Assembly (NCBI GenBank): GCA_028293565.1 | Contig: JAQGON010000121.1 | Location: 1 to 60,216 of the forward strand | Direction: 5' to 3' | Length of the DNA: 60,216 nt | From: Verrucomicrobiota bacterium | Lineage (GTDB): Bacteria; Verrucomicrobiota; Verrucomicrobiia; Opitutales; Opitutaceae | Shown: one piece after another, positions 1 to 60,216 of the stretch | How positions within the stretch are numbered: the stretch's first letter is position 1 | Layout of the letters: every line of letters begins with the position of its first letter | Made by a program: the position numbers and the translations under genes | The notes under the pieces: generated by a model | Told to the model about the DNA's origin: nothing | The model's database searches: none | Seen by the model: the letters and a program-made list of their open reading frames with translations, nothing else

Positions 1-71
1 AAAACTTTGTTATACGATAACACCCGCATTCATAGAAACATGCGACATTTTTGGTGGAAACCCGCCCCGCC

Positions 72-88
72 TTGGCACGTATGCGGCA
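72..88 (+). promoter_or_regulatory. Sigma-54 (-24/-12) promoter of first VPDSG-CTERM gene
   Basis: The sequence TTGGCACGTATGCGGCA has the -24 GG and -12 GC dinucleotides exactly 12 bases apart, and the upstream half (TTGGCACG) is a perfect match to the RpoN consensus. The -12 GC lies 54 bases before the ATG at 141, so a leader of about 40 bases is expected. PrsR, encoded nearby, is a sigma-54-dependent activator type, which fits. The -12 half is CGGCA rather than TTGCA, a partial mismatch. Confidence 0.78.
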
Positions 89-140
89 ATAGGAGGTCAA
101 GCATCCAGTCTTCAATTTCTAAACCACATAACACTTCACT

Positions 141-872
141 ATGAAAAACACTCACAAACTTCTCGCGCTTGCCGCGGCCGTCACGGCTTTGGCTACGAGC
201 GCATTCGCCAGCACCTTGGTGCTGAACACCAATGCTTACACGGACAGCTATGGTGGCGGTGAATTCACCGTCAATGGGTCCGGCCTGAGCACTTCGGCCT
301 ACGCTGCCTCGACGCTCCTCAACGGTGGTTTCGAAACGTTCTGCATGGAATACGGCGAACATTTCAGCCCCGGCGGAACCTACTCGTATACGCTGGGCAG
401 CGCGGCCACGGGTGGCGACCTTCCTTCCGGATCGGACCCGATCTCCGCAGGCACGGCTTGGCTCTACTCGCAGTTCGCCAAGGGCACGCTCGTGGGTTAC
501 AGCTACGCGACCACGGGCACGACGCGCATGTCGTCGGCTCTCGATCTGCAGCTCGCCTTCTGGTACTTGGAAGATGAAACCGGAACCACGCCCGCCTACA
601 CGACGTTCGCGGCTGACCATCCTGGCTTCAATCCGAGCACCAATATCTTCATCACGTCGGCGCTTGCGCAGTTCGGTGGTCTTTCCGGCGCCAAGGCTGA
701 TGCGAACGGCATGTTTGGCGTCTCGGTCTTGAATCTCACCTCCAATGAAGGCCAGACGAACAACCAGTCGCAGCTGTACCTCAACAATGTCCCTGAGAGC
801 GGTGCCACGATCGCCCTCCTCGGTCTTGCGATGGTCGGCCTCGCTGGGTTTCGCCGCAAGGCTTCGAAGTAA
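141..872 (+). CDS. VPDSG-CTERM sorting-signal surface protein, possible thioester-like domain (paralog 1)
   Basis: A 243-residue secreted protein. Residues 1-23 form a signal peptide ending in AFA. The C-terminus has the tripartite exosortase signal: VPESG near residue 217, a hydrophobic segment, then basic RRKASK. The exosortase at 10.3-11.2 kb is expected to cut this tail and anchor or release the protein. The mature domain has a conserved FCMEYGE motif (Cys68) and LQLAFW (Gln137), the order and type of residues seen in thioester (TED/TQXA) domains; this assignment is an inference. It is a close paralog of the next gene, sharing for example AADHPGFNPSTN. A sigma-54 promoter precedes it and a strong hairpin terminator follows, so it is probably monocistronic. 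The start is the ATG before the signal peptide; no clear ribosome binding site is visible. Confidence 0.9.
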   Translation: MKNTHKLLALAAAVTALATSAFASTLVLNTNAYTDSYGGGEFTVNGSGLSTSAYAASTLLNGGFETFCMEYGEHFSPGGTYSYTLGSAATGGDLPSGSDPISAGTAWLYSQFAKGTLVGYSYATTGTTRMSSALDLQLAFWYLEDETGTTPAYTTFAADHPGFNPSTNIFITSALAQFGGLSGAKADANGMFGVSVLNLTSNEGQTNNQSQLYLNNVPESGATIALLGLAMVGLAGFRRKASK

Positions 873-900
873 GTCTTTGATCAGTTAAAAATCACGAAAT

Positions 901-930
901 GGCGTCCGAGGATTCCTCGGGCGCCTTTTT
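901..930 (+). terminator. Rho-independent terminator after VPDSG-CTERM paralog 1
   Basis: A GGCGTCCGAGGA / TCCTCGGGCGCC stem, 12 pairs with one G-U, is followed directly by TTTTTG. It lies 28 bases after the stop codon of the 141-872 gene. Confidence 0.85.
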
Positions 931-1197
931 GTTTTCATCGGTATCGGTCTCCGGTCGATCAACGCGAATTCCGAGGGAATCCTTTACATTTGTCCCACGC
1001 GACAGCCCATTCGGCAATAGCCTGTCACCACGTCGCTTGGGAAATTTCCTCGCGCCATTTATCGGCAATTACGTACGCCGTTTGTCGGTAGTATTTACAC
1101 ACGAGCGACTTATGTCTAAAACTCGGGGCGTTTTTTTCGGCAACTCAAAGGGCTGAATCAAAATGGTTTACGTTTTCATTCCGGCCGTTGTGCGTGC
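931..1197. other. Intergenic region between the two tandem paralogs
   Basis: Between the terminator and the sigma-54 site of the second paralog I see no gene that looks real. Short open frames here have no recognisable protein features. The stretch is less GC-rich than its surroundings and probably holds only upstream activator-binding DNA for PrsR. No clear palindromic operator could be picked out by eye. Confidence 0.5.
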
Positions 1198-1214
1198 TTG
1201 GCACGTGTCTCGCT
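1198..1214 (+). promoter_or_regulatory. Sigma-54 (-24/-12) promoter of second VPDSG-CTERM gene
   Basis: TTGGCACGTGTCTCGCT carries a perfect TTGGCACG upstream half. The GG and GC elements are 12 bases apart, and the -12 half is TCGCT against a TTGCT consensus. The -12 GC is 38 bases before the ATG at 1251. Confidence 0.8.
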
Positions 1215-1250
1215 TTAGGGGTAATTATCTAGGACTTCCAAATTACCCCA

Positions 1251-1982
1251 ATGAATCATCTCAAAACGTTTATTTGCACGATCGGCGCCGCAATCGTCAC
1301 CTCGCTCGCTCCCGCGAGCACACTTGTCCTCAACTCGAATCCCTATTCGGACAGCTATGGCGGCGGTGAATTCACGGCCAACCTTTCGGGGCTGAATCTG
1401 TCGAGTTACTCGACGAAGGCACTGGTCAGCATCAACCACAACCTCGGGTTCGAGACGTTTTGCATGGAATATGGCGAGGAGTTCGTTCCCGGCCACACCT
1501 ACAGCTACACGCTCAGCAATTCGGCGACCGGAGGCGATCTTCCCGCCGGATTCGATCCCCTTTCGAAGGGCACCGCGTGGCTTTATGCGCAATTTTCCAC
1601 CGGCAACCTGGCCGGCTATAGCTACGCCCTCAATTCCACCCGGAATGCCTCGGCGCTGCAACTCCAGCTCGCGTTCTGGTACCTGGAAGATGAGACCAAC
1701 CCCGCTTACACAACGTTCGCGGCTGACCATCCTGGTTTCAATCCGAGCACCAACGCCTTCATTTCGGCCGCCTGCGCCCAGTTCGGCGGCCTGGCTGGCG
1801 CGAAAGCCGATGCCAATGGCGCGTTTGGGGTCTCGGTCCTGAATCTGACCTCGGGCTCCCACGATCAATACAAGAACCAGTCCCAGCTCTACTACCACAT
1901 TGTTCCCGAGAGCGGTTCGACGCTGGCGCTCGTCGCTTTCGCCGCGCTGAGCCTCATCGGCCTTCGCCGCCGCGTCGACTGA
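1251..1982 (+). CDS. VPDSG-CTERM sorting-signal surface protein, possible thioester-like domain (paralog 2)
   Basis: A 243-residue paralog of the preceding gene, of identical length. It has an N-terminal signal peptide ending near LAPAS and a C-terminal VPESG plus hydrophobic stretch plus RRRVD, the exosortase recognition tail. Conserved blocks shared with paralog 1 include DSYGGGEF, ETFCMEYGE (Cys71), GTAWLYAQF, LQLAFWYLEDET (Gln139) and AADHPGFNPSTN. The Cys-to-Gln spacing is 68 residues here and 69 in paralog 1, as expected if both are functionally fixed; a thioester-type covalent adhesin domain is possible but unproven. It is driven by its own sigma-54 promoter and ends at a hairpin terminator that faces prsR. 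Its start is supported by the signal peptide that follows it. Confidence 0.9.
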   Translation: MNHLKTFICTIGAAIVTSLAPASTLVLNSNPYSDSYGGGEFTANLSGLNLSSYSTKALVSINHNLGFETFCMEYGEEFVPGHTYSYTLSNSATGGDLPAGFDPLSKGTAWLYAQFSTGNLAGYSYALNSTRNASALQLQLAFWYLEDETNPAYTTFAADHPGFNPSTNAFISAACAQFGGLAGAKADANGAFGVSVLNLTSGSHDQYKNQSQLYYHIVPESGSTLALVAFAALSLIGLRRRVD

Positions 1983-2007
1983 CCAAGGGCGGATTCTTTC
2001 GCCATTC

Positions 2008-2031
2008 AGCGCCCGGCTTTCGGCGCTTTTT
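2008..2031 (+). terminator. Rho-independent terminator between paralog 2 and prsR
   Basis: AGCGCC, an 8-base loop and GGCGCT are followed by TTTTTCG. It lies 26 bases after the stop of the 1251-1982 gene, in the gap between convergent genes. Confidence 0.75.
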
Positions 2032-2093
2032 CGTTGGTCGGGAGGCTGGTCGGAGACACGGCGCAACGGCTCGCCACCGCGCCCTCACCCGCG

Positions 2094-3449
2094 CTATTCC
2101 GGCTTTTGCACGCCGAGTTTTTCCATGAGCTCGTAGAATGTGGGGCGGCTGATCCCGAGTTCGATCGCGGCGGCGGTGATCTTGCCCGAGTGTTTCTTCA
2201 GAGCCCGCTGGACCATTTCCTTTTCCAAGGCTTCGCGCGCATCCTTCAGCGAAAGGCCCTCGATCGAATCTCCGGCCTGCGCCAGTTCGAGATCGGCGGC
2301 GCTCAGGCGTTTTCCGCTGCTCATGATCACGGCGCGGCGCACGCGGTTCTGCAGCTCGCGGACGTTTCCCGGCCACGCATGGCGGCGGATCGCGCGGATC
2401 GCGTCCTGCGCGAAGGTCAGGCCCGCCTTGTTGCTCTCGCCGGCAAACTCCTGCATGAACGCCTGCGCCAGCAGCACGATGTCGTCCCCGCGGTCGCGGA
2501 CGGGCGGGAGCACGATCTGCACGACCGCCAGCCGGTAAAACAGATCCTCGCGGAACGTGCCTTCGCTGAGCCCCTTCTTGAGATTCGCGTTGGTCGCCGC
2601 GACCACGCGCGTGTCAACGTGGATTTCCTGCCGGCCGCCGACCCGCTCGATCGTTTGCTCCTGGAGGAAGCGCAGCAGCTTCACCTGCACGGGGAGCGGA
2701 ATTTCGCCGACTTCATCCAGAAAAAGCGTTCCGCCCGCGGACACCTCGATGCGGCCCTTGCGCTGGACGTGCGCGCCGGTGAACGACCCCTTTTCATGGC
2801 CGAAAAGCTCGCTTTCCATCAGCGACTCCGGAATCGCGCTGCAGTTGATCGCGATGAACGGTCCGTCCTTGCGCGCGCTCCGCTGGTGGATTGCGCGCGC
2901 CGTCATTTCCTTGCCAGTGCCACTTTCCCCCAGGATCAGGACCGGCGCGTCCGTCGTCGCGACTTTGCGGATCGATTCGAAGACCGCCTGCATCGGAGCG
3001 CTGGAACCGAGGAACCCCTCGAACGAATCCCCCTGCACCCGCAGCTGCATCTCGCGATATTCGCGCTCGAGCAGGGCAACATGAAAACAGCGCTTCAGGA
3101 GGAGCTTCAGTTCGTCCATTTCCACCGGCTTCCCCAGAAAATCATAGGCGCCCGCGCCGACGGCTCGCAGCGCGACCTCCTTCTCGCCCTGTCCGCTGAC
3201 GATCACGACCTTGACCAGGCTGTCGAGGGCCAGCAGTTCGGAAAGTGCCGCCAAGCCTTCCTCGGGTGTGCCCGGATGCGGGGGCAACCCCAGGTCGAGG
3301 AGGACCACAGCAGGGTGCTCGGCGCGAAAGAGATCCGTGGCCGTGCCGCGGTCGCCGGCGGCGAGAATCTCGTAATCCGCGGCCAGGGCCCACTTCATTT
3401 GCGTGCGGATTTCTTCGTCGTCGTCGACGATCAGGAGTTTGGATTTCAT
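2094..3449 (-). CDS. prsR: PEP-CTERM/exosortase-system sigma-54 response regulator PrsR
   Basis: A 451-residue NtrC-family transcription activator. Residues 1-125 are a receiver domain with phospho-acceptor Asp52 in VVLLDLGLP. Residues 145-380 are an AAA+ sigma-54 interaction domain with Walker A GESGTGKE (about 174-181) and the GSFTGA loop (221-226) that contacts sigma-54. The last 40 residues form a Fis-type helix-turn-helix. PrsR and PrsK partner exosortase loci, and in this family they drive EPS and PEP-CTERM protein genes through RpoN. The gene lies directly downstream of prsK on the same strand with a 110-base gap. Four good -24/-12 promoters in this window sit before VPDSG-CTERM genes, its likely targets. 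The ATG at 3449 is preferred over an in-frame TTG one codon earlier. Confidence 0.93.
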   Translation of the reverse strand: MKSKLLIVDDDEEIRTQMKWALAADYEILAAGDRGTATDLFRAEHPAVVLLDLGLPPHPGTPEEGLAALSELLALDSLVKVVIVSGQGEKEVALRAVGAGAYDFLGKPVEMDELKLLLKRCFHVALLEREYREMQLRVQGDSFEGFLGSSAPMQAVFESIRKVATTDAPVLILGESGTGKEMTARAIHQRSARKDGPFIAINCSAIPESLMESELFGHEKGSFTGAHVQRKGRIEVSAGGTLFLDEVGEIPLPVQVKLLRFLQEQTIERVGGRQEIHVDTRVVAATNANLKKGLSEGTFREDLFYRLAVVQIVLPPVRDRGDDIVLLAQAFMQEFAGESNKAGLTFAQDAIRAIRRHAWPGNVRELQNRVRRAVIMSSGKRLSAADLELAQAGDSIEGLSLKDAREALEKEMVQRALKKHSGKITAAAIELGISRPTFYELMEKLGVQKPE

Positions 3450-3559
3450 CAAGAGTCAGCCGGCAACAAATTCGAAGTCACACTTGTGTGGCCGCCGCAT
3501 CGGGAGCAAGGGCGAAGAACGCGCAATGGACCTTGCGGCCGCGCGGCGGGGCTGCGCGG

Positions 3560-5656
3560 TCATTTCATCGGAAGGTACACGTCGAAGGTCGTGCCCTTTC
3601 CCGGCTCGCTGACGACGGTCACTCGGCCGCCGTGGGCCTCGACGATCATCTTGCTCTGAAACATCCCGATCCCGAGGCCGCTTTTCTTCGTCGTTTGAAA
3701 CGGCCGGAACAGCGATCGTTCCAGGTACGCCGCGCTCATGCCCGATCCGGTGTCGCTCACCGTGATCACGGCCGACCCGTTCTCGCGCCGCGTGCTGATG
3801 CGGATTTCGCCCGGGCCGGAAATCGCCTCGCGGGAATTCAGCATCAGGTTCGTGACGACCTTCGCGACCTGGTCGCGGTCGAAGGAAAACGCGGGCAGCG
3901 GCGCGAGCTCCTTGGTCACCTTCAGATCCGGTCCGGATTCGAGCCCGAGCGTGGCCGCGTTGATCACCTCGTTGAGATCGGTGGTCACCGGGTTGATCTT
4001 GAGCTCGTGCCGCAGCAGACTGAGGCGCCCGATCAGGTGGTTCATGTGGGCCACGGTTTTCGACACGCCCCGGAGGGCGTCTTCGCGGAAGGCCGGGTCG
4101 TTGAAATGGACCGGCAGGTTTTGCAGCATCAGGTTCAGCGTGGACGCGGCATTCTTCATGTCGTGCACGAAAAACGCGGCCATCGTCTGAAAGGCCTCGA
4201 GCTCCTTCGCCTGCAGGAGGCGCTTCGACAACTGGACATTGAGCAGGCTGGCCGCCGCGTGATCGCTGACGCAGGTGAGCATGTCGAAATCCTGCAGCGA
4301 AAAAGCGGCGCCGGCCACCCGGTCGCCGAGCGTGATGATTCCCACGACCTCGCCGCGCGCGACGATCGGCACGCAAACGCGGTCTCCGCCGTTCGGAAAC
4401 TGCGCCGGCTGCATCTCGCGGAAAGCCTCGCCCCACGACGTCCTGGACTGTTCGAGATTCAAGGGCTCGGGATGCGCCTTGAAATGGACGACGGCATCGG
4501 CGGTGTTGGCCTTTCCCAAGGCCAGGACCTGATGCGCGGCCCCCGGCGCAAACGTGGAGCCGGCGAGGACCATCGTTTCCTTGCGATCATCGACCAGCCA
4601 GATGCCCACCGACAGGGTTTGGAAAACGTCCGTCATCAGCTTCGCGAAGGAACGGCAGAGCTCGGCCTGCTCGACGTGCGACGCCGTGCCCTCGACGAAC
4701 GTCCGCCAGACGGTGCGGTAGTCGTAGAGCGGGCGCTGGAAATTGCGGCTGACGAACCGGCCGAGGTGCAGGCGGACCCGGTCGGACTGCAGCAGGATCG
4801 CGAGCATCACCAGCGCGAGGAGCACGACGAACGCCTTCAGCGCGAACGAGGCGTCGCCGCCGAAGTATGACGCGACCTTCGCGAAGACTCCGACGACGAG
4901 CAGATAGATGCCGGCCAGGAGAACCGTCAGGGATCCCTGAATCACCGATTGCGAGGGATAGACGTCGGGAGAAAAAGTGCCGGTCCGGAACAGCGAGCGC
5001 ACCGCGAGGACGACGGCCACCAGGAGCGCGGCGGCGTCGACGCTGTCGAGGGGAAGCTGCACGCTGCGAAACAAAAGGGCCTGGCTGCTCGTGTAGGCCC
5101 GCGCGATGAAGAGCAGGCCCACGCCGAGCAGCATGAACTTGATCCTCCAGCGGATCGTGCCGACGGAGGCGCGAAACGTCCGTTCCAGGTTCATGAGGAT
5201 CAGCACGGAGGAAACGAGGAGCAGGAAATGCAGGCCGAACCCCGCCAGGCCGAGGCGCAGCACGGGGCCGGCGCCCGACACGTCGAGCGAACCGATCAGA
5301 TCGTTCCGGAACAGGAGAACGGCGACAATCGGGAGCGCGAACGTCGCGACCAGCACGATCCGCCACCGGAGCACGAAGGCGCGGGCATTGCCGCGGGCGT
5401 AGCTCAGGCTGAAAAGGAGCCAGAAACCCGGCAGCAGCGAAAGCGCGGCGAGTTTTCCCTCCTGCCAGTGCATGATCTGGCCGAATACGACGGCGTGCGC
5501 GCTCAGCGACGTGCAACTGCATTCGCCGGCGAGCACGGCCAGGCCCGCGGCAAGGGCCCAGTCAGCCAGCGAGCGACGCGCGCGGACCGCCACGACGAAG
5601 GCCAGGATCCCGCTGCAAATGGCGGCCACGAGGGGCAGGAACACGGCAAACGTCAT
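3560..5656 (-). CDS. prsK: PEP-CTERM/exosortase-system membrane histidine kinase PrsK
   Basis: A 698-residue sensor kinase in the inner membrane. Residues 1-290 contain about eight or more transmembrane helices. Residues 325-475 form a GAF-like domain. The dimerisation/phospho-acceptor site is FVHDMKN with His498, the HDMKN box typical of PrsK. It is followed by an N-box (NLMLNSREA) and G-boxes (VSDTGSGMS, KKSGLGIGM) of the HATPase domain. It should phosphorylate PrsR, encoded immediately downstream. What it senses cannot be read from the sequence. The VPDSG-CTERM gene just upstream ends in a strong terminator, so prsKR is probably a separate transcript. Confidence 0.93.
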   Translation of the reverse strand: MTFAVFLPLVAAICSGILAFVVAVRARRSLADWALAAGLAVLAGECSCTSLSAHAVVFGQIMHWQEGKLAALSLLPGFWLLFSLSYARGNARAFVLRWRIVLVATFALPIVAVLLFRNDLIGSLDVSGAGPVLRLGLAGFGLHFLLLVSSVLILMNLERTFRASVGTIRWRIKFMLLGVGLLFIARAYTSSQALLFRSVQLPLDSVDAAALLVAVVLAVRSLFRTGTFSPDVYPSQSVIQGSLTVLLAGIYLLVVGVFAKVASYFGGDASFALKAFVVLLALVMLAILLQSDRVRLHLGRFVSRNFQRPLYDYRTVWRTFVEGTASHVEQAELCRSFAKLMTDVFQTLSVGIWLVDDRKETMVLAGSTFAPGAAHQVLALGKANTADAVVHFKAHPEPLNLEQSRTSWGEAFREMQPAQFPNGGDRVCVPIVARGEVVGIITLGDRVAGAAFSLQDFDMLTCVSDHAAASLLNVQLSKRLLQAKELEAFQTMAAFFVHDMKNAASTLNLMLQNLPVHFNDPAFREDALRGVSKTVAHMNHLIGRLSLLRHELKINPVTTDLNEVINAATLGLESGPDLKVTKELAPLPAFSFDRDQVAKVVTNLMLNSREAISGPGEIRISTRRENGSAVITVSDTGSGMSAAYLERSLFRPFQTTKKSGLGIGMFQSKMIVEAHGGRVTVVSEPGKGTTFDVYLPMK

Positions 5657-5732
5657 TGCGGGATGCGAACAGAAGTCCCCGGAGGCGGGAAGGGGAAAGA
5701 ACGGCCGTCCCTCTGCGGGGAACTTACGGAAA

Positions 5733-5766
5733 CAAAAAAAATGCCCGGGCGAAAACGCCCGGGCAT
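5733..5766 (-). terminator. Rho-independent terminator after VPDSG-CTERM gene
   Basis: On the minus strand there is a perfect 11-bp stem (ATGCCCGGGCG / CGCCCGGGCAT) with a 4-base loop, followed by eight U residues. It lies 25 bases past the stop of the 5792-6349 gene. Confidence 0.9.
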
Positions 5767-5791
5767 CGGAAACTTTCCTTAGAGTGTCAGC

Positions 5792-6349
5792 TTACTTGCG
5801 GCGGCGAGCGATGACGCTCATCCCGACAAGGCCGAGACCCACGAGGAGGGCGGTCGTGCCGCCATCCGGAACAGACGACGTGGCCTGGAACGAGAAGCCG
5901 GTGGTCGAGGTGTTATCCTTCTTGGACGACGTGAAAGACCAGGCGCCCGAGGTGGCGTCGAAGCCATTGCCGGACACGGTGCCCGTGCCCTCAATGATCA
6001 GCCAGTAGGTCGTGCCAACCAAGCCCTGCACGATGATCGTCGAGGAGGCCAGGTCGAAGTTGAAACCAGAGACTGCCCACAGGGAGGCTTGCGGGCCGCC
6101 CGCGTTGAAGGTCCAGCTTGAGGCAAACGTGGCGGCCGTTCCGAGTGCGATCGAAGCGAAATCACCGGAGGTCGTTCCAACCTGCGTGTTGGCGAAAGAC
6201 GTGACCTGCGTCGCGGAGGCGATCGGGCTGTTCAGCGTGAACTGGCCGGTGAACGAAATGTCACCGTTGATGGGGTCGGCCTTGGCAATGCTGCTAACCG
6301 ACAAAGCCAGGAGGAGCACTCCGGCGAGCTTGAGTAGGGATTTATTCAT
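5792..6349 (-). CDS. VPDSG-CTERM sorting-signal protein, hypothetical ectodomain
   Basis: A 185-residue secreted protein. Residues 1-24 are a signal peptide ending in AKA. The mature part is small, glycine/serine/threonine-rich and probably all beta. The tail is VPDGG, a 16-residue hydrophobic helix (ALLVGLGLVGMSV) and RRRK, which is the exosortase sorting signal. Proteins with a PINGDISFTGQF-like start recur among Verrucomicrobia VPDSG-CTERM proteins, but their function is unknown to me. The gene has a near-perfect sigma-54 promoter 54 bases upstream and a strong terminator downstream, so it is monocistronic and likely PrsR-controlled. Confidence 0.92.
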   Translation of the reverse strand: MNKSLLKLAGVLLLALSVSSIAKADPINGDISFTGQFTLNSPIASATQVTSFANTQVGTTSGDFASIALGTAATFASSWTFNAGGPQASLWAVSGFNFDLASSTIIVQGLVGTTYWLIIEGTGTVSGNGFDATSGAWSFTSSKKDNTSTTGFSFQATSSVPDGGTTALLVGLGLVGMSVIARRRK

Positions 6350-6401
6350 GGGAAAAAAACGTAAGGGTCATTAAGTTGAACTGCTGGGACGACGGCCTTT
6401 A

Positions 6402-6418
6402 AGCAACACGTATGCCAA
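6402..6418 (-). promoter_or_regulatory. Sigma-54 (-24/-12) promoter of VPDSG-CTERM gene
   Basis: Read on the minus strand the site is TTGGCATACGTGTTGCT. It has TTGGCA at -24, a perfect TTGCT at -12, and GG-to-GC spacing of 12. The -12 GC lies 54 bases from the start codon at 6349, the same spacing as at the first paralog. Confidence 0.85.
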
Positions 6419-6771
6419 CCGGTTTTCCTATTATCTAACTTATTCTTAATAAAGCATTAATATTTTGAGTTCGTTTCGTTTGGGAACTTTGACCAGCCCT
6501 TTTTTGTAAGAACTTCCGACATCCCGGGCAATTTGTCGGGAGTCTGTCGAGTTAACTCGCTAGTAGTTAAATAGTTCAGGCACTTTTCTACCGGGCGTAA
6601 GTGCATCGTACGTTCGATCCGGCGAATCCCATCCGAATCGAAAGTGCTTTTGGTAGAAGTCTTTGCAGATGGGTTGGTCGAGCTCTTCTGAGCCCGCGAA
6701 CGGCCAAAAAAAGGAATTCCGCCGGACTCGCCACCGCGGCTGTCCTGCGCGGCCGAACTATGCATCGGACT

Positions 6772-6854
6772 TTTTACCGCGAAGAGCGCAAAGAGCGCGA
6801 AGGGATCGTAGCCGATGGGTCTTCTTCGCGCTCTTTGCGCTCTTCGCGGTAAAA
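6772..6854. repeat. Perfect 31-bp inverted repeat with 21-bp loop (REP/MITE-like)
   Basis: The arm 6772-6802, starting TTTTACCGCGAAGAGCGC, is the exact reverse complement of 6824-6854, with a 21-base loop between them. Each arm contains the internal near-repeat GCGAAGAGCGC / AAAGAGCGCGAAG. It sits 18 bases after the prsT stop codon. The length, perfection and non-coding location suggest a dispersed palindromic element rather than a simple terminator; the minus-strand arm ends in only AAAA/TTTT. Confidence 0.85.
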
Positions 6855-6872
6855 CCGTTCGTAGGCCTGACC

Positions 6873-9800
6873 TTATTTGAGGTCCGCCAAGGTCTTTTTG
6901 GCTTCGGCCGCCCGGTCGTCCTTCAAACCCAAGCCGATGGCGCGTTGGAGCGATTGCTTGGCGGCGGCGGTGTTCTTCAGCCGCGCCTGCGACATTCCGA
7001 GATAAAACAGGGTTTCAGCGTCGTCGGTCATCTTTGCGGCGCTTTCGCTCAAAAGTCCGGTGGCGCGCTGAAATTCCCCGCGCCGATAGACGATGATCCC
7101 AAGGGCCTTCGCCAGCTCGGCGTCGGTCGGCGCGCTTTCGCGGGCCTTCGTGGCGAGGTCATAGGCCTTCTGGTCGTCGCCGGAATTCTTGGCGTAGTAG
7201 ATGGCGAGATTCCGTTTTGCGGGAGTGAACTCCGGATATTTTTCCAGGGCTTTCTCGTAATCCTGTTTCGCCGCGCCGGCCTGCCCCTTGTGCTCGCTGA
7301 GTGCGGCGTGGGCCATCAGCGCCGGCACATTTGCGGGATCGGCTTTCAGGGTTTCGTCAATCTTGCTCGCGCCCGCCGGATCCGGCGCGGCGGCGAGAGC
7401 CATCAGGTCGAGCTGACGCTGGGCCTGCGCCGTGCGGGAAAACCCCGCCTTGCCAATGGCACTCCGCAACGCGGCCTCGGCATCGCTGATGCGGCCCACG
7501 CTGTAAGCTGCCTGGGCAAAATCAAACTGCACCTCGGGATTTTCGGACATCTTGCCCGCCGCTTCCTGAAGCAGGCTGGCCGCCCAGGTGAAGTCACCGG
7601 TTTGGAAGGCCAGCAACCCGAGGGCATAGGCGATGGTCTCGTCGAGCGGCGCGATTTTGCGCGCGGCCTTGGCGAGTTCGAACGCCTTGGCGGTTTCGTG
7701 GCGCGCGGAATAAATGCGCACGAGATTCCGCATGGCGGTGACGCTGGCCGGATTGATCTGCAGCGCGGCCTGGTTGGCGGCAATCGCCTTGTCGGTCGCG
7801 CCTTCGCGTTCGTAGACGGCGGCAAGGCGACTGAGGGCAATGGGGTCGTCCGGACGCTCGGCGACGACCTTCTCGAGCGCGGCGCGGTTCGCCTTGGTTT
7901 GATCGGTGGCGAGCGTTGCGAGGCTCTTCCGGGCTTCGGCGGCCCCGGGGAAATCGGCACCGAGCTTCAGCGCTTGTTCCAGCGAGGTCCGGGCTTCGGC
8001 CTCGTCGCCCATCATGTAATGGACCATGCCGAGGTGGTATTGAACCTCCGCAGATTCGGGAAGCTTCGCAGCGCTTTCTTCAAGCAGCTGGAGGGCGCGG
8101 GGGTATTGATGCTTGCGGTACAGGATCCATCCGAGGGTGTCCGCGCTGTGCGGCTCCTGCGGTAGAAGATCGCGCGCGCGCTGGGCGGCATCTAGGGCCT
8201 TGTCGATCTGGTCGAATTTTTCGGCATAAAGGTAGGCGACGTTGTTCAGCGCCGCGGTGAACTTGGGGTTGATCGCGAGCACCCGCTCATAGGCTTCGCG
8301 GGCCGCCGCGTAGTTTTTCGATTCGTCCTGCAGCACGCCGGTCAGCATCCAGGCCTGCGCGTCCTTGGGATTCTTGACCGTGAGCTCGCTCAGGTTGGCC
8401 AGCGCCTTCTGATGCTGGTTCGTGTTGAAGTACATGCTCGACAGCATGTAGTAGGCGGTCGGGGCTTCGGGCTGGGTCTGGATGGCGAGCTTGAGTTCCG
8501 CCTCGGCTTTTGGCGTGTCGTGCTGCGTGAGGTAAATGCGCGCCAGCAGCAGGTGCGGTCCGGCGAGCTTCGGGTATTTCGCGATCAGGGACTGTGCGCG
8601 GGTAATCGCGCTGGGAAAATTCCTTTCCGCAACATCCAGGCCGACCAACTGCTCGACAGCCTGCAGATAATTCGGCTCGAGGGTGAGGGCCCGCTCGAAT
8701 GCCGTCCGGGCGGCGGTCGGATTCTTCTGCTGCATGTAGACGAGCCCGGTCAGCAGCGAGGTTTGCGCCTGGTTCGGGAAGCGTTTTTCAAATTCGGTGT
8801 AGACCGCCAGCGCGTCATCGAAGTGGCCCTGGCCGCGGAAGGCGTCCGCCAGGAGGAGCCAGGCCTGGGCCAGATCGGGTCGCTGCTGGATCAGCTTTTT
8901 CATCGCGATGATCGTCGAGCTGAACTCGCCCTTCCGGTTGTTGAGGCTGGCGAGGAGGATCACTGCGTCGCTGAACGTGGGCGCCAGATTCGTGGCCTGA
9001 ATCAGGTTCGCCATCGCCTTGTCGAGGTCGTTGGAGGCGATGTTTGCCAGGGCCAGCTGGTGATAGGCCTGCGCGGCCTTCGGGTAGATGCGGAGCATCT
9101 TTTCGGTTTCGGCGATCGCCTTCGCGGTGTCGCCCTTGGCCAATGCGAGGCGGCCGCTGAGCAGCATCGCCTCGGGCTGCATCGAGTCGCGCTCGAGGAC
9201 TTTGTCGATCCACTTCGCCGCCTCGTCGTACTTTCCTTCGACGGCTGACAATTGCGCGAGAACGATCACGGCCGGGAGATAATCGGGCGTCTTCGAGACC
9301 ACGTCTTCGAGGAGCTTGCGGGCCCCGGCGCGGTCGCCGGTCTGGATCTTGAATTGCGCATACTGCAAATGGCGCGACGAACGCGGTGGGGAAAGCTGCG
9401 AGGCGGCGGCATAGGCCTGCTCGGCCCGGACCTTGTCGTTTTTGACGCGATAAAGGGCGGCGAGGGCGGTCTGGGTTTCGGCGGACTTGGGATCCAGCGC
9501 GAGCGCCCGGTTGAAATCCTCCTCCGCGCCGCTCAGATTCCGCTGCCGGAATTCGAGAATCCCGAGCGCGAGCAGTGCCGCTGCGGTTTGCTGCGAAGCC
9601 GCGGGGAGGGCCTTCAGCCGCGTCTTGGCGGCTTCGATGTCCTTCGGACTTTGCGCGGAATCGGCGAGAAGGAGAATCGCCTCGGGCTCTTCCGGCTTCC
9701 GCTCGAGCACGTAGGTTGCCTCGGCCCGTCCGTCGGCGATCTGGCCGAACGCAAAGTAGAGCTGTCCCAGTTTCAGGCGGACCTCGAGATTCTCCGGCTG

Positions 9801-10079
9801 GAGTTCCCGCGCCTTGACGAGGAAGGAATAGCTCCGGCTCAGCCGGCCCTGGTTGTAATAAAGGATTCCGAGCTTCGAGATCGCCTCGGGGTTGAACCCC
9901 TCGATCTGCAGCACGTTCTTGAACTCGATTTCCGCCTCGTCGTACCGGCCGGCCGCAAAATACTGGTTGGCCTGGGCGAGGACGCGGGCCTTTTTGGCCT
10001 CCGGCGAGCACCCGGAGAGGGCGAGCATCATGAAGCCGACGGCAAGAACGGTGAGGGCGGAACGAATGGGAGTGTGCAT
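6873..10079 (-). CDS. prsT: PEP-CTERM system TPR-repeat lipoprotein PrsT
   Basis: A 1068-residue lipoprotein. The signal peptide ends in a lipobox LALSGC with Cys24, followed by SPEAKK. The rest is an unbroken array of tetratricopeptide repeats, probably 25 or more, recognisable from repeated A..Y...G..DEA and P...A...LA patterns. This matches the very long TPR lipoprotein that accompanies exosortase/EPS loci. It is thought to scaffold envelope assembly, but its molecular role is not established. The start is taken at the ATG before the lipoprotein signal; an upstream in-frame extension of 40 codons is arginine/proline-rich and unlikely. It lies 220 bases downstream of the exosortase gene, on the same strand. 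Confidence 0.93.
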   Translation of the reverse strand: MHTPIRSALTVLAVGFMMLALSGCSPEAKKARVLAQANQYFAAGRYDEAEIEFKNVLQIEGFNPEAISKLGILYYNQGRLSRSYSFLVKARELQPENLEVRLKLGQLYFAFGQIADGRAEATYVLERKPEEPEAILLLADSAQSPKDIEAAKTRLKALPAASQQTAAALLALGILEFRQRNLSGAEEDFNRALALDPKSAETQTALAALYRVKNDKVRAEQAYAAASQLSPPRSSRHLQYAQFKIQTGDRAGARKLLEDVVSKTPDYLPAVIVLAQLSAVEGKYDEAAKWIDKVLERDSMQPEAMLLSGRLALAKGDTAKAIAETEKMLRIYPKAAQAYHQLALANIASNDLDKAMANLIQATNLAPTFSDAVILLASLNNRKGEFSSTIIAMKKLIQQRPDLAQAWLLLADAFRGQGHFDDALAVYTEFEKRFPNQAQTSLLTGLVYMQQKNPTAARTAFERALTLEPNYLQAVEQLVGLDVAERNFPSAITRAQSLIAKYPKLAGPHLLLARIYLTQHDTPKAEAELKLAIQTQPEAPTAYYMLSSMYFNTNQHQKALANLSELTVKNPKDAQAWMLTGVLQDESKNYAAAREAYERVLAINPKFTAALNNVAYLYAEKFDQIDKALDAAQRARDLLPQEPHSADTLGWILYRKHQYPRALQLLEESAAKLPESAEVQYHLGMVHYMMGDEAEARTSLEQALKLGADFPGAAEARKSLATLATDQTKANRAALEKVVAERPDDPIALSRLAAVYEREGATDKAIAANQAALQINPASVTAMRNLVRIYSARHETAKAFELAKAARKIAPLDETIAYALGLLAFQTGDFTWAASLLQEAAGKMSENPEVQFDFAQAAYSVGRISDAEAALRSAIGKAGFSRTAQAQRQLDLMALAAAPDPAGASKIDETLKADPANVPALMAHAALSEHKGQAGAAKQDYEKALEKYPEFTPAKRNLAIYYAKNSGDDQKAYDLATKARESAPTDAELAKALGIIVYRRGEFQRATGLLSESAAKMTDDAETLFYLGMSQARLKNTAAAKQSLQRAIGLGLKDDRAAEAKKTLADLK

Positions 10080-10299
10080 GTTTTTTCTGCGGAGCCGCAG
10101 TGGTGACGTGACAGAAGGGACTGGAGGGATGACCCAGCCGAAACGAATTGGGAAAAGAGGGAGGTAAAAACGCGCAACTCGGGGGGCGCGCGAGTTCATC
10201 CTAGGTTGGTTGGCCGCCGAAGGGGAGCAAGAGCGAACCCCGCGGATTCCGGAGGCGATGGCGCCGGCGACGGGTTGGCGGCATTATTCGTGAGAAGCC

Positions 10300-11220
10300 T
10301 TACCCCGATGAAGCCGTCGGGGGAGGCGCAGGGCGGGAAGATCCCTCCTGGCGCACGAGCCAGAAGAGCAGGAAAAAGAACGGAATCAGGGACAGCACGA
10401 AGAAGATCGGTCCGCCATGTCGATGGATGTACGAATCGATCATGTGCGGTCCGAACCGCACGCAGAGCTCGCCGATGACGAAGACCCGAAAGCCATTGCG
10501 CAGCAGCGCCAGCGGGATGACGGCGAGGGCCAGGATCCACCTCCGGGCCGGGGAGCGAAGGAAAAAATAGCCGGCGAGGATGCTCGTGATCAGCAGGGCG
10601 AGGCTCGAATGAATGCCGCTGCACTCCGGCGCCACCTGCAGGGTAATTCCGGGCAGCTGAAAAATGAGCCCGCGCGAAAAAACCGTGGTGCCAGCCAGCG
10701 CAAAATAAGCGCGCGCGGCGATGGCCGAGCCAATCTGGAGCATGCCTTCGACCCAATCGAGCGCCGCCACCGGCAGCGGGATCATAAAGGCCAAAAAACA
10801 GAGCGGAAAGAGAAGGAGGCGAAAGGTCGCGCGCCCGAGGTGCCAGGCAAGGGCCCCGGCCAGCATGCACAAGAAGGCGAGGGTGGTCACCGCCAGGATG
10901 TCTTCGGCCGCGAGGCGCGGGACCGTCCGCACGATCACAAGAGTCGAAAGGAGAATCGCGAATCCCGCCGCGAAAAGCGCGGCGGCCAGCCCCCGCCGGG
11001 GCGCCGTCGGCGGTGGCAGCGTCGCGCGAAGCTGCCAGACCAGATAGGCGCTGATGACCGGGATCAGCACGATATGGGAATAGAGTTCGTGACCGATCGA
11101 AAAACGGAGCAGCCGGTACAAGGGCACGGCGAACGCCGCCACGAGCACGGCGACCAGCACGATCAACCCGCGGGGGAAATTTGCGGGCGGCACGGCACCG
11201 CTCGGCGAACGCGCATGCAT
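10300..11220 (-). CDS. xrtC: Exosortase (VPDSG-CTERM type, EpsH/Xrt family)
   Basis: A 306-residue integral membrane cysteine transpeptidase/protease with about eight transmembrane helices. The catalytic triad motifs are all visible: PECSGIHSS (Cys200), LLRNGFRV (Arg241 or Arg245) and HRHGG (His266/268). It should cleave the VPDSG-like tails of the six target proteins in this window. The symbol reflects the family known as the VPDSG-specific exosortase C; the subfamily cannot be proven by eye. It begins 7 bases after the upstream beta-barrel gene, so the two are probably co-transcribed. ATG 11220 is preferred to a GTG at 11250 inside the preceding gene. No fused EpsI-type C-terminal domain is present. 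Confidence 0.92.
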   Translation of the reverse strand: MHARSPSGAVPPANFPRGLIVLVAVLVAAFAVPLYRLLRFSIGHELYSHIVLIPVISAYLVWQLRATLPPPTAPRRGLAAALFAAGFAILLSTLVIVRTVPRLAAEDILAVTTLAFLCMLAGALAWHLGRATFRLLLFPLCFLAFMIPLPVAALDWVEGMLQIGSAIAARAYFALAGTTVFSRGLIFQLPGITLQVAPECSGIHSSLALLITSILAGYFFLRSPARRWILALAVIPLALLRNGFRVFVIGELCVRFGPHMIDSYIHRHGGPIFFVLSLIPFFFLLFWLVRQEGSSRPAPPPTASSG

Positions 11221-11227
11221 CGGCCGG

Positions 11228-12544
11228 TCAAAAATGGTATTCGATTTCACAGCCGACCTGATGGCTCGTGAAATTGAATCCCGGCTGATCGGATGAATTG
11301 CGGGTCCGGTTATAAAGGACGCTGAACGTTCCCCGCCGGGCGAATGGCGTGCTCAGCCGCGCATGAAACGATTGCGTCGAGTCGTTCCGGAGATCGATCA
11401 CCGTCGTCGGGTGAAAGCTGACCGTCGTGAGCTGGCCAATGACGACGCCACTGGCGTTGACGATATCCACCGTGGAGAAGGTTGGAATGAATTCGGTGTG
11501 CGAGCCGGAGAAATGGGATTTCTGGCCGCCGAAGCCGGCGAGAAGCGTAAGACGCCCCAGCAGCCGCTGCTGCAGGTCCGCGCTCCAGCCCTTGTTCTCG
11601 GTCACGCTGTTCGTGAAATACGAAGGGGAGACCGACCGCTGCGCCCGAAGGGTGATCATCGTGCGCTCGAAAGGCTGGTACTGCACCGTGCCGTCGAACG
11701 TTGGCGTGTCCTGCGCGGGAATCCCGTTCTTCTTGATCTGCCGGTGCTCGCGTCCCGCCTGCACGCTGAGCGTGAGCTTGTCCGCGATCCGCCACCGTAC
11801 GCGCGCCGACGGTTCCGAATAAGTCATGTGCGCTCCTGGGTCGAAGTCCGTGTAGCCGATCCGGTAGCCGATGGAAAAATCCAGCCGCGACACGAAGCGG
11901 TAGGTCAGCCAATCCTGAGTCGACCAGTCGTAATAGTCCGGGGACTGATCGATGAATTGAAGGCTCTGGCTCCCGTTGAGCTCCAGCGAGAGATGATCCG
12001 TGAAGCGGTGGGACACGCTGAGGTGGGTGTCCGAGATTTGCTGGCTGGTCTGGCGCCCCGTCTCGATCCTGGGCGTGTTCGTCTTCACATAGGATTGGGA
12101 AATCTGCGCGAGCCAGTCACGGATCTCGGCCCCGCCGGCGATGCTCAAGTGCTGCTCGACCGAATTTTGAAACGCGCGATTGGTATAAACCATCCACGTC
12201 GGGGTATAGTCCATTGTCCAATTTCGCCCGAGGCTCGCGACGAACCCGACCGAGAATGAATTAATATAGGTGTTCGTCGCCCGTCCGGGCCGAACCAGGA
12301 TGCCGTCGCTGTAGACGAACTTGTCCGACGCATGGGGCGTTAGCTCCAAGGGACCCCAATGCAGGAGCGCCGGCGTCTCCACTCCGCCCATCCCGAGCGA
12401 GAAAACGCTCGATTGGGCGATGTCTCTTAGCGAGGCCGGCACGACCGGCGCGGCCGGGCTCGATTCGAACACCGGCTGGGCCTGCAGCAATGCGGTTCCA
12501 AGCCAGGCGCCGACGACGAGCCGGTAGATATAGCCAGTATTCAT
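11228..12544 (-). CDS. Outer-membrane beta-barrel protein of the exosortase/EPS locus
   Basis: A 438-residue protein with a signal peptide (residues 1-23, cut near LLQAQ). It then shows many alternating amphipathic strands rich in aromatic residues and ends in GCEIEYHF, a terminal-phenylalanine beta-signal for outer-membrane insertion. PEP-CTERM/EPS loci often carry an outer-membrane beta-barrel of this kind beside the exosortase. It could be a porin for polysaccharide or a structural protein. No Wza-type exporter occurs in this window, so it is a candidate outer-membrane exit for the polymer. The start is at the ATG before the signal sequence. It is immediately upstream of the exosortase and probably in the same operon. 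Confidence 0.85.
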   Translation of the reverse strand: MNTGYIYRLVVGAWLGTALLQAQPVFESSPAAPVVPASLRDIAQSSVFSLGMGGVETPALLHWGPLELTPHASDKFVYSDGILVRPGRATNTYINSFSVGFVASLGRNWTMDYTPTWMVYTNRAFQNSVEQHLSIAGGAEIRDWLAQISQSYVKTNTPRIETGRQTSQQISDTHLSVSHRFTDHLSLELNGSQSLQFIDQSPDYYDWSTQDWLTYRFVSRLDFSIGYRIGYTDFDPGAHMTYSEPSARVRWRIADKLTLSVQAGREHRQIKKNGIPAQDTPTFDGTVQYQPFERTMITLRAQRSVSPSYFTNSVTENKGWSADLQQRLLGRLTLLAGFGGQKSHFSGSHTEFIPTFSTVDIVNASGVVIGQLTTVSFHPTTVIDLRNDSTQSFHARLSTPFARRGTFSVLYNRTRNSSDQPGFNFTSHQVGCEIEYHF

Positions 12545-12762
12545 GGGAAGAAGCGGATCGTTGGAGGAAAGAGAGTGGAAGCTACCCCACATGCATCACA
12601 AATTCTCGGGTCAGGCGAGCCAACACAGGGCCGTCGACGGGGCATCGGCGCCAGCAGGGCGCAAGGTCAGACACGTTGAGCCAGAATGGGTTCGCATCCC
12701 GGGCAAAGTTTTTCTCCGCGAGGCGCCGAACGTCGGAAAACCGCGCGGACCTGAGCGCGCCT

Positions 12763-13440
12763 TCACTTCGGAAGGGCCGGCGAATTTGACCGGCGGCCCG
12801 AATTCAGGAGCAGTTCGAAAAGATACCCGACGGTTTCCTTGATGACGTCATCCGCGCGCTCGCTCGAATCCCACCACGATTCCGACTGGTAGCCCGGCGG
12901 CATCCATGCAATCACCCCGACCGCGGTGTCCGGTCCGAAGACCTTGGCGAAAACCAGCCGGCTGCGGCGCGCATGCGAGGAGCGGGTGTAGACATTGATG
13001 GCGGTCGGGTGGATTCCGCGCGCCTGCAGGGCGCGCCACGCCGCCGCCGCCATCTCAAAGGTCCGCTGCGACTCCTTGTTTCGAGTGGTGGCGCGAATCA
13101 CCTGGTCGCGCGGGATCCTGAGCCGGAGCATCTGCTCCTCGCCTTCCTGCGAATAATCCCAGCGTTTTTCGTCCCACGGTTTTCCGGTCAACCCGCCCGC
13201 CGAGACAATCACCTGATAACCTCCGGTGCGAAACTCCATGACGGCCGACTGGATGCCGGTGCCGTCAATCCAGCCCTCGACGACGAGGACTTCCGCCGGC
13301 AGCCGTTCGGTCTTTGAAAGAAACGGCTCGGCCTCGCACCACCAGAGCCCGCCCAATCCGCCGACGATCACGACGAGGCAGGCGGCGCCGAACCAAGTCG
13401 GCAGCCAGACCTTGCGTTGGGCGAAGAGAGGGAGGCGCAA
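12763..13440 (-). CDS. YdcF/ElyC/SanA-like (DUF218-type) membrane-anchored protein
   Basis: A 225-residue protein with one N-terminal transmembrane segment (about residues 14-33) followed by a soluble Rossmann-like domain. The motifs LPAEVLVVEGWI, VIVSAGG and TTRNKESQRTFEMA correspond to the usual DUF218 elements (a leading strand ending in a glycine-rich turn, and the S.nT.eN-like helix), but they are divergent. The family includes envelope proteins such as SanA and ElyC; its biochemical function is poorly defined. The only start that keeps the membrane anchor is a TTG at 13440, so the start is uncertain. It lies between the UDP-sugar dehydrogenase and the beta-barrel gene, on the same strand as both. 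Confidence 0.7.
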   Translation of the reverse strand: MRLPLFAQRKVWLPTWFGAACLVVIVGGLGGLWWCEAEPFLSKTERLPAEVLVVEGWIDGTGIQSAVMEFRTGGYQVIVSAGGLTGKPWDEKRWDYSQEGEEQMLRLRIPRDQVIRATTRNKESQRTFEMAAAAWRALQARGIHPTAINVYTRSSHARRSRLVFAKVFGPDTAVGVIAWMPPGYQSESWWDSSERADDVIKETVGYLFELLLNSGRRSNSPALPK

Positions 13441-13500
13441 AGTCGACGGCCGGCAAAGAGGGATTTTCTTGGCGCGGGACGATCCCCACGAGGCCCAAGC

Positions 13501-14805
13501 CTAGGCCTTCCAGACCTGGCCCGCCTTGGTCTTGATCGCGTTCATGGCGTTGCGCGTGTCGATGATGCACGGCGCCCAGTCGGCGAGTTCCTGATAGTTC
13601 ACGTTCGCGTGGTTCGTGGCGAGCAGGACCGCGTCGAATCCCTGAAGCGTCTCGCGATTCCATGCGACGGATTTCGTCCCGGCCCACTGCGGGTGTTCCC
13701 GGGTGAGCTTGATCACCGGAACGTAAGGGTCGTGGTAGGACACGTTCGCGCCGCGCTCCTTCAGCATCTCCATCAGGACATAGCTCGGCGACTCCCGGTC
13801 GTCGTCGACATTCGGCTTATAAGCCAGGCCGAGCACCAGGACTTTGCTGCCGTTGACCGGCTTGCGCTGCCGGTTCAGCGCCTCGGCGACCTTGTGCACG
13901 ACGTACTCGGGCATCGCGGTGTTGATCTCGCCGGCGAGCTCGATGAAGCGCGTGTGCTGGCCATATTCGCGGGCCTTCCAGGTAAGATAAAAGGGGTCGA
14001 TCGGAATGCAGTGACCGCCGAGGCCGGGGCCCGGATAAAACGGCATGAAGCCGAACGGCTTCGTCTTGGCGGCGTTGATCACTTCCCAAACGTCGATGCC
14101 CATGGCGGAATAAACCACCTTGAGCTCGTTCACCAATGCGATGTTCACGCCGCGAAAGGTGTTTTCGAGGAGCTTGGTCGCCTCCGCCACGCGGCACGAC
14201 GACACGGGCACGAGGGTTTTGATCGCCACCGAGTACAGCTCGATCGCTTTCCGCAGGCATTCCGGGGTGTAGCCGCCGACGACCTTGGGAATGGTGGCGA
14301 CGACGCTGCTCGGATTGCCCGGATCCTCGCGCTCGGGCGAGAAGGCGAGGTGAAAGTCCGTCCCGGCCTTCAGGCCCGAACCTGCCTCGATCACGCCGCG
14401 CAGATCCTCGTCCGTCGTTCCAGGATAGGTGGTCGACTCGAGCACGACCAGCGTGCCCTTCTGGAGATGCGGAGCCAGTGCCTTGCCCGTTTCCGTGATA
14501 TACGAAATGTCCGGCTCGCGGTTCTTGTTCAGCGGCGTCGGCACGCAGATGATCACGGCCGAAACCTCCTTGGCGCGGGAAAAATCGGTGCTCGCGGCGA
14601 AGGACTTGTTGCTCACGGCCGCCGCGATGGCGTCGGCGGAGATGTGCTTGATGTAGCTGCGGCCGGCATTCAGGGCCTCCACCTTCTTCAGATCGATGTC
14701 CAGGCCGAGGACCGAGGCGCCAGAACGGGCGAACTGGAGGGACAAGGGCAGGCCGACATAACCGAGACCGACAACGGCGATTCGCATAGGTGGGAATTTC
14801 TTCAT
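13501..14805 (-). CDS. wbpA: UDP-N-acetylglucosamine 6-dehydrogenase, WbpA type
   Basis: A 434-residue nucleotide-sugar dehydrogenase that would oxidise C6 of UDP-GlcNAc to the uronic acid with two NAD+. It has a Rossmann motif GLGYVGLP at residues 13-20, the conserved FSPEREDPGN segment typical of WbpA/WecC-like enzymes, and the catalytic Cys266 in GLGGHCIPIDPFYL. Length is normal for the family. With the wbpB, wbpE and wbpD homologues at 50.5-53.3 kb it completes the route to UDP-2,3-diacetamido-2,3-dideoxy-glucuronic acid. It sits 36 kb away from those genes, among sorting genes. An alternative ATG at 14787 would give a more typical N-terminus (MRIAVVGLG). Confidence 0.88.
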   Translation of the reverse strand: MKKFPPMRIAVVGLGYVGLPLSLQFARSGASVLGLDIDLKKVEALNAGRSYIKHISADAIAAAVSNKSFAASTDFSRAKEVSAVIICVPTPLNKNREPDISYITETGKALAPHLQKGTLVVLESTTYPGTTDEDLRGVIEAGSGLKAGTDFHLAFSPEREDPGNPSSVVATIPKVVGGYTPECLRKAIELYSVAIKTLVPVSSCRVAEATKLLENTFRGVNIALVNELKVVYSAMGIDVWEVINAAKTKPFGFMPFYPGPGLGGHCIPIDPFYLTWKAREYGQHTRFIELAGEINTAMPEYVVHKVAEALNRQRKPVNGSKVLVLGLAYKPNVDDDRESPSYVLMEMLKERGANVSYHDPYVPVIKLTREHPQWAGTKSVAWNRETLQGFDAVLLATNHANVNYQELADWAPCIIDTRNAMNAIKTKAGQVWKA

Positions 14806-14880
14806 TCTTTTTGGATGGATGTCACTAGGAAATTCCGGCCGGGGAACGGCTCGCCCGTCGGCCGCGGAATCCGGAAACGG

Positions 14881-14912
14881 AAAAGGGCGGGGCCAAAGAC
14901 CCCGCCCTTTTT
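14881..14912 (-). terminator. Bidirectional-looking hairpin terminator
   Basis: A GGGCGGGG / CCCCGCCC stem with a 7-base loop is flanked by AAAA on the left and TTTTT on the right. It lies 48 bases past the stop of the 14960-15319 gene, which it probably terminates. Confidence 0.85.
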
Positions 14913-14959
14913 GTATTCCCTACTGACTTATCAGAATGTGACTGACCAGCCAATGACGC

Positions 14960-15319
14960 TTAGCGCTTCTTGAAGAACAGACCAAGCAAGCAGCTCATCG
15001 CCAGCAGCGCGATCGTCGAAGTGTTTTCCGGCACCGTGACCGGCGGCGGAGCGATGGTCGCGCTGATCGTACGCCCCATCGCGAGACCCTGTTTGGAAAA
15101 AGCGGCGGTGTCGTAGTTCAGATGTTGGCTTTCGAAGGTCAACTCCGAGCTCTTCAGACCGGCCGCCGATGCAAACGCGGAATCGCCGAAGCTCAGCGCT
15201 TCGTGGCGGAAACTAGAGGCATACGCATTGGTGGTGACAGCGACAGAAACTAAGACCGCGACAGCGGCCAGTGAATTTTTGAGAGAGGAAAAAAACATGG
15301 AATTAAAAATAGATTTCAT
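14960..15319 (-). CDS. Small VPDSG-CTERM sorting-signal protein
   Basis: A 119-residue protein. A signal peptide covers about residues 1-35 (cleavage near AYASS). The mature ectodomain is only about 60 residues, and the tail is VPENTSTIALLAMSCLLGLFFKKR. The sorting motif is atypical: VPEN in place of VPDS. Its basic tail is KKR. No domain is recognisable; the short ectodomain contains serine, alanine and phenylalanine in a probably disordered stretch. It has a strong terminator downstream. Unlike four of its relatives it lacks a clear sigma-54 promoter. The ATG at 15319 is used; an in-frame TTG lies two codons earlier. Confidence 0.82.
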   Translation of the reverse strand: MKSIFNSMFFSSLKNSLAAVAVLVSVAVTTNAYASSFRHEALSFGDSAFASAAGLKSSELTFESQHLNYDTAAFSKQGLAMGRTISATIAPPPVTVPENTSTIALLAMSCLLGLFFKKR

Positions 15320-15581
15320 AGGCAATGGTGTTCGCGTTGATGGACCGAGGAACGCCGTGTCGGTTCGAGGTTTGCGATGCTTTAGATATAAGGGGTTGTG
15401 CCATATGCCGCTAAGGGGAATTTACCGATGCCTATAGAGCATGTGCTAAAGGGTTGTGGCGGTTCAGATTCCAAAGTGCCTAAAAGCCATCCGGATTCGG
15501 TTATAGATAAAATCGGACCCCCGAATGATCTGGGTATGGCAAGTGCTATAGAATGTGCGGATCGATTTATTGCGGAGATGG

Positions 15582-15716
15582 TTTGAACAGAAGAGAACGA
15601 AGGGAACGAAGCGGCTCCGGAGCAATCGGATCAAATGCCCTGGCTTGGCGCCAAGCTGGCACGGTCGATCGCATCCCGCGAACCCGCTCCGTTACCTTGT
15701 TTACCTTCTGTTCAAA
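15582..15716. repeat. Imperfect 33-bp inverted repeat (MITE/REP-like)
   Basis: The left arm 15582-15614, starting TTTGAACAGAAG, pairs with the right arm 15684-15716, ending CTTCTGTTCAAA, with about seven mismatches. The outer 12 bases are perfect. Between the arms lie about 69 bases with smaller palindromes. The arms carry tandem GAACGAAGG-like units, similar in style but not sequence to the repeat at 6772-6854. Confidence 0.75.
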
Positions 15717-15752
15717 AGACCGGCATCGGTTCACGATCCCACTGCTGCGCGC

Positions 15753-15776
15753 AAAAAAATACCCGCCAAGGCGGGT
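15753..15776 (-). terminator. Rho-independent terminator after VPDSG-CTERM gene
   Basis: On the minus strand, ACCCGCC and GGCGGGT form a 7-bp stem with a 2-base loop, followed by a run of seven U residues after one A. It is 43 bases past the stop of the 15819-16619 gene. Confidence 0.82.
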
Positions 15777-15818
15777 GACTCTTGCGAGCGAGAGGACAGG
15801 CGCGCGGTGCCCGTCTCT

Positions 15819-16619
15819 TTATGCTGCGAGCCGGCGCGAATATTGGCCGAAGAAAAATAGGGTCGCGCAGGCGCCTGCTAGCAGCAGGCCGGTCGCGACG
15901 CCATCAGGCACGCTTTGGGGGCTGGAACCGAAATCCGTGATGATGGGGCTCGGCGGAGCCCACGACGCGGCATTCTTGACCGATTGGTCGTAGCAAACTG
16001 TCATCTGCTGATTGACGGCCTCGCCCGTCTTCGAAGCGGCGCCACCGCTGGAAGCAGCCACCACGCCCAAGGTGTTAAAATACCCGTAGATCCATGGCTG
16101 ATAGGTGTTCGAGCCGCCAGGGACGCTGTCGACATGGTAGGTCGCGGTCACACCGATGAACGAGACGGACGAGTAGGCCTCGACGTCGAACGCGGCGACC
16201 GGCCCCAGGTGCACTTTTCCGTCGATCTGGCTGGTTAGGGAGAGCGACGTGTCCGCGGTGCCCACTACGCTCGGCGAGACCAGAGAGATCTGGATGTTCG
16301 AGATCGCGAAGTCCCCGGAGACGCCCTTCGACTCGAGCCAGGGCCAGCCGGTGGAAAACCAGGTCGACGACGAGCTGGAGTTATTGACCACGAGCCTGTC
16401 GCCATAAAGAAAATTGAAGGTGACCATGATATCGGCCCCATTTGTGACGTTGACCACGGGCGCGGAGCTGAAGTGCATATCGTAACCCAGATTGATAAAC
16501 GTGCCGAGGTCGACGTCCTGGGTCACGAGGACTGTCGAAGCCCGCGCCGGGCAGAAGGAGAGGAGTCCTGCCGCGCCGCACAGCCTGGCGAATATATAAA
16601 ATTGGGAGCGAAATGACAT
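15819..16619 (-). CDS. VPDSG-CTERM sorting-signal protein, hypothetical beta-rich ectodomain
   Basis: A 266-residue secreted protein. A signal peptide ends near residue 27 (PARAS). The ectodomain is beta-rich with many serine, valine and threonine residues and no recognised domain. The tail is VPDGV, a hydrophobic stretch containing TGLLLAGACATLFFF, and then YSRRLAA. The position of the basic residues (RR, then LAA) makes this a slightly off-pattern exosortase signal. Its own terminator follows. No exact sigma-54 site was found upstream; a GC/GG pair near 16669-16683 has 11-base instead of 12-base spacing. Confidence 0.82.
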   Translation of the reverse strand: MSFRSQFYIFARLCGAAGLLSFCPARASTVLVTQDVDLGTFINLGYDMHFSSAPVVNVTNGADIMVTFNFLYGDRLVVNNSSSSSTWFSTGWPWLESKGVSGDFAISNIQISLVSPSVVGTADTSLSLTSQIDGKVHLGPVAAFDVEAYSSVSFIGVTATYHVDSVPGGSNTYQPWIYGYFNTLGVVAASSGGAASKTGEAVNQQMTVCYDQSVKNAASWAPPSPIITDFGSSPQSVPDGVATGLLLAGACATLFFFGQYSRRLAA

Positions 16620-17099
16620 CGGAAATTGTGATTGCTACAAGCTGACGGACCCGGAGAAGTCCGACGCGTTGCACGCATTCGCCGTTTCTTTTTCACCTCG
16701 GATTCAATATAGTCCGAAGCGCGTGGTACCGAGGGTCAGTTCACCTTCGCTCTCGAGGTGATGTGCTCGGGAAATGGGGAAACTATAGACCCGGGCGACA
16801 ATAATAAGTTCGAGCGTGACGGATCATTCCCTCCGTCCAAAACCGGCCGCATACGCAACGCGCTGAGCCGGAGGCCCGCTTAATGCGATTAGGCAGGGTA
16901 ACACCCCCAGGTGAAACTCCCGCGTCGTGGCTCCGTGGCCGCGCTGCAAGGGTCCTCGCAGGTTTCGTCCTCGCGCTTCGCCTCCACTCAGCGGACCCGA
17001 GGGCGAGAGCTCTGTGTTCTCGTCGCCAAAGGTGCGACGCGCGCGGGCGCGCAACCCACGAGAACGTCCTCGATGCGGTGGGCCCCTCAACAGCCCGGC
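16620..17099. other. Intergenic region upstream of the 15.8-16.6 kb VPDSG-CTERM gene
   Basis: About 480 bases. Open frames exist on both strands (16824-17185) but look like random GC-rich frames: arginine-rich, with no domain. I see no clear terminator for the 17100-18506 gene and no recognisable promoter; this region presumably holds both. Confidence 0.4.
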
Positions 17100-18506
17100 T
17101 TATCGCACGTCGTACACTTCAATCAGGGCCACGCCGGTTGTGTTCCCCACACCGGAAACGATCGCACTGTACGATCCAGGATTGAGGGTCACGAGCATGA
17201 CGGCGTCCTTGCTGGCTGCGTCCGGCAAGGCGAAAGCGCCCACCTGGTTGAAGGCCGTCGTCAGGGCGGTGGTGCCGCCCCAGTTGTCGTTCGATTGGAT
17301 GGGCGTGGTGCCTCCCGCTGCGTAAAGGTCGAGCTGCGGATCCGCGAGCACGCCGGGGACGCCGTATTGGCCGAGGGTCGGGCCGATGGCGCGAATCAGG
17401 ACCTGCTTTGGAAGATCTCCCGCGATGACGAAGCCGGCGATCAAGACATTCGCGCCGGTCCCGACTTGGGTTCGGGTCGAGAGGTTGATCAGGCGCCCCG
17501 CCGGGGATTCCGACTGGTCGGCATCGTAGATTTCGGCAATGGCGAGGCCGTCCCCGCCGCCGATGACTGCACTATAGGCCTTGTTGGCCTGCAAAGAGCT
17601 GAGAATCACTGCATCCTTGCCCGTGTCGGTAAGGCTGAACGCGCCGAGCTGAGTGAAGAGGTTCTTGAGGATCGTCGTCCCGCCCCAGTCGTCGTTTGCC
17701 TGGAAAAGCGTTTGTCCGTCAAGAATGGTGAGCTGAGGATCCGGCAGGGTCGCACCGGCCGGAAAGTACGTCGCGATGCCGGGTCCGACGGCCCGGGCCA
17801 TGATTGACTTGCTGCCGCCCGTGATGACGAAACCGGCGATCAGGCTCTGCGCTCCGGCACCGGCTCCCGCGCGGGTCGACACGTTGACGATCCGGCTCGG
17901 AATCTGGACGTTCACATACACCGGCGTGCTCGTGAGCGTTCCCGCGACATTGGCCGCCACGGCGGTGTAGGTCCCCGAATTCGCGGAGGTGGCGGAATTG
18001 AGCGACAACGTCGAGCCCGTCGCACCTGCGATGTTGACCCCGTTGCGCTGCCACTGGATCGACGGCGACGGGGTGCCGGTGACATTGAAGCTGAGCGTCG
18101 TGCTCGTTCCCGAGAGGATCGTCGCCCCGGTCGGCTGCGTGATCGCGCTCGGGGGAATGGAGCCCAGCGAAACCACTGCGGCATCGGAGATCGCCGAACC
18201 AACGTGATTGGTGATCAGGACCGTGTAACGGCCGGCGTGGCTGGATTGGGCGTTGACGATGTTGAATGTCGCCGAAGTGGCGCCCGGGATGTCGACACCG
18301 TCCTTCTTCCACTGATACGTGAACGGTTCCGTGCCGTCGGCGATCCCGGCAATCGAAACGGTGCCGCCGAAAAGAGTCCCGACATTAACATCCGCCCGGA
18401 CGGCGGTGCTCCAAATGGAAGCCACCAGTCCCAGAACGACGCACGCGACGATCCGCCGATTTGTTCCCCAAAAGCGCCGAAAAGCCCCGAAACTTATATA
18501 AAGCAT
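17100..18506 (-). CDS. Secreted Ig-like domain protein with C-terminal NDNWG-type repeats
   Basis: A 468-residue secreted protein. Residues 1-38 are a signal sequence. Two immunoglobulin-like domains follow (about 45-110 and 118-200), each with the YQWKKDG / IQWQRNG tryptophan strand and a G.YT/Y.A late strand. The rest is two copies of a Verrucomicrobia-typical module: a first copy with AGFVITGG, ARAVGPG and NDDWGG, and a second with AGFVIAGD, IRAIGPT and NDNWGG, ending in EVYDVR. It has no sorting tail, unlike its neighbours, so it is either released or anchored differently. A role in adhesion or matrix is an inference. It lies at the edge of the sorting module, before the EPS genes. Confidence 0.85.
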   Translation of the reverse strand: MLYISFGAFRRFWGTNRRIVACVVLGLVASIWSTAVRADVNVGTLFGGTVSIAGIADGTEPFTYQWKKDGVDIPGATSATFNIVNAQSSHAGRYTVLITNHVGSAISDAAVVSLGSIPPSAITQPTGATILSGTSTTLSFNVTGTPSPSIQWQRNGVNIAGATGSTLSLNSATSANSGTYTAVAANVAGTLTSTPVYVNVQIPSRIVNVSTRAGAGAGAQSLIAGFVITGGSKSIMARAVGPGIATYFPAGATLPDPQLTILDGQTLFQANDDWGGTTILKNLFTQLGAFSLTDTGKDAVILSSLQANKAYSAVIGGGDGLAIAEIYDADQSESPAGRLINLSTRTQVGTGANVLIAGFVIAGDLPKQVLIRAIGPTLGQYGVPGVLADPQLDLYAAGGTTPIQSNDNWGGTTALTTAFNQVGAFALPDAASKDAVMLVTLNPGSYSAIVSGVGNTTGVALIEVYDVR

Positions 18507-18986
18507 GCATGAGCTAATAGTGGGCGGCCCGTTTTCTTTGCGAGCTGTAACCCACTACTGGAGTGCTAAAAACGCATGAATTTAAAACCTATTTCCGCGC
18601 CTATTATTGACAGGCTATTATATAACTTACGTATTAAAAGTGTTTTAGGGTAACATTCCTCGGGTTTTTACGATGGGTTTTTAGCAAAATCGGTAGCGGC
18701 TACCTGCTAACGATTTGCGTGCCATATTTGCCAATAATTTACAATAAACGACCCTTCGGGTGGCGAAAACAGAATCCTTAAGGATCGGAAAAATCCGCAC
18801 ACACGTACTCGAATGCAGCATTTCGTGAGGAAGCGGTTCCCGCGCGAAGAACCCGGCTGTCGCAGTCCTTCGCGTCTTCTGCGATTCAACCGCGCTGGCA
18901 AAACGCAAAGACTCAAAGATTCGAAGCGCAATTCACCGACGAAAGCGGCTGCGATTCTATTGCAGCCGCGCGGGACGGCTTGGAGC
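18507..18986. other. AT-rich intergenic boundary between sorting module and EPS genes
   Basis: About 480 bases. The part from 18560 to 18780 is markedly AT-rich. A partial -24/-12 element on the minus strand (18709-18724) has a perfect TGGCACG but TCGTT instead of TTGCT, and is over 200 bases from the Ig-like gene. No gene, tRNA or strong hairpin is evident. Confidence 0.45.
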
Positions 18987-20357
18987 TTACCAGTTCGCCC
19001 GAATCCAGAACGGCCACAGCGGGCGCTGCAGGGATCGCACTCGCGGTGCAATCCGCATGAAGACAATCCGGTAGTAAACGAAATCAAGAATCCTCGCGCA
19101 GAGGGTGAAGAGCCGGACTTTCACCGCTGAGGCGGTCCCGCGCCGCACAAATTGCAGCGTACGGAGCGGAAATTCACTAGCTCCATGGTGGACCTTGTAG
19201 GCGTAGTGTCCGCGCCCGCCCTCGATCACGGTGACTCCTTCCGAGATCAGCGCGTCGACCATCTTGACCAGGCCCATCGTGCCCAGGCTCAGGCGATCCC
19301 ATTCAGCGCTGCGCACGCGGGAGGGAAGGCGCCAATAGACCGTTTTCCCGAAGACAAAACAGTACTGCGCCGAAATCACGGCGTCATCGGCAAGGATGCG
19401 ATAGAATCGAACGCACCCGCGGCCCGCGAGCGCATGAATCAGTTCGCGATTGAACTCCACGGCGTGCGGCCAGTCGCCGAAATGCCCGAGTTTTCCGTCA
19501 GTCCGCCATTGCGTCTCGTGCTGGCGGCAAAATTCTTCGAATGCCGGCGTTGCCCGTTCCTCGTCCGAGATGACATCAAACGTGATCCGATGTGCCTTGG
19601 AGCTCTGGTCCATCATCCGCTTGAAATTGCTCCGCTGTTTTTTATCCAGCTGCTTGAGGTAGGTTTCGAAACTGTCGGGCAAGGCGAAATAGGTATTGCA
19701 CGAATCCCCGCGGGCGCGCACATCGCCGACGATTTCCGGCATTTGGCGGCCGAGCGCCACCAACTGGTCGATCCGGGCATTGGGTCCGGAAAGCGGCCCG
19801 ATCAGCACGAGGTCGCAGGCGCACTCTTCGACGAAGTACCGCAGAACGCGGCCGACAGCTGCTTCAATGAACTCGGGCAGAATCGCGAGATTGCTCAGGT
19901 TGAGCGTATAGTCCGTCCCGACTGGCTTCGCGATGCGCAGGGCTGCGGGACCGATCCGCAGATTCTCGACAAATCCCGGAAACACGCCGATCAGCCGATC
20001 CTGCTCAAAGAAAAGCTGGACGTGCAGCTGCCGTTTGGTTCCGTAATATTTCCACCAGATCTCGCACCACTCGAATGTCTGATAAATGTCGGCGCCCGAC
20101 TGCGCGACCACGGCATTCCACGCATCGCGGAACGGCTCGGCCTCGTTAAACGAATGCAGCACGCGCACCGCTGCATCCTTGGCGGGTTTGGAAGAGGAGG
20201 ATGACTTCGAGTCGCCGGAGAACGCTTCAATTGACTGTTGGAAAAGGGTGCTTTCGCGGGTCATATTCGGCTCGGAGGACCAAAGTGAACGGGAGAACGG
20301 TTGCACGGTGGCTTCGGTAAGCGGCGCTTGGACAAGGTGCTTCAGATCCGGAGCCAT
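18987..20357 (-). CDS. GNAT-type acyltransferase, CelD/BcsL-like family (copy 1)
   Basis: A 456-residue cytoplasmic protein of the double-GNAT CelD/BcsL type found in EPS clusters, where members are thought to transfer acyl groups to the polymer or its precursors. Diagnostic blocks are YQTFEWCEIWWKYYG (about 92-106), GHFGDWP (291-297) and GRGHYAYK (381-388). The same three blocks recur at 29.6-30.8 kb, in the C-terminal half of the 32.0-34.2 kb gene, and at 40.0-41.2 kb. This copy is most like the fused one. The N-terminal 60 residues are low-complexity, with an SSSSS run; a later ATG at 20264 is possible. Donor and acceptor are unknown. Confidence 0.82.
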   Translation of the reverse strand: MAPDLKHLVQAPLTEATVQPFSRSLWSSEPNMTRESTLFQQSIEAFSGDSKSSSSSKPAKDAAVRVLHSFNEAEPFRDAWNAVVAQSGADIYQTFEWCEIWWKYYGTKRQLHVQLFFEQDRLIGVFPGFVENLRIGPAALRIAKPVGTDYTLNLSNLAILPEFIEAAVGRVLRYFVEECACDLVLIGPLSGPNARIDQLVALGRQMPEIVGDVRARGDSCNTYFALPDSFETYLKQLDKKQRSNFKRMMDQSSKAHRITFDVISDEERATPAFEEFCRQHETQWRTDGKLGHFGDWPHAVEFNRELIHALAGRGCVRFYRILADDAVISAQYCFVFGKTVYWRLPSRVRSAEWDRLSLGTMGLVKMVDALISEGVTVIEGGRGHYAYKVHHGASEFPLRTLQFVRRGTASAVKVRLFTLCARILDFVYYRIVFMRIAPRVRSLQRPLWPFWIRANW

Positions 20358-20548
20358 GGTGCGCGCGAGATATTAACGCGACATGTCGGCGCCAGCTGTG
20401 CGGAGGAGTCCCCGGAGAGAACGGACGGGACCACCATCGGGGAGGGCAATCGCATCGCGCTAAGCATACCCGGAAATGCGGGCTCTGTATGTCGGACCCT
20501 GGCGCAATTTCCTGTCAGGCGAAGCCCTACATTTCCCTTTTACGGGCG

Positions 20549-21832
20549 TCAACGAGCCAAAGGCATCTTCACCGGCTTGGCATTCTGCTCATCAAGGCGC
20601 AGCCGCCGATAAATTTTCCGCCGAAAAATCCTGCGAATGGTTCCCACCGTTGAGCGGAGTTTGCCGAACAGGGGTTGAATCTTCCAGCAGTGCCAGAGAT
20701 CAATTCCTTCCAAGCGCGTCACCGGCAGCCGCAGGAGGCGCATGGCTGCTCGACGACCCCAGACTTCGCCTTTCTTTGCCAGCAATCCCGCCTGCGATTT
20801 CGAGAGTTTCCAATTTTCAGCAGCTATCAGCGACAGATATCCCGCTGCAATCGCTCCTTCGATGATTTCGCGACCGCGCGTCGTCCTCGCCACAATCAGG
20901 GAAAATCCCGGATTCTTTCCGTCGGGCGCTTCGTACCACGGATCTCCGCAGCTGATGTCGGCCTGTTCGCCGGTGCCATCCGGCCACAGCAACACTGACC
21001 AGGGACGATACGCCTGCAGGAACGCCCAGCTTTCGCTGTAGGTGAGCTTGGCGGCGGGATTCGCCGCGCCTTTCACCGTGGGTGCGAAGTGTCCGGGCCA
21101 TCCATGGCCGCGATAGCGCAGGTCTACCACGCTCCCCGGTTCGATCCCGAGCTTTTGCAGCAACGCTTCGGTGCCGCGGGTCGCCGGACTTTCCGCGCAA
21201 AAAAACGAGAGGGTGACGCCAATCTTTCGATCGAGCTCGGGACGGAGCTTGCGGGCATTGCGGACGCCGGAAATCTCCGAGGGCTTGCCGATGACGACAC
21301 AGGGCGACGGGGCGGACTCCACCGACCCCAATCCGTTGCAGACCGATGCCGGCGAATATCGCGATCCCGTCGCTGCCAACAACTCGGTCTGGGTCCGGCT
21401 GAGACGCGTGAGGTTCCGGATCGGATCGTTCGGATCCTGCGCAGAATGCAGGACGCCGTGCATGCCGAGTTTTTCCAGACAATAGACGGAGATCGCGGTC
21501 AGTGCGCCTCCTGACGAGCCTTTGTAGCGAATTTCCGGATTCACCGCGTACCCTTCCCAGATTGCCGCAACCGGCCCCCATTCCTTGGTGAATGCGTCGT
21601 CCGTTCCACTGGGCGTTCCCTCCGAAGGTCGGAAATCGCTCTGCACAGCGGGACAGACGTCCAGGCACTCCCGGCACGAGCCGCAATCATCGGCTTTCAC
21701 CACCGGTCGAATCCCCTCTTTCAGAAAGTCGACAAGCGTTACGCGGTCATCCGGGCAGATGTATGCGCACGCGCCACACCCGAGGCAGAGGCGCCAGTCG
21801 ACCACATGAGAGAGCTTCTGGATTCGAGGCAT
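20549..21832 (-). CDS. Coenzyme F420 hydrogenase/dehydrogenase beta-subunit-like iron-sulfur protein
   Basis: A 427-residue protein. The N-terminus has two [4Fe-4S] ferredoxin motifs, CLGCGACAYICP (about residues 16-27) and CGSCRECLDVCP (about 49-60). The rest is the FrhB/FdhB-type domain (GSSGGALTAISVY, FFCAESPATRG, RYRGHGWPG). Such proteins are commonly encoded next to polysaccharide pyruvyltransferases in EPS clusters, as here, 37 bases downstream of one. A redox role in sugar modification is suspected, but the substrate is not known. F420 use is not implied. The ATG at 21832 is preferred because an upstream ATG would overlap the preceding gene. Confidence 0.85.
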   Translation of the reverse strand: MPRIQKLSHVVDWRLCLGCGACAYICPDDRVTLVDFLKEGIRPVVKADDCGSCRECLDVCPAVQSDFRPSEGTPSGTDDAFTKEWGPVAAIWEGYAVNPEIRYKGSSGGALTAISVYCLEKLGMHGVLHSAQDPNDPIRNLTRLSRTQTELLAATGSRYSPASVCNGLGSVESAPSPCVVIGKPSEISGVRNARKLRPELDRKIGVTLSFFCAESPATRGTEALLQKLGIEPGSVVDLRYRGHGWPGHFAPTVKGAANPAAKLTYSESWAFLQAYRPWSVLLWPDGTGEQADISCGDPWYEAPDGKNPGFSLIVARTTRGREIIEGAIAAGYLSLIAAENWKLSKSQAGLLAKKGEVWGRRAAMRLLRLPVTRLEGIDLWHCWKIQPLFGKLRSTVGTIRRIFRRKIYRRLRLDEQNAKPVKMPLAR

Positions 21833-21869
21833 GAAAATCGGTTTCCGACGGGATGCGCCGTCTCGCGAA

Positions 21870-23210
21870 TCAACTGACGGCCGGCTTCCCGGCACATGTC
21901 GCGATCAATGTCTCGAACACGCCGCGCAACTGCGCGCGGGCGGCATCGGCGTGTTGTTTCAAGGTGGCCCGCACGTCTTCCCGCTGCAGATATAATTCAA
22001 GAATCCGCGCGACGGCCTCCTCGTTCGTGGCGTCGCGCGCATCCACGACCCATGACTCCATGCCCACGGATTCGAACACCCCTGCAAATTTCATGCTGTA
22101 GGCCACGCCCACGCAGGGAACGCCTTGCGAGAGAGCGGCAATGCAGGCGTGCATTCGGGATCCAATGAAAAAATCGCACTGGCTAATCACGCCCTTGATC
22201 TCGTACTGGTCGTATTCCTGATCGACGATCCTGACCCGGGTGCGCAGGCCTGCCGGAAGCGAATCGCGCAGCTTGTGCGACGCCTCGGGATCGCTCTCGA
22301 CGTCGCCGTTGGGCGCGAACGTATGCGGAACGAGCCAGACTTCATTGGGATGATTTTGCAGGAGAGCCGTCACGAGTACCGGAAGAAAAGACGCATAGTC
22401 GAGCTTGAGGCCAAACATGTTCCGGCCGGTGTAGCCGCCGTTGTACATCAAGCCATTGACGTTCAGCCCGATGATGTTTTTTGCGCCCGCTGGGGACAGG
22501 GGGGGGGCCATCCTGATCTCCCGGAGCCGGATCGACTCGAGTGAAAACGCCACATCGGGCGAAAGCAGCACCGTTTTGTTTGGACCGGCGAGTTCCTGGG
22601 CGATGGCGCGGCTCTTCTTGTCACGGGCAATGATGACCGACGACCTCCGCAGGAGAAATCGCGCCATGCAGCGTGCCAGCGGGTGTTTGTAGGGACCGTA
22701 GGTCTGCGGGAATTGGACGATCGATCCCTTGACGAGCCAGACGCAGAAGTCGGTGACGAACGTGAAGGTCAGGCCTTTCAGCCCGTAGATGTCGCTGAAG
22801 CTGTCGCCGCCATGCACATCTCCCACGAAATCCGCGGACGCCACGGTTCCGATCCATCGATTCGAGCGTGTCAGCCATCCGCGAAAACTCCGGAAGGGCA
22901 GGAGGCGGTGAAGGATTGCGCCCACCAGGATGCCGACCAGGTGTTCGCCCGGCGCCGAGCGGGGAGAGAGACGATGGTTGACGACCGGAATCTGTCGCAG
23001 CTCTCCATTGACTCGAAATGTGGCCGGCTGACGGTCGCGATTGCCGATCAGCAGCACCAAATGGGCGCCGGGGGCGGCCCGGCCGCAAAGGTCGACAAGC
23101 GACGCGCCCAAGGCGAGGACGCCGCGGTTGCCGGAGCTCACCGGGACACCCATGATGGCGATCGTCGGAACGCGCGGATGAAGAGAGGAGCTGGGACGGG
23201 TTTGAGGCAT
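21870..23210 (-). CDS. Polysaccharide pyruvyltransferase family protein
   Basis: A 446-residue protein of the WcaK/CsaB family, which adds ketal-linked pyruvate to sugars using phosphoenolpyruvate. The signature near residues 365-390, GSRMHACIAALSQGVPCVGVAYSMKF, is diagnostic. An early GNRGVLALGASL and a mid HGGDSFSD match the usual GN.GD and GGG elements with changes (GNRG for GN.GD). It pairs with the iron-sulfur protein downstream and follows an acetyltransferase gene. Some members of this family act on other donors, so the pyruvyl activity is family knowledge rather than proof. Confidence 0.88.
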   Translation of the reverse strand: MPQTRPSSSLHPRVPTIAIMGVPVSSGNRGVLALGASLVDLCGRAAPGAHLVLLIGNRDRQPATFRVNGELRQIPVVNHRLSPRSAPGEHLVGILVGAILHRLLPFRSFRGWLTRSNRWIGTVASADFVGDVHGGDSFSDIYGLKGLTFTFVTDFCVWLVKGSIVQFPQTYGPYKHPLARCMARFLLRRSSVIIARDKKSRAIAQELAGPNKTVLLSPDVAFSLESIRLREIRMAPPLSPAGAKNIIGLNVNGLMYNGGYTGRNMFGLKLDYASFLPVLVTALLQNHPNEVWLVPHTFAPNGDVESDPEASHKLRDSLPAGLRTRVRIVDQEYDQYEIKGVISQCDFFIGSRMHACIAALSQGVPCVGVAYSMKFAGVFESVGMESWVVDARDATNEEAVARILELYLQREDVRATLKQHADAARAQLRGVFETLIATCAGKPAVS

Positions 23211-23229
23211 GCGCGCAGCGACCGGGAGA

Positions 23230-23928
23230 TTATCGTGACTGAGCCTTGGAGCTCAAATGATCCCGCAGGCGTTGGGCATTTTCCACGGAGGCATTTTCCA
23301 GGAAAAGGGGCAGGAATGGCAGCAGTTCCTCAACCGGAAATTTCGACCACCGGCTCTCGAGCAGGACCTTTTGCACTTCGATCGGGAAACGCTCCCCAAT
23401 CTGTCGCGCCGGATTCCCGGCGACGATCGCGAAGGGCGCGACGTCCTTGGTCACGATCGAACCGGCCCCGACCACGCAGCCGGTTCCCAGGGTCCGGCAT
23501 CGCGGAGTGACGATCGCGTTCGCGCCAATCCAAACGTCATCGCCGACGACCAGCACGTTTTCCTGGTCCAGCGGAATTGAATCGCTCGCGAGTACGCCGA
23601 GCGCAGAATTATAGAAGCAGGGATGCTGGGCGACGCGGCCGCTCGGATGATTGCGGCGGAAGAAAAGGACTCCGGCCGCGATCGAACAGTAGGACCCGAT
23701 TTGCGTCCCGAAGGGAAGCGATTCGAAGAATTCGATCGGCGCATAACTGTAGGGGCCGATTTCAATCTCCCGATATTTTCGGTTCAGCTCGCGGTACGTG
23801 ACCGACTGCATGGGGCCGCCCTCCAGGCCGCAAACTGTCCGCATGGACCGATCCCGAATTCTCGGGACCGAGGCCAAGGCACGAAAAGCCGCCGCGAAAG
23901 GGGATTGGCGAACCAGAACGCGCCTCAT
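23230..23928 (-). CDS. Left-handed beta-helix (hexapeptide) O-acetyltransferase, CatB-related
   Basis: A 232-residue protein with hexapeptide-repeat patterns (IGSYCSIAAGVLFF, VGDDVWIGANAIVTP, GTGCVVGAGSIVTKDVAPFAIVAGNPAR). The last is the hallmark of the CatB/LbetaH acetyltransferases that move acetyl from acetyl-CoA to sugar hydroxyls. The His expected in the catalytic loop is plausibly in FRRNHPSG. The last 50 residues form an alpha-helical tail. It lies 19 bases upstream of the pyruvyltransferase, on the opposite side from the flippase. It is probably an EPS O-acetyltransferase. The N-terminal 40 residues are basic, and the start could be later (ATG at 23844 or 23811). Confidence 0.84.
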   Translation of the reverse strand: MRRVLVRQSPFAAAFRALASVPRIRDRSMRTVCGLEGGPMQSVTYRELNRKYREIEIGPYSYAPIEFFESLPFGTQIGSYCSIAAGVLFFRRNHPSGRVAQHPCFYNSALGVLASDSIPLDQENVLVVGDDVWIGANAIVTPRCRTLGTGCVVGAGSIVTKDVAPFAIVAGNPARQIGERFPIEVQKVLLESRWSKFPVEELLPFLPLFLENASVENAQRLRDHLSSKAQSR

Positions 23929-23998
23929 GGCGTTCTTCCTCTTTGCCGGAAGCCGCGACCGGAAGCGTTTCGAAAACTCTGCGATCGGTTCAAACGAT

Positions 23999-25462
23999 TC
24001 AGGGGTTCAAAGGTACCGGATTGAGCTTGGGTTGGTCGCGTCTCATGACAGCGGTGACGAGCATCCGCGTGGCCTCGGGAAACGCGAAGGCGGCCACTAC
24101 GAGGGAAACGACGAGGATCGTCAATCCGCAGCTCGCCGCCACCAGAAGGCTCCAATGTCTTGAACCCGCCAAGGCGAGGATGAGGCCCCCGCCGACAAAA
24201 ACAAAAAGATAGCCGATGGCACCCCCCATCTCCCTCAGGTGCACATGCTGTCGGCGGCTCAAACGCACCACCGACACGGCTGCGGCGGCGAGTTCGGCGC
24301 ATAACGCGCAGGCGGCGATGAGATTCACGCTGCCGCCGAGCACGGCGACCGTCGCGGCCAGGGGCAGGCTGATGCCGCGACAGAGGTTCGAGTAAAGCTG
24401 GTTCATCGTGTCCGCGCGTGCCATCGAGGCGATCGCCGGCACGATCCGCAGGAAGCGGACGGCCGCCGCCGCGCCGAGGAGGGCCATGAGAATTCCAAGA
24501 TCCGTGTATTTCGGACCGTAGACGACCGCGGCGAATTGTTCGCCGGCGACGATCAGGGGAAGGGTGAGGGCCACCGCCACGATGCCCGCGTACTGCATGC
24601 AGGTCCGGAATCGCTTGGTGAACTGGCCCAAGTCGTCCTGGGCGCGCGCCAGAATGGGCAGCATGAGCGTTGAGGCCACCCCCGCGAAGATGGTTCCGGG
24701 AATGCTGACGAGCGAGAGCGCCAGTGCGTAGGCGGCGAGGTTTTCCAGCGAGAGGAAGGCCCCGACCAGGATCTGGTCCGCCTGCTGGCTCGCAAAAATC
24801 AGGAGGCCATTGAGCAGAAGGGGCCAGCCAAACCCCCACATCTTGACGATGTATGCCCGCTCCCAGGCCCAGCGATAAGGACGCTTGGCCAGCAGATGAG
24901 TGGTGACGATTGCCATCAGCGCCTTGGCGACCATGAGCCACACAATGACCCGGAAATCGCCGAGCCATTTGGCCATCGGCCATGCCGCCAGCGTGATGAC
25001 GGTTTGCGGAACCAGCTCGTAAAGGGCGGTCGGCAGGTAGTTCAAATCCCGCTGCTGGCGGAAATAATCGAGATGTTCGAAACCCCTGGCCAAGGGGACG
25101 ACGGCCAGAATCACGAACGCCCAGGTGATGTGGGAAACGTGCATGGCTTTCGCCATCGGATAGCTGAGGGCGAGGATCAGGAGCGCCCCGCCCACCGAGA
25201 GCACAAACTGGAAGGCCTGCGACGTTGCTCCGTACGCCACGGAGCCTCCTTCCTTCGATTGGACGATTTGCTGCCCGAAAGCCATCCGGCCGGCGACCTC
25301 GAGCATCACCACGGTCATGCTGAAAACCGCCGCCAGCCCAAAATCGGCCTTCGCCAGCGTGCGCGCGAGGATGATGTTGCGCGCGAAGGAAAGCCCGTAG
25401 CTCACGAGCTGCCCCAAGGTCAAAATCATCGTTCCCCGGAGCAGTTGGCGCGAATCACCCAT
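23999..25462 (-). CDS. Oligosaccharide flippase (Wzx/MOP superfamily)
   Basis: A 487-residue membrane protein with 12-14 predicted transmembrane helices. The N-terminal segment, LRGTMILTLGQLVSYGLSF, is typical of polysaccharide flippases. It should move the lipid-linked EPS repeat unit across the inner membrane for the Wzy-type polymerase at 27.1-28.4 kb. There is only one flippase in the window. ATG 25462 is chosen over a TTG five codons earlier. Confidence 0.9.
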   Translation of the reverse strand: MGDSRQLLRGTMILTLGQLVSYGLSFARNIILARTLAKADFGLAAVFSMTVVMLEVAGRMAFGQQIVQSKEGGSVAYGATSQAFQFVLSVGGALLILALSYPMAKAMHVSHITWAFVILAVVPLARGFEHLDYFRQQRDLNYLPTALYELVPQTVITLAAWPMAKWLGDFRVIVWLMVAKALMAIVTTHLLAKRPYRWAWERAYIVKMWGFGWPLLLNGLLIFASQQADQILVGAFLSLENLAAYALALSLVSIPGTIFAGVASTLMLPILARAQDDLGQFTKRFRTCMQYAGIVAVALTLPLIVAGEQFAAVVYGPKYTDLGILMALLGAAAAVRFLRIVPAIASMARADTMNQLYSNLCRGISLPLAATVAVLGGSVNLIAACALCAELAAAAVSVVRLSRRQHVHLREMGGAIGYLFVFVGGGLILALAGSRHWSLLVAASCGLTILVVSLVVAAFAFPEATRMLVTAVMRRDQPKLNPVPLNP

Positions 25463-25533
25463 GCGTGGCAGTATCAATACAAATTCTGGAAGCGGCCCCT
25501 CGCGTCAAGGAACCGCAGCAGTCGACTCGAGCG

Positions 25534-26997
25534 CTATTTGGCGATCACTTGGGCATTGGTCGGGGGGGCGTCGGAGGTGGTCGCCAGCTGATAGGCTCCA
25601 ATATCCCATACGCCGCCGCGAACCTTCCCTTCAAAGTCGGTCGCGAAAAGCCCAGGCAAATTCTTGCCCTTACCGATGGCATAACCGCCCGTTTTCACAT
25701 GCAAATCGAACGCGCTGGCATTCACCATCGTCGTAGCACTGCCATTCACCTGTTTAAGCGTCCCGGTCGGGACGTTGAGCGAATTCTGATAATAGGCGTT
25801 ATTCGATTCGGTCGCGAATCCCACATGAGGGGAAGACATCCGGCAATTCTCCCACAGATTATTGACCAACGTGTTGTTGGCGGTCGGCGATTGAAGGATG
25901 ACCGATCCGGAAACGCTGTTAGCCGTCGTTGAGCCCAATCCGTAGAAGGTGTTGTTCGCGATCACCATATTATCCAGATGGACATTTGTATATATGCCGC
26001 GGTCGGACTCGGACCAGATCACCCCCGGGGAAATAACCCGGTAGGTCGAAAGATCGGTTATATAAAAAAGATTGTTATAAATCTGGATGTCGTGGTGGTT
26101 GGATCCGCTCCCGCTCGACAGGAACACAATCATCCCTGAACCGAGAATGTTCCTGAAGACATTGTTGCGGAAGATCAGAAACGCCATCTCGGTCTGCTGG
26201 CCGAGCTGCAATCCCTGCCCGTGCTTGTCCACATCGGTACAGCCGCCGGTTTCGCTCACGACGTTGTTCTCGAACAGGAGCCCATAGTCGGAAAAGCTGG
26301 TCCCTACGAGCTGGGTGAAAATACACCCGTTGGTGGTCACCTCGTGAATCCAGCAATACCCGACATAGATCCCCTTCTTGTTCGTGAAATTGGCATAATA
26401 AATACCTGACGTTCCTCCCGATCCCACCGCAAAGCCGGAGCCTTCGATATTACAGTGGCTGACCGAAAAAGGGCCGGCGCCGTTTTCCAGCAGGATCGCG
26501 TGGCCGGTATCGAGAACGGATGGATTGAGAATGTGGAATCCATGCCCGCTCGTGCCGCTGCCGGTGACGCCGTCGATCGAAATATAACCTTTGTCGAAGT
26601 CGAATGACTGGACCGTGGCGACGGTGGTGGCGTAGCTCGAGGAATAGCCGGTCTCGCCCAGGTTATCGGCATCGTTGGCCTTTTTGATATATATCCAAAG
26701 GGCCCCGTTCAGCGCGACGTTGATGTAGCGGCTTTCGTTGTATGTCCCTCCGGCGACAAAGTACGTGTCGCCCCGTACAAAGGTGGCCGCCGCAAAGGTG
26801 GGCCAGGCGTTGGTCCAGGAAGACCCATCGTTCGTGCCGGCAGCCCCGGCGCGGATATAATGGCGGGCGGCCAGCAAGGGAGTCTGGAGCCCGATCAGCG
26901 AAAATCCGATAAAGGCGAGAGTCCGGAGGGAAAAAAAGCGCAGCCCGAAGCCTGACTTAGCCCGCCGGTCGAAGGAAGATGGTAGTGAATGCATCAT
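25534..26997 (-). CDS. Secreted right-handed parallel beta-helix protein
   Basis: A 487-residue protein. A signal peptide ends around residue 45 (LLAARH). The body has an AGAAGTNDGSSWTNAW start and then many short N-rich turns (GHGFHILN, FENNVV, FRNNVF, IYNNLF, IANNTF) spaced about 22-25 residues, the pattern of a pectate-lyase-like beta-helix. It ends at QVIAK without a sorting tail. In an EPS cluster such proteins act as periplasmic or extracellular lyases, epimerases or hydrolases of the polymer. The catalytic type cannot be read here. It sits between the flippase and polymerase genes. Confidence 0.82.
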   Translation of the reverse strand: MMHSLPSSFDRRAKSGFGLRFFSLRTLAFIGFSLIGLQTPLLAARHYIRAGAAGTNDGSSWTNAWPTFAAATFVRGDTYFVAGGTYNESRYINVALNGALWIYIKKANDADNLGETGYSSSYATTVATVQSFDFDKGYISIDGVTGSGTSGHGFHILNPSVLDTGHAILLENGAGPFSVSHCNIEGSGFAVGSGGTSGIYYANFTNKKGIYVGYCWIHEVTTNGCIFTQLVGTSFSDYGLLFENNVVSETGGCTDVDKHGQGLQLGQQTEMAFLIFRNNVFRNILGSGMIVFLSSGSGSNHHDIQIYNNLFYITDLSTYRVISPGVIWSESDRGIYTNVHLDNMVIANNTFYGLGSTTANSVSGSVILQSPTANNTLVNNLWENCRMSSPHVGFATESNNAYYQNSLNVPTGTLKQVNGSATTMVNASAFDLHVKTGGYAIGKGKNLPGLFATDFEGKVRGGVWDIGAYQLATTSDAPPTNAQVIAK

Positions 26998-27096
26998 GCT
27001 AAAACCTTTGGTCAATTTTCGCGGCAATGCGAGCAGAACTATTTCTTTCCCGGTGGACGGCGGGCCTTGTCTTTCGCCTTTCCTCCCTTCGCCGAA

Positions 27097-28419
27097 TCAG
27101 GCCGAAACCGGAGAGCTTGCCCATTCAAGGTCAGAACGATGGGAAGGCCGCAGCCTCGCGCGCATCGCCGTAATCGCCGTGCCATGGATCGAACCGATGA
27201 CCGCTAAATTTAGGTAAAGAAACATGACCGATTGGTCGAAGTAGGCGACCGTCACCATCGTCGCTACGTGGCCGAAGAGCGCAGCGCCTGTGCACCAGAT
27301 CAGGAATCGCTCATGAAAAGGAGCCTCGAGGCTGAGCTTGAGCGTTTGATGCACGTAACGAAAGCCCGTCCAAAGCGCACAATTGAAAATTATAATGATC
27401 AGCACGCCGCCATGAATGCCGTAGAAAAGGTAATGGTTGGTAATATCCGCATGATCTTCGCTGAAAGATACTCCATAGGGCATCCAGTGACGCGTATAGT
27501 CAGTGCCACCCAGCCACCATTCACTCAAGTGCGTATTGCCGGCTTCAATAATGGCGGCTCGATGGTAGCTTGAGCTGCTTCCCGTCAGATCGATTTTCTC
27601 CAGCAGGTAATAGGCGGGGCGAGTCATCAGAATATTGCACGCAAAATAAAACACCACGGCGGCTCCGCACATCAAGGGCACGAATCGGCGCCAGCGCCAC
27701 ATCACCACCCCGAAGACCGTGATGAAAAAGGTCATCAGCGGGCCGCTCGAACCGCAGGTAAAGGCCATCGCCAGACACGCGACGAGACCCACCTTGGCGG
27801 CGAGGCGATGTCGCGGCCAAATCCCAAGCATGAACGGAACGCATAGGCTACCGACGGTTCCTGCCAGGATCGGGTGTCCAAAAGGGCCTTGGGCCCGATA
27901 CTTTCCTTCGCGCATCAACACCTCCATCGGCACGCCGCCGAGAAATCCAAACATATTGCGATGGGTGACCACTTCGTTGATCATTTCGAGCGCCACCGGG
28001 ACGATGAGCAGCGCAGTGATCTTGAACACCTGGACCAGGTCCTCCGTGTCGCGACAAAATATCCGGAGGAGGAAATAAATTCCCAAAACATTATAGGCCA
28101 TGCCCAGGTGCGTCACGAGCATATCGCCGAGAGGCTTATGAAATACACTGGCAAGGATGAGCCACGTTCCCCACGCAATAATTAGCATGTCCAGTCCCTT
28201 GAGACCGCCGGGCAGCCGCTCGCCACGCATCTTCGCCCGGATAAAACCGACCAATAATAAGACCCGCAGGACCGTAAAATGGAACGGTCCGATATCGAGG
28301 CTTTGGGCATTGGTCATGTAACACGCCCCCATGAGCAGGGGAAGGGGTGACCACCGCCTCGGCAGGACTAATATTCCCGTGACGGTGGCGAAGAGGAAAA
28401 GGGCGGATATGATGTTCAT
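27097..28419 (-). CDS. O-antigen polymerase/ligase-like membrane protein (Wzy)
   Basis: A 440-residue protein with about 11 transmembrane helices and one larger periplasmic loop between about residues 270 and 330 (RAAIIEAGNTHLSEWW to FSEDHADITNHYLFYG). The HADITNHYLFYGIHGG motif resembles the conserved H...N..L......G region of Wzy/WaaL proteins. With the flippase, the Wzc-like protein and the phosphoglycosyltransferases it makes a Wzx/Wzy pathway. Ligase and polymerase cannot be separated by sequence alone; the location favours polymerase. Confidence 0.86.
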   Translation of the reverse strand: MNIISALFLFATVTGILVLPRRWSPLPLLMGACYMTNAQSLDIGPFHFTVLRVLLLVGFIRAKMRGERLPGGLKGLDMLIIAWGTWLILASVFHKPLGDMLVTHLGMAYNVLGIYFLLRIFCRDTEDLVQVFKITALLIVPVALEMINEVVTHRNMFGFLGGVPMEVLMREGKYRAQGPFGHPILAGTVGSLCVPFMLGIWPRHRLAAKVGLVACLAMAFTCGSSGPLMTFFITVFGVVMWRWRRFVPLMCGAAVVFYFACNILMTRPAYYLLEKIDLTGSSSSYHRAAIIEAGNTHLSEWWLGGTDYTRHWMPYGVSFSEDHADITNHYLFYGIHGGVLIIIIFNCALWTGFRYVHQTLKLSLEAPFHERFLIWCTGAALFGHVATMVTVAYFDQSVMFLYLNLAVIGSIHGTAITAMRARLRPSHRSDLEWASSPVSA

Positions 28420-28494
28420 GCAGAGCCGCGCGCGTCTAGGTGTCGCAAAAAAGAGAGGAATGCCTTTGCAAGTGAGAGTGGCGAAAGGGGGGCC

Positions 28495-29433
28495 TTAAAC
28501 GATTGAACGTAGCAAGTGCACCTTCCGAAGAAGATAGGTGGCCGCGAATGCCGAAATTACCGTGGCAATGAGGACCGCGTACGGCGAGTGGGAAATCGGC
28601 GCGGCATGCGTGAAAATGGGAATTAGACCGCCATGCAAAAGATAAGCTCCCAAGCATAGCGAACCTAACGCTGTTATTTGCGGCGAAAGCTTGATGGGCC
28701 GCGAGAAACTCCAGGCAGTAGCCGGAACTGCGACAATGTAGGGCAGGGCAAGTCCAAGATCTGAAAATCCCCCGAGCGCAAAGTAGATAAGGGGTGCGAC
28801 CGAGATAAGGATCAATGGCCAATGGCGCTGCCCGGGCCTCATGGCGCTGGCAATGGCCAAGCCAAACGCGATTCCGGGTGTGGCGTGGATCCATTGCGCC
28901 CAGGGCGGCGACAAAACGGTCGTGCTGCGAAGATGGCCGGCGAAGGCCAGGAGCAAAATTCCAACAGCGAGGAAAACCGATACCGAGCTGCGGACGCTGG
29001 ATCGCCGAGCGATGACGTGAAGGGGAAAGGTTATCGCAGCCACGACGAAAGCGTAGGGCAGGTACCATAACCCAATCCATGGCCCCGCCAGGATTGCCGA
29101 AATGGGATCGGTCGATTGAGGAAGAAGTGGCCGGTGAGTGATAAAATTCCCTGCAAAATAGACGGCGAACCAGAATGCCCATGGTCCCCAATACCGGGGA
29201 AACCGTTTCACGACAAATTGCCAATAAGACGTCGTGCCGATCGATTTTCCGGCAAGAACGCTTGTAACAAGGACGAATACAATAAGTCCGGAATACCCGA
29301 CTCGGCGGAAGGGCATGTCGTCAATATGAAACCAAATCACGCCCGCCGCAGCAAACACTCGCAGAAGTTCAACGCCATCGAATCGCTTGGTTTCCGCGGA
29401 AATTTCGCGACCAGAAGAGGATTGTTCCTTCAT
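28495..29433 (-). CDS. Membrane acyltransferase family 3 (OafA-like)
   Basis: A 312-residue protein with about 10 transmembrane segments. Near the N-terminus FDGVELLRVFAAAGVIWFHIDD matches the family 3 pattern LR..A...V..H, with the catalytic His in WFHIDD. Such enzymes transfer acetyl or other acyl groups to surface polysaccharides at the membrane. It is shorter than usual (about 350), and no SGNH domain is fused. It lies between the polymerase and a GNAT gene. The start at ATG 29433 is preferred; a GTG lies six codons earlier. Confidence 0.83.
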   Translation of the reverse strand: MKEQSSSGREISAETKRFDGVELLRVFAAAGVIWFHIDDMPFRRVGYSGLIVFVLVTSVLAGKSIGTTSYWQFVVKRFPRYWGPWAFWFAVYFAGNFITHRPLLPQSTDPISAILAGPWIGLWYLPYAFVVAAITFPLHVIARRSSVRSSVSVFLAVGILLLAFAGHLRSTTVLSPPWAQWIHATPGIAFGLAIASAMRPGQRHWPLILISVAPLIYFALGGFSDLGLALPYIVAVPATAWSFSRPIKLSPQITALGSLCLGAYLLHGGLIPIFTHAAPISHSPYAVLIATVISAFAATYLLRKVHLLRSIV

Positions 29434-29580
29434 AAGGCCGGAAACGGACACAGGGCGGCGCCGATTTTACGGCGCCGAAAAGCCGCGCTAAAATTGTAAG
29501 ATAAGATCCGGTCAGACATGAAATTCCCTTCAGGGCGGCGACGCACAATCACCTCTGCAGGCGAACCTGTGACTGGCCCC

Positions 29581-30807
29581 CTAGATATCATAGCGAAGCC
29601 AAAACTCCGATTGCGACACACCCAGCCATTTTGGCAGTCGAGGCTGGAGTCTGCGGTACCAGATGCCTCGGACAATTTTCAGCGCCAGTTTAAAGAGGAG
29701 CAGGAAGATGCGCGTCCGAAAATTTCTGATCCCGTCAACTGAAGTTATCTGCCACGTCCCCACTTCGATCTGTTTTCCACCGAGCCGGGTCTTGTATTCG
29801 TAACGGCCGAGTCCGCTGTTGACCTTTGATATCCCGATCGAAATTCCCGATTCGATGAATTTCAGATATGCCGTCGTGCCCAAACCCAAGCGGTCCCATT
29901 GCTGGCCCACCAGCCGCGAAGGCAATAACGCGTGAATCGTGTTGCCCGCGCGATAACAGTACCGGTTGGCCATCAATCGATCATCCAGAAGCAGCCGGAA
30001 GAAGCAGAGCTCCCGGCGGGGATTTTTCAGTCGCACCAGGTCCCGGTGATATGCAATCGCGCGAGGCCAGTCGGCAAAATGCCCGCGCTGTCCCGTTGCA
30101 TTCCATTGCTCGGCATGCTGGAGAAGAAATGTTTCAAATTCCGCCGGGCCGGCGGTTCCGCGCAGGATTTCGTTGTGGACCGAGCCCAAAGACGAGAGCT
30201 GGCGGATTTTTTTAAGGCGGGCTTTCAATTCCTCCTTCCCGAATGTCTTCAGATATTCTTCAAACGTCTCGGGCAGGTCGAAAACGGTGACAACATCGCG
30301 GGAATGCCAGGAGGCTCGATTCATGAACCCGTTGGAGTGGGCGGCCTCGCGAAAGGAATCGGCGGCCGACCATTTCGCCGAAATCGGCCCGAAGGCCAGA
30401 AGATCGACCCCATCGCGCCCGAAAAGCTCCCGCGTGATTTCCATCAACGCCTCCCGCCCGTAAGCCGCCTCGAGCGGCGGATCGAACGCCTGCGGGGGAA
30501 TGTTCGCGCCGACCAGCCGCGCCAGCCGGATTCTTGCCGGCCAGATGCCGATCGTTTCAATGTAGATCGGGACGACCCCGACCAGCTGCTCGCCGCTCTC
30601 GAAAACGAAAATCCGCAGCGTCCTTCCGTTTCCATAGTGTTCCCACCACGTGCGCGACCAGTCGTACATCATGCAAATGTTGCCTCCCAGCCTCACCACT
30701 TTGTCGTCCCAGCGGTCCTCCCACGCCTCCAAGGCCTTGAAGTCGCTCTCGATGCGAACTTTCAGCGGCGGCATGGCGGGAGAGGAGGAGCTAACGTCGT
30801 GTACCAT
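29581..30807 (-). CDS. GNAT-type acyltransferase, CelD/BcsL-like family (copy 2)
   Basis: A 408-residue copy of the EPS-associated GNAT family. The three marker blocks are MMYDWSRTWWEHYG, GHFADWP and GLGRYEYK. It is closer to copy 4 (40.0-41.2 kb) than to copies 1 and 3, since both have DW.RTWWEHYG. One change from the other copies is GHFADWP for GHFGDWP, an alanine for glycine. The ATG at 30807 follows the aminotransferase-like gene by 25 bases on the same strand, so the two are probably co-transcribed. The acyl donor and acceptor are unknown. Confidence 0.8.
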   Translation of the reverse strand: MVHDVSSSSPAMPPLKVRIESDFKALEAWEDRWDDKVVRLGGNICMMYDWSRTWWEHYGNGRTLRIFVFESGEQLVGVVPIYIETIGIWPARIRLARLVGANIPPQAFDPPLEAAYGREALMEITRELFGRDGVDLLAFGPISAKWSAADSFREAAHSNGFMNRASWHSRDVVTVFDLPETFEEYLKTFGKEELKARLKKIRQLSSLGSVHNEILRGTAGPAEFETFLLQHAEQWNATGQRGHFADWPRAIAYHRDLVRLKNPRRELCFFRLLLDDRLMANRYCYRAGNTIHALLPSRLVGQQWDRLGLGTTAYLKFIESGISIGISKVNSGLGRYEYKTRLGGKQIEVGTWQITSVDGIRNFRTRIFLLLFKLALKIVRGIWYRRLQPRLPKWLGVSQSEFWLRYDI

Positions 30808-30832
30808 TGGAACCGTGCGAGGGGGAAACCTC

Positions 30833-32002
30833 CTAGGCGAACTGGGCGACAATTTCGCTGATGTAGCTTAAATGCCGCCCATTCAATTGCTGGTGAATGG
30901 GCAGCGTCACGACATTATTCTTCAGCCAGCAGGCATCCGGAAAGTGGGACCAGGACAAGCTCTTCTGGTGGTACCCTGCCCACCACGGATAGGCGCCGAT
31001 TCCCCGGCGGAGCAGCGCCTCGACGAAACGATCGCGATCCCCGACGACTAATGGCAGCGAAAGCGGACAAACCCTCTCCGGCAGCTTGGGAAAAAGCGGT
31101 TTGACGCGTCCGACACCCCCTAGCGCCTGAGCGAGCCGGACGTAATTATTCCGACGCGCCTCCCGGATTTTTTCCCAGTCAGCGCCTCCCGCCGCCAGCA
31201 AGGCCTGCGGGTGCATGCTTCGGTTTTCGTGCCGCGCCGGATCGAAATAATAACTGTCGGGCATCGGCGGAAACGATCCGTCGTCCGTCGTCGATGGCTT
31301 CCTCCCCAAGCTTTGCTTCGCGGACAGCGCCGCTCCGTAAAGCCCGACCGATTCTAAGGCGCGAAAAGCGGCGGCCCGGACCGACGTGCGGATCTCCCGC
31401 CGAAAGGTGTCCGCCGGCGGAGGCTCCAATGCGAGCACCTTCACTTCGTGCGACTTTGAAAGCGAGAGGAGTCCTCCGTGATGGAATCCCAGCGTCTTCG
31501 GCAGGCTGAATATCGCCGCATCGCTGACTTGGCCGATGGCGCCCGTCTGGCCCTCGCTGAAAAGGGACAGCGCGCAGTCCTCGATCAGCATCACACCATG
31601 CTGGTCACACCATTTTCGCAGGTCCGCCATTGGCTGTTCCCAGCCAAAATAGTGGATCACGTAGACGGCCTTGGTCCGCGACGTTTTTCGTGCGGCCAGA
31701 TCCTTGAAATCGACGGCTCCCTCACGCGTGACGTTGTAGCCGGCAAGGCTTGCGCCCAAATGGAGCAGCGGGTCGATCTCGGATCCGCAGTTGTACGCGG
31801 GGACCAGCACTTCGTCGCCGGCTCCGATTCCGAGGAGCCGGCACGCGAGCGCGATCGCCGTGCGGCCCCGGTAGGTGGCAATCACTTGCCGGTCGCGAAA
31901 TTGCGGCCAGTCCCGGGAAACGGCAACCGGCGAGCCCGCGCGTCGGAACCACTCGGTGGCCGCCACGGCCGGACTGCCGCAATAGAGGGTGCGGTTTACC
32001 AT
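30833..32002 (-). CDS. DegT/DnrJ/EryC1/StrS-like PLP aminotransferase-fold protein (divergent)
   Basis: A 389-residue protein of the sugar aminotransferase fold. Recognisable elements are GRTAIALACRLLGIGAGDEVLVPAYNCGSEIDPLL near the N-terminus and VMLIEDCALSLFSEG with the PLP-binding Asp. FSLPKTLGFHHGGLLSL holds the probable Schiff-base lysine. It differs from the regular DegT enzyme at 50.5-51.7 kb, having SLPK instead of FYPGKNLG. The substrate is unknown. The real start is the ATG at 32002, which overlaps the stop of the GT-GNAT gene in ATGGTAA; the long open frame upstream is only a shadow of that gene. Confidence 0.75.
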   Translation of the reverse strand: MVNRTLYCGSPAVAATEWFRRAGSPVAVSRDWPQFRDRQVIATYRGRTAIALACRLLGIGAGDEVLVPAYNCGSEIDPLLHLGASLAGYNVTREGAVDFKDLAARKTSRTKAVYVIHYFGWEQPMADLRKWCDQHGVMLIEDCALSLFSEGQTGAIGQVSDAAIFSLPKTLGFHHGGLLSLSKSHEVKVLALEPPPADTFRREIRTSVRAAAFRALESVGLYGAALSAKQSLGRKPSTTDDGSFPPMPDSYYFDPARHENRSMHPQALLAAGGADWEKIREARRNNYVRLAQALGGVGRVKPLFPKLPERVCPLSLPLVVGDRDRFVEALLRRGIGAYPWWAGYHQKSLSWSHFPDACWLKNNVVTLPIHQQLNGRHLSYISEIVAQFA

Positions 32003-34218
32003 ACCGCGCGGATCCAGACCACCCAGAGCGGACGGCGAAGGAAGGGAAATTTCCGAGCCGCTCGCACAAAGAGGACCTTGAAATAAACGATATCCAGAAA
32101 CCTGGCCAATAACCTGAACAGGCGCATGCGAACGGTCACGCCAAAGCCGCGGCGCACAAATTCGACCGTGCGCAGCGGTGACTCGGTTCCTCCCAGCTGG
32201 ACCTTGTAGCTGTAGTGCCCGCGGCCGCCTTCGATGACGCGGCTGCCCTCTTCGATCGTCGCGGCGATCATCTTGATCAGCCCCATCCGCCCGAGGCTCG
32301 ACCGATCCCACTTTGCCCCCCACACCCGGGCCGGCAGCCGCCAGTAGCTCGTGCCGCGAAACACGAAACTGAACTGAGAGGAAATGACCTCGTTGTTGGC
32401 GAGGATGCGGTGAAACCGCACCATCCCCTTTGCTCCGAGGACACGCACCAGGTCCCGCGTGTAGGCCTCGGCTCCAGGCCAGTCCCCGAAATGCCCGAGT
32501 TTTCCCTCGGACTGCCATTGGGCGTCGTGCAGTCGGCGAAACTCCTCGAACTCGGCCTCGACCTTCGCCGGGTCCGAAACGGCGTCGAACGCCAGCGGAT
32601 GAAGTGTCGAAAGCTGGGTGACCGTCCGGGTGAAGTTGCCGCGTTGCTGCTTGCCGATGCCTTTGAGATAGTCCTCGAACGAAGCCGGAAGGTGAAAATA
32701 GGTGTTCCCCTCGCTGCCCGAGGTGCGGGTCGTCGCGACGAGCCGGCGCTTCTCCTGCCCAGCGGCGAGGATCTCATCCAGCCGTGCCGCCGTCCCCGCG
32801 AGCGGCCCAAACAGCAGGACGTCGCACGCCTGGTTTCCCAGAAAATGGTCGAGCGCCTGCGAAACCGCGGGGCGCAGTGCGGACGACAGCACCGGGAGAT
32901 TGCACAGATGAATGGTGGAATCCCCTCCGACCATTTTTGCCGCCTTCACCCGCACCGGTCCGAGCCACAGAATCTCCGTGAACGCCGGTATGATCCCGAC
33001 CAGCTCCTCGCCGGAATAAAACAGCAGGAGATGCAGCTGGCGCCGATCCCCGTAATGCTTCCACCAGATCCGGCACCAGTCATAGGTTTGATAGACATCG
33101 CCCCCAGCGCGCACGACAAGGTCGTCCCATTGGTTGCGCAGGGTTTCGGCCGCTTCAAACGAAGCCGTGACGCGCAGGGTCACCGGCCCGGCGCCCGGCT
33201 CCGATTTGACCGGCGATTCCGCGGCCAAGGGATAGGCGACCGCCGCTCCCGGATCGCCTTTGCGCGGGAGCCAGATCGGCCGGAAGAGACCTTTCAGGTG
33301 CGCGAACAGGGCGGTGAACCGGCTGCGCAGCAGCCGTGGCTGCGCGGTCTTTCGCGCAAGGTGAATCACATCCAGTACGATCCATGCCGGCAGGCGGAGC
33401 AAAAAGCCGGCGAGGAGGAAAAGGTTCGCGCACCACGCCACCACGGGCCCGCGCCGCTTGTGCAGCACGAGCACCGGCGACATGCACTCGATGACCCGCA
33501 GCGCGCGCCGCGCTTTTTTCGAGGAAAAGCGATGGAGGTGGATGATGGTGGCGCCGGGAAAATACGTGATCCGCCAGCCGGCGCGCTTGATCCGGCTGCA
33601 CCATTCCTCGTCCTCGCCGTACATGAAGAAGTCTTCGTCGAATCCGCCGACCGCCGCGATGACCCCCCGCGGCAGCATCGCGAAGCAGCCCGCGACGACA
33701 TCGACGTCGGTTGGGTCCTTGAACTGCCGCCGAAAGTACCGGCCAAAGTTGAGGGTCTCCCGACGCACCGATCCCATCGGCAGCACGCGAATCCAAAACA
33801 CCTCCAGCAGATCGTTGAACCGGTAGCAGCTGGTTTGAAACGACCGGTCGGGAAACTCGACCCGGCAGCCGAGCATTCCGATGCCCGGGTTGGCGTCCAG
33901 ATAACGCACCGATTCCTTCAGCGCGTTCGGCAGGACCACGGTGTCGTTGTTCAAAAGCAGCACGTGTCTTCCTCTCGAAACCGCGAACGCCTGATTGTTG
34001 GCCGCGGCGAATCCCCGGTTCTGCTCGTTGCAGAGGATGATGACCTCGGGGTAATCGCGTCGCACCACGGCCACCGATTCGTCGGTGCTCGCGTTGTCCA
34101 CGACTATGACCTCGAAGGTCACTCCCTGCGGCGCACCATGGATTGAGGCGAGGCAGTCCCGCAGGACGACCAAACCGTTCCAGTTGATGATGACGATTGA
34201 GAGATCGGGAGGCGTCAT
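31996..34218 (-). CDS. Fusion: GT2 glycosyltransferase plus CelD/BcsL-like GNAT acyltransferase (copy 3)
   Basis: A 740-residue two-enzyme protein. Residues 1-320 are a WbbL-type family 2 glycosyltransferase: VIINWNG, VVDNAST, LNNDT, then FDEDFFMYGEDEEWCSRIKRAGW, with one hydrophobic patch after residue 265. Residues about 345-740 are a complete copy of the GNAT family, with YQTYDWCRIWWKHYG, GHFGDWP and GRGHYSYK. The GNAT part is closest to copy 1. The two domains are joined in one unbroken frame, with no internal start that would fit a separate gene. This suggests that sugar transfer and acylation are coupled on the same precursor. It starts 7 bases after the FemAB gene and overlaps the next gene by 7 bases. 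Confidence 0.87.
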   Translation of the reverse strand: MTPPDLSIVIINWNGLVVLRDCLASIHGAPQGVTFEVIVVDNASTDESVAVVRRDYPEVIILCNEQNRGFAAANNQAFAVSRGRHVLLLNNDTVVLPNALKESVRYLDANPGIGMLGCRVEFPDRSFQTSCYRFNDLLEVFWIRVLPMGSVRRETLNFGRYFRRQFKDPTDVDVVAGCFAMLPRGVIAAVGGFDEDFFMYGEDEEWCSRIKRAGWRITYFPGATIIHLHRFSSKKARRALRVIECMSPVLVLHKRRGPVVAWCANLFLLAGFLLRLPAWIVLDVIHLARKTAQPRLLRSRFTALFAHLKGLFRPIWLPRKGDPGAAVAYPLAAESPVKSEPGAGPVTLRVTASFEAAETLRNQWDDLVVRAGGDVYQTYDWCRIWWKHYGDRRQLHLLLFYSGEELVGIIPAFTEILWLGPVRVKAAKMVGGDSTIHLCNLPVLSSALRPAVSQALDHFLGNQACDVLLFGPLAGTAARLDEILAAGQEKRRLVATTRTSGSEGNTYFHLPASFEDYLKGIGKQQRGNFTRTVTQLSTLHPLAFDAVSDPAKVEAEFEEFRRLHDAQWQSEGKLGHFGDWPGAEAYTRDLVRVLGAKGMVRFHRILANNEVISSQFSFVFRGTSYWRLPARVWGAKWDRSSLGRMGLIKMIAATIEEGSRVIEGGRGHYSYKVQLGGTESPLRTVEFVRRGFGVTVRMRLFRLLARFLDIVYFKVLFVRAARKFPFLRRPLWVVWIRAVW

Positions 34219-34225
34219 CGGGCGT

Positions 34226-35308
34226 TCAGGCGGGGCTCGCTGCGACCGGATTTGTCTTGGCCTTGCAACGGCGCAGCCATGCGGCGCTGCTCATCACGAT
34301 CCTGCCCAAGGCACCCGACGACCTAGCATGAGCCGGCAACTGCGTCACATCCACGCCGCCGAATCCGCTCTTGAAACTATATCCTCCGGGATTGGTCTCC
34401 GGGTCGATGCCACCAAGATCGTACCCGTGGACGCCGCGCTGCTGCAGCCAGAGGATTGCCTGCCATTGCAGGAAGTACGCGGCCCTGAGTTCGCGCGCCT
34501 GGTCGTTGGTGGCCCCGAGCACATAGATCGCATTATCGCCCATCGCTGAACACACCAGCGCCGCAACCGCGGTCCTGTCCTTCCGCGCTACGAACGTCGT
34601 CATCTTTTGTGCGGCTGGGAGTTCCGCTTGAATTCGGCCGAACTCCTCAACGTCGACCGAGGTCTCAAACTGTTTTTTCTGCCACATCACTTCGTAAAGC
34701 CGGAGAAATTCGCCATACGCCGCGATGCTGTCGCTGACTTCGAACTCGAGCCCGTTTTTCTCTGAGCGGTTGAGGTGGTTACGCCACTTCGGGTCAAGGC
34801 GTTTTCTCATAGCGTCAGGAACAGGTCTCAGGTCAACTAACACCGTGCGATAGGGTGGTACGTCGGGCTGCGGAGTCATTTCCGCGGATGCCAATGCCGC
34901 GGCGTAGGCATCGCCGCGCGGGGTTTCCGGAAAAGCATTGGGAATCAGTTGCAATACGAATCCGCGACGCCGGCCATATTCCGCCTGCAACCGCGACATC
35001 ATTTCGCGGACGATTGCCGGATCGATGGCCTCGCCACGACGCTGGCACAGTGGTCCCCAGCGAAGGTAAGCGATACCCGCCGGCAGCACCGGGACGCGCG
35101 CGATGCGCAGCTGGGCCGCGGCCACCACGGCGCCTCCCGCGCGGATCACCAGGTGGCTCAGGTTTCGCCCGCCCCAGCGAACCGACCCGTAGGCCCACGT
35201 CTGGTAGAGGCTGGCATCGTCGAACTGCGCCACGATTTCACTCCATGACTCCGGAGTCTGGCCGTCCACCTGGACTTCAAAAATGCGCGAAGAAGGAGAA
35301 TTAGTCAC
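34226..35308 (-). CDS. FemAB/FemX-like aminoacyltransferase-family protein (1)
   Basis: A 360-residue protein of the FemABX double-GNAT family. Motifs include SLYQTWAYGSVRWGG, ILRWGPLC-type (YLRWGPLCQRRGEA), and DLGGIDPETNPGGYSFKSGFGG near the C-terminus; that last segment is typical of lipid II:glycine glycyltransferase-like proteins. Such enzymes move amino acids from aminoacyl-tRNA, or acyl groups in EPS-linked relatives, to amino sugars. No peptidoglycan-bridge genes are nearby, so a role on the EPS is more likely than on the wall. The start is a GTG at 35308; longer starts would be TTG and out of family length. Confidence 0.78.
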   Translation of the reverse strand: MTNSPSSRIFEVQVDGQTPESWSEIVAQFDDASLYQTWAYGSVRWGGRNLSHLVIRAGGAVVAAAQLRIARVPVLPAGIAYLRWGPLCQRRGEAIDPAIVREMMSRLQAEYGRRRGFVLQLIPNAFPETPRGDAYAAALASAEMTPQPDVPPYRTVLVDLRPVPDAMRKRLDPKWRNHLNRSEKNGLEFEVSDSIAAYGEFLRLYEVMWQKKQFETSVDVEEFGRIQAELPAAQKMTTFVARKDRTAVAALVCSAMGDNAIYVLGATNDQARELRAAYFLQWQAILWLQQRGVHGYDLGGIDPETNPGGYSFKSGFGGVDVTQLPAHARSSGALGRIVMSSAAWLRRCKAKTNPVAASPA

Positions 35309-35465
35309 GTAGCACGAAGAGGAAACGGCTATCTGGGAAGGTGGGAAGCGGAAAAGGCACGCCTCAGCCGTCGCTTCGGCGAAATCTGCAGACCCGAACG
35401 GCAGCAATTCGTTGCACCGCCGTGTGCGTCATGGGCGCCCGCGAAGCTCGCCGGCATTCCGGAAA

Positions 35466-36134
35466 TCAGCGCAGGCGTTTGAGCGTCTTCCGCAATGAGA
35501 TCGAAATTTGCCGGATTCTGCCGGGGCCGTGGTCAATGAGCTGCCTGATTTCCTCCATCCGCATGCCGCGGGTGATGGTGGTGCGGGGCTGAAGCCAAGC
35601 GTCGTCGTCCGCGAGCCCTCCATCGCTGGTATAAACTCTCCGGTATCCCGCCCGCTTCAGCTCGTTCAGGACCCGCCGGTCATAGGAGCCGAACGGACAG
35701 GCGGCCGTCGTCACCGGTGCGCCACACGCTTCCTCGAGCGCCACCCGGCTGTCGGTCAGCTCGACCCGAAGTTCCTCCGGCGGCAGTCCCCGCCACGCGC
35801 GGTGCGTCGCGCCGTGGCTGCCGATTCCCATCCCGCGATCGCGCAACGTCCGCAGCTGCGCATGCGACAGAAACGTCGGCTGATCGATCCGCGCCGAGCA
35901 GACAAAGAAATCCGCCATGAGTCCGCGGGCGAGAAGCGACGGCAGGATCTGGTCGTGATCCGAGGCATTCCCGTCATCGACCGTGAGCCGGACGTGCGAA
36001 TGCCCGTGAACGAGATCAAGGACGGCGTCGAATGCCGCGCGTTCGAGCCAGCAGTTCCGTTCGCCGTTGTCGACGTCCCGCGTCACCGGCCCGACTCCGT
36101 GGAAATTCAGGATGAGCTTGCGGGGTTGGGCCAT
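35466..36134 (-). CDS. Polysaccharide deacetylase, NodB-like (1)
   Basis: A 222-residue NodB-fold protein. Motif 1 is LTVDDGN (variant of TFDDG, with two Asp residues), motif 2 is GSHGATHRAW (SH..TH, metal ligands) and motif 3 is CPFGSYDRR. All metal and catalytic residues appear present, so it probably removes N-acetyl groups from a sugar. It lacks an obvious signal peptide, so it may act in the cytoplasm on the lipid-linked unit. It lies between the FemAB-like gene and the asparagine-synthetase-like gene; deacetylation would free an amine for those acyltransferases. Confidence 0.83.
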   Translation of the reverse strand: MAQPRKLILNFHGVGPVTRDVDNGERNCWLERAAFDAVLDLVHGHSHVRLTVDDGNASDHDQILPSLLARGLMADFFVCSARIDQPTFLSHAQLRTLRDRGMGIGSHGATHRAWRGLPPEELRVELTDSRVALEEACGAPVTTAACPFGSYDRRVLNELKRAGYRRVYTSDGGLADDDAWLQPRTTITRGMRMEEIRQLIDHGPGRIRQISISLRKTLKRLR

Positions 36135-36177
36135 GACGGGATGCGTTGAGTTCAGCCAACACGACAGGGGAAAAACC

Positions 36178-37743
36178 TCAAGGGCAAGGCTGGGTCGGCG
36201 AGGAGGGAAGCGAGACCGGCTGTGACGCGTGAGGCTGCAGATGCGACGCCATTTCCGCGCTCAAGGTGTGCGTCGCCCAAACCCAGGTCGAAAATGGAAA
36301 GTCCAGGTTCCGTCCGACGATGGTTTTGCCGGGATCGCGAAAACCTCCGCAGATCTGGATGACGCGCGACCAAAAGCGCGACACACTGCCCTGAATCCGG
36401 TGGACGACGATCTCTCCGCGGCCCAATCCCCGGTCGAGCCGGAGATGATTGAAGAACCGTTTTCGCAATTCCTGGTTTTTCGGACAACTATAGAACGAGA
36501 CCATCGCTCTCTTCTTGGTGGCGAACATCCCGCGCGGAACCCCCGAGGTTTCGAGAATCCGCCGCGGGATGGGCCGGTCGTAGCTCCCGCCGATGCGCCA
36601 TGGGGCCATTTCCGCCGACCGGGAAATCATCGCGATCTCGCAAATATTGGAGGCAAGGATGCAGGGGAGCGCGATGTTCACATAGCCGTGCTTCAGTCGC
36701 GTCTCCATCAGGCTCATCCCGGTTTGGTCGCCGCGAATGACCTGATCGGTCATCGCCTTGGCCGGCGGATGCGCTTCCCACACGGAATCGCCGTGGTTGC
36801 CGTTAAAGACCACGCCGACGGTCTCCTCTTGCTCGAGCTGCCGGCCCAACGAATCGTAGATCAGCTCGCAGGTCAGCGACCCTTGGTTTTGCCGGCATGC
36901 GACCGCGAGGAAATAGATTTCGTCCGCGGACACTTCCGCGGGAGGCAGCAGATATTCGACCGAAAGGCCGAGGATGTTGGCGATCGGCGTGCCATCGTCG
37001 ATCGCGCGCTTTCGGAAAAAATCCGGGAGGATCGAATTGGACCGGCGGCTGGTGTAGCACCGCGTGATCCCGATTTTCCTGAGCAGGGCGCAGATCGCCG
37101 GGGAATCGTACCCCGCAGAAATTGTCCCGAGTCCTTTCATCGCGAACCGCCGTTTCGAGTCCTCGTAGTTGGCGCGCACGCGACTTAGAATGTCCGTCAG
37201 CATGGCCAGATATCCCTCGTAGCTGGAGATGCGGTGCTGCTTCCCGCGCGCTTCAAAGGAGATTTTGCCGTGGTCGTAGATGATGTTCTCGTAGAACACC
37301 TGCTGGAAGGAGGTGATGCGCGGATGGATGATCCTGAAATCCCGCTTGTAATTCCTCACTCCGGTCGTCGTCGCGCCGATCGCTTCGTCGACATAAGGGT
37401 GGTCCGGATCGAGGCGCGCGCCGGTGTGGCCGAGGAGGAGCGGCAGGCTGTTCGAGACGAGGGTCGTGTCCCCATCGCGGCACAGCAGCAGCCGGTCCTG
37501 CGTGGTCGAGGCGCATACGAAATAAATGCGGTCCTCCCATTGCCTGATTCCGCTTCCGAAAAAATGTTCGCTGCGATGAAACATCCCATCCGAGAAGTCC
37601 GAATCCCAGACTCCCTCGACCATCCAGTCGGCATGACATTCCACAGCTCGGCCATGGAAAACCACGAGCTGCCCGTCGGCATCGATCTTGGCCAGCCAGC
37701 TGAGCTTGGGGAGCGCCGGAACGCAGGTGTATCGAATGCTCAT
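36178..37743 (-). CDS. Asparagine synthetase-like protein lacking the N-terminal catalytic cysteine
   Basis: A 521-residue protein. The N-terminal 170 residues resemble a degenerate glutaminase domain (CRDGDTTLVSNSLPLLLGH) but have no Cys at position 2 (MSIRYTCVP). The second half has a PP-loop-like ATP motif, SAGYDSPAI, and GNHGDSVWE in place of the usual GxGGDE. It may ligate or amidate an acceptor using ATP with another nitrogen source, or be an adapted EPS enzyme. A uronic acid such as GlcNAc3NAcA carries a carboxyl that could be amidated; this is inference. It is divergent from the next gene cluster at 37.9 kb. Start ATG 37743 is used; ATG 37776 is possible. Confidence 0.75.
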   Translation of the reverse strand: MSIRYTCVPALPKLSWLAKIDADGQLVVFHGRAVECHADWMVEGVWDSDFSDGMFHRSEHFFGSGIRQWEDRIYFVCASTTQDRLLLCRDGDTTLVSNSLPLLLGHTGARLDPDHPYVDEAIGATTTGVRNYKRDFRIIHPRITSFQQVFYENIIYDHGKISFEARGKQHRISSYEGYLAMLTDILSRVRANYEDSKRRFAMKGLGTISAGYDSPAICALLRKIGITRCYTSRRSNSILPDFFRKRAIDDGTPIANILGLSVEYLLPPAEVSADEIYFLAVACRQNQGSLTCELIYDSLGRQLEQEETVGVVFNGNHGDSVWEAHPPAKAMTDQVIRGDQTGMSLMETRLKHGYVNIALPCILASNICEIAMISRSAEMAPWRIGGSYDRPIPRRILETSGVPRGMFATKKRAMVSFYSCPKNQELRKRFFNHLRLDRGLGRGEIVVHRIQGSVSRFWSRVIQICGGFRDPGKTIVGRNLDFPFSTWVWATHTLSAEMASHLQPHASQPVSLPSSPTQPCP

Positions 37744-37924
37744 CGCGGGGTGGGGCAGAGGTGGGCTCGAGTGCATGAATTGCGCACCAGGGGACGAGTC
37801 CACGGCGAACATGGCCACCGCGCCGGGCGGAAGCAAGGAGCAGGGGGGGCGCCGATGCGCCGCGTAATTAGTTTGTCGTCTCCGGCAATCGGAGGCATCG
37901 GGAAAAGGTTCGCGCGGCCACGGT

Positions 37925-38902
37925 ATGAAATCTCCCCGTTTTTCTGTCGTTGTTCCCACGTTCAATCGGGGCCCGTTCGTCGCCGAAGCGATCGGAAGCA
38001 TCCTGGCCCAGACCGTCGCTCCGGACGAAATCATCGTGGTCGACGATGGCTCGACCGACAACACGCCCGAGATCCTGGCGGATTTCGGCGACCGGATCAT
38101 CGTCCTGCGTCAGCCCAACCGCGGCGTGAGCGCAGCGCGGAATGCGGGCATCGAGCACGCCCGTTCCGACTGGGTGGCGTTCCTGGACTCCGACGATGTC
38201 TGGCACCCTTATCGTGTCGCGCTCTTGAAGAAAGACCTCGAGACCGCGGACGCCGGGGTGCATGTCGCCAATATTCTTCTCACCGGTCCGGGATTCAGCC
38301 GGCAGCTTTTCGAGCTGCGTGGATTGCGCGGCAGCGGAGTCTGGCCCCTGCGACATCCGGACGGCTTCGAGTTTGCGATGAAGGATCCCTATTTGAGCGG
38401 CATCGCCGCGCGGCGCGACTGGCTCACGGCCGCCGGGGGGTTTGACGTCTCCATTCCCTATTGTGAGGACGTCGATCTCTTGTGCCGGATGATTTTTCTC
38501 GGCCCTTGGCTGGCGAACGGGACGGTGGTCGCCGAACTCCGCCGGGTGGGGCCGACGAGCGAGACGCTTTCCCATCGCATCCGCACCGAGCGGGTTTCGG
38601 CCGAGGCGGTGAAGATAAAGACGTACGGAAAACTGCTCGGGACGCTGCCGGCCAATTCGGACCGCGCCAAATTGATCCGCCGGATGATCAGCAAGAACTG
38701 GTATAATTCCGCGAAAGCGCTCGACGGGGACGGGCACCGCCGGAAGGCCGCGGCGCATTTGATGCAGTCGGGCCGGGTGCATCCCACGGCGGCGGGCTGG
38801 GCGCGCGCGCTGCCCCCGCTGTTGGTCGGAAGCCAAGGTTACGCCCTGCTCGAAAAATTGAAAAAGCCGCAATTCTACCGCGACGCACCGGCCAGCCGCT
38901 GA
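37925..38902 (+). CDS. Family 2 glycosyltransferase (1, plus strand)
   Basis: A 325-residue GT2 enzyme. It starts with FSVVVPTFNRGPFVAEAIGSIL, then VVDDGSTDNT (nucleotide-binding Asp), QPNRGVSAARNAG and FLDSDDVW (metal-binding DxD). It should add a sugar to the lipid-linked EPS unit, at the cytoplasmic face. It and the next gene form the only plus-strand EPS pair, lying divergently from the asparagine-synthetase-like gene. The two have separate starts 24 bases apart. The sugar donor is not deducible. Confidence 0.88.
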   Translation: MKSPRFSVVVPTFNRGPFVAEAIGSILAQTVAPDEIIVVDDGSTDNTPEILADFGDRIIVLRQPNRGVSAARNAGIEHARSDWVAFLDSDDVWHPYRVALLKKDLETADAGVHVANILLTGPGFSRQLFELRGLRGSGVWPLRHPDGFEFAMKDPYLSGIAARRDWLTAAGGFDVSIPYCEDVDLLCRMIFLGPWLANGTVVAELRRVGPTSETLSHRIRTERVSAEAVKIKTYGKLLGTLPANSDRAKLIRRMISKNWYNSAKALDGDGHRRKAAAHLMQSGRVHPTAAGWARALPPLLVGSQGYALLEKLKKPQFYRDAPASR

Positions 38903-38925
38903 ATCGGCGGGATGACTTTTGATTC

Positions 38926-39873
38926 GTGATCGACGTCTCCATCATCGTTTGCACGCGGAACCGGGCGGACAGCCTTCGCTCGACCTTGGAAACCCTTCAA
39001 TCGGTCGCGATTCCGATGGGTTGGACAATCGAAGTCCTGATCGTGGACAACGGGTCGACCGACGACACCCGCGCCGTGATCAGCGACGCCTCGTCGGGAA
39101 ACAGTCTGATCCGTTATCTGTCCGAGCCCGCCGCCGGCGTGAGCCGGGCGCGAAATCGCGGCCTGCGCGAGTCCGCGGGCAAAGTCATTCTATTCACCGA
39201 TGACGATGTCCGCGTGCCGACCCATTGGCTGAAGGGGATGTGCGAGAAGATTCTCAAAGGAGAAGCCGATGCGGTGGCGGGCGGGATTATTTTTCCGGCT
39301 CATATCGCTTATGCCTTCCATGAAAAGCCCTTGAATGCGCGGCGGGGCTGGTTCGCATCCAGCGACTATCTGAATCCGGATAATCCAAAGAGCATGATCG
39401 GGGCGAACATGGCTTTCTCCCGCCGGGTGCTCGAAAAGGTCCCCGGCTTTGATCTCGAACTGGGTCCGGGCGGAGTTGGCTCCGGAGAAGAAACGCTTTT
39501 TTGCAAGCAGCTGCGGACGGCCGGCTACCGGCTGGCCGGGGCATTGAACGTGACCGTCGAACATCACTTTGACCTGCGGCGGACTTCCCGCGAGGCGTTA
39601 TTGGAACTCGCACGAATCAAGGGACGCACCGCCGCGTTCATCCTCTATCATTGGGAACATCAACCCGTCCCGCTGCACATTCCAAAACTCGGCATTTTCC
39701 ATCTTGCGCGGCAACTCGTCCGGCTGATCTCGAAAGCCGGGCAGTCCGTCGAGAGGCGGACTTTCGGCGGACTGCTGCGATTCGAGGAAAAAGTCACCTT
39801 CCTCGAGGAATACCGTCGGCAGCAAAAACGTTCGCGAAAATATGCCCATCACGGCCTGACGCCGTTAACCTGA
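38926..39873 (+). CDS. Family 2 glycosyltransferase (2, plus strand)
   Basis: A 315-residue GT2 enzyme starting with a GTG (IDVSIIVCTRNRADSLRSTLE). It has VDNGSTDDT, SRARNRGLRES and FTDDDVRVP, the latter carrying the DDD metal-binding site. Near residue 150 ANMAFSRRVLEKVPGFD leads to GSGEETLFC, the acceptor-side motif. It follows the first plus-strand GT by 24 bases and is probably co-transcribed with it. A GTG start is chosen because it directly precedes the beta-strand motif. Confidence 0.87.
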   Translation: MIDVSIIVCTRNRADSLRSTLETLQSVAIPMGWTIEVLIVDNGSTDDTRAVISDASSGNSLIRYLSEPAAGVSRARNRGLRESAGKVILFTDDDVRVPTHWLKGMCEKILKGEADAVAGGIIFPAHIAYAFHEKPLNARRGWFASSDYLNPDNPKSMIGANMAFSRRVLEKVPGFDLELGPGGVGSGEETLFCKQLRTAGYRLAGALNVTVEHHFDLRRTSREALLELARIKGRTAAFILYHWEHQPVPLHIPKLGIFHLARQLVRLISKAGQSVERRTFGGLLRFEEKVTFLEEYRRQQKRSRKYAHHGLTPLT

Positions 39874-39874
39874 A

Positions 39875-39936
39875 TGGCTCGAGAGGGTTTGAACGCATAG
39901 CACGGGTCTCCGACCCGTGAAGCTGGACTCGAGCCA
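39875..39936. terminator. Nested inverted repeat between convergent genes, probable bidirectional terminator
   Basis: Outer arms TGGCTCGAG (39875) and CTCGAGCCA (39928-39936) enclose an inner hairpin CACGGGTC-TCC-GACCCGTG (39901-39919) with a perfect 8-bp stem. It starts one base after the stop of the GT gene and lies 52 bases before the stop of the convergent GNAT gene. There is no U-run, so it may be a Rho-dependent boundary or a repeated palindromic element. Confidence 0.55.
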
Positions 39937-39987
39937 TCCAAACAACGCAACGATCGCAAAGGGATCGAAGCCGCCGCTGCCCAAGCC

Positions 39988-41229
39988 TCAATAGTCGAAG
40001 CGCAGAAATGACCGCCACTGATGACCGCGGAAGCTCCGCGGCAAACGCGGCTGGATCCGGCGGAACCACATCTTCCTATAGCCGCAAGCGATGGAATATT
40101 TGATGATATCGCAGGCCCACTTGCGCGCGCGCGACGGCAGTCCCCTTTTTAGAATATGAAAAACGACGGTGCCATGCTCGATCGCGCCGAGTTCCAGCTT
40201 GTAGGGATAGTGACCCATCCCGGCTTCGACGCGTTTGATGCCCTCCTTGATCGCGGTGCCGATCATCGTGAGCGCCGCCGTGGTCCCGAGGCGAAAGTCG
40301 TCGAATTCGTTGCCGGTTTCACGCGCGGGCAATTCCCAATAATAGCAGCCGCCAAAGGCAAAAACATACTCGCTCGCGAGGACCCGTTCGCCCACCCGGA
40401 TCCGGGTGTAGCGCATCCGGCCCAGGGCTCCTTGGGTCTTGACCAGGGCTAGGTTGTAGGTGCGCCCGTCCGGCCAGTCGCCGAAGTGGCCGGGTTTTCC
40501 CTCCGCCTGCCATTGCCGCGCGTGCTGCACCGAGAACCGTTCGAATTCGGCCTCGAGTCGCGAGGGCTCCGACACGACGTCCGTCAGCACGTCGGTGTGG
40601 ACTTTCTTGATCGGCCGAAGTTCGTACCGTCCCCGGTACTTGGTTCGGCTCTTGCCGAAGGGAATCATGAATTCCTCCATCGAGTCCGGAAGATAGAACA
40701 CTGAGTGAACGCCCTTGACGTGCCGCGAAGTGCACGCGGACGACGACCACTTCCGGCTCGCTTCGAGCAATTGCCGCCACGACGGATTCTCCGATGAAAC
40801 GGGCCCGAAGCTCAGCAAATCGCAGGACTCACCCTCCAGCAGGGACCTGACGAGTTTTTCGAAAACCGCCTTGGCGAAGTCGCGGTGAACCGGAGGATCG
40901 AAAACCTTCGGCGGGATATTTGCCCCCAGGAACCGGGCGATCTTCATCCTCAACGGCCAGATTCCGATGGATTCAAGGTAGACCGGCACGATCCCCACTA
41001 CTTCGTCGCCGCTTTCAAAAATATAAAGCCGGAGAGCCTTTCCTTTCCCGTAGTGCTCCCACCACGTCCTTGTCCAGTCGAAGGTCATGTAGACCGTTCC
41101 CCCCAACGCCTCCGTGGCCTCGTCCCATTGGGTTCGGAATGCCGCGAGGTCATCGAAATTCACGGCGATCCGGACCTTCAGCTCCGTCCGGTCCCTTTCC
41201 GAAGCAGAACATTTTTCTGCTGCGATCAT
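39988..41229 (-). CDS. GNAT-type acyltransferase, CelD/BcsL-like family (copy 4)
   Basis: A 413-residue copy of the EPS-associated GNAT family with MTFDWTRTWWEHYG, GHFGDWP and GMGHYPYK. It is closest to copy 2 (29.6-30.8 kb); both share WWEHYG and a similar C-terminal region (WFRRIQPRLPR versus WYRRLQPRLPK). It converges on the plus-strand GT pair and lies before a GT2/deacetylase block. The acyl group and sugar are unknown. The four copies fall into two pairs (1+3 and 2+4), which suggests at least two rounds of duplication. Confidence 0.82.
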   Translation of the reverse strand: MIAAEKCSASERDRTELKVRIAVNFDDLAAFRTQWDEATEALGGTVYMTFDWTRTWWEHYGKGKALRLYIFESGDEVVGIVPVYLESIGIWPLRMKIARFLGANIPPKVFDPPVHRDFAKAVFEKLVRSLLEGESCDLLSFGPVSSENPSWRQLLEASRKWSSSACTSRHVKGVHSVFYLPDSMEEFMIPFGKSRTKYRGRYELRPIKKVHTDVLTDVVSEPSRLEAEFERFSVQHARQWQAEGKPGHFGDWPDGRTYNLALVKTQGALGRMRYTRIRVGERVLASEYVFAFGGCYYWELPARETGNEFDDFRLGTTAALTMIGTAIKEGIKRVEAGMGHYPYKLELGAIEHGTVVFHILKRGLPSRARKWACDIIKYSIACGYRKMWFRRIQPRLPRSFRGHQWRSFLRFDY

Positions 41230-41454
41230 GAAATTATGAACTCGAAAAAGCGGTGAAGGGTGGGGCGGGTGATGAGGGTCATCTGTTCCGTCTCTTGCCC
41301 AAAATCGAGGACGAAAGTGAGGGGACTCAAGGACAGGAGAGAAAGGGTTTCCTGACTCGTCCCCGGTGCATTTCTGTTAACGGTTCGTAGGCAACCGCCG
41401 TGGTGATTTTTCCCATCGGCCCCGGGAGAACTGATCGGTTGCAGCCGCAAGCGG

Positions 41455-42372
41455 CTATTTCGCCTTTATTCCCGCGAATCGGGAAAGCCGTTTCCTCTGC
41501 TCGGCCCTCACAAACGACAGGAGATCAGGAGGAATCAGGCGCGGTCGCCGCTGGAAGACGGCGGAACAATAACCGATCCACCAGCAGGCGGCGCCGATGA
41601 ACAAGGGGCGCTCATGCCACCGGCCGAGGCACTTGACGAACTCGAAGAGCGGATGATAGCCGAGCGCGTAGTCGCGGACGCCCATCTGCCATTTTCGGCG
41701 GAAAATGCCGCCTTCGCCGACGTTCCGCGGCTTCAGGTGGTCCACGATCAGCGTGGTGATGAGCCGCGTGTCGTAGCCGAGCATGCGCGCGCGCGCGCAG
41801 GTGAGCGCATCCCAGCCGCCTTCCGGGATCGCGAGGAGACCGCCCAGCCGTTCGAAGCATTCGCGCCGGAAAAACTGGAGCGCCCCTGGCACGTCCTGGC
41901 GGTTGCGCGGCAGACGATCCTTGCTCAGCCCGAGATCGATCGCCACGCCGCCCGCGAGCCCGAGACGCGGCGAGCGTTCGAACTCCGCGATCACCCGCTC
42001 GAAATAGTCGGCCTGAAACCGCAGATCGGAATCGAGGAACCCAACATAGGCGTAGTCGGAAACCGTCAGCGCGCGCAAACCCGCCTCCGTGGCATGGACG
42101 ACGGCGGCAAAATTGCGGCCGGCCCGCGGCGGCAGCGGCAGCAGCTTGATCCATGAATGAGCCGCGGCGGCCATCCGGACAATCTCGTCGGTCCGATCGG
42201 TCGACCCATCGCTCACAATCACCCACTGCGCGGGCAGCCACGTCTGGCTGACGACCGACTGGATCGTTTCGCCGATCAGGCGCTCCTCGTTTTTGGCCGG
42301 CGTGATCAACACATAGGCGGCTCGCCTGCCGTGCTGTGGGACCGATGGGGAACCATCCGCGGCCGCGCTCAT
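41455..42372 (-). CDS. Family 2 glycosyltransferase (3, minus strand)
   Basis: A 305-residue GT2 enzyme: AYVLITPAKNEERLIGETI, IVSDGSTDRT, GFLDSDL (DxD-like), GVAIDLG and PEGGWDALTCARARMLGY. The C-terminus carries a hydrophobic segment (LFIGAACWWIGY), so it may be membrane-associated. The ATG at 42372 overlaps the stop of the upstream deacetylase by four bases (ATGA), showing translational coupling. A longer frame starting at 42420 would run into that gene. Confidence 0.86.
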   Translation of the reverse strand: MSAAADGSPSVPQHGRRAAYVLITPAKNEERLIGETIQSVVSQTWLPAQWVIVSDGSTDRTDEIVRMAAAAHSWIKLLPLPPRAGRNFAAVVHATEAGLRALTVSDYAYVGFLDSDLRFQADYFERVIAEFERSPRLGLAGGVAIDLGLSKDRLPRNRQDVPGALQFFRRECFERLGGLLAIPEGGWDALTCARARMLGYDTRLITTLIVDHLKPRNVGEGGIFRRKWQMGVRDYALGYHPLFEFVKCLGRWHERPLFIGAACWWIGYCSAVFQRRPRLIPPDLLSFVRAEQRKRLSRFAGIKAK

Positions 42373-43262
42373 TTGCTCTTCTCCCGGATCGCGACCGGCC
42401 TCGAGCCCGGTCGAACCCATCGGGCCACCGCCTTGGTGACAGCCTGGGGCGAACCCATCCAGTCGTAGGCCCCCGCCAATTTCGCCGTGAACAACTCATG
42501 GTCGTCGTCGGAATTGGCGGGAAGGCGCGGCAGCGCCAGCCGGTCGCTCTGCGAATCGGCACGCTCGATCATCGTGGTGACGTTGGTCCGGTAGCCCGCG
42601 GTCCTGAGCAAGTCGCTGAAGCGCCGGGCAAATTCCTTTTCGGCCTGGGGAAACGCATAGGGGTACGCGAAATGATCGACCCCGGCACCGAGGCGCTGCT
42701 CCAGATCGGTTCGCGAATCCCGCAGCTCGGCTTCGATCGCCGGCCACCCGAGCTGCACGAGCCGCGGATGATTCACGGTGTGCGATCCAAATTCGGCGCC
42801 GGCGTTCCGCAATTCGCGAACCTCTCCCCACGTGAGGCACTCGCGGTCCTTGAAATGTTTTCGTTCCTCGGAAACGAACGCCGTCGGCAGGTACATCGTG
42901 GCTGAAAACCCGTGACGCTGCAGCGCGGGAAACGCGGCCGTCGCGAAATCCCTGAAGCCGTCGTCAAACGTGATGGCCACCGGTTTTTTTCCGCCGTCAT
43001 TTTCCTTGTCCTCGGTTTCCGGCGCGAGATGGGCGAGCCCCTCGGACAGGGTGACGCCGCGGCATCCCTGGTCCGCCAGCCATTGCATCTGCTCGCCGAA
43101 ACGACGGGGTGACGTGCACACCTTGAAGTAGGGATGCACGCCGGTTTCAGGGTCATCCGAAATGCTGTGATACATCAGGATGGGCAGCCGTCGGCGAGCA
43201 TTCGCACCGCCGCGATTCAGCGGCCGAGCCACGAGCAGGGTTAAAAGGCGATCAACGCGCAC
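42369..43262 (-). CDS. Polysaccharide deacetylase, NodB-like (2)
   Basis: A 297-residue NodB-fold protein. It has the motifs ITFDDGFRDF, FGSHTVNHPRLVQL (SH..NH metal ligands) and HFAYPYAFPQAE. It is a longer enzyme than the 35.5 kb deacetylase and has no clear signal peptide. It is coupled to the GT2 gene downstream by an ATGA overlap. The start is a GTG at 43262; the open frame above it is a shadow of the upstream PssE/PssD genes. It would deacetylate an N-acetyl sugar in the EPS unit. Confidence 0.8.
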   Translation of the reverse strand: MRVDRLLTLLVARPLNRGGANARRRLPILMYHSISDDPETGVHPYFKVCTSPRRFGEQMQWLADQGCRGVTLSEGLAHLAPETEDKENDGGKKPVAITFDDGFRDFATAAFPALQRHGFSATMYLPTAFVSEERKHFKDRECLTWGEVRELRNAGAEFGSHTVNHPRLVQLGWPAIEAELRDSRTDLEQRLGAGVDHFAYPYAFPQAEKEFARRFSDLLRTAGYRTNVTTMIERADSQSDRLALPRLPANSDDDHELFTAKLAGAYDWMGSPQAVTKAVARWVRPGSRPVAIREKSK

Positions 43263-43357
43263 GGGAATTCTTTTTACAGAAGGAAACGCAGACGATGGAG
43301 GGCCCTGACCAGACGACTCGCTCTTTCTCTCCGTTGCCCTGGGAAATAACCCGGCGG

Positions 43358-43837
43358 CTACCGCTGGGCGATGAAATCGCGGAGGGCGGCGACGAGCTCC
43401 GGACCGGCATAGGGCGAGATTTTTTCCTTGGGCTTCAGTTCGCCAATGCGATCGAGCGTGGCGCGGAGCTCGGTTTCGTCCAATGCCACGGTGATCCGGC
43501 CCATCGCCGCCAGGCGCTCGGCGGTGGCGAGCTGGTGTTCGTTCCGCACCTCGCGCAGCGTCGCGCGGCGGGGCATCACCAGGATCGGTTTTTCGGAGCG
43601 CAGGGCCGAGAGGATCGTGCCCATCCCGGCGTGGGACACGATGACGGATGCCGCCGCGAGACGTTCGGAGAACTCCGCCGGTTCGAGGAACTGCTTGTAG
43701 GCGATGAAGGAGGGTTTCAAGGACGTCTCCGCGATCTGCGCAAAAACGTCGGTGCGGCGGTTCTCGCCCGCCCATTGGTCCACCACCCGCACCAGACGGT
43801 CGAAGGGGAGCTCGCTGCCGACGGTGACAAAAATCAT
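43358..43837 (-). CDS. PssE/Alg13-like glycosyltransferase subunit
   Basis: A 159-residue protein of the GT28-C/Alg13 type. It has IFVTVGSELPFDRLV at the N-terminus, SHAGMGTILSALRSEKPILVMPR in the middle (UDP-sugar binding), and NEHQLATAERL. It is the catalytic half of a two-part glycosyltransferase; the membrane half is the gene directly upstream. Its ATG overlaps that gene's stop by four bases (ATGA at 43834-43837), as expected for a heterodimer. It probably adds glucuronic acid or a similar sugar to the lipid carrier, by analogy to PssDE. Confidence 0.9.
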   Translation of the reverse strand: MIFVTVGSELPFDRLVRVVDQWAGENRRTDVFAQIAETSLKPSFIAYKQFLEPAEFSERLAAASVIVSHAGMGTILSALRSEKPILVMPRRATLREVRNEHQLATAERLAAMGRITVALDETELRATLDRIGELKPKEKISPYAGPELVAALRDFIAQR

Positions 43838-44292
43838 AGGACGTTTCCGCGGTAAAGCGGCCCTTTTTCCGTTGCCAGGTGCGGCCATTGCGTGAGCCAG
43901 AGATCGACATGGCTCCCGGCCTTCTGGCCGGAGAGCGAAAGCGTTTCGGCGTTCGCCACGCTGTCGACCCAGACGGTGCGCGCTCCCAGGAGCTTCGCGA
44001 GGCGGACGGTGAAATAACCCGGGGCCGCGCCGGTCGTCACCACCACGTCGGGCCTCACCTGCAGCAGCATCCAGAGCGCGCCGAGCATCGAGCGCAGCAG
44101 CGCGAGCTTGTTCCAGCGGTTGCCGTCCGGGATCACCCGGAACTTGGCGTCGCCCACGTCGCGGCGATAGCCGGGGTTCACCGTGACGTACGTCACGTCG
44201 CAATCCTCGAATGCCGGCCGCAGCCGCATCAGCTGCACCCAGTGTCCTCCCGCGGAGGAGATGGCGACGACTTTTGGCCTGCGCGCGGGCAT
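43834..44292 (-). CDS. PssD/Alg14-like glycosyltransferase subunit
   Basis: A 152-residue protein: KVVAISSAGGHWVQLMRL at the N-terminus and VVVTTGAAPGYFTVRLAKLLGARTVWVDS in the middle, the Alg14/PssD signature. In the homologous pairs it recruits the Alg13/PssE-like subunit to the membrane. It starts two bases after the stop of the phosphoglycosyltransferase gene, and its stop overlaps the next gene's start. An upstream extension to 44403 is a shadow of that gene. Confidence 0.9.
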   Translation of the reverse strand: MPARRPKVVAISSAGGHWVQLMRLRPAFEDCDVTYVTVNPGYRRDVGDAKFRVIPDGNRWNKLALLRSMLGALWMLLQVRPDVVVTTGAAPGYFTVRLAKLLGARTVWVDSVANAETLSLSGQKAGSHVDLWLTQWPHLATEKGPLYRGNVL

Positions 44293-44294
44293 CG

Positions 44295-45737
44295 TCAGCT
44301 GGCGCCGCGCCGGAAGAGCACGGCGGGCACGGTTTTCGCGAGGATCTTGACGTCCATCCACAGTGACCAGTTGTCGATGTAGCGCTGGTCCATTTCCATC
44401 CACTGCTTGAACGTGATTTCGTTGCGGCCGCTGATCTGCCAGAGGCAGGTGATGCCCGGCTTGATCGAGAGGCGCTTCCGGTAGAGCCAGTCGTAGCGGT
44501 TGACCTCGTCGAGCAGCGGCGGACGCGGGCCCACGAGGCTCATGTGGCCGGTCAGCACATTGAACAGCTGCGGGAGCTCATCGATGCTCGTCTTGCGGAT
44601 GAAGCGCCCCAGCGGCGTGATCCGCGGGTCATTTTTGATCTTGAAGACCGGACCGTCCATCTCGTTCAGGTGGGCGAGCTCCTTGCGGCGCGTCTCCGCG
44701 TCCATGTACATCGAGCGGAACTTGTAGAGCTTGAAGCTGCGCTTGTTCATGCCGACGCGCGGCTGGACAAACAGCACGGGCCCGGGGCTCGTGATCTTGA
44801 TGCCGATCGCGACCGCGAGCAGCAGCGGGCTCAGCACGACCAGCAGGATGAAGGAGAGCACGAAATCCATGACCCGCTTGCCGAGGAGCTGGAGCAGCAT
44901 CTGCTCGCGGAAGAAGGTGACGATCGAGTTGCCCTCGAACTGCTCCAGATGGCAGCGGGCGAGGATCTTGACGGTCGACGGATCCGGAAAGAGCCGCACG
45001 ACGATGCCGAGTTCCTGGGCGAGCTTGATCGATTCGCTCACCGTCCGGAAATGATCCAGCACCGGGAGGCAGATCATGATCTCGTCGACGGGCCCGGTTT
45101 CGAGGATGGTCTTCACGTCCTGGAACTGGCCGATGATCGGGTGATTGCCTCCGAGATTGGAGTTTTTCGCCGCCTCGGCCGACTGTTCGGAAATGAATCC
45201 GCCGATCTTGTAACCGAGCACCGGCGTGGCGTCGATCTTCTGCGCGAGCTGCACCGCCTGCGGGTTATAGCCGAGGATCAGGAGGTGCCGGAAATTGTAG
45301 CCGGAGCGGCGGACCGCCATCAGCACCCAGCGGAGGATCAGCCGGACGAGCATGCCGAGGACGCAGGTGGTGATCCAGAAGGCCAGCACCAGCTCGTTGT
45401 GGATCCGGTGAAAACCGAACACCGTGGCGACGACGATCAGGAGAAAGGCGGAAACCGAGTTCGCCTTGAAGACATCAAGCAGCTGGGATCTGAGCGTCTT
45501 GAGGCGGTTCGTCTCATAGTTGACGATCGTGTTGAAGATGAAAATCCACGCCAGCTCGAGGAGCGCCAGGCCGATGCCGTCGGTCGGCTCGTAGTAGTTC
45601 TGGAGCAGGTACGTGAGCGAGCCGGTGCCCTGGTAGCGGCCGAAAATGTCGATCAGCGCGACGAGCGTGATGACGAGCAGGGCCTGGTCCAGCAGGCGCA
45701 GCGCGTAGATGAAAAGCTTGTGGCGGAGTCTGATCAT
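44295..45737 (-). CDS. Polyprenyl glycosylphosphotransferase, WcaJ/UndP-hexose-1-phosphate transferase type
   Basis: A 480-residue membrane enzyme. The N-terminal half has about five transmembrane segments, followed by a CoA-binding-like domain (ILGYNPQAVQLAQKI). The C-terminal 200 residues are the bacterial sugar transferase domain: FVQPRVGMNKRSFKLYKFRSMY, FIRKTSIDELPQLFNVLTGHMSLVGPRPPL and LSIKPGITCLWQISGRNE. It should start EPS synthesis by putting a hexose-1-phosphate on undecaprenyl phosphate. It is one of two such initiating enzymes in the window. It heads a tight block: it is 7 bases from the deacetylase-like gene upstream and two bases from pssD-like downstream. Confidence 0.92.
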   Translation of the reverse strand: MIRLRHKLFIYALRLLDQALLVITLVALIDIFGRYQGTGSLTYLLQNYYEPTDGIGLALLELAWIFIFNTIVNYETNRLKTLRSQLLDVFKANSVSAFLLIVVATVFGFHRIHNELVLAFWITTCVLGMLVRLILRWVLMAVRRSGYNFRHLLILGYNPQAVQLAQKIDATPVLGYKIGGFISEQSAEAAKNSNLGGNHPIIGQFQDVKTILETGPVDEIMICLPVLDHFRTVSESIKLAQELGIVVRLFPDPSTVKILARCHLEQFEGNSIVTFFREQMLLQLLGKRVMDFVLSFILLVVLSPLLLAVAIGIKITSPGPVLFVQPRVGMNKRSFKLYKFRSMYMDAETRRKELAHLNEMDGPVFKIKNDPRITPLGRFIRKTSIDELPQLFNVLTGHMSLVGPRPPLLDEVNRYDWLYRKRLSIKPGITCLWQISGRNEITFKQWMEMDQRYIDNWSLWMDVKILAKTVPAVLFRRGAS

Positions 45738-45744
45738 CGGAGTC

Positions 45745-46785
45745 TCACGAGACGTTCGCGGCGGCGCGTTCTTTCCATTCGCGGACGAACGTCGCCATTT
45801 CCCGGGGCAGCGCGTGCCAGCACGTGTCGCCGTATTTTTCCTTCACGTGCTGAAGCCACCCAACGTAATGGTCCTCGGCCGTGGGCCGCGGGTCGGGGCC
45901 GGGCGCCTGCAGGTGCAGATAGTCCGGATGGACGTTGATGAGGGCCATCCCGCCGTTCCGCACGATCCACGCGAGCTTCTGCTGCCAGATTTCCGATGTC
46001 TTCTCCTCGAGCAGCATGAAAAGGGTCGAGTCCTGCGGGAGCGTGTAGGGCAGTTCTACATAGCCTTCGCGGTTCGGAACCGGTGCGTACGGCAGCGGCG
46101 AAGAGCTCGGGCGCGTGGGTGTCGGGACGAGATCGACGATGAAGCGCGTCCCCTGGTGCCCGTGCCCGTTTCCGTCCGGGGCCGGAACCCAGAACGGGAA
46201 AATTGTCCCGGCGCCGTCGGGCTGCGGCTCGAACGGGTCCGTGTCGAACGACGAGGCGTCGTACCGCACGTTCAGGTCGTGCAGCCACGCCTGGTGATGG
46301 TGCATGAACCCGGAGCGAAATCCGTCCACATTCCACTCGTTGATGTAATAGTTGATCCGCAGGGCGTGCCGGCGGAACTGGGCCTGGTTCACGTAAAGTT
46401 TGCCGTCGTGCTTCAGGTCGTGAACGCCGACCTCGAACCCGTTTTCCACGAGCCAGGCGCGCAGCTCGGGTGCGACGGAGTAGCTTCCCTCGGGGATGAA
46501 GTTGAACGAGGAGCGGAAGCCGAGCTTCATCTCGATCTCGGCGAGGTGGCGGCACCGGGCGAGCCCTTCTGGGCCCTCGACGTCGTGGGTCAGGACCAGC
46601 GCGAATTTTTTCCCGTCGGGCCAGCCCTGCCAGCCATTCGGCTTCTTCGCCGCCGCCTCGTCGATCGGCCAAGTGGCCCGGTATTTTTTCCGTTTCCACC
46701 GCGCCATGATCCTGCGCAACCCCGTCCGCATGCTTCGCGGAAGGTAGGGTTTCAGCAGGTAATAATAGAAATGGCGCTTCAGCAT
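45745..46785 (-). CDS. Polysaccharide deacetylase-like protein (3, divergent)
   Basis: A 346-residue protein with a basic N-terminus. FALVLTHDVEG (residues about 60-70) resembles the first NodB motif with a histidine-aspartate pair, and EVGVHDLKHDGKLY resembles the second (SH..TH) with changes. GFRSGFMHHHQAWLHDL and MALINVHPDYLH follow. This is a recognised divergent branch of polysaccharide-deacetylase-fold proteins in EPS clusters. Activity is plausible but the metal triad is not canonical. It lies 7 bases from the phosphoglycosyltransferase gene and in the same operon. Confidence 0.72.
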   Translation of the reverse strand: MLKRHFYYYLLKPYLPRSMRTGLRRIMARWKRKKYRATWPIDEAAAKKPNGWQGWPDGKKFALVLTHDVEGPEGLARCRHLAEIEMKLGFRSSFNFIPEGSYSVAPELRAWLVENGFEVGVHDLKHDGKLYVNQAQFRRHALRINYYINEWNVDGFRSGFMHHHQAWLHDLNVRYDASSFDTDPFEPQPDGAGTIFPFWVPAPDGNGHGHQGTRFIVDLVPTPTRPSSSPLPYAPVPNREGYVELPYTLPQDSTLFMLLEEKTSEIWQQKLAWIVRNGGMALINVHPDYLHLQAPGPDPRPTAEDHYVGWLQHVKEKYGDTCWHALPREMATFVREWKERAAANVS

Positions 46786-46996
46786 GGCCCGAGGATTGGC
46801 GTCCGCCGGTCCGGCGGAACCGCCACTACAGCCAGAAGCTGTCCGCGCGGCCAGACGAAACCGGTGGGAATCGGCCTCAGGCGACGGGAGCCGTCGGCAA
46901 ACCCGCCGGAACCCGGCCCGCAGAGGGGGCGATCGGCGCGGAGTTGCGGGCGGATTTTCCGGTGCATTCGATTCCCGAGGTCATCAAAAATGCGGC

Positions 46997-49252
46997 TCAG
47001 GAGCCAAGCAGGAAATCCTTGTCCTGGTGCAGCCGGCCGGGGATGTACGACCGGGTCTTGTTCATGACCACGCCAAGATGGGACTTCGATTTCAGGAGGA
47101 GCTCGGTGGCGCGCTGGGCGATGTCGCGGTCGGTCTTTTCCGATTCGATCACCATCAGGACCATGTCCATGAAACTCGCGAGGCGCGGCGTGATGCTGAT
47201 CTGGTTCACCGGCGGCATATCGAAGATGATGTAGTCGAAGTCGCTCGTCTTCAGCTTGGGCACCAGCTGCGAAAAACGCTGCGGCATGCCCTTCGCCAGC
47301 TGCTCGCTGCTCGACGACTCGCCGACCACGTAGAGGTTCGACTGCACGCGGGCGTCGGAGCGCGTGTCGAGCAGCTCGTCGATTCCGACGGACGGACTGC
47401 CCTTGTAGAAATGCTGCGCCGAGCCCTGGCCCTGGGTCATGTCGACGAGGAGGACGTTGCCTTCGCCGGTTTCGGACAGGCTGCGGGCGAGCCCGGCGGC
47501 GATGGTGGTGACCCCCGAGTCCTGGCCGAGGCCGGTCACGGCGACGAGCTTGGGCTTGTGGCGGAGGTTGACGCTCTCGAAATAGCTGATGAGCCGGTCG
47601 CGCAGCGTTTCATAGAACGGAGCCAGCCGGGCTGATTCGGCCGGGCTGTTCGCGAGTTCCATGGCCGCACGGGACTGGCTTCCGTTGGCGCCGGCTTCCG
47701 CCTTGGCCCCGGCCGGCGCCGGAAGGGCGCGGGAAAGGGCGTTTTTGGGGCCGCGCAGCTTTTTCGGCAGCTTGACCTTGGGGATCGAGATGAAGAGCGG
47801 GATGCGGAGGGTTTTTTCGACGTCGTTCGGGCGGCGGATCGAGCGGTCCAGGAAAAACTCGATCGCGAAAGCCCAGGCAAAGCCGAGCACGACGCCGGAG
47901 GCCGCGAGACCCGCGAGGATCTGGCCCGGTTTCTTCCAATCGATGTACGGCGGCGTCGGGGTTTCGATCGGGCTGATGTTCGAAACGCGGCCGGTGCCGA
48001 GCGCTTCATTGATGCGCGATTGCTCGAGGCTGGCCGAATAATAGCGGTAGTTCGCCTCCTCCAGATCCTTCCGGCGCCGCAGCTCGAGGATCGAGATTTC
48101 GAGCTGGTCGACCTTGGTGGCATCCGCCCGGATTTCGTCGAGCTGGAAGTTGAGGGCCTTGATCTTGGCCTGCAGGGCGGTCAGCCGGGCGGCTTCCGCC
48201 TGGACGTCGATGGACGCTCCCGGCGAGGGCGAATTCGCCTGCGACGCCACGACGGCGCCCACGCTCACGAGCGCGGGATAATCCGTCTCGAGTTTTTCCT
48301 TGCCGGCCTCGGATTCCTGAATCTGCGCGCGAACGTCCTTCACCCGTGCATTTTCTTCCGTGAACTGCGTGAGAAGTTCCTGCTCGCGCTTCCGCAGCAG
48401 ATCCAGGCGCGAAAGCGTCCGGCGGTACTCGCCCATCTTTTCCGGCGGAAGCGCGGCCGTGGCCGATCCCGGTGCGGGCTTCGACGAACTGTTGCGCTTG
48501 GTGTAGGCTTCGAGGATCGAGGCCCGTTCGGCGAGTTCAGCTTGCACGTCGAAGATCTGCTGGCGGATGTGCGCGGTCTGTTCGCCGGAGGTCTTCTTGT
48601 AGTCCTCCAGCGAGAAAATCCCGGCCTTGTTCATCGCCTTCCGGAGCTCCTCCTCGGTCTGCGCGAGGCGCGTCCGCAGCTGATCGGTCTCCTGCGTGAG
48701 AAAATCGCCGACCAGGCCCACGGCCCGGTGGATCTCGACATGCCGCTTGAGATAGCTCGCGACCACCTCGCGGAGGACCAGCTGGGCTATCTCCGGATCC
48801 GGATGCGAGAAAGTGACGTGAATCACGCTGCTGTTCCGCGGAACATCCACCTGGAGCCCGCCCTTGATCACCGCGGCCGCTTCGTTGGAATTTTTCCCGC
48901 CGTTGATCTTGGCGAGGACCTTTTCCGGCCCGACGTTCTTGGCCACGTCCTCCGCCAGGTCGAGACTGGTGAGGATCTCCAGCTCGGAATTGATGATGGT
49001 TTCGCCGCGCTGGTCGGGCGATTTGGTCTCGGTGTTATCCCGGCCCGGCCCGATGGCCTTCGATTCGGTGATGACGTAACGGATAAAGAGCTTCGCTGAC
49101 GACTGATAGGGGGGAGGCTCCACCTTGTAGTAAACGAATGCCGCCAGGAATCCGGCCAACGAACACAGGATGATTTTCCACTTGTGACGAAAAAGGGTGT
49201 AGTAGACGTCGCTCAGCTGGAAACTGGGTGCCGTAGGTTCGAGGTTTTGCAT
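46997..49252 (-). CDS. Wzc-like chain-length regulator with degenerate P-loop (no Walker A lysine)
   Basis: A 751-residue inner-membrane protein. Residues 15-120 are a Wzz domain with a first transmembrane helix (about 30-46). Residues 130-440 are a long coiled coil. A second helix lies near 450-470. Residues 560-751 are a CpsD/CapB-type ATPase-like domain. In its Walker A region (about 569-584) the sequence is VTGLGQDSGVTT: the lysine of GKS/T is replaced by valine. The Walker A' region reads VLLVDMTQGQG instead of IDADLR. Walker B (YIIFDMPPV) is kept. The C-terminus (SYIPGRLHQDKDFLLGS) has a single tyrosine, not a tyrosine cluster. It therefore seems an inactive kinase that keeps the structural co-polymerase role. 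Confidence 0.85.
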   Translation of the reverse strand: MQNLEPTAPSFQLSDVYYTLFRHKWKIILCSLAGFLAAFVYYKVEPPPYQSSAKLFIRYVITESKAIGPGRDNTETKSPDQRGETIINSELEILTSLDLAEDVAKNVGPEKVLAKINGGKNSNEAAAVIKGGLQVDVPRNSSVIHVTFSHPDPEIAQLVLREVVASYLKRHVEIHRAVGLVGDFLTQETDQLRTRLAQTEEELRKAMNKAGIFSLEDYKKTSGEQTAHIRQQIFDVQAELAERASILEAYTKRNSSSKPAPGSATAALPPEKMGEYRRTLSRLDLLRKREQELLTQFTEENARVKDVRAQIQESEAGKEKLETDYPALVSVGAVVASQANSPSPGASIDVQAEAARLTALQAKIKALNFQLDEIRADATKVDQLEISILELRRRKDLEEANYRYYSASLEQSRINEALGTGRVSNISPIETPTPPYIDWKKPGQILAGLAASGVVLGFAWAFAIEFFLDRSIRRPNDVEKTLRIPLFISIPKVKLPKKLRGPKNALSRALPAPAGAKAEAGANGSQSRAAMELANSPAESARLAPFYETLRDRLISYFESVNLRHKPKLVAVTGLGQDSGVTTIAAGLARSLSETGEGNVLLVDMTQGQGSAQHFYKGSPSVGIDELLDTRSDARVQSNLYVVGESSSSEQLAKGMPQRFSQLVPKLKTSDFDYIIFDMPPVNQISITPRLASFMDMVLMVIESEKTDRDIAQRATELLLKSKSHLGVVMNKTRSYIPGRLHQDKDFLLGS

Positions 49253-49445
49253 GCGTTGAGGAAGGAGGAATGGGTGCGAGGACTGGTGTAGACAGTATTT
49301 CTATGAATTGGTGGCACACCGCGGAAACGTGGCGATGACGGGATTTGCGCACGCTGGAATAAACCCAGGTCGATGGTCTATCGCGTCATCCGTCGGCCCA
49401 CAAGGCTTGTTCCCGAAAGAAAGCACGGAAATTAAGGAAAAAAAT

Positions 49446-50516
49446 TCACCCCATGTGGGGGTAGAGCGCGGCGCCGATGCGACGGGAAACCCAAAGCGGC
49501 AGCACGTTGAAGATCCGGGTATGCCAGCCCGACGATTCGTCGGGGACGGCCACAAATTTCCCGTCCGGGATGTCGTATCTCAGGTATTCGGCGACGCGTT
49601 CGCGAGTTCCCCATGCAAGCTTGAACCGGCGCAAGCCCTCGTTGGTCAACGAAGTCCGTCCGAGATCAAGGACCTCGAATCGTTCCCTGGCGCAATGGCG
49701 GATCGCCTGCCACATGACTAGGTTGTTAGCGCGCAGATGCTGAAAAGCGGCGTCGGAAGCGCCAAACTTGTAGATCACCTCGCGGCCGAAATGAAAATAG
49801 ACGGAGGCGGCCACCGGGATCGTCCCTTGGCGCGCGAGAACCACCCACCCGCGGTTCGCTGCGAGAATGTGACGCTGGATTGCCGCAAAAAAACGATAGG
49901 GCTGGGGCGGGACCCCGTGGCGCTGCCGCGTCTTGCACAACAACCCGTAAAACGCCCGGATTGCCTCCTCCGTCTGCGCCAGTTCGATCGTCAAGCCGCC
50001 GCGCTCGGATTTCCGGATGGCGCGCTGCACGGCCGGCTCAAAGCCCGCGAATAATTTCTGTTCGCCGGGTTCGAGGTTGAGAATGTGGTTATGGAACCGG
50101 GTCGAGGCCGGCGCGGCGGGCATCCAGGATTTGCCGCCGCGACACTCGACGTACTTCCACCGCCGGCTGCGCCCGAGCGATTGGGCGACGGCGAAAATCT
50201 CGCGGAAACCGGCGGCATCGGCGCACAGGGGTTCAATGCCGTCGGTGAAGGGAAGGGAGACGCCGCGCGAACCCGTGAGCCAGCTTTTCACCTCCAGCAG
50301 CGGCAGCATCGAGCGAAGGCGTCCGTCCTCCTTTTTCACAATATACAGCGGAGTATAGCCGTAGGTTTCCTGAAGGACGCTCAGCCAGGCCCTTGAATGA
50401 AAAAACCCGGCGGCCGGAAAGGCGGCGACCTGTGCGTCCCAATCGGCAATTTCCAGCGGGTTGATGACCGAGGTGCCCTCCCCGCCGGTCCCAGGAGGGT
50501 TGAGATCACGCGTCAT
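49446..50516 (-). CDS. FemAB-like protein of exosortase/EPS systems (2)
   Basis: A 356-residue GNAT-fold FemAB-family protein. FFHSRAWLSVLQETYGYTPLYIV, RAIRKSERGGLTIELA, PVAASVYFHFGREVIYKFGASDA and LDLGRTSLTNEGLRRFKLAWG match the PEP-CTERM-associated FemAB group. In those systems it is thought to modify the EPS or exported components. It lies 18 bases before the aminotransferase gene of the wbp block, reading the same way, so it is the last gene of that operon. It is only remotely related to the 34.2-35.3 kb FemAB-like protein. Confidence 0.82.
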   Translation of the reverse strand: MTRDLNPPGTGGEGTSVINPLEIADWDAQVAAFPAAGFFHSRAWLSVLQETYGYTPLYIVKKEDGRLRSMLPLLEVKSWLTGSRGVSLPFTDGIEPLCADAAGFREIFAVAQSLGRSRRWKYVECRGGKSWMPAAPASTRFHNHILNLEPGEQKLFAGFEPAVQRAIRKSERGGLTIELAQTEEAIRAFYGLLCKTRQRHGVPPQPYRFFAAIQRHILAANRGWVVLARQGTIPVAASVYFHFGREVIYKFGASDAAFQHLRANNLVMWQAIRHCARERFEVLDLGRTSLTNEGLRRFKLAWGTRERVAEYLRYDIPDGKFVAVPDESSGWHTRIFNVLPLWVSRRIGAALYPHMG

Positions 50517-50534
50517 CGGCGAAATCGGCCGGCC

Positions 50535-51659
50535 TCAAACCGGCACGCCTGCGCGGTTCGGGAGGCACGCCTTGAGCGCCGACGCCACCGTCTCGATCTG
50601 CACGTCCGTAAGCTCGGGATACATCGGCAGCGAGAGAAACGTGTCGGCGCAGGCTTCGCTGACCGGAAAATCGCCGCGGTGGTGACCCAGCGAAGCGTAC
50701 GCCTTCTGGAGATGCACCGGCACCGGATAATGGATCCCGCATCCGATCCTCTGCTCGGCCATTTTCTTCATCACGACGTCGCGCTGCTTTACGCGCACCG
50801 CGTAAAGATGATGGTTGGTCCGTCCGGGCTCCGCTTCCGTGGGAAGAATCACGCCGCCGACGTCGCGGAGCAGTTCCTCATAGCGGAGGGCGTGGCGGCG
50901 GCGCTGACGGTTGCCTTGGTCGAGGTATTTCAGTTTTACCCCGAGTACGGCGCCCTGCAGTCCGTCCATCCGGCCATTCCAGCCGACGATGTCGTGATGG
51001 TATTTCTGCGCCTGTCCGTGGTCGCGCAGCATCCGCACCCGGTCGCGCACCGCCGGGTCGCTGGTGACCACGGCGCCGGCCTCGCCCCAGGCCCCGAGGT
51101 TCTTTCCCGGGTAAAAACTGAATGACCCCGCTCGTCCGAACGAGCCTGCCTTCCGGCCCTTGTAAAGCGCGCCGGGCGCCTGGGCTGCGTCCTCGATCAC
51201 GTGCAGGTTTTTTTGCCGCGCAATCTCGAGGATCGGATCCAGGTCGGCGCAGTGCCCGAAGAGATGGACGGGCATGATGGCCTTCGTGCGCGGAGTGATC
51301 GCGGCGGCGATCGCGGCGACGTCCATCGTGCAGGTCTTCGGCTCGATATCGACGAACACTGGCCGCGCCCCCGCGAAGGTGATCGCCTCGACGGTCGCCA
51401 TAAAGGTCATCGGCACCGTGATGACTTCGTCACCCGCACCGATGCCGAGCGCGAGGAGCGAGAACCAGAGCGAGTCGGTGCCGTTTCCCACGCCGACGCA
51501 GAAGTCCGCGCCGCAGTATCGCGCAAAATCCTCCTCAAAGCGCGTCACGGCCGGGCCGCCGGCAAACGCGTTGGCCTCGATCACCTCGTTCATCGCGGCC
51601 ATGATTTCGCCGCGAAGCGGCGCGTGATGCGCCTTGAGGTCGAGAAAAGGGACTTTCAT
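50535..51659 (-). CDS. wbpE: DegT/DnrJ/EryC1 sugar aminotransferase, WbpE-type
   Basis: A 374-residue PLP enzyme: KVPFLDLKAHHAPLRGEI at the N-terminus, GVGNGTDSLWFSLLALGIGAGDEVITVPMTF, HLFGHCADLDPI, VIEDAAQAPGA (PLP Asp), SFYPGKNLGAWGEAGAV (Schiff-base Lys) and GIHYPVPVHLQ. In the WbpB-E-D route it would transaminate UDP-3-keto-GlcNAcA at C3 using glutamate. Gene order wbpB, wbpD, wbpE on one strand, with short gaps, supports this assignment. The ATG at 51659 is preferred; an ATG three codons earlier is possible. Confidence 0.85.
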   Translation of the reverse strand: MKVPFLDLKAHHAPLRGEIMAAMNEVIEANAFAGGPAVTRFEEDFARYCGADFCVGVGNGTDSLWFSLLALGIGAGDEVITVPMTFMATVEAITFAGARPVFVDIEPKTCTMDVAAIAAAITPRTKAIMPVHLFGHCADLDPILEIARQKNLHVIEDAAQAPGALYKGRKAGSFGRAGSFSFYPGKNLGAWGEAGAVVTSDPAVRDRVRMLRDHGQAQKYHHDIVGWNGRMDGLQGAVLGVKLKYLDQGNRQRRRHALRYEELLRDVGGVILPTEAEPGRTNHHLYAVRVKQRDVVMKKMAEQRIGCGIHYPVPVHLQKAYASLGHHRGDFPVSEACADTFLSLPMYPELTDVQIETVASALKACLPNRAGVPV

Positions 51660-51709
51660 TGCGGGCATGGAAAAGCGGGATCGAAACGCTCGAAAAGATT
51701 CGTGCGCGC

Positions 51710-52192
51710 TCAGCGCACCAGCGCCTTGGCGGGATTTCCGACCACGGTCGCGCCGGACGGGACGTCCCGTGTCACCACGCTCCCGGCGCCGACCGTGGCG
51801 CCGGCCCCGATCGTGATCCCGCACAAGATCGTCGCCCCCGAGCCGATCGACGCCCCGCGCTGGACGAGGGTCGGGACGCATTTCCAGTCGGCATCCGTCT
51901 GGAGGGTGCCGTCGGGATTCGTGGCGCGCGGAAAAAGGTCGTTGGTGAACACGACATGGTGTCCGATGAAAACCTCGTCCTCGATCGTGACTCCCTCGCA
52001 GATGAACGAGTGGCTCGAAATCTTGCAGCGCCGCCCGATTTTCGCGCCCTTCTGGATTTCGACGAACGTTCCGATCCTGGATTCGTCGCCGATCTCACAG
52101 CCGTACAAATTGACGAAGCCAAAAACCCGGACGTCGCGGCCGAGTTTGACGTCCGGGGCGATTTGCTGGTTCGGGCGGGGGGGCGGGTTCAT
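51710..52192 (-). CDS. wbpD: Hexapeptide N-acetyltransferase, WbpD-type
   Basis: A 160-residue left-handed beta-helix protein. LYGCEIGDESRIGTFVEIQKGAKIGRRCKI and EDEVFIGHHVVFTNDLFPRA match WbpD and its relatives closely; ATILCGITIGAGATVGAGSVVTRDVPSGATVVGNPAK is the C-terminal hexapeptide signature. It should N-acetylate the 3-amino group of UDP-GlcNAc3NA to give the diacetamido sugar. It lies 20 bases downstream of the wbpB-type gene and 50 bases upstream of wbpE. The long open frame upstream of ATG 52192 is a shadow of the wbpB-type gene. Confidence 0.88.
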   Translation of the reverse strand: MNPPPRPNQQIAPDVKLGRDVRVFGFVNLYGCEIGDESRIGTFVEIQKGAKIGRRCKISSHSFICEGVTIEDEVFIGHHVVFTNDLFPRATNPDGTLQTDADWKCVPTLVQRGASIGSGATILCGITIGAGATVGAGSVVTRDVPSGATVVGNPAKALVR

Positions 52193-52212
52193 CCGGGAAA
52201 GGCGCGCTCGCG

Positions 52213-53322
52213 TCAGCGTTTCTTCCCGGCCTTCACCTTGATCTCCGCGGGCTTCCGGTGCGGCATCGGCGGATGGGAATTCGTCCCGGTCGCCTGCCGC
52301 GCATCCGGCAGGTCGATCGGCGCGCCGTTCTGTTCGATCGATTCCGAGGAAGCTTCCAGGATCCGGACCACCTGCAGGCCGCTTTCGCCAGACGTGAGGG
52401 GGATGCGGCCATGACGGATGCAGTCGAGGAAATGCTGGCACTCCGCCTTCAGCGGCTCGTCCTGCTTGATATAGGGGGAGTAAATATCGCCGTAATGATA
52501 GGCGTAATGAAATTCCGCGAAGGTGTCGTAGTGCGGCGGACGCTCGACCCGCACGTCGAAGATTTTGATTTTCTCCTGCGGGGCGATGTCGTCGTACACG
52601 ATCATCCGCTTGCTGCCGACGATCGTCATCTCGCGCACCTTGCGCGGATCGTGCCAGCTGCTCTGAATGACGGCGGTCCGCTCCCGGGAAAACTGGAGGT
52701 GCATCGACGTCACGTCCTCGATGCCCTTGGTCAGGTGGGCGCCGCCGCGGCAATTGATGCTGTAGGGGAGCTCGCCGACGATGTGGAGAATGATGGAGAT
52801 GTCATGGGGGGCGAGGTCCCACGCGACGTTGATATCCTTCTGGAACAGCCCCAGGTTGAGCCGCCGGGCGGAGATGTAGCGGAGGTCCCCGATCTCGCCG
52901 TTGTCCACGATCTCCTTGATCTTCCGGATGGGCGCGGAGTACAGGAAGGTGTGGCCGACCATCAGAACCAGCCCGCGCTGCTTCGCGATCGCGATGAGTT
53001 CCGCGCACTCGCTGGAGGACGCCGCCATGGGTTTCTCGATCAGCGTGTGTTTTCCCGCCATCAGGCTGGCGCGGGCCATCGGGAAATGATGCCGCACCGA
53101 CGTGGCAATGACCATTGCGTCGAGGTTGGCGTCGCCGAGCAGGTTCTCGAATTGGGTGTCGCCGGCTACTTCCGGATAGAGGCTGTGCAGGTGCCGGAGG
53201 CGTTCCTGGTTGAGGTCGCAGACGATCCTCAGGCGGCAATCAGGAAGGGCGCGAAAGTTGCGGACAAGATTCGGTCCCCAGTAACCGGCGCCAACCACCC
53301 CGACGTTGATGGGTTTCTCCAT
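52213..53322 (-). CDS. wbpB: Gfo/Idh/MocA-family sugar dehydrogenase, WbpB/WlbA-type
   Basis: A 369-residue NAD-dependent oxidoreductase. Its Rossmann motif is VGVVGAGYWGPNLVRNF, and EKPMA holds the conserved lysine of the family. GHTFLYSAPIRKIKEIV and DLAPHDISIILHI (His of the catalytic region) follow. In the WbpB role it oxidises UDP-GlcNAcA at C3 to the ketone, coupled to transamination by WbpE. The C-terminus has a basic, proline/lysine-rich tail (KPAEIKVKAGKKR) beyond the usual fold. The neighbourhood, with aminotransferase and acetyltransferase downstream, is the main support. Confidence 0.86.
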   Translation of the reverse strand: MEKPINVGVVGAGYWGPNLVRNFRALPDCRLRIVCDLNQERLRHLHSLYPEVAGDTQFENLLGDANLDAMVIATSVRHHFPMARASLMAGKHTLIEKPMAASSSECAELIAIAKQRGLVLMVGHTFLYSAPIRKIKEIVDNGEIGDLRYISARRLNLGLFQKDINVAWDLAPHDISIILHIVGELPYSINCRGGAHLTKGIEDVTSMHLQFSRERTAVIQSSWHDPRKVREMTIVGSKRMIVYDDIAPQEKIKIFDVRVERPPHYDTFAEFHYAYHYGDIYSPYIKQDEPLKAECQHFLDCIRHGRIPLTSGESGLQVVRILEASSESIEQNGAPIDLPDARQATGTNSHPPMPHRKPAEIKVKAGKKR

Positions 53323-53379
53323 TAAGAGGTCAGCTGCCGCCCGGCGCGACTGGGCGCGGCGTGTCTGCCATCGCCCGTG

Positions 53380-54141
53380 TTACCGGCTGTTGGCCGGCGC
53401 GCCCACTGCGGCAAAACCGTCCGAAGTGGCGGCGGAGGGCGTCGATTTCCGGAATCCAGAATAAAAGATTTGCTGAGCAAGAGCGGGAAGTGTGAGCAGA
53501 AAAATTTTCAGGTCGAGCCGCCATGACTTGGTCTGGGCGTACTGGATATCGAGACGGATCATTTCGTCAAAGGTCGTTTCGTTCTTTCCTGAGACCTGCC
53601 AGAGTCCGGTCAGCCCCGGCAGCGTGCTGAACCGCTCGCGCTGCCACGGCTGATATTTTTCGTATTCGTACGGCAGGCATGGGCGCGGTCCGATCAGGCT
53701 CATTTCTCCGCGGAGAACGTTCACCAGCTGCGGCAACTCATCGAGACCGGCTGCGCGCAGCAACCGTCCGCCGGGAATCAGCCGCGAATCACCGAGATGG
53801 TCCATCTTCGACCAAGGATGACTCGAGTTGATCAGCTTCTCGCAGTAGGCACGGTGAACTCGCGTATCGGCGCCGACAAACATGGTGCGAAATTTATAGC
53901 ACCGGAAGCGGCGGCCCAAATATCCGACACGTTCCTGATAAAAGAAGACGGGCCCCGGGGAGACGATTCCCATCAGGATCGCCATCAGCAGGGTTGCCAA
54001 GGCGAGAAACGGCAAGGCGATCAACGACAAGGTGATGTCCACCACTCGTTTCCACCGAGGCATGGGTGCCGAAGGCACGACATTTATCGGACGTTGAACG
54101 ATGGAGGGACGGTAGTTGGCGGTAAAGCGGGCGGAGCGCAT
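53380..54141 (-). CDS. Second initiating sugar-phosphate transferase (PglC/WbaP C-terminal type)
   Basis: A 253-residue membrane enzyme: one N-terminal hydrophobic segment (VVDITLSLIALPFLALATLLMAILM), then FYQERVGYLGRRFRCYKFRTMF, LRAAGLDELPQLVNVLRGEMSLIGPRPCLPYE and LPGLTGLWQVSGKNETTF. The motifs are the bacterial sugar transferase signature. It would load a sugar-1-phosphate on undecaprenyl phosphate. It is the first gene of the minus-strand EPS block, upstream of wbpB. The ATG at 54141 is chosen; an earlier start at 54279 adds an arginine-rich, unlikely segment. Confidence 0.88.
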   Translation of the reverse strand: MRSARFTANYRPSIVQRPINVVPSAPMPRWKRVVDITLSLIALPFLALATLLMAILMGIVSPGPVFFYQERVGYLGRRFRCYKFRTMFVGADTRVHRAYCEKLINSSHPWSKMDHLGDSRLIPGGRLLRAAGLDELPQLVNVLRGEMSLIGPRPCLPYEYEKYQPWQRERFSTLPGLTGLWQVSGKNETTFDEMIRLDIQYAQTKSWRLDLKIFLLTLPALAQQIFYSGFRKSTPSAATSDGFAAVGAPANSR

Positions 54142-54829
54142 GGTCTGAAGGTGTTGGGTCACCACCGACAAGAGGTGATGAGAAGAGAGGATTAAAAAGG
54201 GAAAGGACGGCCTTAAAATTGTCTGCTTACGCCGAAACCGGGGGCAAAAAGTGAGATGAGCCGGTTTTAATGCGGACACTTGGCGTTATATAGAGTGTGC
54301 AGAGAATTTTATGAAAACTGGAACTAATTATTTTAAATCTACTTACGGTAGTTTATCGCCTCGGGCATTAGGGGTTTTGCGGAGGTTTTTCGGAAACCGT
54401 AATTTGTAGATAGTGATGTAGGCTGTTTGCGAAGTCGGGTCACATTCCGGACTAAGTATTATTCCCCGCGGGGGCCGAAAGGTTCCCGACGCGACTTTCT
54501 AATTGCAAGATTTTTAACCCGCGATTTACCGCCGTCACGGAACATTCATCCTGCGGCTAAAATGCCCGACGCGTCAGCGTTGCGACGGGTTGAACCCAAC
54601 GCACAGGGCGCGGTATCAGCTACAAGTAACTAATGGATAGGTGAATCCGACTGATCGCCCCGGCGTCTTTATGCCGGACGACAGATGCGCACCCAAGGAG
54701 TCCGCTCCGGTCGCGCCTGCCGAAACCGGCGCCCGTTTCGACCGGCAGGCTGCTCGCGGAAACTGGCGCAAATGCCTTGTGCGCAAGCCCGGGTAAATGA
54801 CCCTAATGCCAGAGAGCGATCCCGCTTGG
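54142..54829. other. Long intergenic region upstream of the EPS block
   Basis: About 690 bases. The part from 54290 to 54420 is AT-rich and probably holds the promoter of the minus-strand EPS block. I find no exact -24/-12 site, no clear -35/-10 pair, and no convincing gene. A segment at 54599-54610 resembles the start of a c-di-GMP-I riboswitch (ACGCACAGGGC) but lacks the rest of that motif. Confidence 0.45.
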
Positions 54830-55150
54830 CTAATAAAACCTCAGCGTCGCCTGTTGCACCATCTCCTCTGCGATCTTTTGCCGGACTCTTTTGCCGGCTT
54901 TCTTTGCAGAAAGTGACTCAGCTCCAGGCTGGACCCGCCAAAGTACAGTTACTTGCGGCTCGATGCCCTTATGAAAACCGAGGTCGTCTTCGTAGCCCTC
55001 GGCCGAATTTTTCAACGCAAATCCCAACGCGATCAAACCGGCAATCGCCAGTAACGCCGCTACGATGAGCATGGAGACAGTGTTGAGGGATTTTTCCGCC
55101 AATGTCAGACCAAAAATCATAAAAATCGCGCATTTTCGCTTCCACGCCAT
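54830..55150 (-). CDS. Small membrane protein, hypothetical
   Basis: A 106-residue protein with two hydrophobic segments near the N-terminus (CAIFMIFGLTL and MLIVAALLAIAGLIALGF), then a charged tail (GYEDDLGFHKGIEPQ, then AKKAGKRVRQKIAEEM). I recognise no family. If the ATG at 55072 is used it is an 80-residue single-pass protein. It lies between the EPS block and the 55.5 kb VPDSG-CTERM gene. Coding status is uncertain: there is no homology evidence by eye, and codon use is moderately consistent with a gene. Confidence 0.4.
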   Translation of the reverse strand: MAWKRKCAIFMIFGLTLAEKSLNTVSMLIVAALLAIAGLIALGFALKNSAEGYEDDLGFHKGIEPQVTVLWRVQPGAESLSAKKAGKRVRQKIAEEMVQQATLRFY

Positions 55151-55473
55151 CAATTTGCGTAAGAATCCGACCCTTCGATGCCAGCTTGAGCCTCGGCGAT
55201 TCCTGTAAGATTTAAAACGAGCTGCGTTTTGGTTTGCCCCCCAAACTGTTCTGATTGTTACTCAGCTTCTTAGAAGGGAAGCCGGCGACTGGCAGGGAAT
55301 AAACTCCCCGCCAGTGTCGGTAAAGCTTACGGATCGCCGATAATTGCGCCGAATTCCAGCATAACGTAAATACCTTATAATTAATGGCTAAACTATCGGA
55401 TAAGACGGTTTTTCGACATTGGCATGCACATTGCTAACTTCCCGTGCCCCATAACTTGTTAGGTCTGACTTTT
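55151..55473. other. Intergenic region upstream of VPDSG-CTERM gene
   Basis: About 320 bases holding the sigma-54 promoter at 55420-55436 and AT-rich upstream DNA (55350-55420) suitable for activator and IHF binding. No gene is seen. Confidence 0.5.
55420..55436 (+). promoter_or_regulatory. Sigma-54 (-24/-12) promoter of VPDSG-CTERM gene
   Basis: TTGGCATGCACATTGCT has TTGGCA at -24 and a perfect TTGCT at -12, with the GG and GC elements 12 bases apart. The -12 GC is 39 bases before the ATG at 55474. It lies about 52 kb from prsR, in the same regulon by motif. Confidence 0.85.
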
Positions 55474-56394
55474 ATGTATCTCAATTCCACACTTATTGCT
55501 CTCAAGCGCTCATGTCTCTCCGTGGGCGCGCTCGCAGGTCTTGTTGCGGTTCTTCCGTCGACCGGGCTTTCCTCCGAGTACGATCTTTCCCCGAGCGGCA
55601 CGCAGACGATGACGATGGCAGGAGCTTACGGCGGCACGGCGATTGTTTCCGATTATTGGTCGCAGCCCGCAGGAACCGGGGTGTTCAAGCCGTTCCTCAC
55701 GCTCGATGCGAACGGCCAGACGTCGACGGGATCGAACTATATTGAACAGGCCTACAATGCGGATGGTTTCAAGGACCTGTATCTCGACGGACTTCGGCCC
55801 AACTGGAACACGACGCTTCGTTACGGCGACCTCGCCACGATCACGATCAACCAGATCAATTATTTCGCGTTCATTCTCGATGCGAACGAACCGGGCGGCG
55901 CGAAGAGCACGCTTTCGATCGACAACATCCGGATCTATACTTCCTCGACCGACAACACGGCCAATGTGGCGAACGACCTGACCAAGCTCGACAATCTCGG
56001 CACGCTCCGGTGGGCGATGAACGACCCGACCAAGAATCCGAACGGCACGTTCAACATGACGAACTGGATCAAGCTCGATGCCGGCCAGGAGAACATCAAC
56101 ATGGGCTCGAACGGCGGCAGCGGCATGGCCGACATGATCATCTATATTCCGCAGACGGCCTTTGGCCACACCGCGGCCTCGGATTTCGTGTGGTTTTATA
56201 ACCTCAACGGTGTTCACTATAGCGTCGACAAGAACCTCGGGGCCACCGCCGGATTCGAGGAATGGAGCGCGGTGAAGAGCAACAACCCGAATCCGGTCCC
56301 GGATAACGCGGGCACCTGCTTCCTCCTCGCCTCGGCCCTTTCCGCCCTCGGCGTTTGCGCCCGCCGGCTGAAGGCCTCCCGTCGTTCGCTCTGA
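55474..56394 (+). CDS. VPDSG-CTERM sorting-signal protein, hypothetical ectodomain
   Basis: A 306-residue secreted protein. A signal peptide covers about residues 1-34, ending near GLSSE. The ectodomain is beta-rich (YDLSPSGTQTM, YGDLATITINQINYFAFILDANEPGG). The tail is VPDNAGTCFLLASALSALGV with CARRLKASRRSL after it, an exosortase signal with VPDN in place of VPDS and a longer basic tail than the others. The DANEPGG stretch and several FxxDANE-like patterns suggest a calcium-binding or carbohydrate-binding jelly-roll fold, unproven. It has its own sigma-54 promoter. The ATG is chosen over a GTG 30 bases earlier. Confidence 0.88.
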   Translation: MYLNSTLIALKRSCLSVGALAGLVAVLPSTGLSSEYDLSPSGTQTMTMAGAYGGTAIVSDYWSQPAGTGVFKPFLTLDANGQTSTGSNYIEQAYNADGFKDLYLDGLRPNWNTTLRYGDLATITINQINYFAFILDANEPGGAKSTLSIDNIRIYTSSTDNTANVANDLTKLDNLGTLRWAMNDPTKNPNGTFNMTNWIKLDAGQENINMGSNGGSGMADMIIYIPQTAFGHTAASDFVWFYNLNGVHYSVDKNLGATAGFEEWSAVKSNNPNPVPDNAGTCFLLASALSALGVCARRLKASRRSL

Positions 56395-56404
56395 GCGAAC
56401 CGGT

Positions 56405-56427
56405 GGATCACCGGTCCGCGGTGATCC
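56405..56427. terminator. Hairpin between convergent VPDSG-CTERM and pyrophosphatase genes
   Basis: GGATCACCG and CGGTGATCC form a perfect 9-bp stem with a 5-base loop. It starts 11 bases past the stop of the VPDSG-CTERM gene and lies just before the stop of the convergent gene. There is no U-run, so it may terminate weakly in both directions. Confidence 0.4.
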
Positions 56428-56430
56428 TGC

Positions 56431-56955
56431 TCACGCCTTCCGCAGGGCGGACTTCAGGGTCTTCAAGGCTCTTTTGGGCCCGTGCGTCCCGAGACATCTG
56501 AAGACCTTTCCCTCGAGGTCGTTGTAGTTGACGAAAAATTTCTCGAGCTGGTCGAGCATCTGTGCCGGAAGATCGTCTGGACGCTCGATGTCCGAAAACT
56601 CGCACGCCGCTTCGCTGCTGATGGCGATGTAGCGGTCATTCCCGACCGGCTTTTTCCCCCGCTCCTTCTGCGTGGCCTCGATCATCCCGATCAGCCGGCA
56701 GTCGACGACGCAGCCCGGCACGGTCGATTCGGCCATCAGCACCAAGGCGTCGAGCGGATCGCCATCTTCGCCACGCGTCAGGGGCACGAAGCCGAAATCG
56801 TAGGGGAAAACCATCCCCTCCGGCAGCGTCTTTGCCAGGCGAAAGGCGCCGAGCCGGGGATCGTAATCCAATTTGTTGCGCGAGCCCTTCGGCGTTTCGA
56901 TGACCACCCGCAATCGGCCTTTTCCAGGAAGAGGGGGAATGTGCGTGAGGTTCAC
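56431..56955 (-). CDS. ppa: Inorganic pyrophosphatase, family I
   Basis: A 174-residue soluble hydrolase of pyrophosphate, which drives nucleotide-sugar and polymer synthesis. It has KGSRNKLDYDP, the EGMVFPYDFGFVP region, and the family signature DGDPLDALV with three metal-binding Asp. YIAISS and a C-terminal FFVNYNDLEGKVF follow. The length is right for the bacterial family. The start is a GTG at 56955; no ATG in frame gives a sensible N-terminus. It follows the glycosidase-like gene by 38 bases on the same strand. Confidence 0.88.
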   Translation of the reverse strand: MNLTHIPPLPGKGRLRVVIETPKGSRNKLDYDPRLGAFRLAKTLPEGMVFPYDFGFVPLTRGEDGDPLDALVLMAESTVPGCVVDCRLIGMIEATQKERGKKPVGNDRYIAISSEAACEFSDIERPDDLPAQMLDQLEKFFVNYNDLEGKVFRCLGTHGPKRALKTLKSALRKA

Positions 56956-56993
56956 TCCCGGTAGGACACTTGGCCCGCCTCCCGGTTCGGCGG

Positions 56994-59654
56994 TCAAAAC
57001 CGCAGCGTCACTTCGGCGTGGCCGGTGAACGCCGCCACGCGGACGCTCTCCCGCTCCGGAACATAGTCGCCGCCTTCGACCGAGACCGGCTTGCGGCCGG
57101 CGGGATCGGGCAGGCGGATCTCCACGCTCGTGGGATGTCGCGGGCCGCTGCACTCGATGGTCGCGCGAATCACGCCGTTTTCAGAGGCGGCCCGAAACGA
57201 GAGACGGCCAAAATAACTCGCTGCATCCTTCACCGAGATTTCGCGTCCCGGCTCGAGATACGCCCGCGGGATCCCGGCAAAGAGCCTCAGCAGGGAGCCT
57301 TCCTCGAGGTAAAGCATCCAGCGCGTCTCCATCAGGAACCACGCCTCCTCGTGCGTCTTGTGCGCGCTGACCGGGAAAAGATGCTCCGTGAACGTATAGG
57401 TTTCACGGTCCGCCATCGCGCTCACCGCGTTGTACCATGCCGCAATGAACGGCTTCGCTTCGGCGCGGCGCAGGTGGACCCAGGGGTGGCGGCTGTAATA
57501 CGGCTGGCTGAACGCCACGTTCTGCCGGGTCATCAGTTCGCTGTGCGTCTGCAGCAGTTCCTTCGCCATCGGTTCCGCCGGGCTCACCACCTCCTGGAAA
57601 ACCAGATACAGGGGGCCGAGCAATGAATCGCGCGACGTCATCGAGCCGTGCGTGAACCACCGCCCGCCGTCGCCGTGCAGCATCACCGGACCCCGATAGT
57701 GGGTCCAGGGAGCGCTAGCTCTCGACCACGTTCCGTCGCCGAGCGGCACCACGGGCGTGCGTTCCATCGAGGCGGCGAGCGACGCGCGAATGGCTTTTTT
57801 CAACGCGTCCGCCTCCGTCCGCCACGCCGCCGACTCGGCCGGCGCAAGCGCCGCGTACATCTCGGCTGCGCGCGCGAGACCGAGATAGGCGTAGCCGTTC
57901 AACATGAACGAGCGGTAGGGATCCTCCGGATCCGCCGTTTTTCCGTCGAGCATCCCGTAACCGTCGTTGACAAGTTCGGGCTGGAGATTCCGGCGCCGCC
58001 AGGCCGAAAGGTAGGCGCAGGCACGGGCAACGCTGGGGCGGACCCGCTGCAGCCACGCGTCGTCGCGCGTGTAGCGGTAGTGTTCGCCCATCGTCCAGAG
58101 CACCGCGCCGGTTTCGAGCATGTAGCCGTTGAAATTCTGCATGAATCCGTCGTCGTGCTGCTTCGCGAGAAAGTAGTCCAAGGCGCGCTCCGCCGTGCGG
58201 TGCCAGCCCATCGAGTCCATGAACTGGATGATGGGCGAACTCTCCGATCCGATCGCCGTGTACATCCCGATCGCGGGAAGCAGCGGACCGTCGGGCTCCC
58301 GGCCATAGTGCACAAGATCGAGGTGCAGCAGGCCCGCGCGCACCATCGCGTCGATCCGCGGCTCCGGCAGATGCCACTGCGCCGCGGCGTCCAGCTTCGC
58401 ATGCCAGTACGCGCGAGCTTCATCGAGGCGTGCGTCGAAGGACTGGCGCGACAGCGCCAGCGCGCGCTCCCGGGGCAAGGGCCGATGCGGAAGATAAAAC
58501 TCGAGCACCGCGGATTCGCCCGGGGCGAGCAGCGGCGACACCTCGCCGGCGGGCAGCGGCCTTCCGTTCAGCTTCGCGCACATGAAAACCCGGCCGGAGG
58601 CGAAAAGCCCCATTCCCGCCGTCTCGTCGAATGACCATTCCTGCGCCTTGTAGCTGCCGGGCACGCTCGGCGTGGCGGCGCGGAAGAAGGCAAACTGCGG
58701 CGCCCGGCCCCGGTTGATCGCCACCGCGCGGGCATAGAGAACCGTCTCCTCCTCGGGAAAACCCTCCGATCGCTGGAGTTTTTCGACCACGGCGTTCTGG
58801 GCCGGCGTGAACATGTGCCCATGGCTGTGAAGATCGGCCAGGAGGTAGTCGGTGCCCCGCACGCTGGCGGCGACGAGCGGCTGGCGCTCGAGCGTGGCAA
58901 ACATCGTCAGGTCGTACTCGATGGTTTCGTCGACCAGCTTGGCGCGGAGGATCGGGAGCACGCCGTCTTCCAGGCTGCGATGAAGATCGTCCCGCACGCT
59001 CCAGCCCCGCCCGAGCTCAAAGTCGTAGGCGACCTGCTGGTCGGCGGTTTCAGGAAGCTTCAACTCGCGGCCCGACAGCCGCGGCTGGATCCATTCCAGA
59101 TGCTCGTCGACCCGGAAGAGCCGGTCGTCGCGTCCGAGGCCAAGCCAGGTCTGGACCTTGTTCTCGCGCGTCTGCGCCGCGGCGTGCGCGAAACTTTCCT
59201 CCGGCTGGGCTTCGATCCGCTGCAGCTTGGTCAGCCCTCCGCGCGTCTGAATCTCGCGGACGATCGCGGCGAGGGGACGCGAATCTTCGGCCGCGGTGAT
59301 CACGACGCCGTCATCCGGAAGATAAATCGGATACGCGGCGCTCACGTCGCCGAGCCGGAAGGTGAAGGTGCGGCGGTCGTTGATGACGGTCACCAGCGTC
59401 GCACCCCCGTTCTCCGCGGCCGGTTCGATTTCCAGCGTGATGCCCTGTGGCTCGCCGCCTGAAAAACGGAAACCCGCCGGACCGGAGTTCTCGCCGCCGG
59501 CCGCGACGAGCGAACGCAGGGCGCCGCGCACCACGGCAATTTCGCCTTTCGCCGGAGCGGCCCTCCAGCGGATGGAAACTTTCCGGGGCGCCGCGATCAC
59601 GGCACACGCGGCAACGAGGCTGGCCACGGTCGCCAGAATTATCCGGGAGATCAT
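56994..59654 (-). CDS. Secreted six-hairpin (alpha/alpha) glycosidase-like protein
   Basis: An 886-residue protein with a signal peptide (residues 1-22, ending in AVIAAP). The N-terminal 400 residues are beta-rich; residues about 400-780 are helical with the repeated pairs of six-hairpin glycosidases (YFLAKQHDDGFMQNFNGYMLETGAVLWTMGEHYRYT, LNGYAYLGLARAAEMYAAL, HYRGPVMLHGDGG). Candidate catalytic acids lie in HDDG and METR, but I cannot assign a GH family. It is a periplasmic or extracellular carbohydrate-active enzyme, possibly for plant or algal polysaccharide. It is probably unrelated to the EPS locus. It runs just before the pyrophosphatase gene. Confidence 0.72.
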   Translation of the reverse strand: MISRIILATVASLVAACAVIAAPRKVSIRWRAAPAKGEIAVVRGALRSLVAAGGENSGPAGFRFSGGEPQGITLEIEPAAENGGATLVTVINDRRTFTFRLGDVSAAYPIYLPDDGVVITAAEDSRPLAAIVREIQTRGGLTKLQRIEAQPEESFAHAAAQTRENKVQTWLGLGRDDRLFRVDEHLEWIQPRLSGRELKLPETADQQVAYDFELGRGWSVRDDLHRSLEDGVLPILRAKLVDETIEYDLTMFATLERQPLVAASVRGTDYLLADLHSHGHMFTPAQNAVVEKLQRSEGFPEEETVLYARAVAINRGRAPQFAFFRAATPSVPGSYKAQEWSFDETAGMGLFASGRVFMCAKLNGRPLPAGEVSPLLAPGESAVLEFYLPHRPLPRERALALSRQSFDARLDEARAYWHAKLDAAAQWHLPEPRIDAMVRAGLLHLDLVHYGREPDGPLLPAIGMYTAIGSESSPIIQFMDSMGWHRTAERALDYFLAKQHDDGFMQNFNGYMLETGAVLWTMGEHYRYTRDDAWLQRVRPSVARACAYLSAWRRRNLQPELVNDGYGMLDGKTADPEDPYRSFMLNGYAYLGLARAAEMYAALAPAESAAWRTEADALKKAIRASLAASMERTPVVPLGDGTWSRASAPWTHYRGPVMLHGDGGRWFTHGSMTSRDSLLGPLYLVFQEVVSPAEPMAKELLQTHSELMTRQNVAFSQPYYSRHPWVHLRRAEAKPFIAAWYNAVSAMADRETYTFTEHLFPVSAHKTHEEAWFLMETRWMLYLEEGSLLRLFAGIPRAYLEPGREISVKDAASYFGRLSFRAASENGVIRATIECSGPRHPTSVEIRLPDPAGRKPVSVEGGDYVPERESVRVAAFTGHAEVTLRF

Positions 59655-59717
59655 CGAAACGGATTAACCGCCCGCCCGGGGACCGCGGTCAAGCACCAGT
59701 GGCGGCTCCGGCCGGCG

Positions 59718-60216
59718 CTACTTTGCAGCGAGCACACCCGGATGCTTGAGGCTGCACTCAATGCCGGCCGGAAACAGCCCCGCCTCCAGCAGCGCGTCAT
59801 TGATCGCCACCGCGGCCTCGGCGCCCTCCGATGTCGCGTGGATCGCGAGGTGCAATCCGGCGCGGACGTTCCCCGCGACGTAGACTCCCGGCACTCCCGC
59901 CGCGGCATGGCGGTCGCACACGACCGAGCCCTCCTTGTCGAGCTTGCAGCCGAGGCGCGCGGGCAGGGGAGACTTCTGCCGGCATTCGCCGCAGAAAAAA
60001 AGAGCAGTGCATTCGTGAGCCGATCCGTCCGCGAAACGGACGCGCTCGAGCTGCTCGCGGCCCTCGACGGCGACGACGGGAGTTTCAATCACCCTGACCC
60101 CATGGAACTCCAGTTTTTCGCGCGCGGGGGATTTCCAGTCGGGAGGGCCATCGGTGCACACGACGATCTCGTTGCTCCAGGTGCGCAGGGTCGTCGCCAG
60201 GTCGGGCGTCTTGCCG
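59718..60216 (-). CDS. FAD-dependent oxidoreductase, thioredoxin reductase-like (partial, cut by window end)
   Basis: The C-terminal part of a flavoprotein that runs off the right edge. The readable stretch begins TPDLATTLRTWSNEIVVCTDGPPDW, then AVEGREQLERVRFADG, LFFCGECRQKSPL, and GVYVAGNVRAGLHLAIHATSEGAEAAVAIN, the FAD-binding C-terminal motif. No start codon is in the window. The CxxC redox site of true thioredoxin reductases would lie upstream of what is visible. It is likely an NAD(P)/FAD-dependent oxidoreductase with an unknown substrate. Confidence 0.75.
   Translation of the reverse strand, partial: GKTPDLATTLRTWSNEIVVCTDGPPDWKSPAREKLEFHGVRVIETPVVAVEGREQLERVRFADGSAHECTALFFCGECRQKSPLPARLGCKLDKEGSVVCDRHAAAGVPGVYVAGNVRAGLHLAIHATSEGAEAAVAINDALLEAGLFPAGIECSLKHPGVLAAK

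Follow-up and report, generated by a model that had tools for sequence, protein, structure and literature searches.

The analysed window, a 60,216-nucleotide stretch of a Verrucomicrobiota bacterium of the family Opitutaceae (contig JAQGON010000121.1), represents a Wzx/Wzy-type exopolysaccharide (EPS) locus of an exosortase-bearing verrucomicrobium, in which four full-length homologues of one transferase family (c1 to c4) are encoded (Table 1). The assignment as an exosortase-bearing EPS locus draws on the PF09721 match, a VPDSG-CTERM match (27.5 bits, cut-off 22) and an initiating phosphoglycosyl transferase above the TIGR03025 cut-off. The exosortase is XrtC-like but scores 261.7 bits against TIGR04151, below the 300 bits expected of XrtC, and a homologue is found within the flanks of just one of the 26 other loci carrying the transferase family. 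The putative Wzy-type polymerase, with neither a Pfam nor an NCBIfam match, has homologues at 14 of the 26 carrier loci. A search for tRNA genes across the window found none.

Table 1 Features of the EPS locus (positions within the window)
Feature	Coordinates	Strand	Evidence
Exosortase, XrtC-like	10300..11250	-	PF09721 157.2 bits
c1, tandem-GNAT (predicted FemX-fold) transferase, Acetyltransf_6	18987..20357	-	PF13480 79.9 bits
Wzx-type flippase	23999..25477	-	PF13440 132.7 bits
Putative Wzy-type polymerase	27097..28419	-	name inferred from hydrophobic sequence and position
c2, tandem-GNAT transferase	29581..30852	-	PF13480 64.2 bits
DegT/DnrJ/EryC1-type aminotransferase (DegT)	30833..32005	-	PF01041
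c3, tandem-GNAT domain, C-terminal part of 740-aa fusion	31996..33240	-	PF13480 63.4 bits
GT2 glycosyltransferase domain, N-terminal part of c3 fusion (approximate boundary)	33241..34218	-	PF00535 84.8 bits
FemAB-like transferase (FemA)	34226..35407	-	PF02388 and PF13480
Polysaccharide deacetylase	35466..36134	-	PF01522 80.2 bits
c4, tandem-GNAT transferase	39988..41229	-	PF13480 72.6 bits
GT2 glycosyltransferase	41455..42420	-	PF00535 62.9 bits
Second polysaccharide deacetylase	42369..43910	-	PF01522 78.2 bits; weak PgaB/HfsH/IcaB matches below cut-off
Initiating phosphoglycosyl transferase	44295..45737	-	TIGR03025 411.7 bits (cut-off 295.55)
Wzc-type chain-length determinant/kinase	46997..49252	-	TIGR03007 67.0 and TIGR01007 53.0 bits, both below cut-off
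Second FemAB-like transferase (FemB), exosortase-locus type	49446..50516	-	PF13480 and FemAB PF02388; TIGR03019 137.8 bits

The four open reading frames that the earlier note had placed in one family inside a polysaccharide locus are indeed present there, all on the minus strand, and all exceed the gathering score of PF13480 (63.4-79.9 versus 22 bits). Over approximately 400 residues, BLASTP identity amounts to 49-50% between c1 and c3, 37-38% between c2 and c4, and 30-34% for the cross pairs, with E-values of 4e-60 to 2e-148 that place the likeness beyond chance. The three shared sequence blocks described in that note are real: in the numbering of the 403-residue c1 domain, W27, W44, W48, P74, H227, W231, G238, F240, W243, R294, K335 and G339 are invariant across 35 family sequences. 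All four frames are open over their whole length and retain these 12 residues. Judged from their sequences, the copies are apparently all intact, and divergent enough to allow differing specificities. The c2 frame can be opened by a TTG at 30852 as well; its ATG start is probably at 30807. Base composition of the four genes is unremarkable (GC 0.58-0.63). Two further relatives, FemA and FemB, lie in the window beyond the four, and six of the seven PF13480 matches of the whole genome fall inside it. None of c1-c4 matched a CelD/BcsL-specific model in Pfam or NCBIfam; the CelD/BcsL-like acetyltransferases of cellulose loci presumably belong to the same broad Acetyltransf_6 family.

The copy number is unusually high, as had been suspected: a set of four intact copies occurs in none of the 26 other genomes that carry the family. 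Among these genomes, which were chosen for carrying the family and hence are not a random sample, 19 have one match, four have two, two have three and one has four, which roughly fits the expectation of zero to two copies per locus. Methylobacterium sp. C25 (L023), apparently a carrier that can be grown, is among those with a single match. In one of the two three-match genomes the matches are spread over three contigs, and in the four-match genome they correspond to three gene places, two of which are broken.

Phylogenetic analysis does not support local duplication as the source of the copies, because their nearest relatives reside in other genomes. The sister of c1 is the single copy found in G006, a second genome from its genus (locus L018; 56-58% identity); that of c2 is L111, which comes from a different family within the class (42% identity, support 100/99); and c3 groups with L019, L020 and L021, genes of Verrucomicrobia and Lentisphaerae (support 95/98). 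c4 shares an unresolved fork with two other verrucomicrobial genes, inside a clade of five rows (c2, c4, L111, L029 and L110), its nearest relative being L029 (42% identity). A c1+c3 clade was rejected in both trees (p-AU 0.0007 in the first, 0.00014 in the second), whereas c2+c4 was rejected more weakly, in the second tree, with many deep branches open (p-AU 0.021). Indeed, the first tree had made c2 and c4 sisters (99/88), and it was the addition of L110, L111 and L116 that split them. The two pairs proposed earlier (c1 with c3, c2 with c4) thus stand by percent identity but not as sister pairs in the fuller tree, and the copies scatter among the genes of other genomes. The first tree comprised 40 rows and the second 41; both omitted the two pieces of L043 (a broken copy) and the too weak L036_5054, and the second was also built without L117 (half length), L120 and L109 (match line the same as that of L029's genome). 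Five distant rows, used as outgroups in the first tree, were replaced in the second by L112, L118 and L119. Collectively, the four copies seem to have come together from distinct lineages and not through copying within the locus; this scatter counts against duplication only, not against specialisation.

On homology, and for c1 on a predicted structure, c1-c4 are members of a rare subfamily of FemX-fold tandem-GNAT transferases. The AF2 model of c1 has a pLDDT of 95.5 (a c2 model built from a single sequence without alignment was uninformative, pLDDT 38.8), and the fold search was carried out with this model, so that the assignment extends to c2-c4 through homology to c1. In Foldseek, the best matches were FemX and Sbb17. 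Z-scores in VIA-align reached 24.0 for FemX (6snr, rmsd 3.3, 304 residues aligned), 22.9 for FemA, 19.8-20.1 for Sba18 and Sbb17, and 17.6-18.9 for MprF and the aminoacyl-PG synthases; those for CoA-dependent tandem GNATs did not exceed 15.1. By Foldseek E-value, these CoA-dependent GNATs interleave with FemA and MprF (FemX 3e-11, 2wpw 1.5e-9, FemA 2.6e-9, VipF 2.8e-9, MprF 3.9e-9), but their TM-scores are lower. Comparison of the family profile with PDB sequences gave nothing convincing, and c1-c4 matched neither the FemAB model PF02388 at E 0.01, which FemA and FemB of the window do match, nor TIGR03019 (XrtA FemAB; cut-off 260.35), against which FemA scores 35.4.

Profile comparison nevertheless aligned the GHYAYK segment of the family (the Y.YK motif) with GGYSFK of the FemA family (probability 97.8), and the FemA-family profile, which matches FemX at E 1.9e-22 (6snr) and 8e-20 (1ne9), aligns in turn with the FemX segment YVFKH ending at 306, so that the lysine corresponds to Lys305. 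By this two-step alignment, a lysine occupies the Lys305-equivalent place in all 35 family sequences. The available text of PMC12945691 names FemX Lys305 as catalytic and its counterpart in DhpH-C, Lys329, as essential. The last 52 residues of the family proteins are strongly basic, with a mean of 12.1 K/R against 1.0 D/E in the 35 sequences. GNAT domains bind CoA through a loop with the motif [RQ]xxGx[GA]; this occurs somewhere in 13 of the 35 full-length proteins, in two of 35 domain-2 segments (misplaced by eye) and in none of the domain-1 segments, although degenerate loops are possible.

The copies have recurrent neighbours. At 26 family loci from several phyla, homologues of FemA were found at 22, of the fusion-type GT2 at 22, of either window deacetylase at 21 and of DegT at 13, compared with 0, 2, 0 and 0, respectively, at 13 control loci (Fisher p 3e-7, 5e-5, 1e-6 and 0.001, kinship ignored). 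The control set is small and includes only four clear EPS loci; against these alone, the values are 0.003 for FemA, 0.005 for the deacetylase, 0.11 for DegT and 0.17 for GT2, and a gene of the FemB sort is present in three of the four. Exceptions exist: not one of these neighbours occurs within about 10 kb of L111, which belongs to the c2 lineage; L042 likewise lacks all four, and L034 has DegT alone. The DegT-type protein has a lysine (Lys170), read as the PLP lysine, that is kept in 13 of 13 homologues, and its structurally solved relatives are mostly sugar aminotransferases. In G006, a homologue of the free-standing GT2 gene adjoins the only GNAT copy of that genome. c3 is fused to a GT2 that its relatives encode in a gene of its own alongside: in L019-L021, the GT2 homologue lies upstream in another frame and ends near the c3 fusion point. 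No second GT2-transferase fusion was seen in the frames examined. The fusion ties c3 to one glycosyltransferase. In open-licence literature, judged by titles and abstract starts, this gene neighbourhood was not described, a weak negative given that subscription papers lie outside it.

Several characterised systems offer comparisons. FemX, FemA and FemB share with c1 the predicted fold over about 300 residues and the Lys305-type motif, but their identity to c1 is 11-13% and their context is peptidoglycan rather than EPS. Sbb17 and Sba18, aminoacyl-tRNA-dependent peptide synthases, resemble c1 in fold; they belong to an antibiotic pathway, unlike c1-c4, and their PDB entries are titled as complexes with streptothrisamine, an amino-sugar compound. 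FemB of the window resembles the FemAB protein of XrtA/PEP-CTERM loci, although below the TIGR03019 cut-off, and c1-c4 do not. By description, HfsK of the Caulobacter crescentus holdfast is likewise a tandem-GNAT protein with FemX as its nearest solved structure; it is implicated, on indirect evidence, in polysaccharide modification and requires a C-terminal extension for membrane association, in a system that includes a deacetylase, HfsH, much as the window includes deacetylases (PMC5362036, PMC8449245, as far as their available text goes). HfsK and its paralogues are, however, described as lying outside the hfs locus (PMC8449245), whereas c1-c4 lie inside one EPS locus and one of them is GT2-fused. 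PapO of Pseudomonas fluorescens F113, described as a cellulose-biosynthesis/GNAT-type protein with low FemX homology, is encoded in an EPS locus with deacetylases (Pap); a single protein of this kind occurs there, together with an unrelated acetyltransferase, and the available text of PMC7716237 does not mention an exosortase.

We tentatively favour, at somewhat less than even chances, the explanation that c1-c4 are membrane-associated transferases placing aminoacyl groups on amino-sugar precursors of the EPS and differing from one another in the sugar or donor they use. Aminoacyl-tRNA, and not acyl-CoA, may be that donor. Each copy would act in the cytoplasm at the membrane, anchored by its strongly basic, aromatic tail, and, in the manner of FemX and Sbb17, would use aminoacyl-tRNA to aminoacylate the amine of an amino sugar carried on a lipid or a nucleotide. 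The adjoining aminotransferase and deacetylases would supply such amines, and the adjoining GT2 would add the sugar. Either several independent acquisitions or an ancient paralogy followed by losses would have brought the four together, with the result that a distinct sugar or donor is probably served by each, their divergence alone pointing to such differences in specificity.

A fold and a lysine in common fall short of proving transfer from tRNA, PF13480 itself carrying the name acetyltransferase, and a credible if somewhat doubtful alternative is that the copies are acyl-CoA-dependent N- or O-acyltransferases, using acetyl or other donors and acting each at a different position, as the earlier note supposed. 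The c1 model also matches tandem GNATs that depend on CoA, for instance glucosamine N-acetyltransferase, with a Z of 15, some of them are level with FemA and MprF by Foldseek E-value, and c1 and c3 very weakly match an NCBIfam crotonyl transferase model (23.6 and 18.9 bits, cut-off 775). Yet CoA-dependent structures rank below FemX, Sbb17 and MprF by Z and TM-score, the FemX-type lysine is invariant, and a well-placed CoA loop motif was not seen. A further reading is that c3, adjacent to DegT, does the work and that the copies are otherwise redundant or in part dispensable remnants of repeated mixing of the locus. Such a history would suit the patchy spread of the family (2 of 252 genomes of the host's family, its own included) and the syntenic locus of G006 (an 83% complete genome), with its single copy beside DegT, and turnover does happen, since G640 has copies with internal stops; we regard it as improbable because loss of function would erode the open frames and 12 invariant residues that all four copies keep. 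Finally, FemX-fold domains could sense c-di-GMP and steer EPS enzymes, with catalysis secondary. HfsK, of FemX-like tandem-GNAT fold, is described as binding c-di-GMP and as depending on a C-terminal extension both to bind the membrane and to be active (PMC5362036, available text), and the tail of the c1-c4 family is basic. A regulatory role is nevertheless highly improbable; the catalytic-type lysine and the GHF.DW block are strictly conserved, which speaks against it.

Extended to the whole locus, aminoacyl-tRNA-dependent transfer would imply up to six FemX-fold enzymes (c1-c4 and the two FemAB-like proteins), collected from several lineages, each attaching its own amino acid to a defined amino sugar exposed by the local aminotransferase or deacetylases, and one forming a single polypeptide with the glycosyltransferase responsible for its sugar, such that the coat would bear a programmed amino-acid pattern; this scheme is speculative and, as a whole, rather unlikely. 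In open-licence literature, by titles and abstract starts, we found no report of aminoacyl-tRNA-dependent EPS, again a weak negative with subscription papers outside it. The presence of four different, apparently intact transferases suggests, without proving, a heavily decorated coat polymer. The set of GT2, transferase, aminotransferase, deacetylase and FemAB genes, recurring in several phyla, provides concrete testable genes, and the natural GT2 fusion names the partner of one transferase. The locus also illustrates that, with no duplication on the spot, an EPS cluster can collect several distantly related members of one transferase family. If aminoacyl-tRNA feeds EPS decoration, substrates of translation would shape the biofilm matrix, in parallel to their use in peptidoglycan bridges and aminoacylated lipids.

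The earlier note had read the polysaccharide locus as holding four copies (c1–c4) of one GNAT family, and this was borne out: homology among the four spans about 400 residues and each copy matches Acetyltransf_6 (PF13480). Two further genes, FemA-like and of another FemAB sort, also match PF13480, so that six of the seven matches of this genome (4.16 Mb in 239 contigs, of which the window is one) lie in the window. Twelve residues are invariant across 35 family members including c1–c4, and the four frames are all unbroken; the copies therefore all look functional.

Features of the exopolysaccharide (EPS) locus and its surroundings
Feature	Position	Strand	Match or remark
c1	18987-20357	-	Acetyltransf_6
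c2	29581-30852	-	Acetyltransf_6
c3	C-terminal half of 31996-34218	-	Acetyltransf_6
c4	39988-41229	-	Acetyltransf_6
FemA-like gene	34226-35407		FemAB
Other FemAB sort	49446-50516		FemAB
Initiating transferase			TIGR03025
Wzc-like protein, Wzx			
Putative Wzy			
Several GT2 genes, two polysaccharide deacetylases, two DegT aminotransferases			
Two GT2 genes	37925-39873	+	surrounding locus mostly minus strand
Pyruvyl transferase, hexapeptide protein, membrane acyltransferase			
Asparagine-synthase-like gene	36178-37920	-	no NCBIfam match, no Pfam match for longer frame; SAGYDS motif, resembling asparagine-synthase-type ATP pyrophosphatases
PrsK-type kinase, with the exosortase of the next row			at one end of locus
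Exosortase	10300-11250	-	closest to XrtC (VPDSG-specific), 261.7 bits, under cut-off 300
VPDSG-CTERM-type protein	141-872	+	27.5, passing cut-off 22; in tandem with next, DNA ~70% identical
VPDSG-CTERM-type protein	1251-1982	+	21.6, narrowly missing cut-off

The four copies occupy separate places in a 41-row tree. For c1 the sister is the sole copy found in G006, which belongs to the same genus (support 100/99; G006 is 83% complete, and further copies elsewhere in it are possible); for c2 it is L111, whose genome is of a different family within the class (100/99). c3 clusters with L019 and L020 from Lentisphaerae and with L021 (95/98), and c4 forms an unresolved fork with L029 and L110 in a clade that also contains c2. 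A clade of c1 and c3 is rejected (p-AU 0.00014), and one of c2 and c4 less firmly (p-AU 0.021); in an earlier tree built without L110, L111, and L116, c2 and c4 were sisters. Thus, the pairs named in the earlier note (c1 with c3, c2 with c4), which hold by sequence identity, do not correspond to duplication pairs. The G006 locus is syntenic with the window over the Wzc (74% identity), initiating-transferase, DegT, FemAB, Wzx, and pyruvyl transferase genes, and its single copy adjoins DegT, the place of c3 in the window, whereas c1 lies at the far end of the locus, past the FrhB gene. Furthermore, the GT2 domain fused to c3 scores 484-516 bits against the separate GT2 proteins of L019-L021 but 156 bits against that of G006. 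Old paralogy followed by losses may have produced such a pattern; given the tree positions, the synteny with a single copy beside DegT, and the GT2 resemblance, our reading is that related loci have exchanged repeat-unit genes.

In L019-L021, the GT2 and transferase genes are adjacent in separate frames, with the GT2 stop near the transferase start, whereas in the window a single frame runs through both with a linker of ~25 residues, and no second joined frame was found in the loci examined. The junction may stem from an assembly error. Whether or not it is real, a joint function of GT2 and transferase is likely, because the two genes are naturally adjacent elsewhere.

The model of c1, built from the 35 sequences, is a tandem GNAT (pLDDT 95.5, pTM 0.92). 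By Z score, FemX and FemA come closest and Sba18/Sbb17 second; MprF and aminoacyl-PG synthases follow, along with 2hqy, a functionally uncharacterized Bacteroides protein (18.0), and CoA-dependent tandem GNATs stay at or below 15.1. FemX and Sbb17 head the Foldseek ranking by E-value, but FemA and MprF are interspersed there with some CoA-dependent GNATs. Such likeness in a predicted fold proves no function. The Y.YK block of the earlier note is probably the catalytic motif, since the family profile aligns with the FemA-like profile (probability 97.8) with GHYAYK on GGYSFK, and the latter aligns with FemX up to Lys305, a residue described as catalytic in PMC12945691, where the corresponding Lys329 of DhpH-C is reported to be essential. 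Position 334 of the 403-residue c1 domain is Tyr in 29 of the 35 sequences and His in six. In all 35, the last 52 residues form a strongly basic tail (net charge at least +7), which could bind the membrane, as that of HfsK is reported to do (PMC5362036), or tRNA. Homology, fold model, motif, neighborhood, and tree are computed results, from which we infer catalysis, its donor, acceptor and membrane site, and separate specificities of c1–c4.

A pattern scan of 84,980 species genomes, which detects only genes having both chosen peptide patterns, yielded 26 family loci, and window proteins were searched against the frames of these loci with flanks of up to 10 kb (shorter where contigs end, L019 being 3 kb and L027 6 kb long; best hit at least 25 bits). 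Homologs of the FemA-like and GT2 genes were each present at 22 of the 26 loci, deacetylase at 21, putative Wzy at 14, and DegT, with its presumed PLP lysine kept in every case, at 13. An exosortase homolog was within the flanks of one locus, so that most have none close by. At 13 control loci of the window's phylum (nine centered on other PF13480 genes, plus four Wzc loci that lack the family), counts by eye were two for GT2, one for Wzy, and zero for FemA-like, deacetylase, and DegT. Against the four Wzc loci alone, Fisher tests, which take loci as independent, stayed significant for FemA (p = 0.003) and deacetylase (0.005) but not for GT2 (0.17) or DegT (0.11). Against specificity, the other FemAB sort occurs at three of the four Wzc loci and DegT genes of another sort at three of the 13 controls. 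The flanks of L042 and the surroundings of L111 (L122) hold no homolog of the recurrent neighbors, the latter carrying an O-antigen-ligase-like gene and beta-helix proteins; L034 has DegT alone of FemA, GT2, deacetylase, and DegT, and the locus around the c4-like L110 (L123) has FemA, deacetylase, GT2, and Wzy homologs without DegT. An Omnitrophota contig (L037, 6187-9503) carries three FemA-like genes in a row adjoining a family member.

FemX-fold proteins of polysaccharide systems that also have deacetylases are a known kind: Caulobacter has HfsK together with the deacetylase HfsH, and Pseudomonas has PapO together with deacetylases. In Hirschia baltica, one study reports that holdfast binding was unaffected by deletion of HfsK and its paralogs (PMC8449245), which counts against a general role. 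As far as open-licence literature tells, three features appear to be new: the gathering of four lineages in a single locus, the fusion to GT2, and the gene neighborhood that this subfamily shares across phyla.

The family is rare. For scale, matches to the broader PF13480 model at E 1e-8 occur in nine of 59 sampled genomes of the phylum, with six in the window's own and three in G058. Counting the own genome, family matches were found in two of 252 Opitutaceae genomes, two of 387 in the phylum sample and, with a fuller profile, five of 384 in the class sample, among them G661 without the GHF.DW block; the fuller profile matched seven of 392 planctomycete genomes, centre genome counted, several matches being weak or partial. 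Behind the 26 loci, 19 genomes have one match, four have two, two have three, and one (G640) has four, representing three gene places with internal stops in two; none of the 26 has four intact copies. In L043 (8517-9911) and G640, an intact copy is accompanied by copies with internal stops, which points to turnover. A planctomycete chromosome (L034, 8594-12567) carries three family genes in tandem, adjoining a homolog of the window's asparagine-synthase-like gene. By title or class, the 26 loci belong to Verrucomicrobia, Lentisphaerae, Planctomycetota, Omnitrophota, Deltaproteobacteria/Myxococcota, two Alphaproteobacteria, and one Mycolicibacterium; members are found in Mycolicibacterium (L028), Methylobacterium (L023), and Rhodobacteraceae (L035) genomes. 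In the 41-row tree, the genes from Mycolicibacterium and Rhodobacteraceae pair as sisters (100/99), which suggests transfer between phyla.
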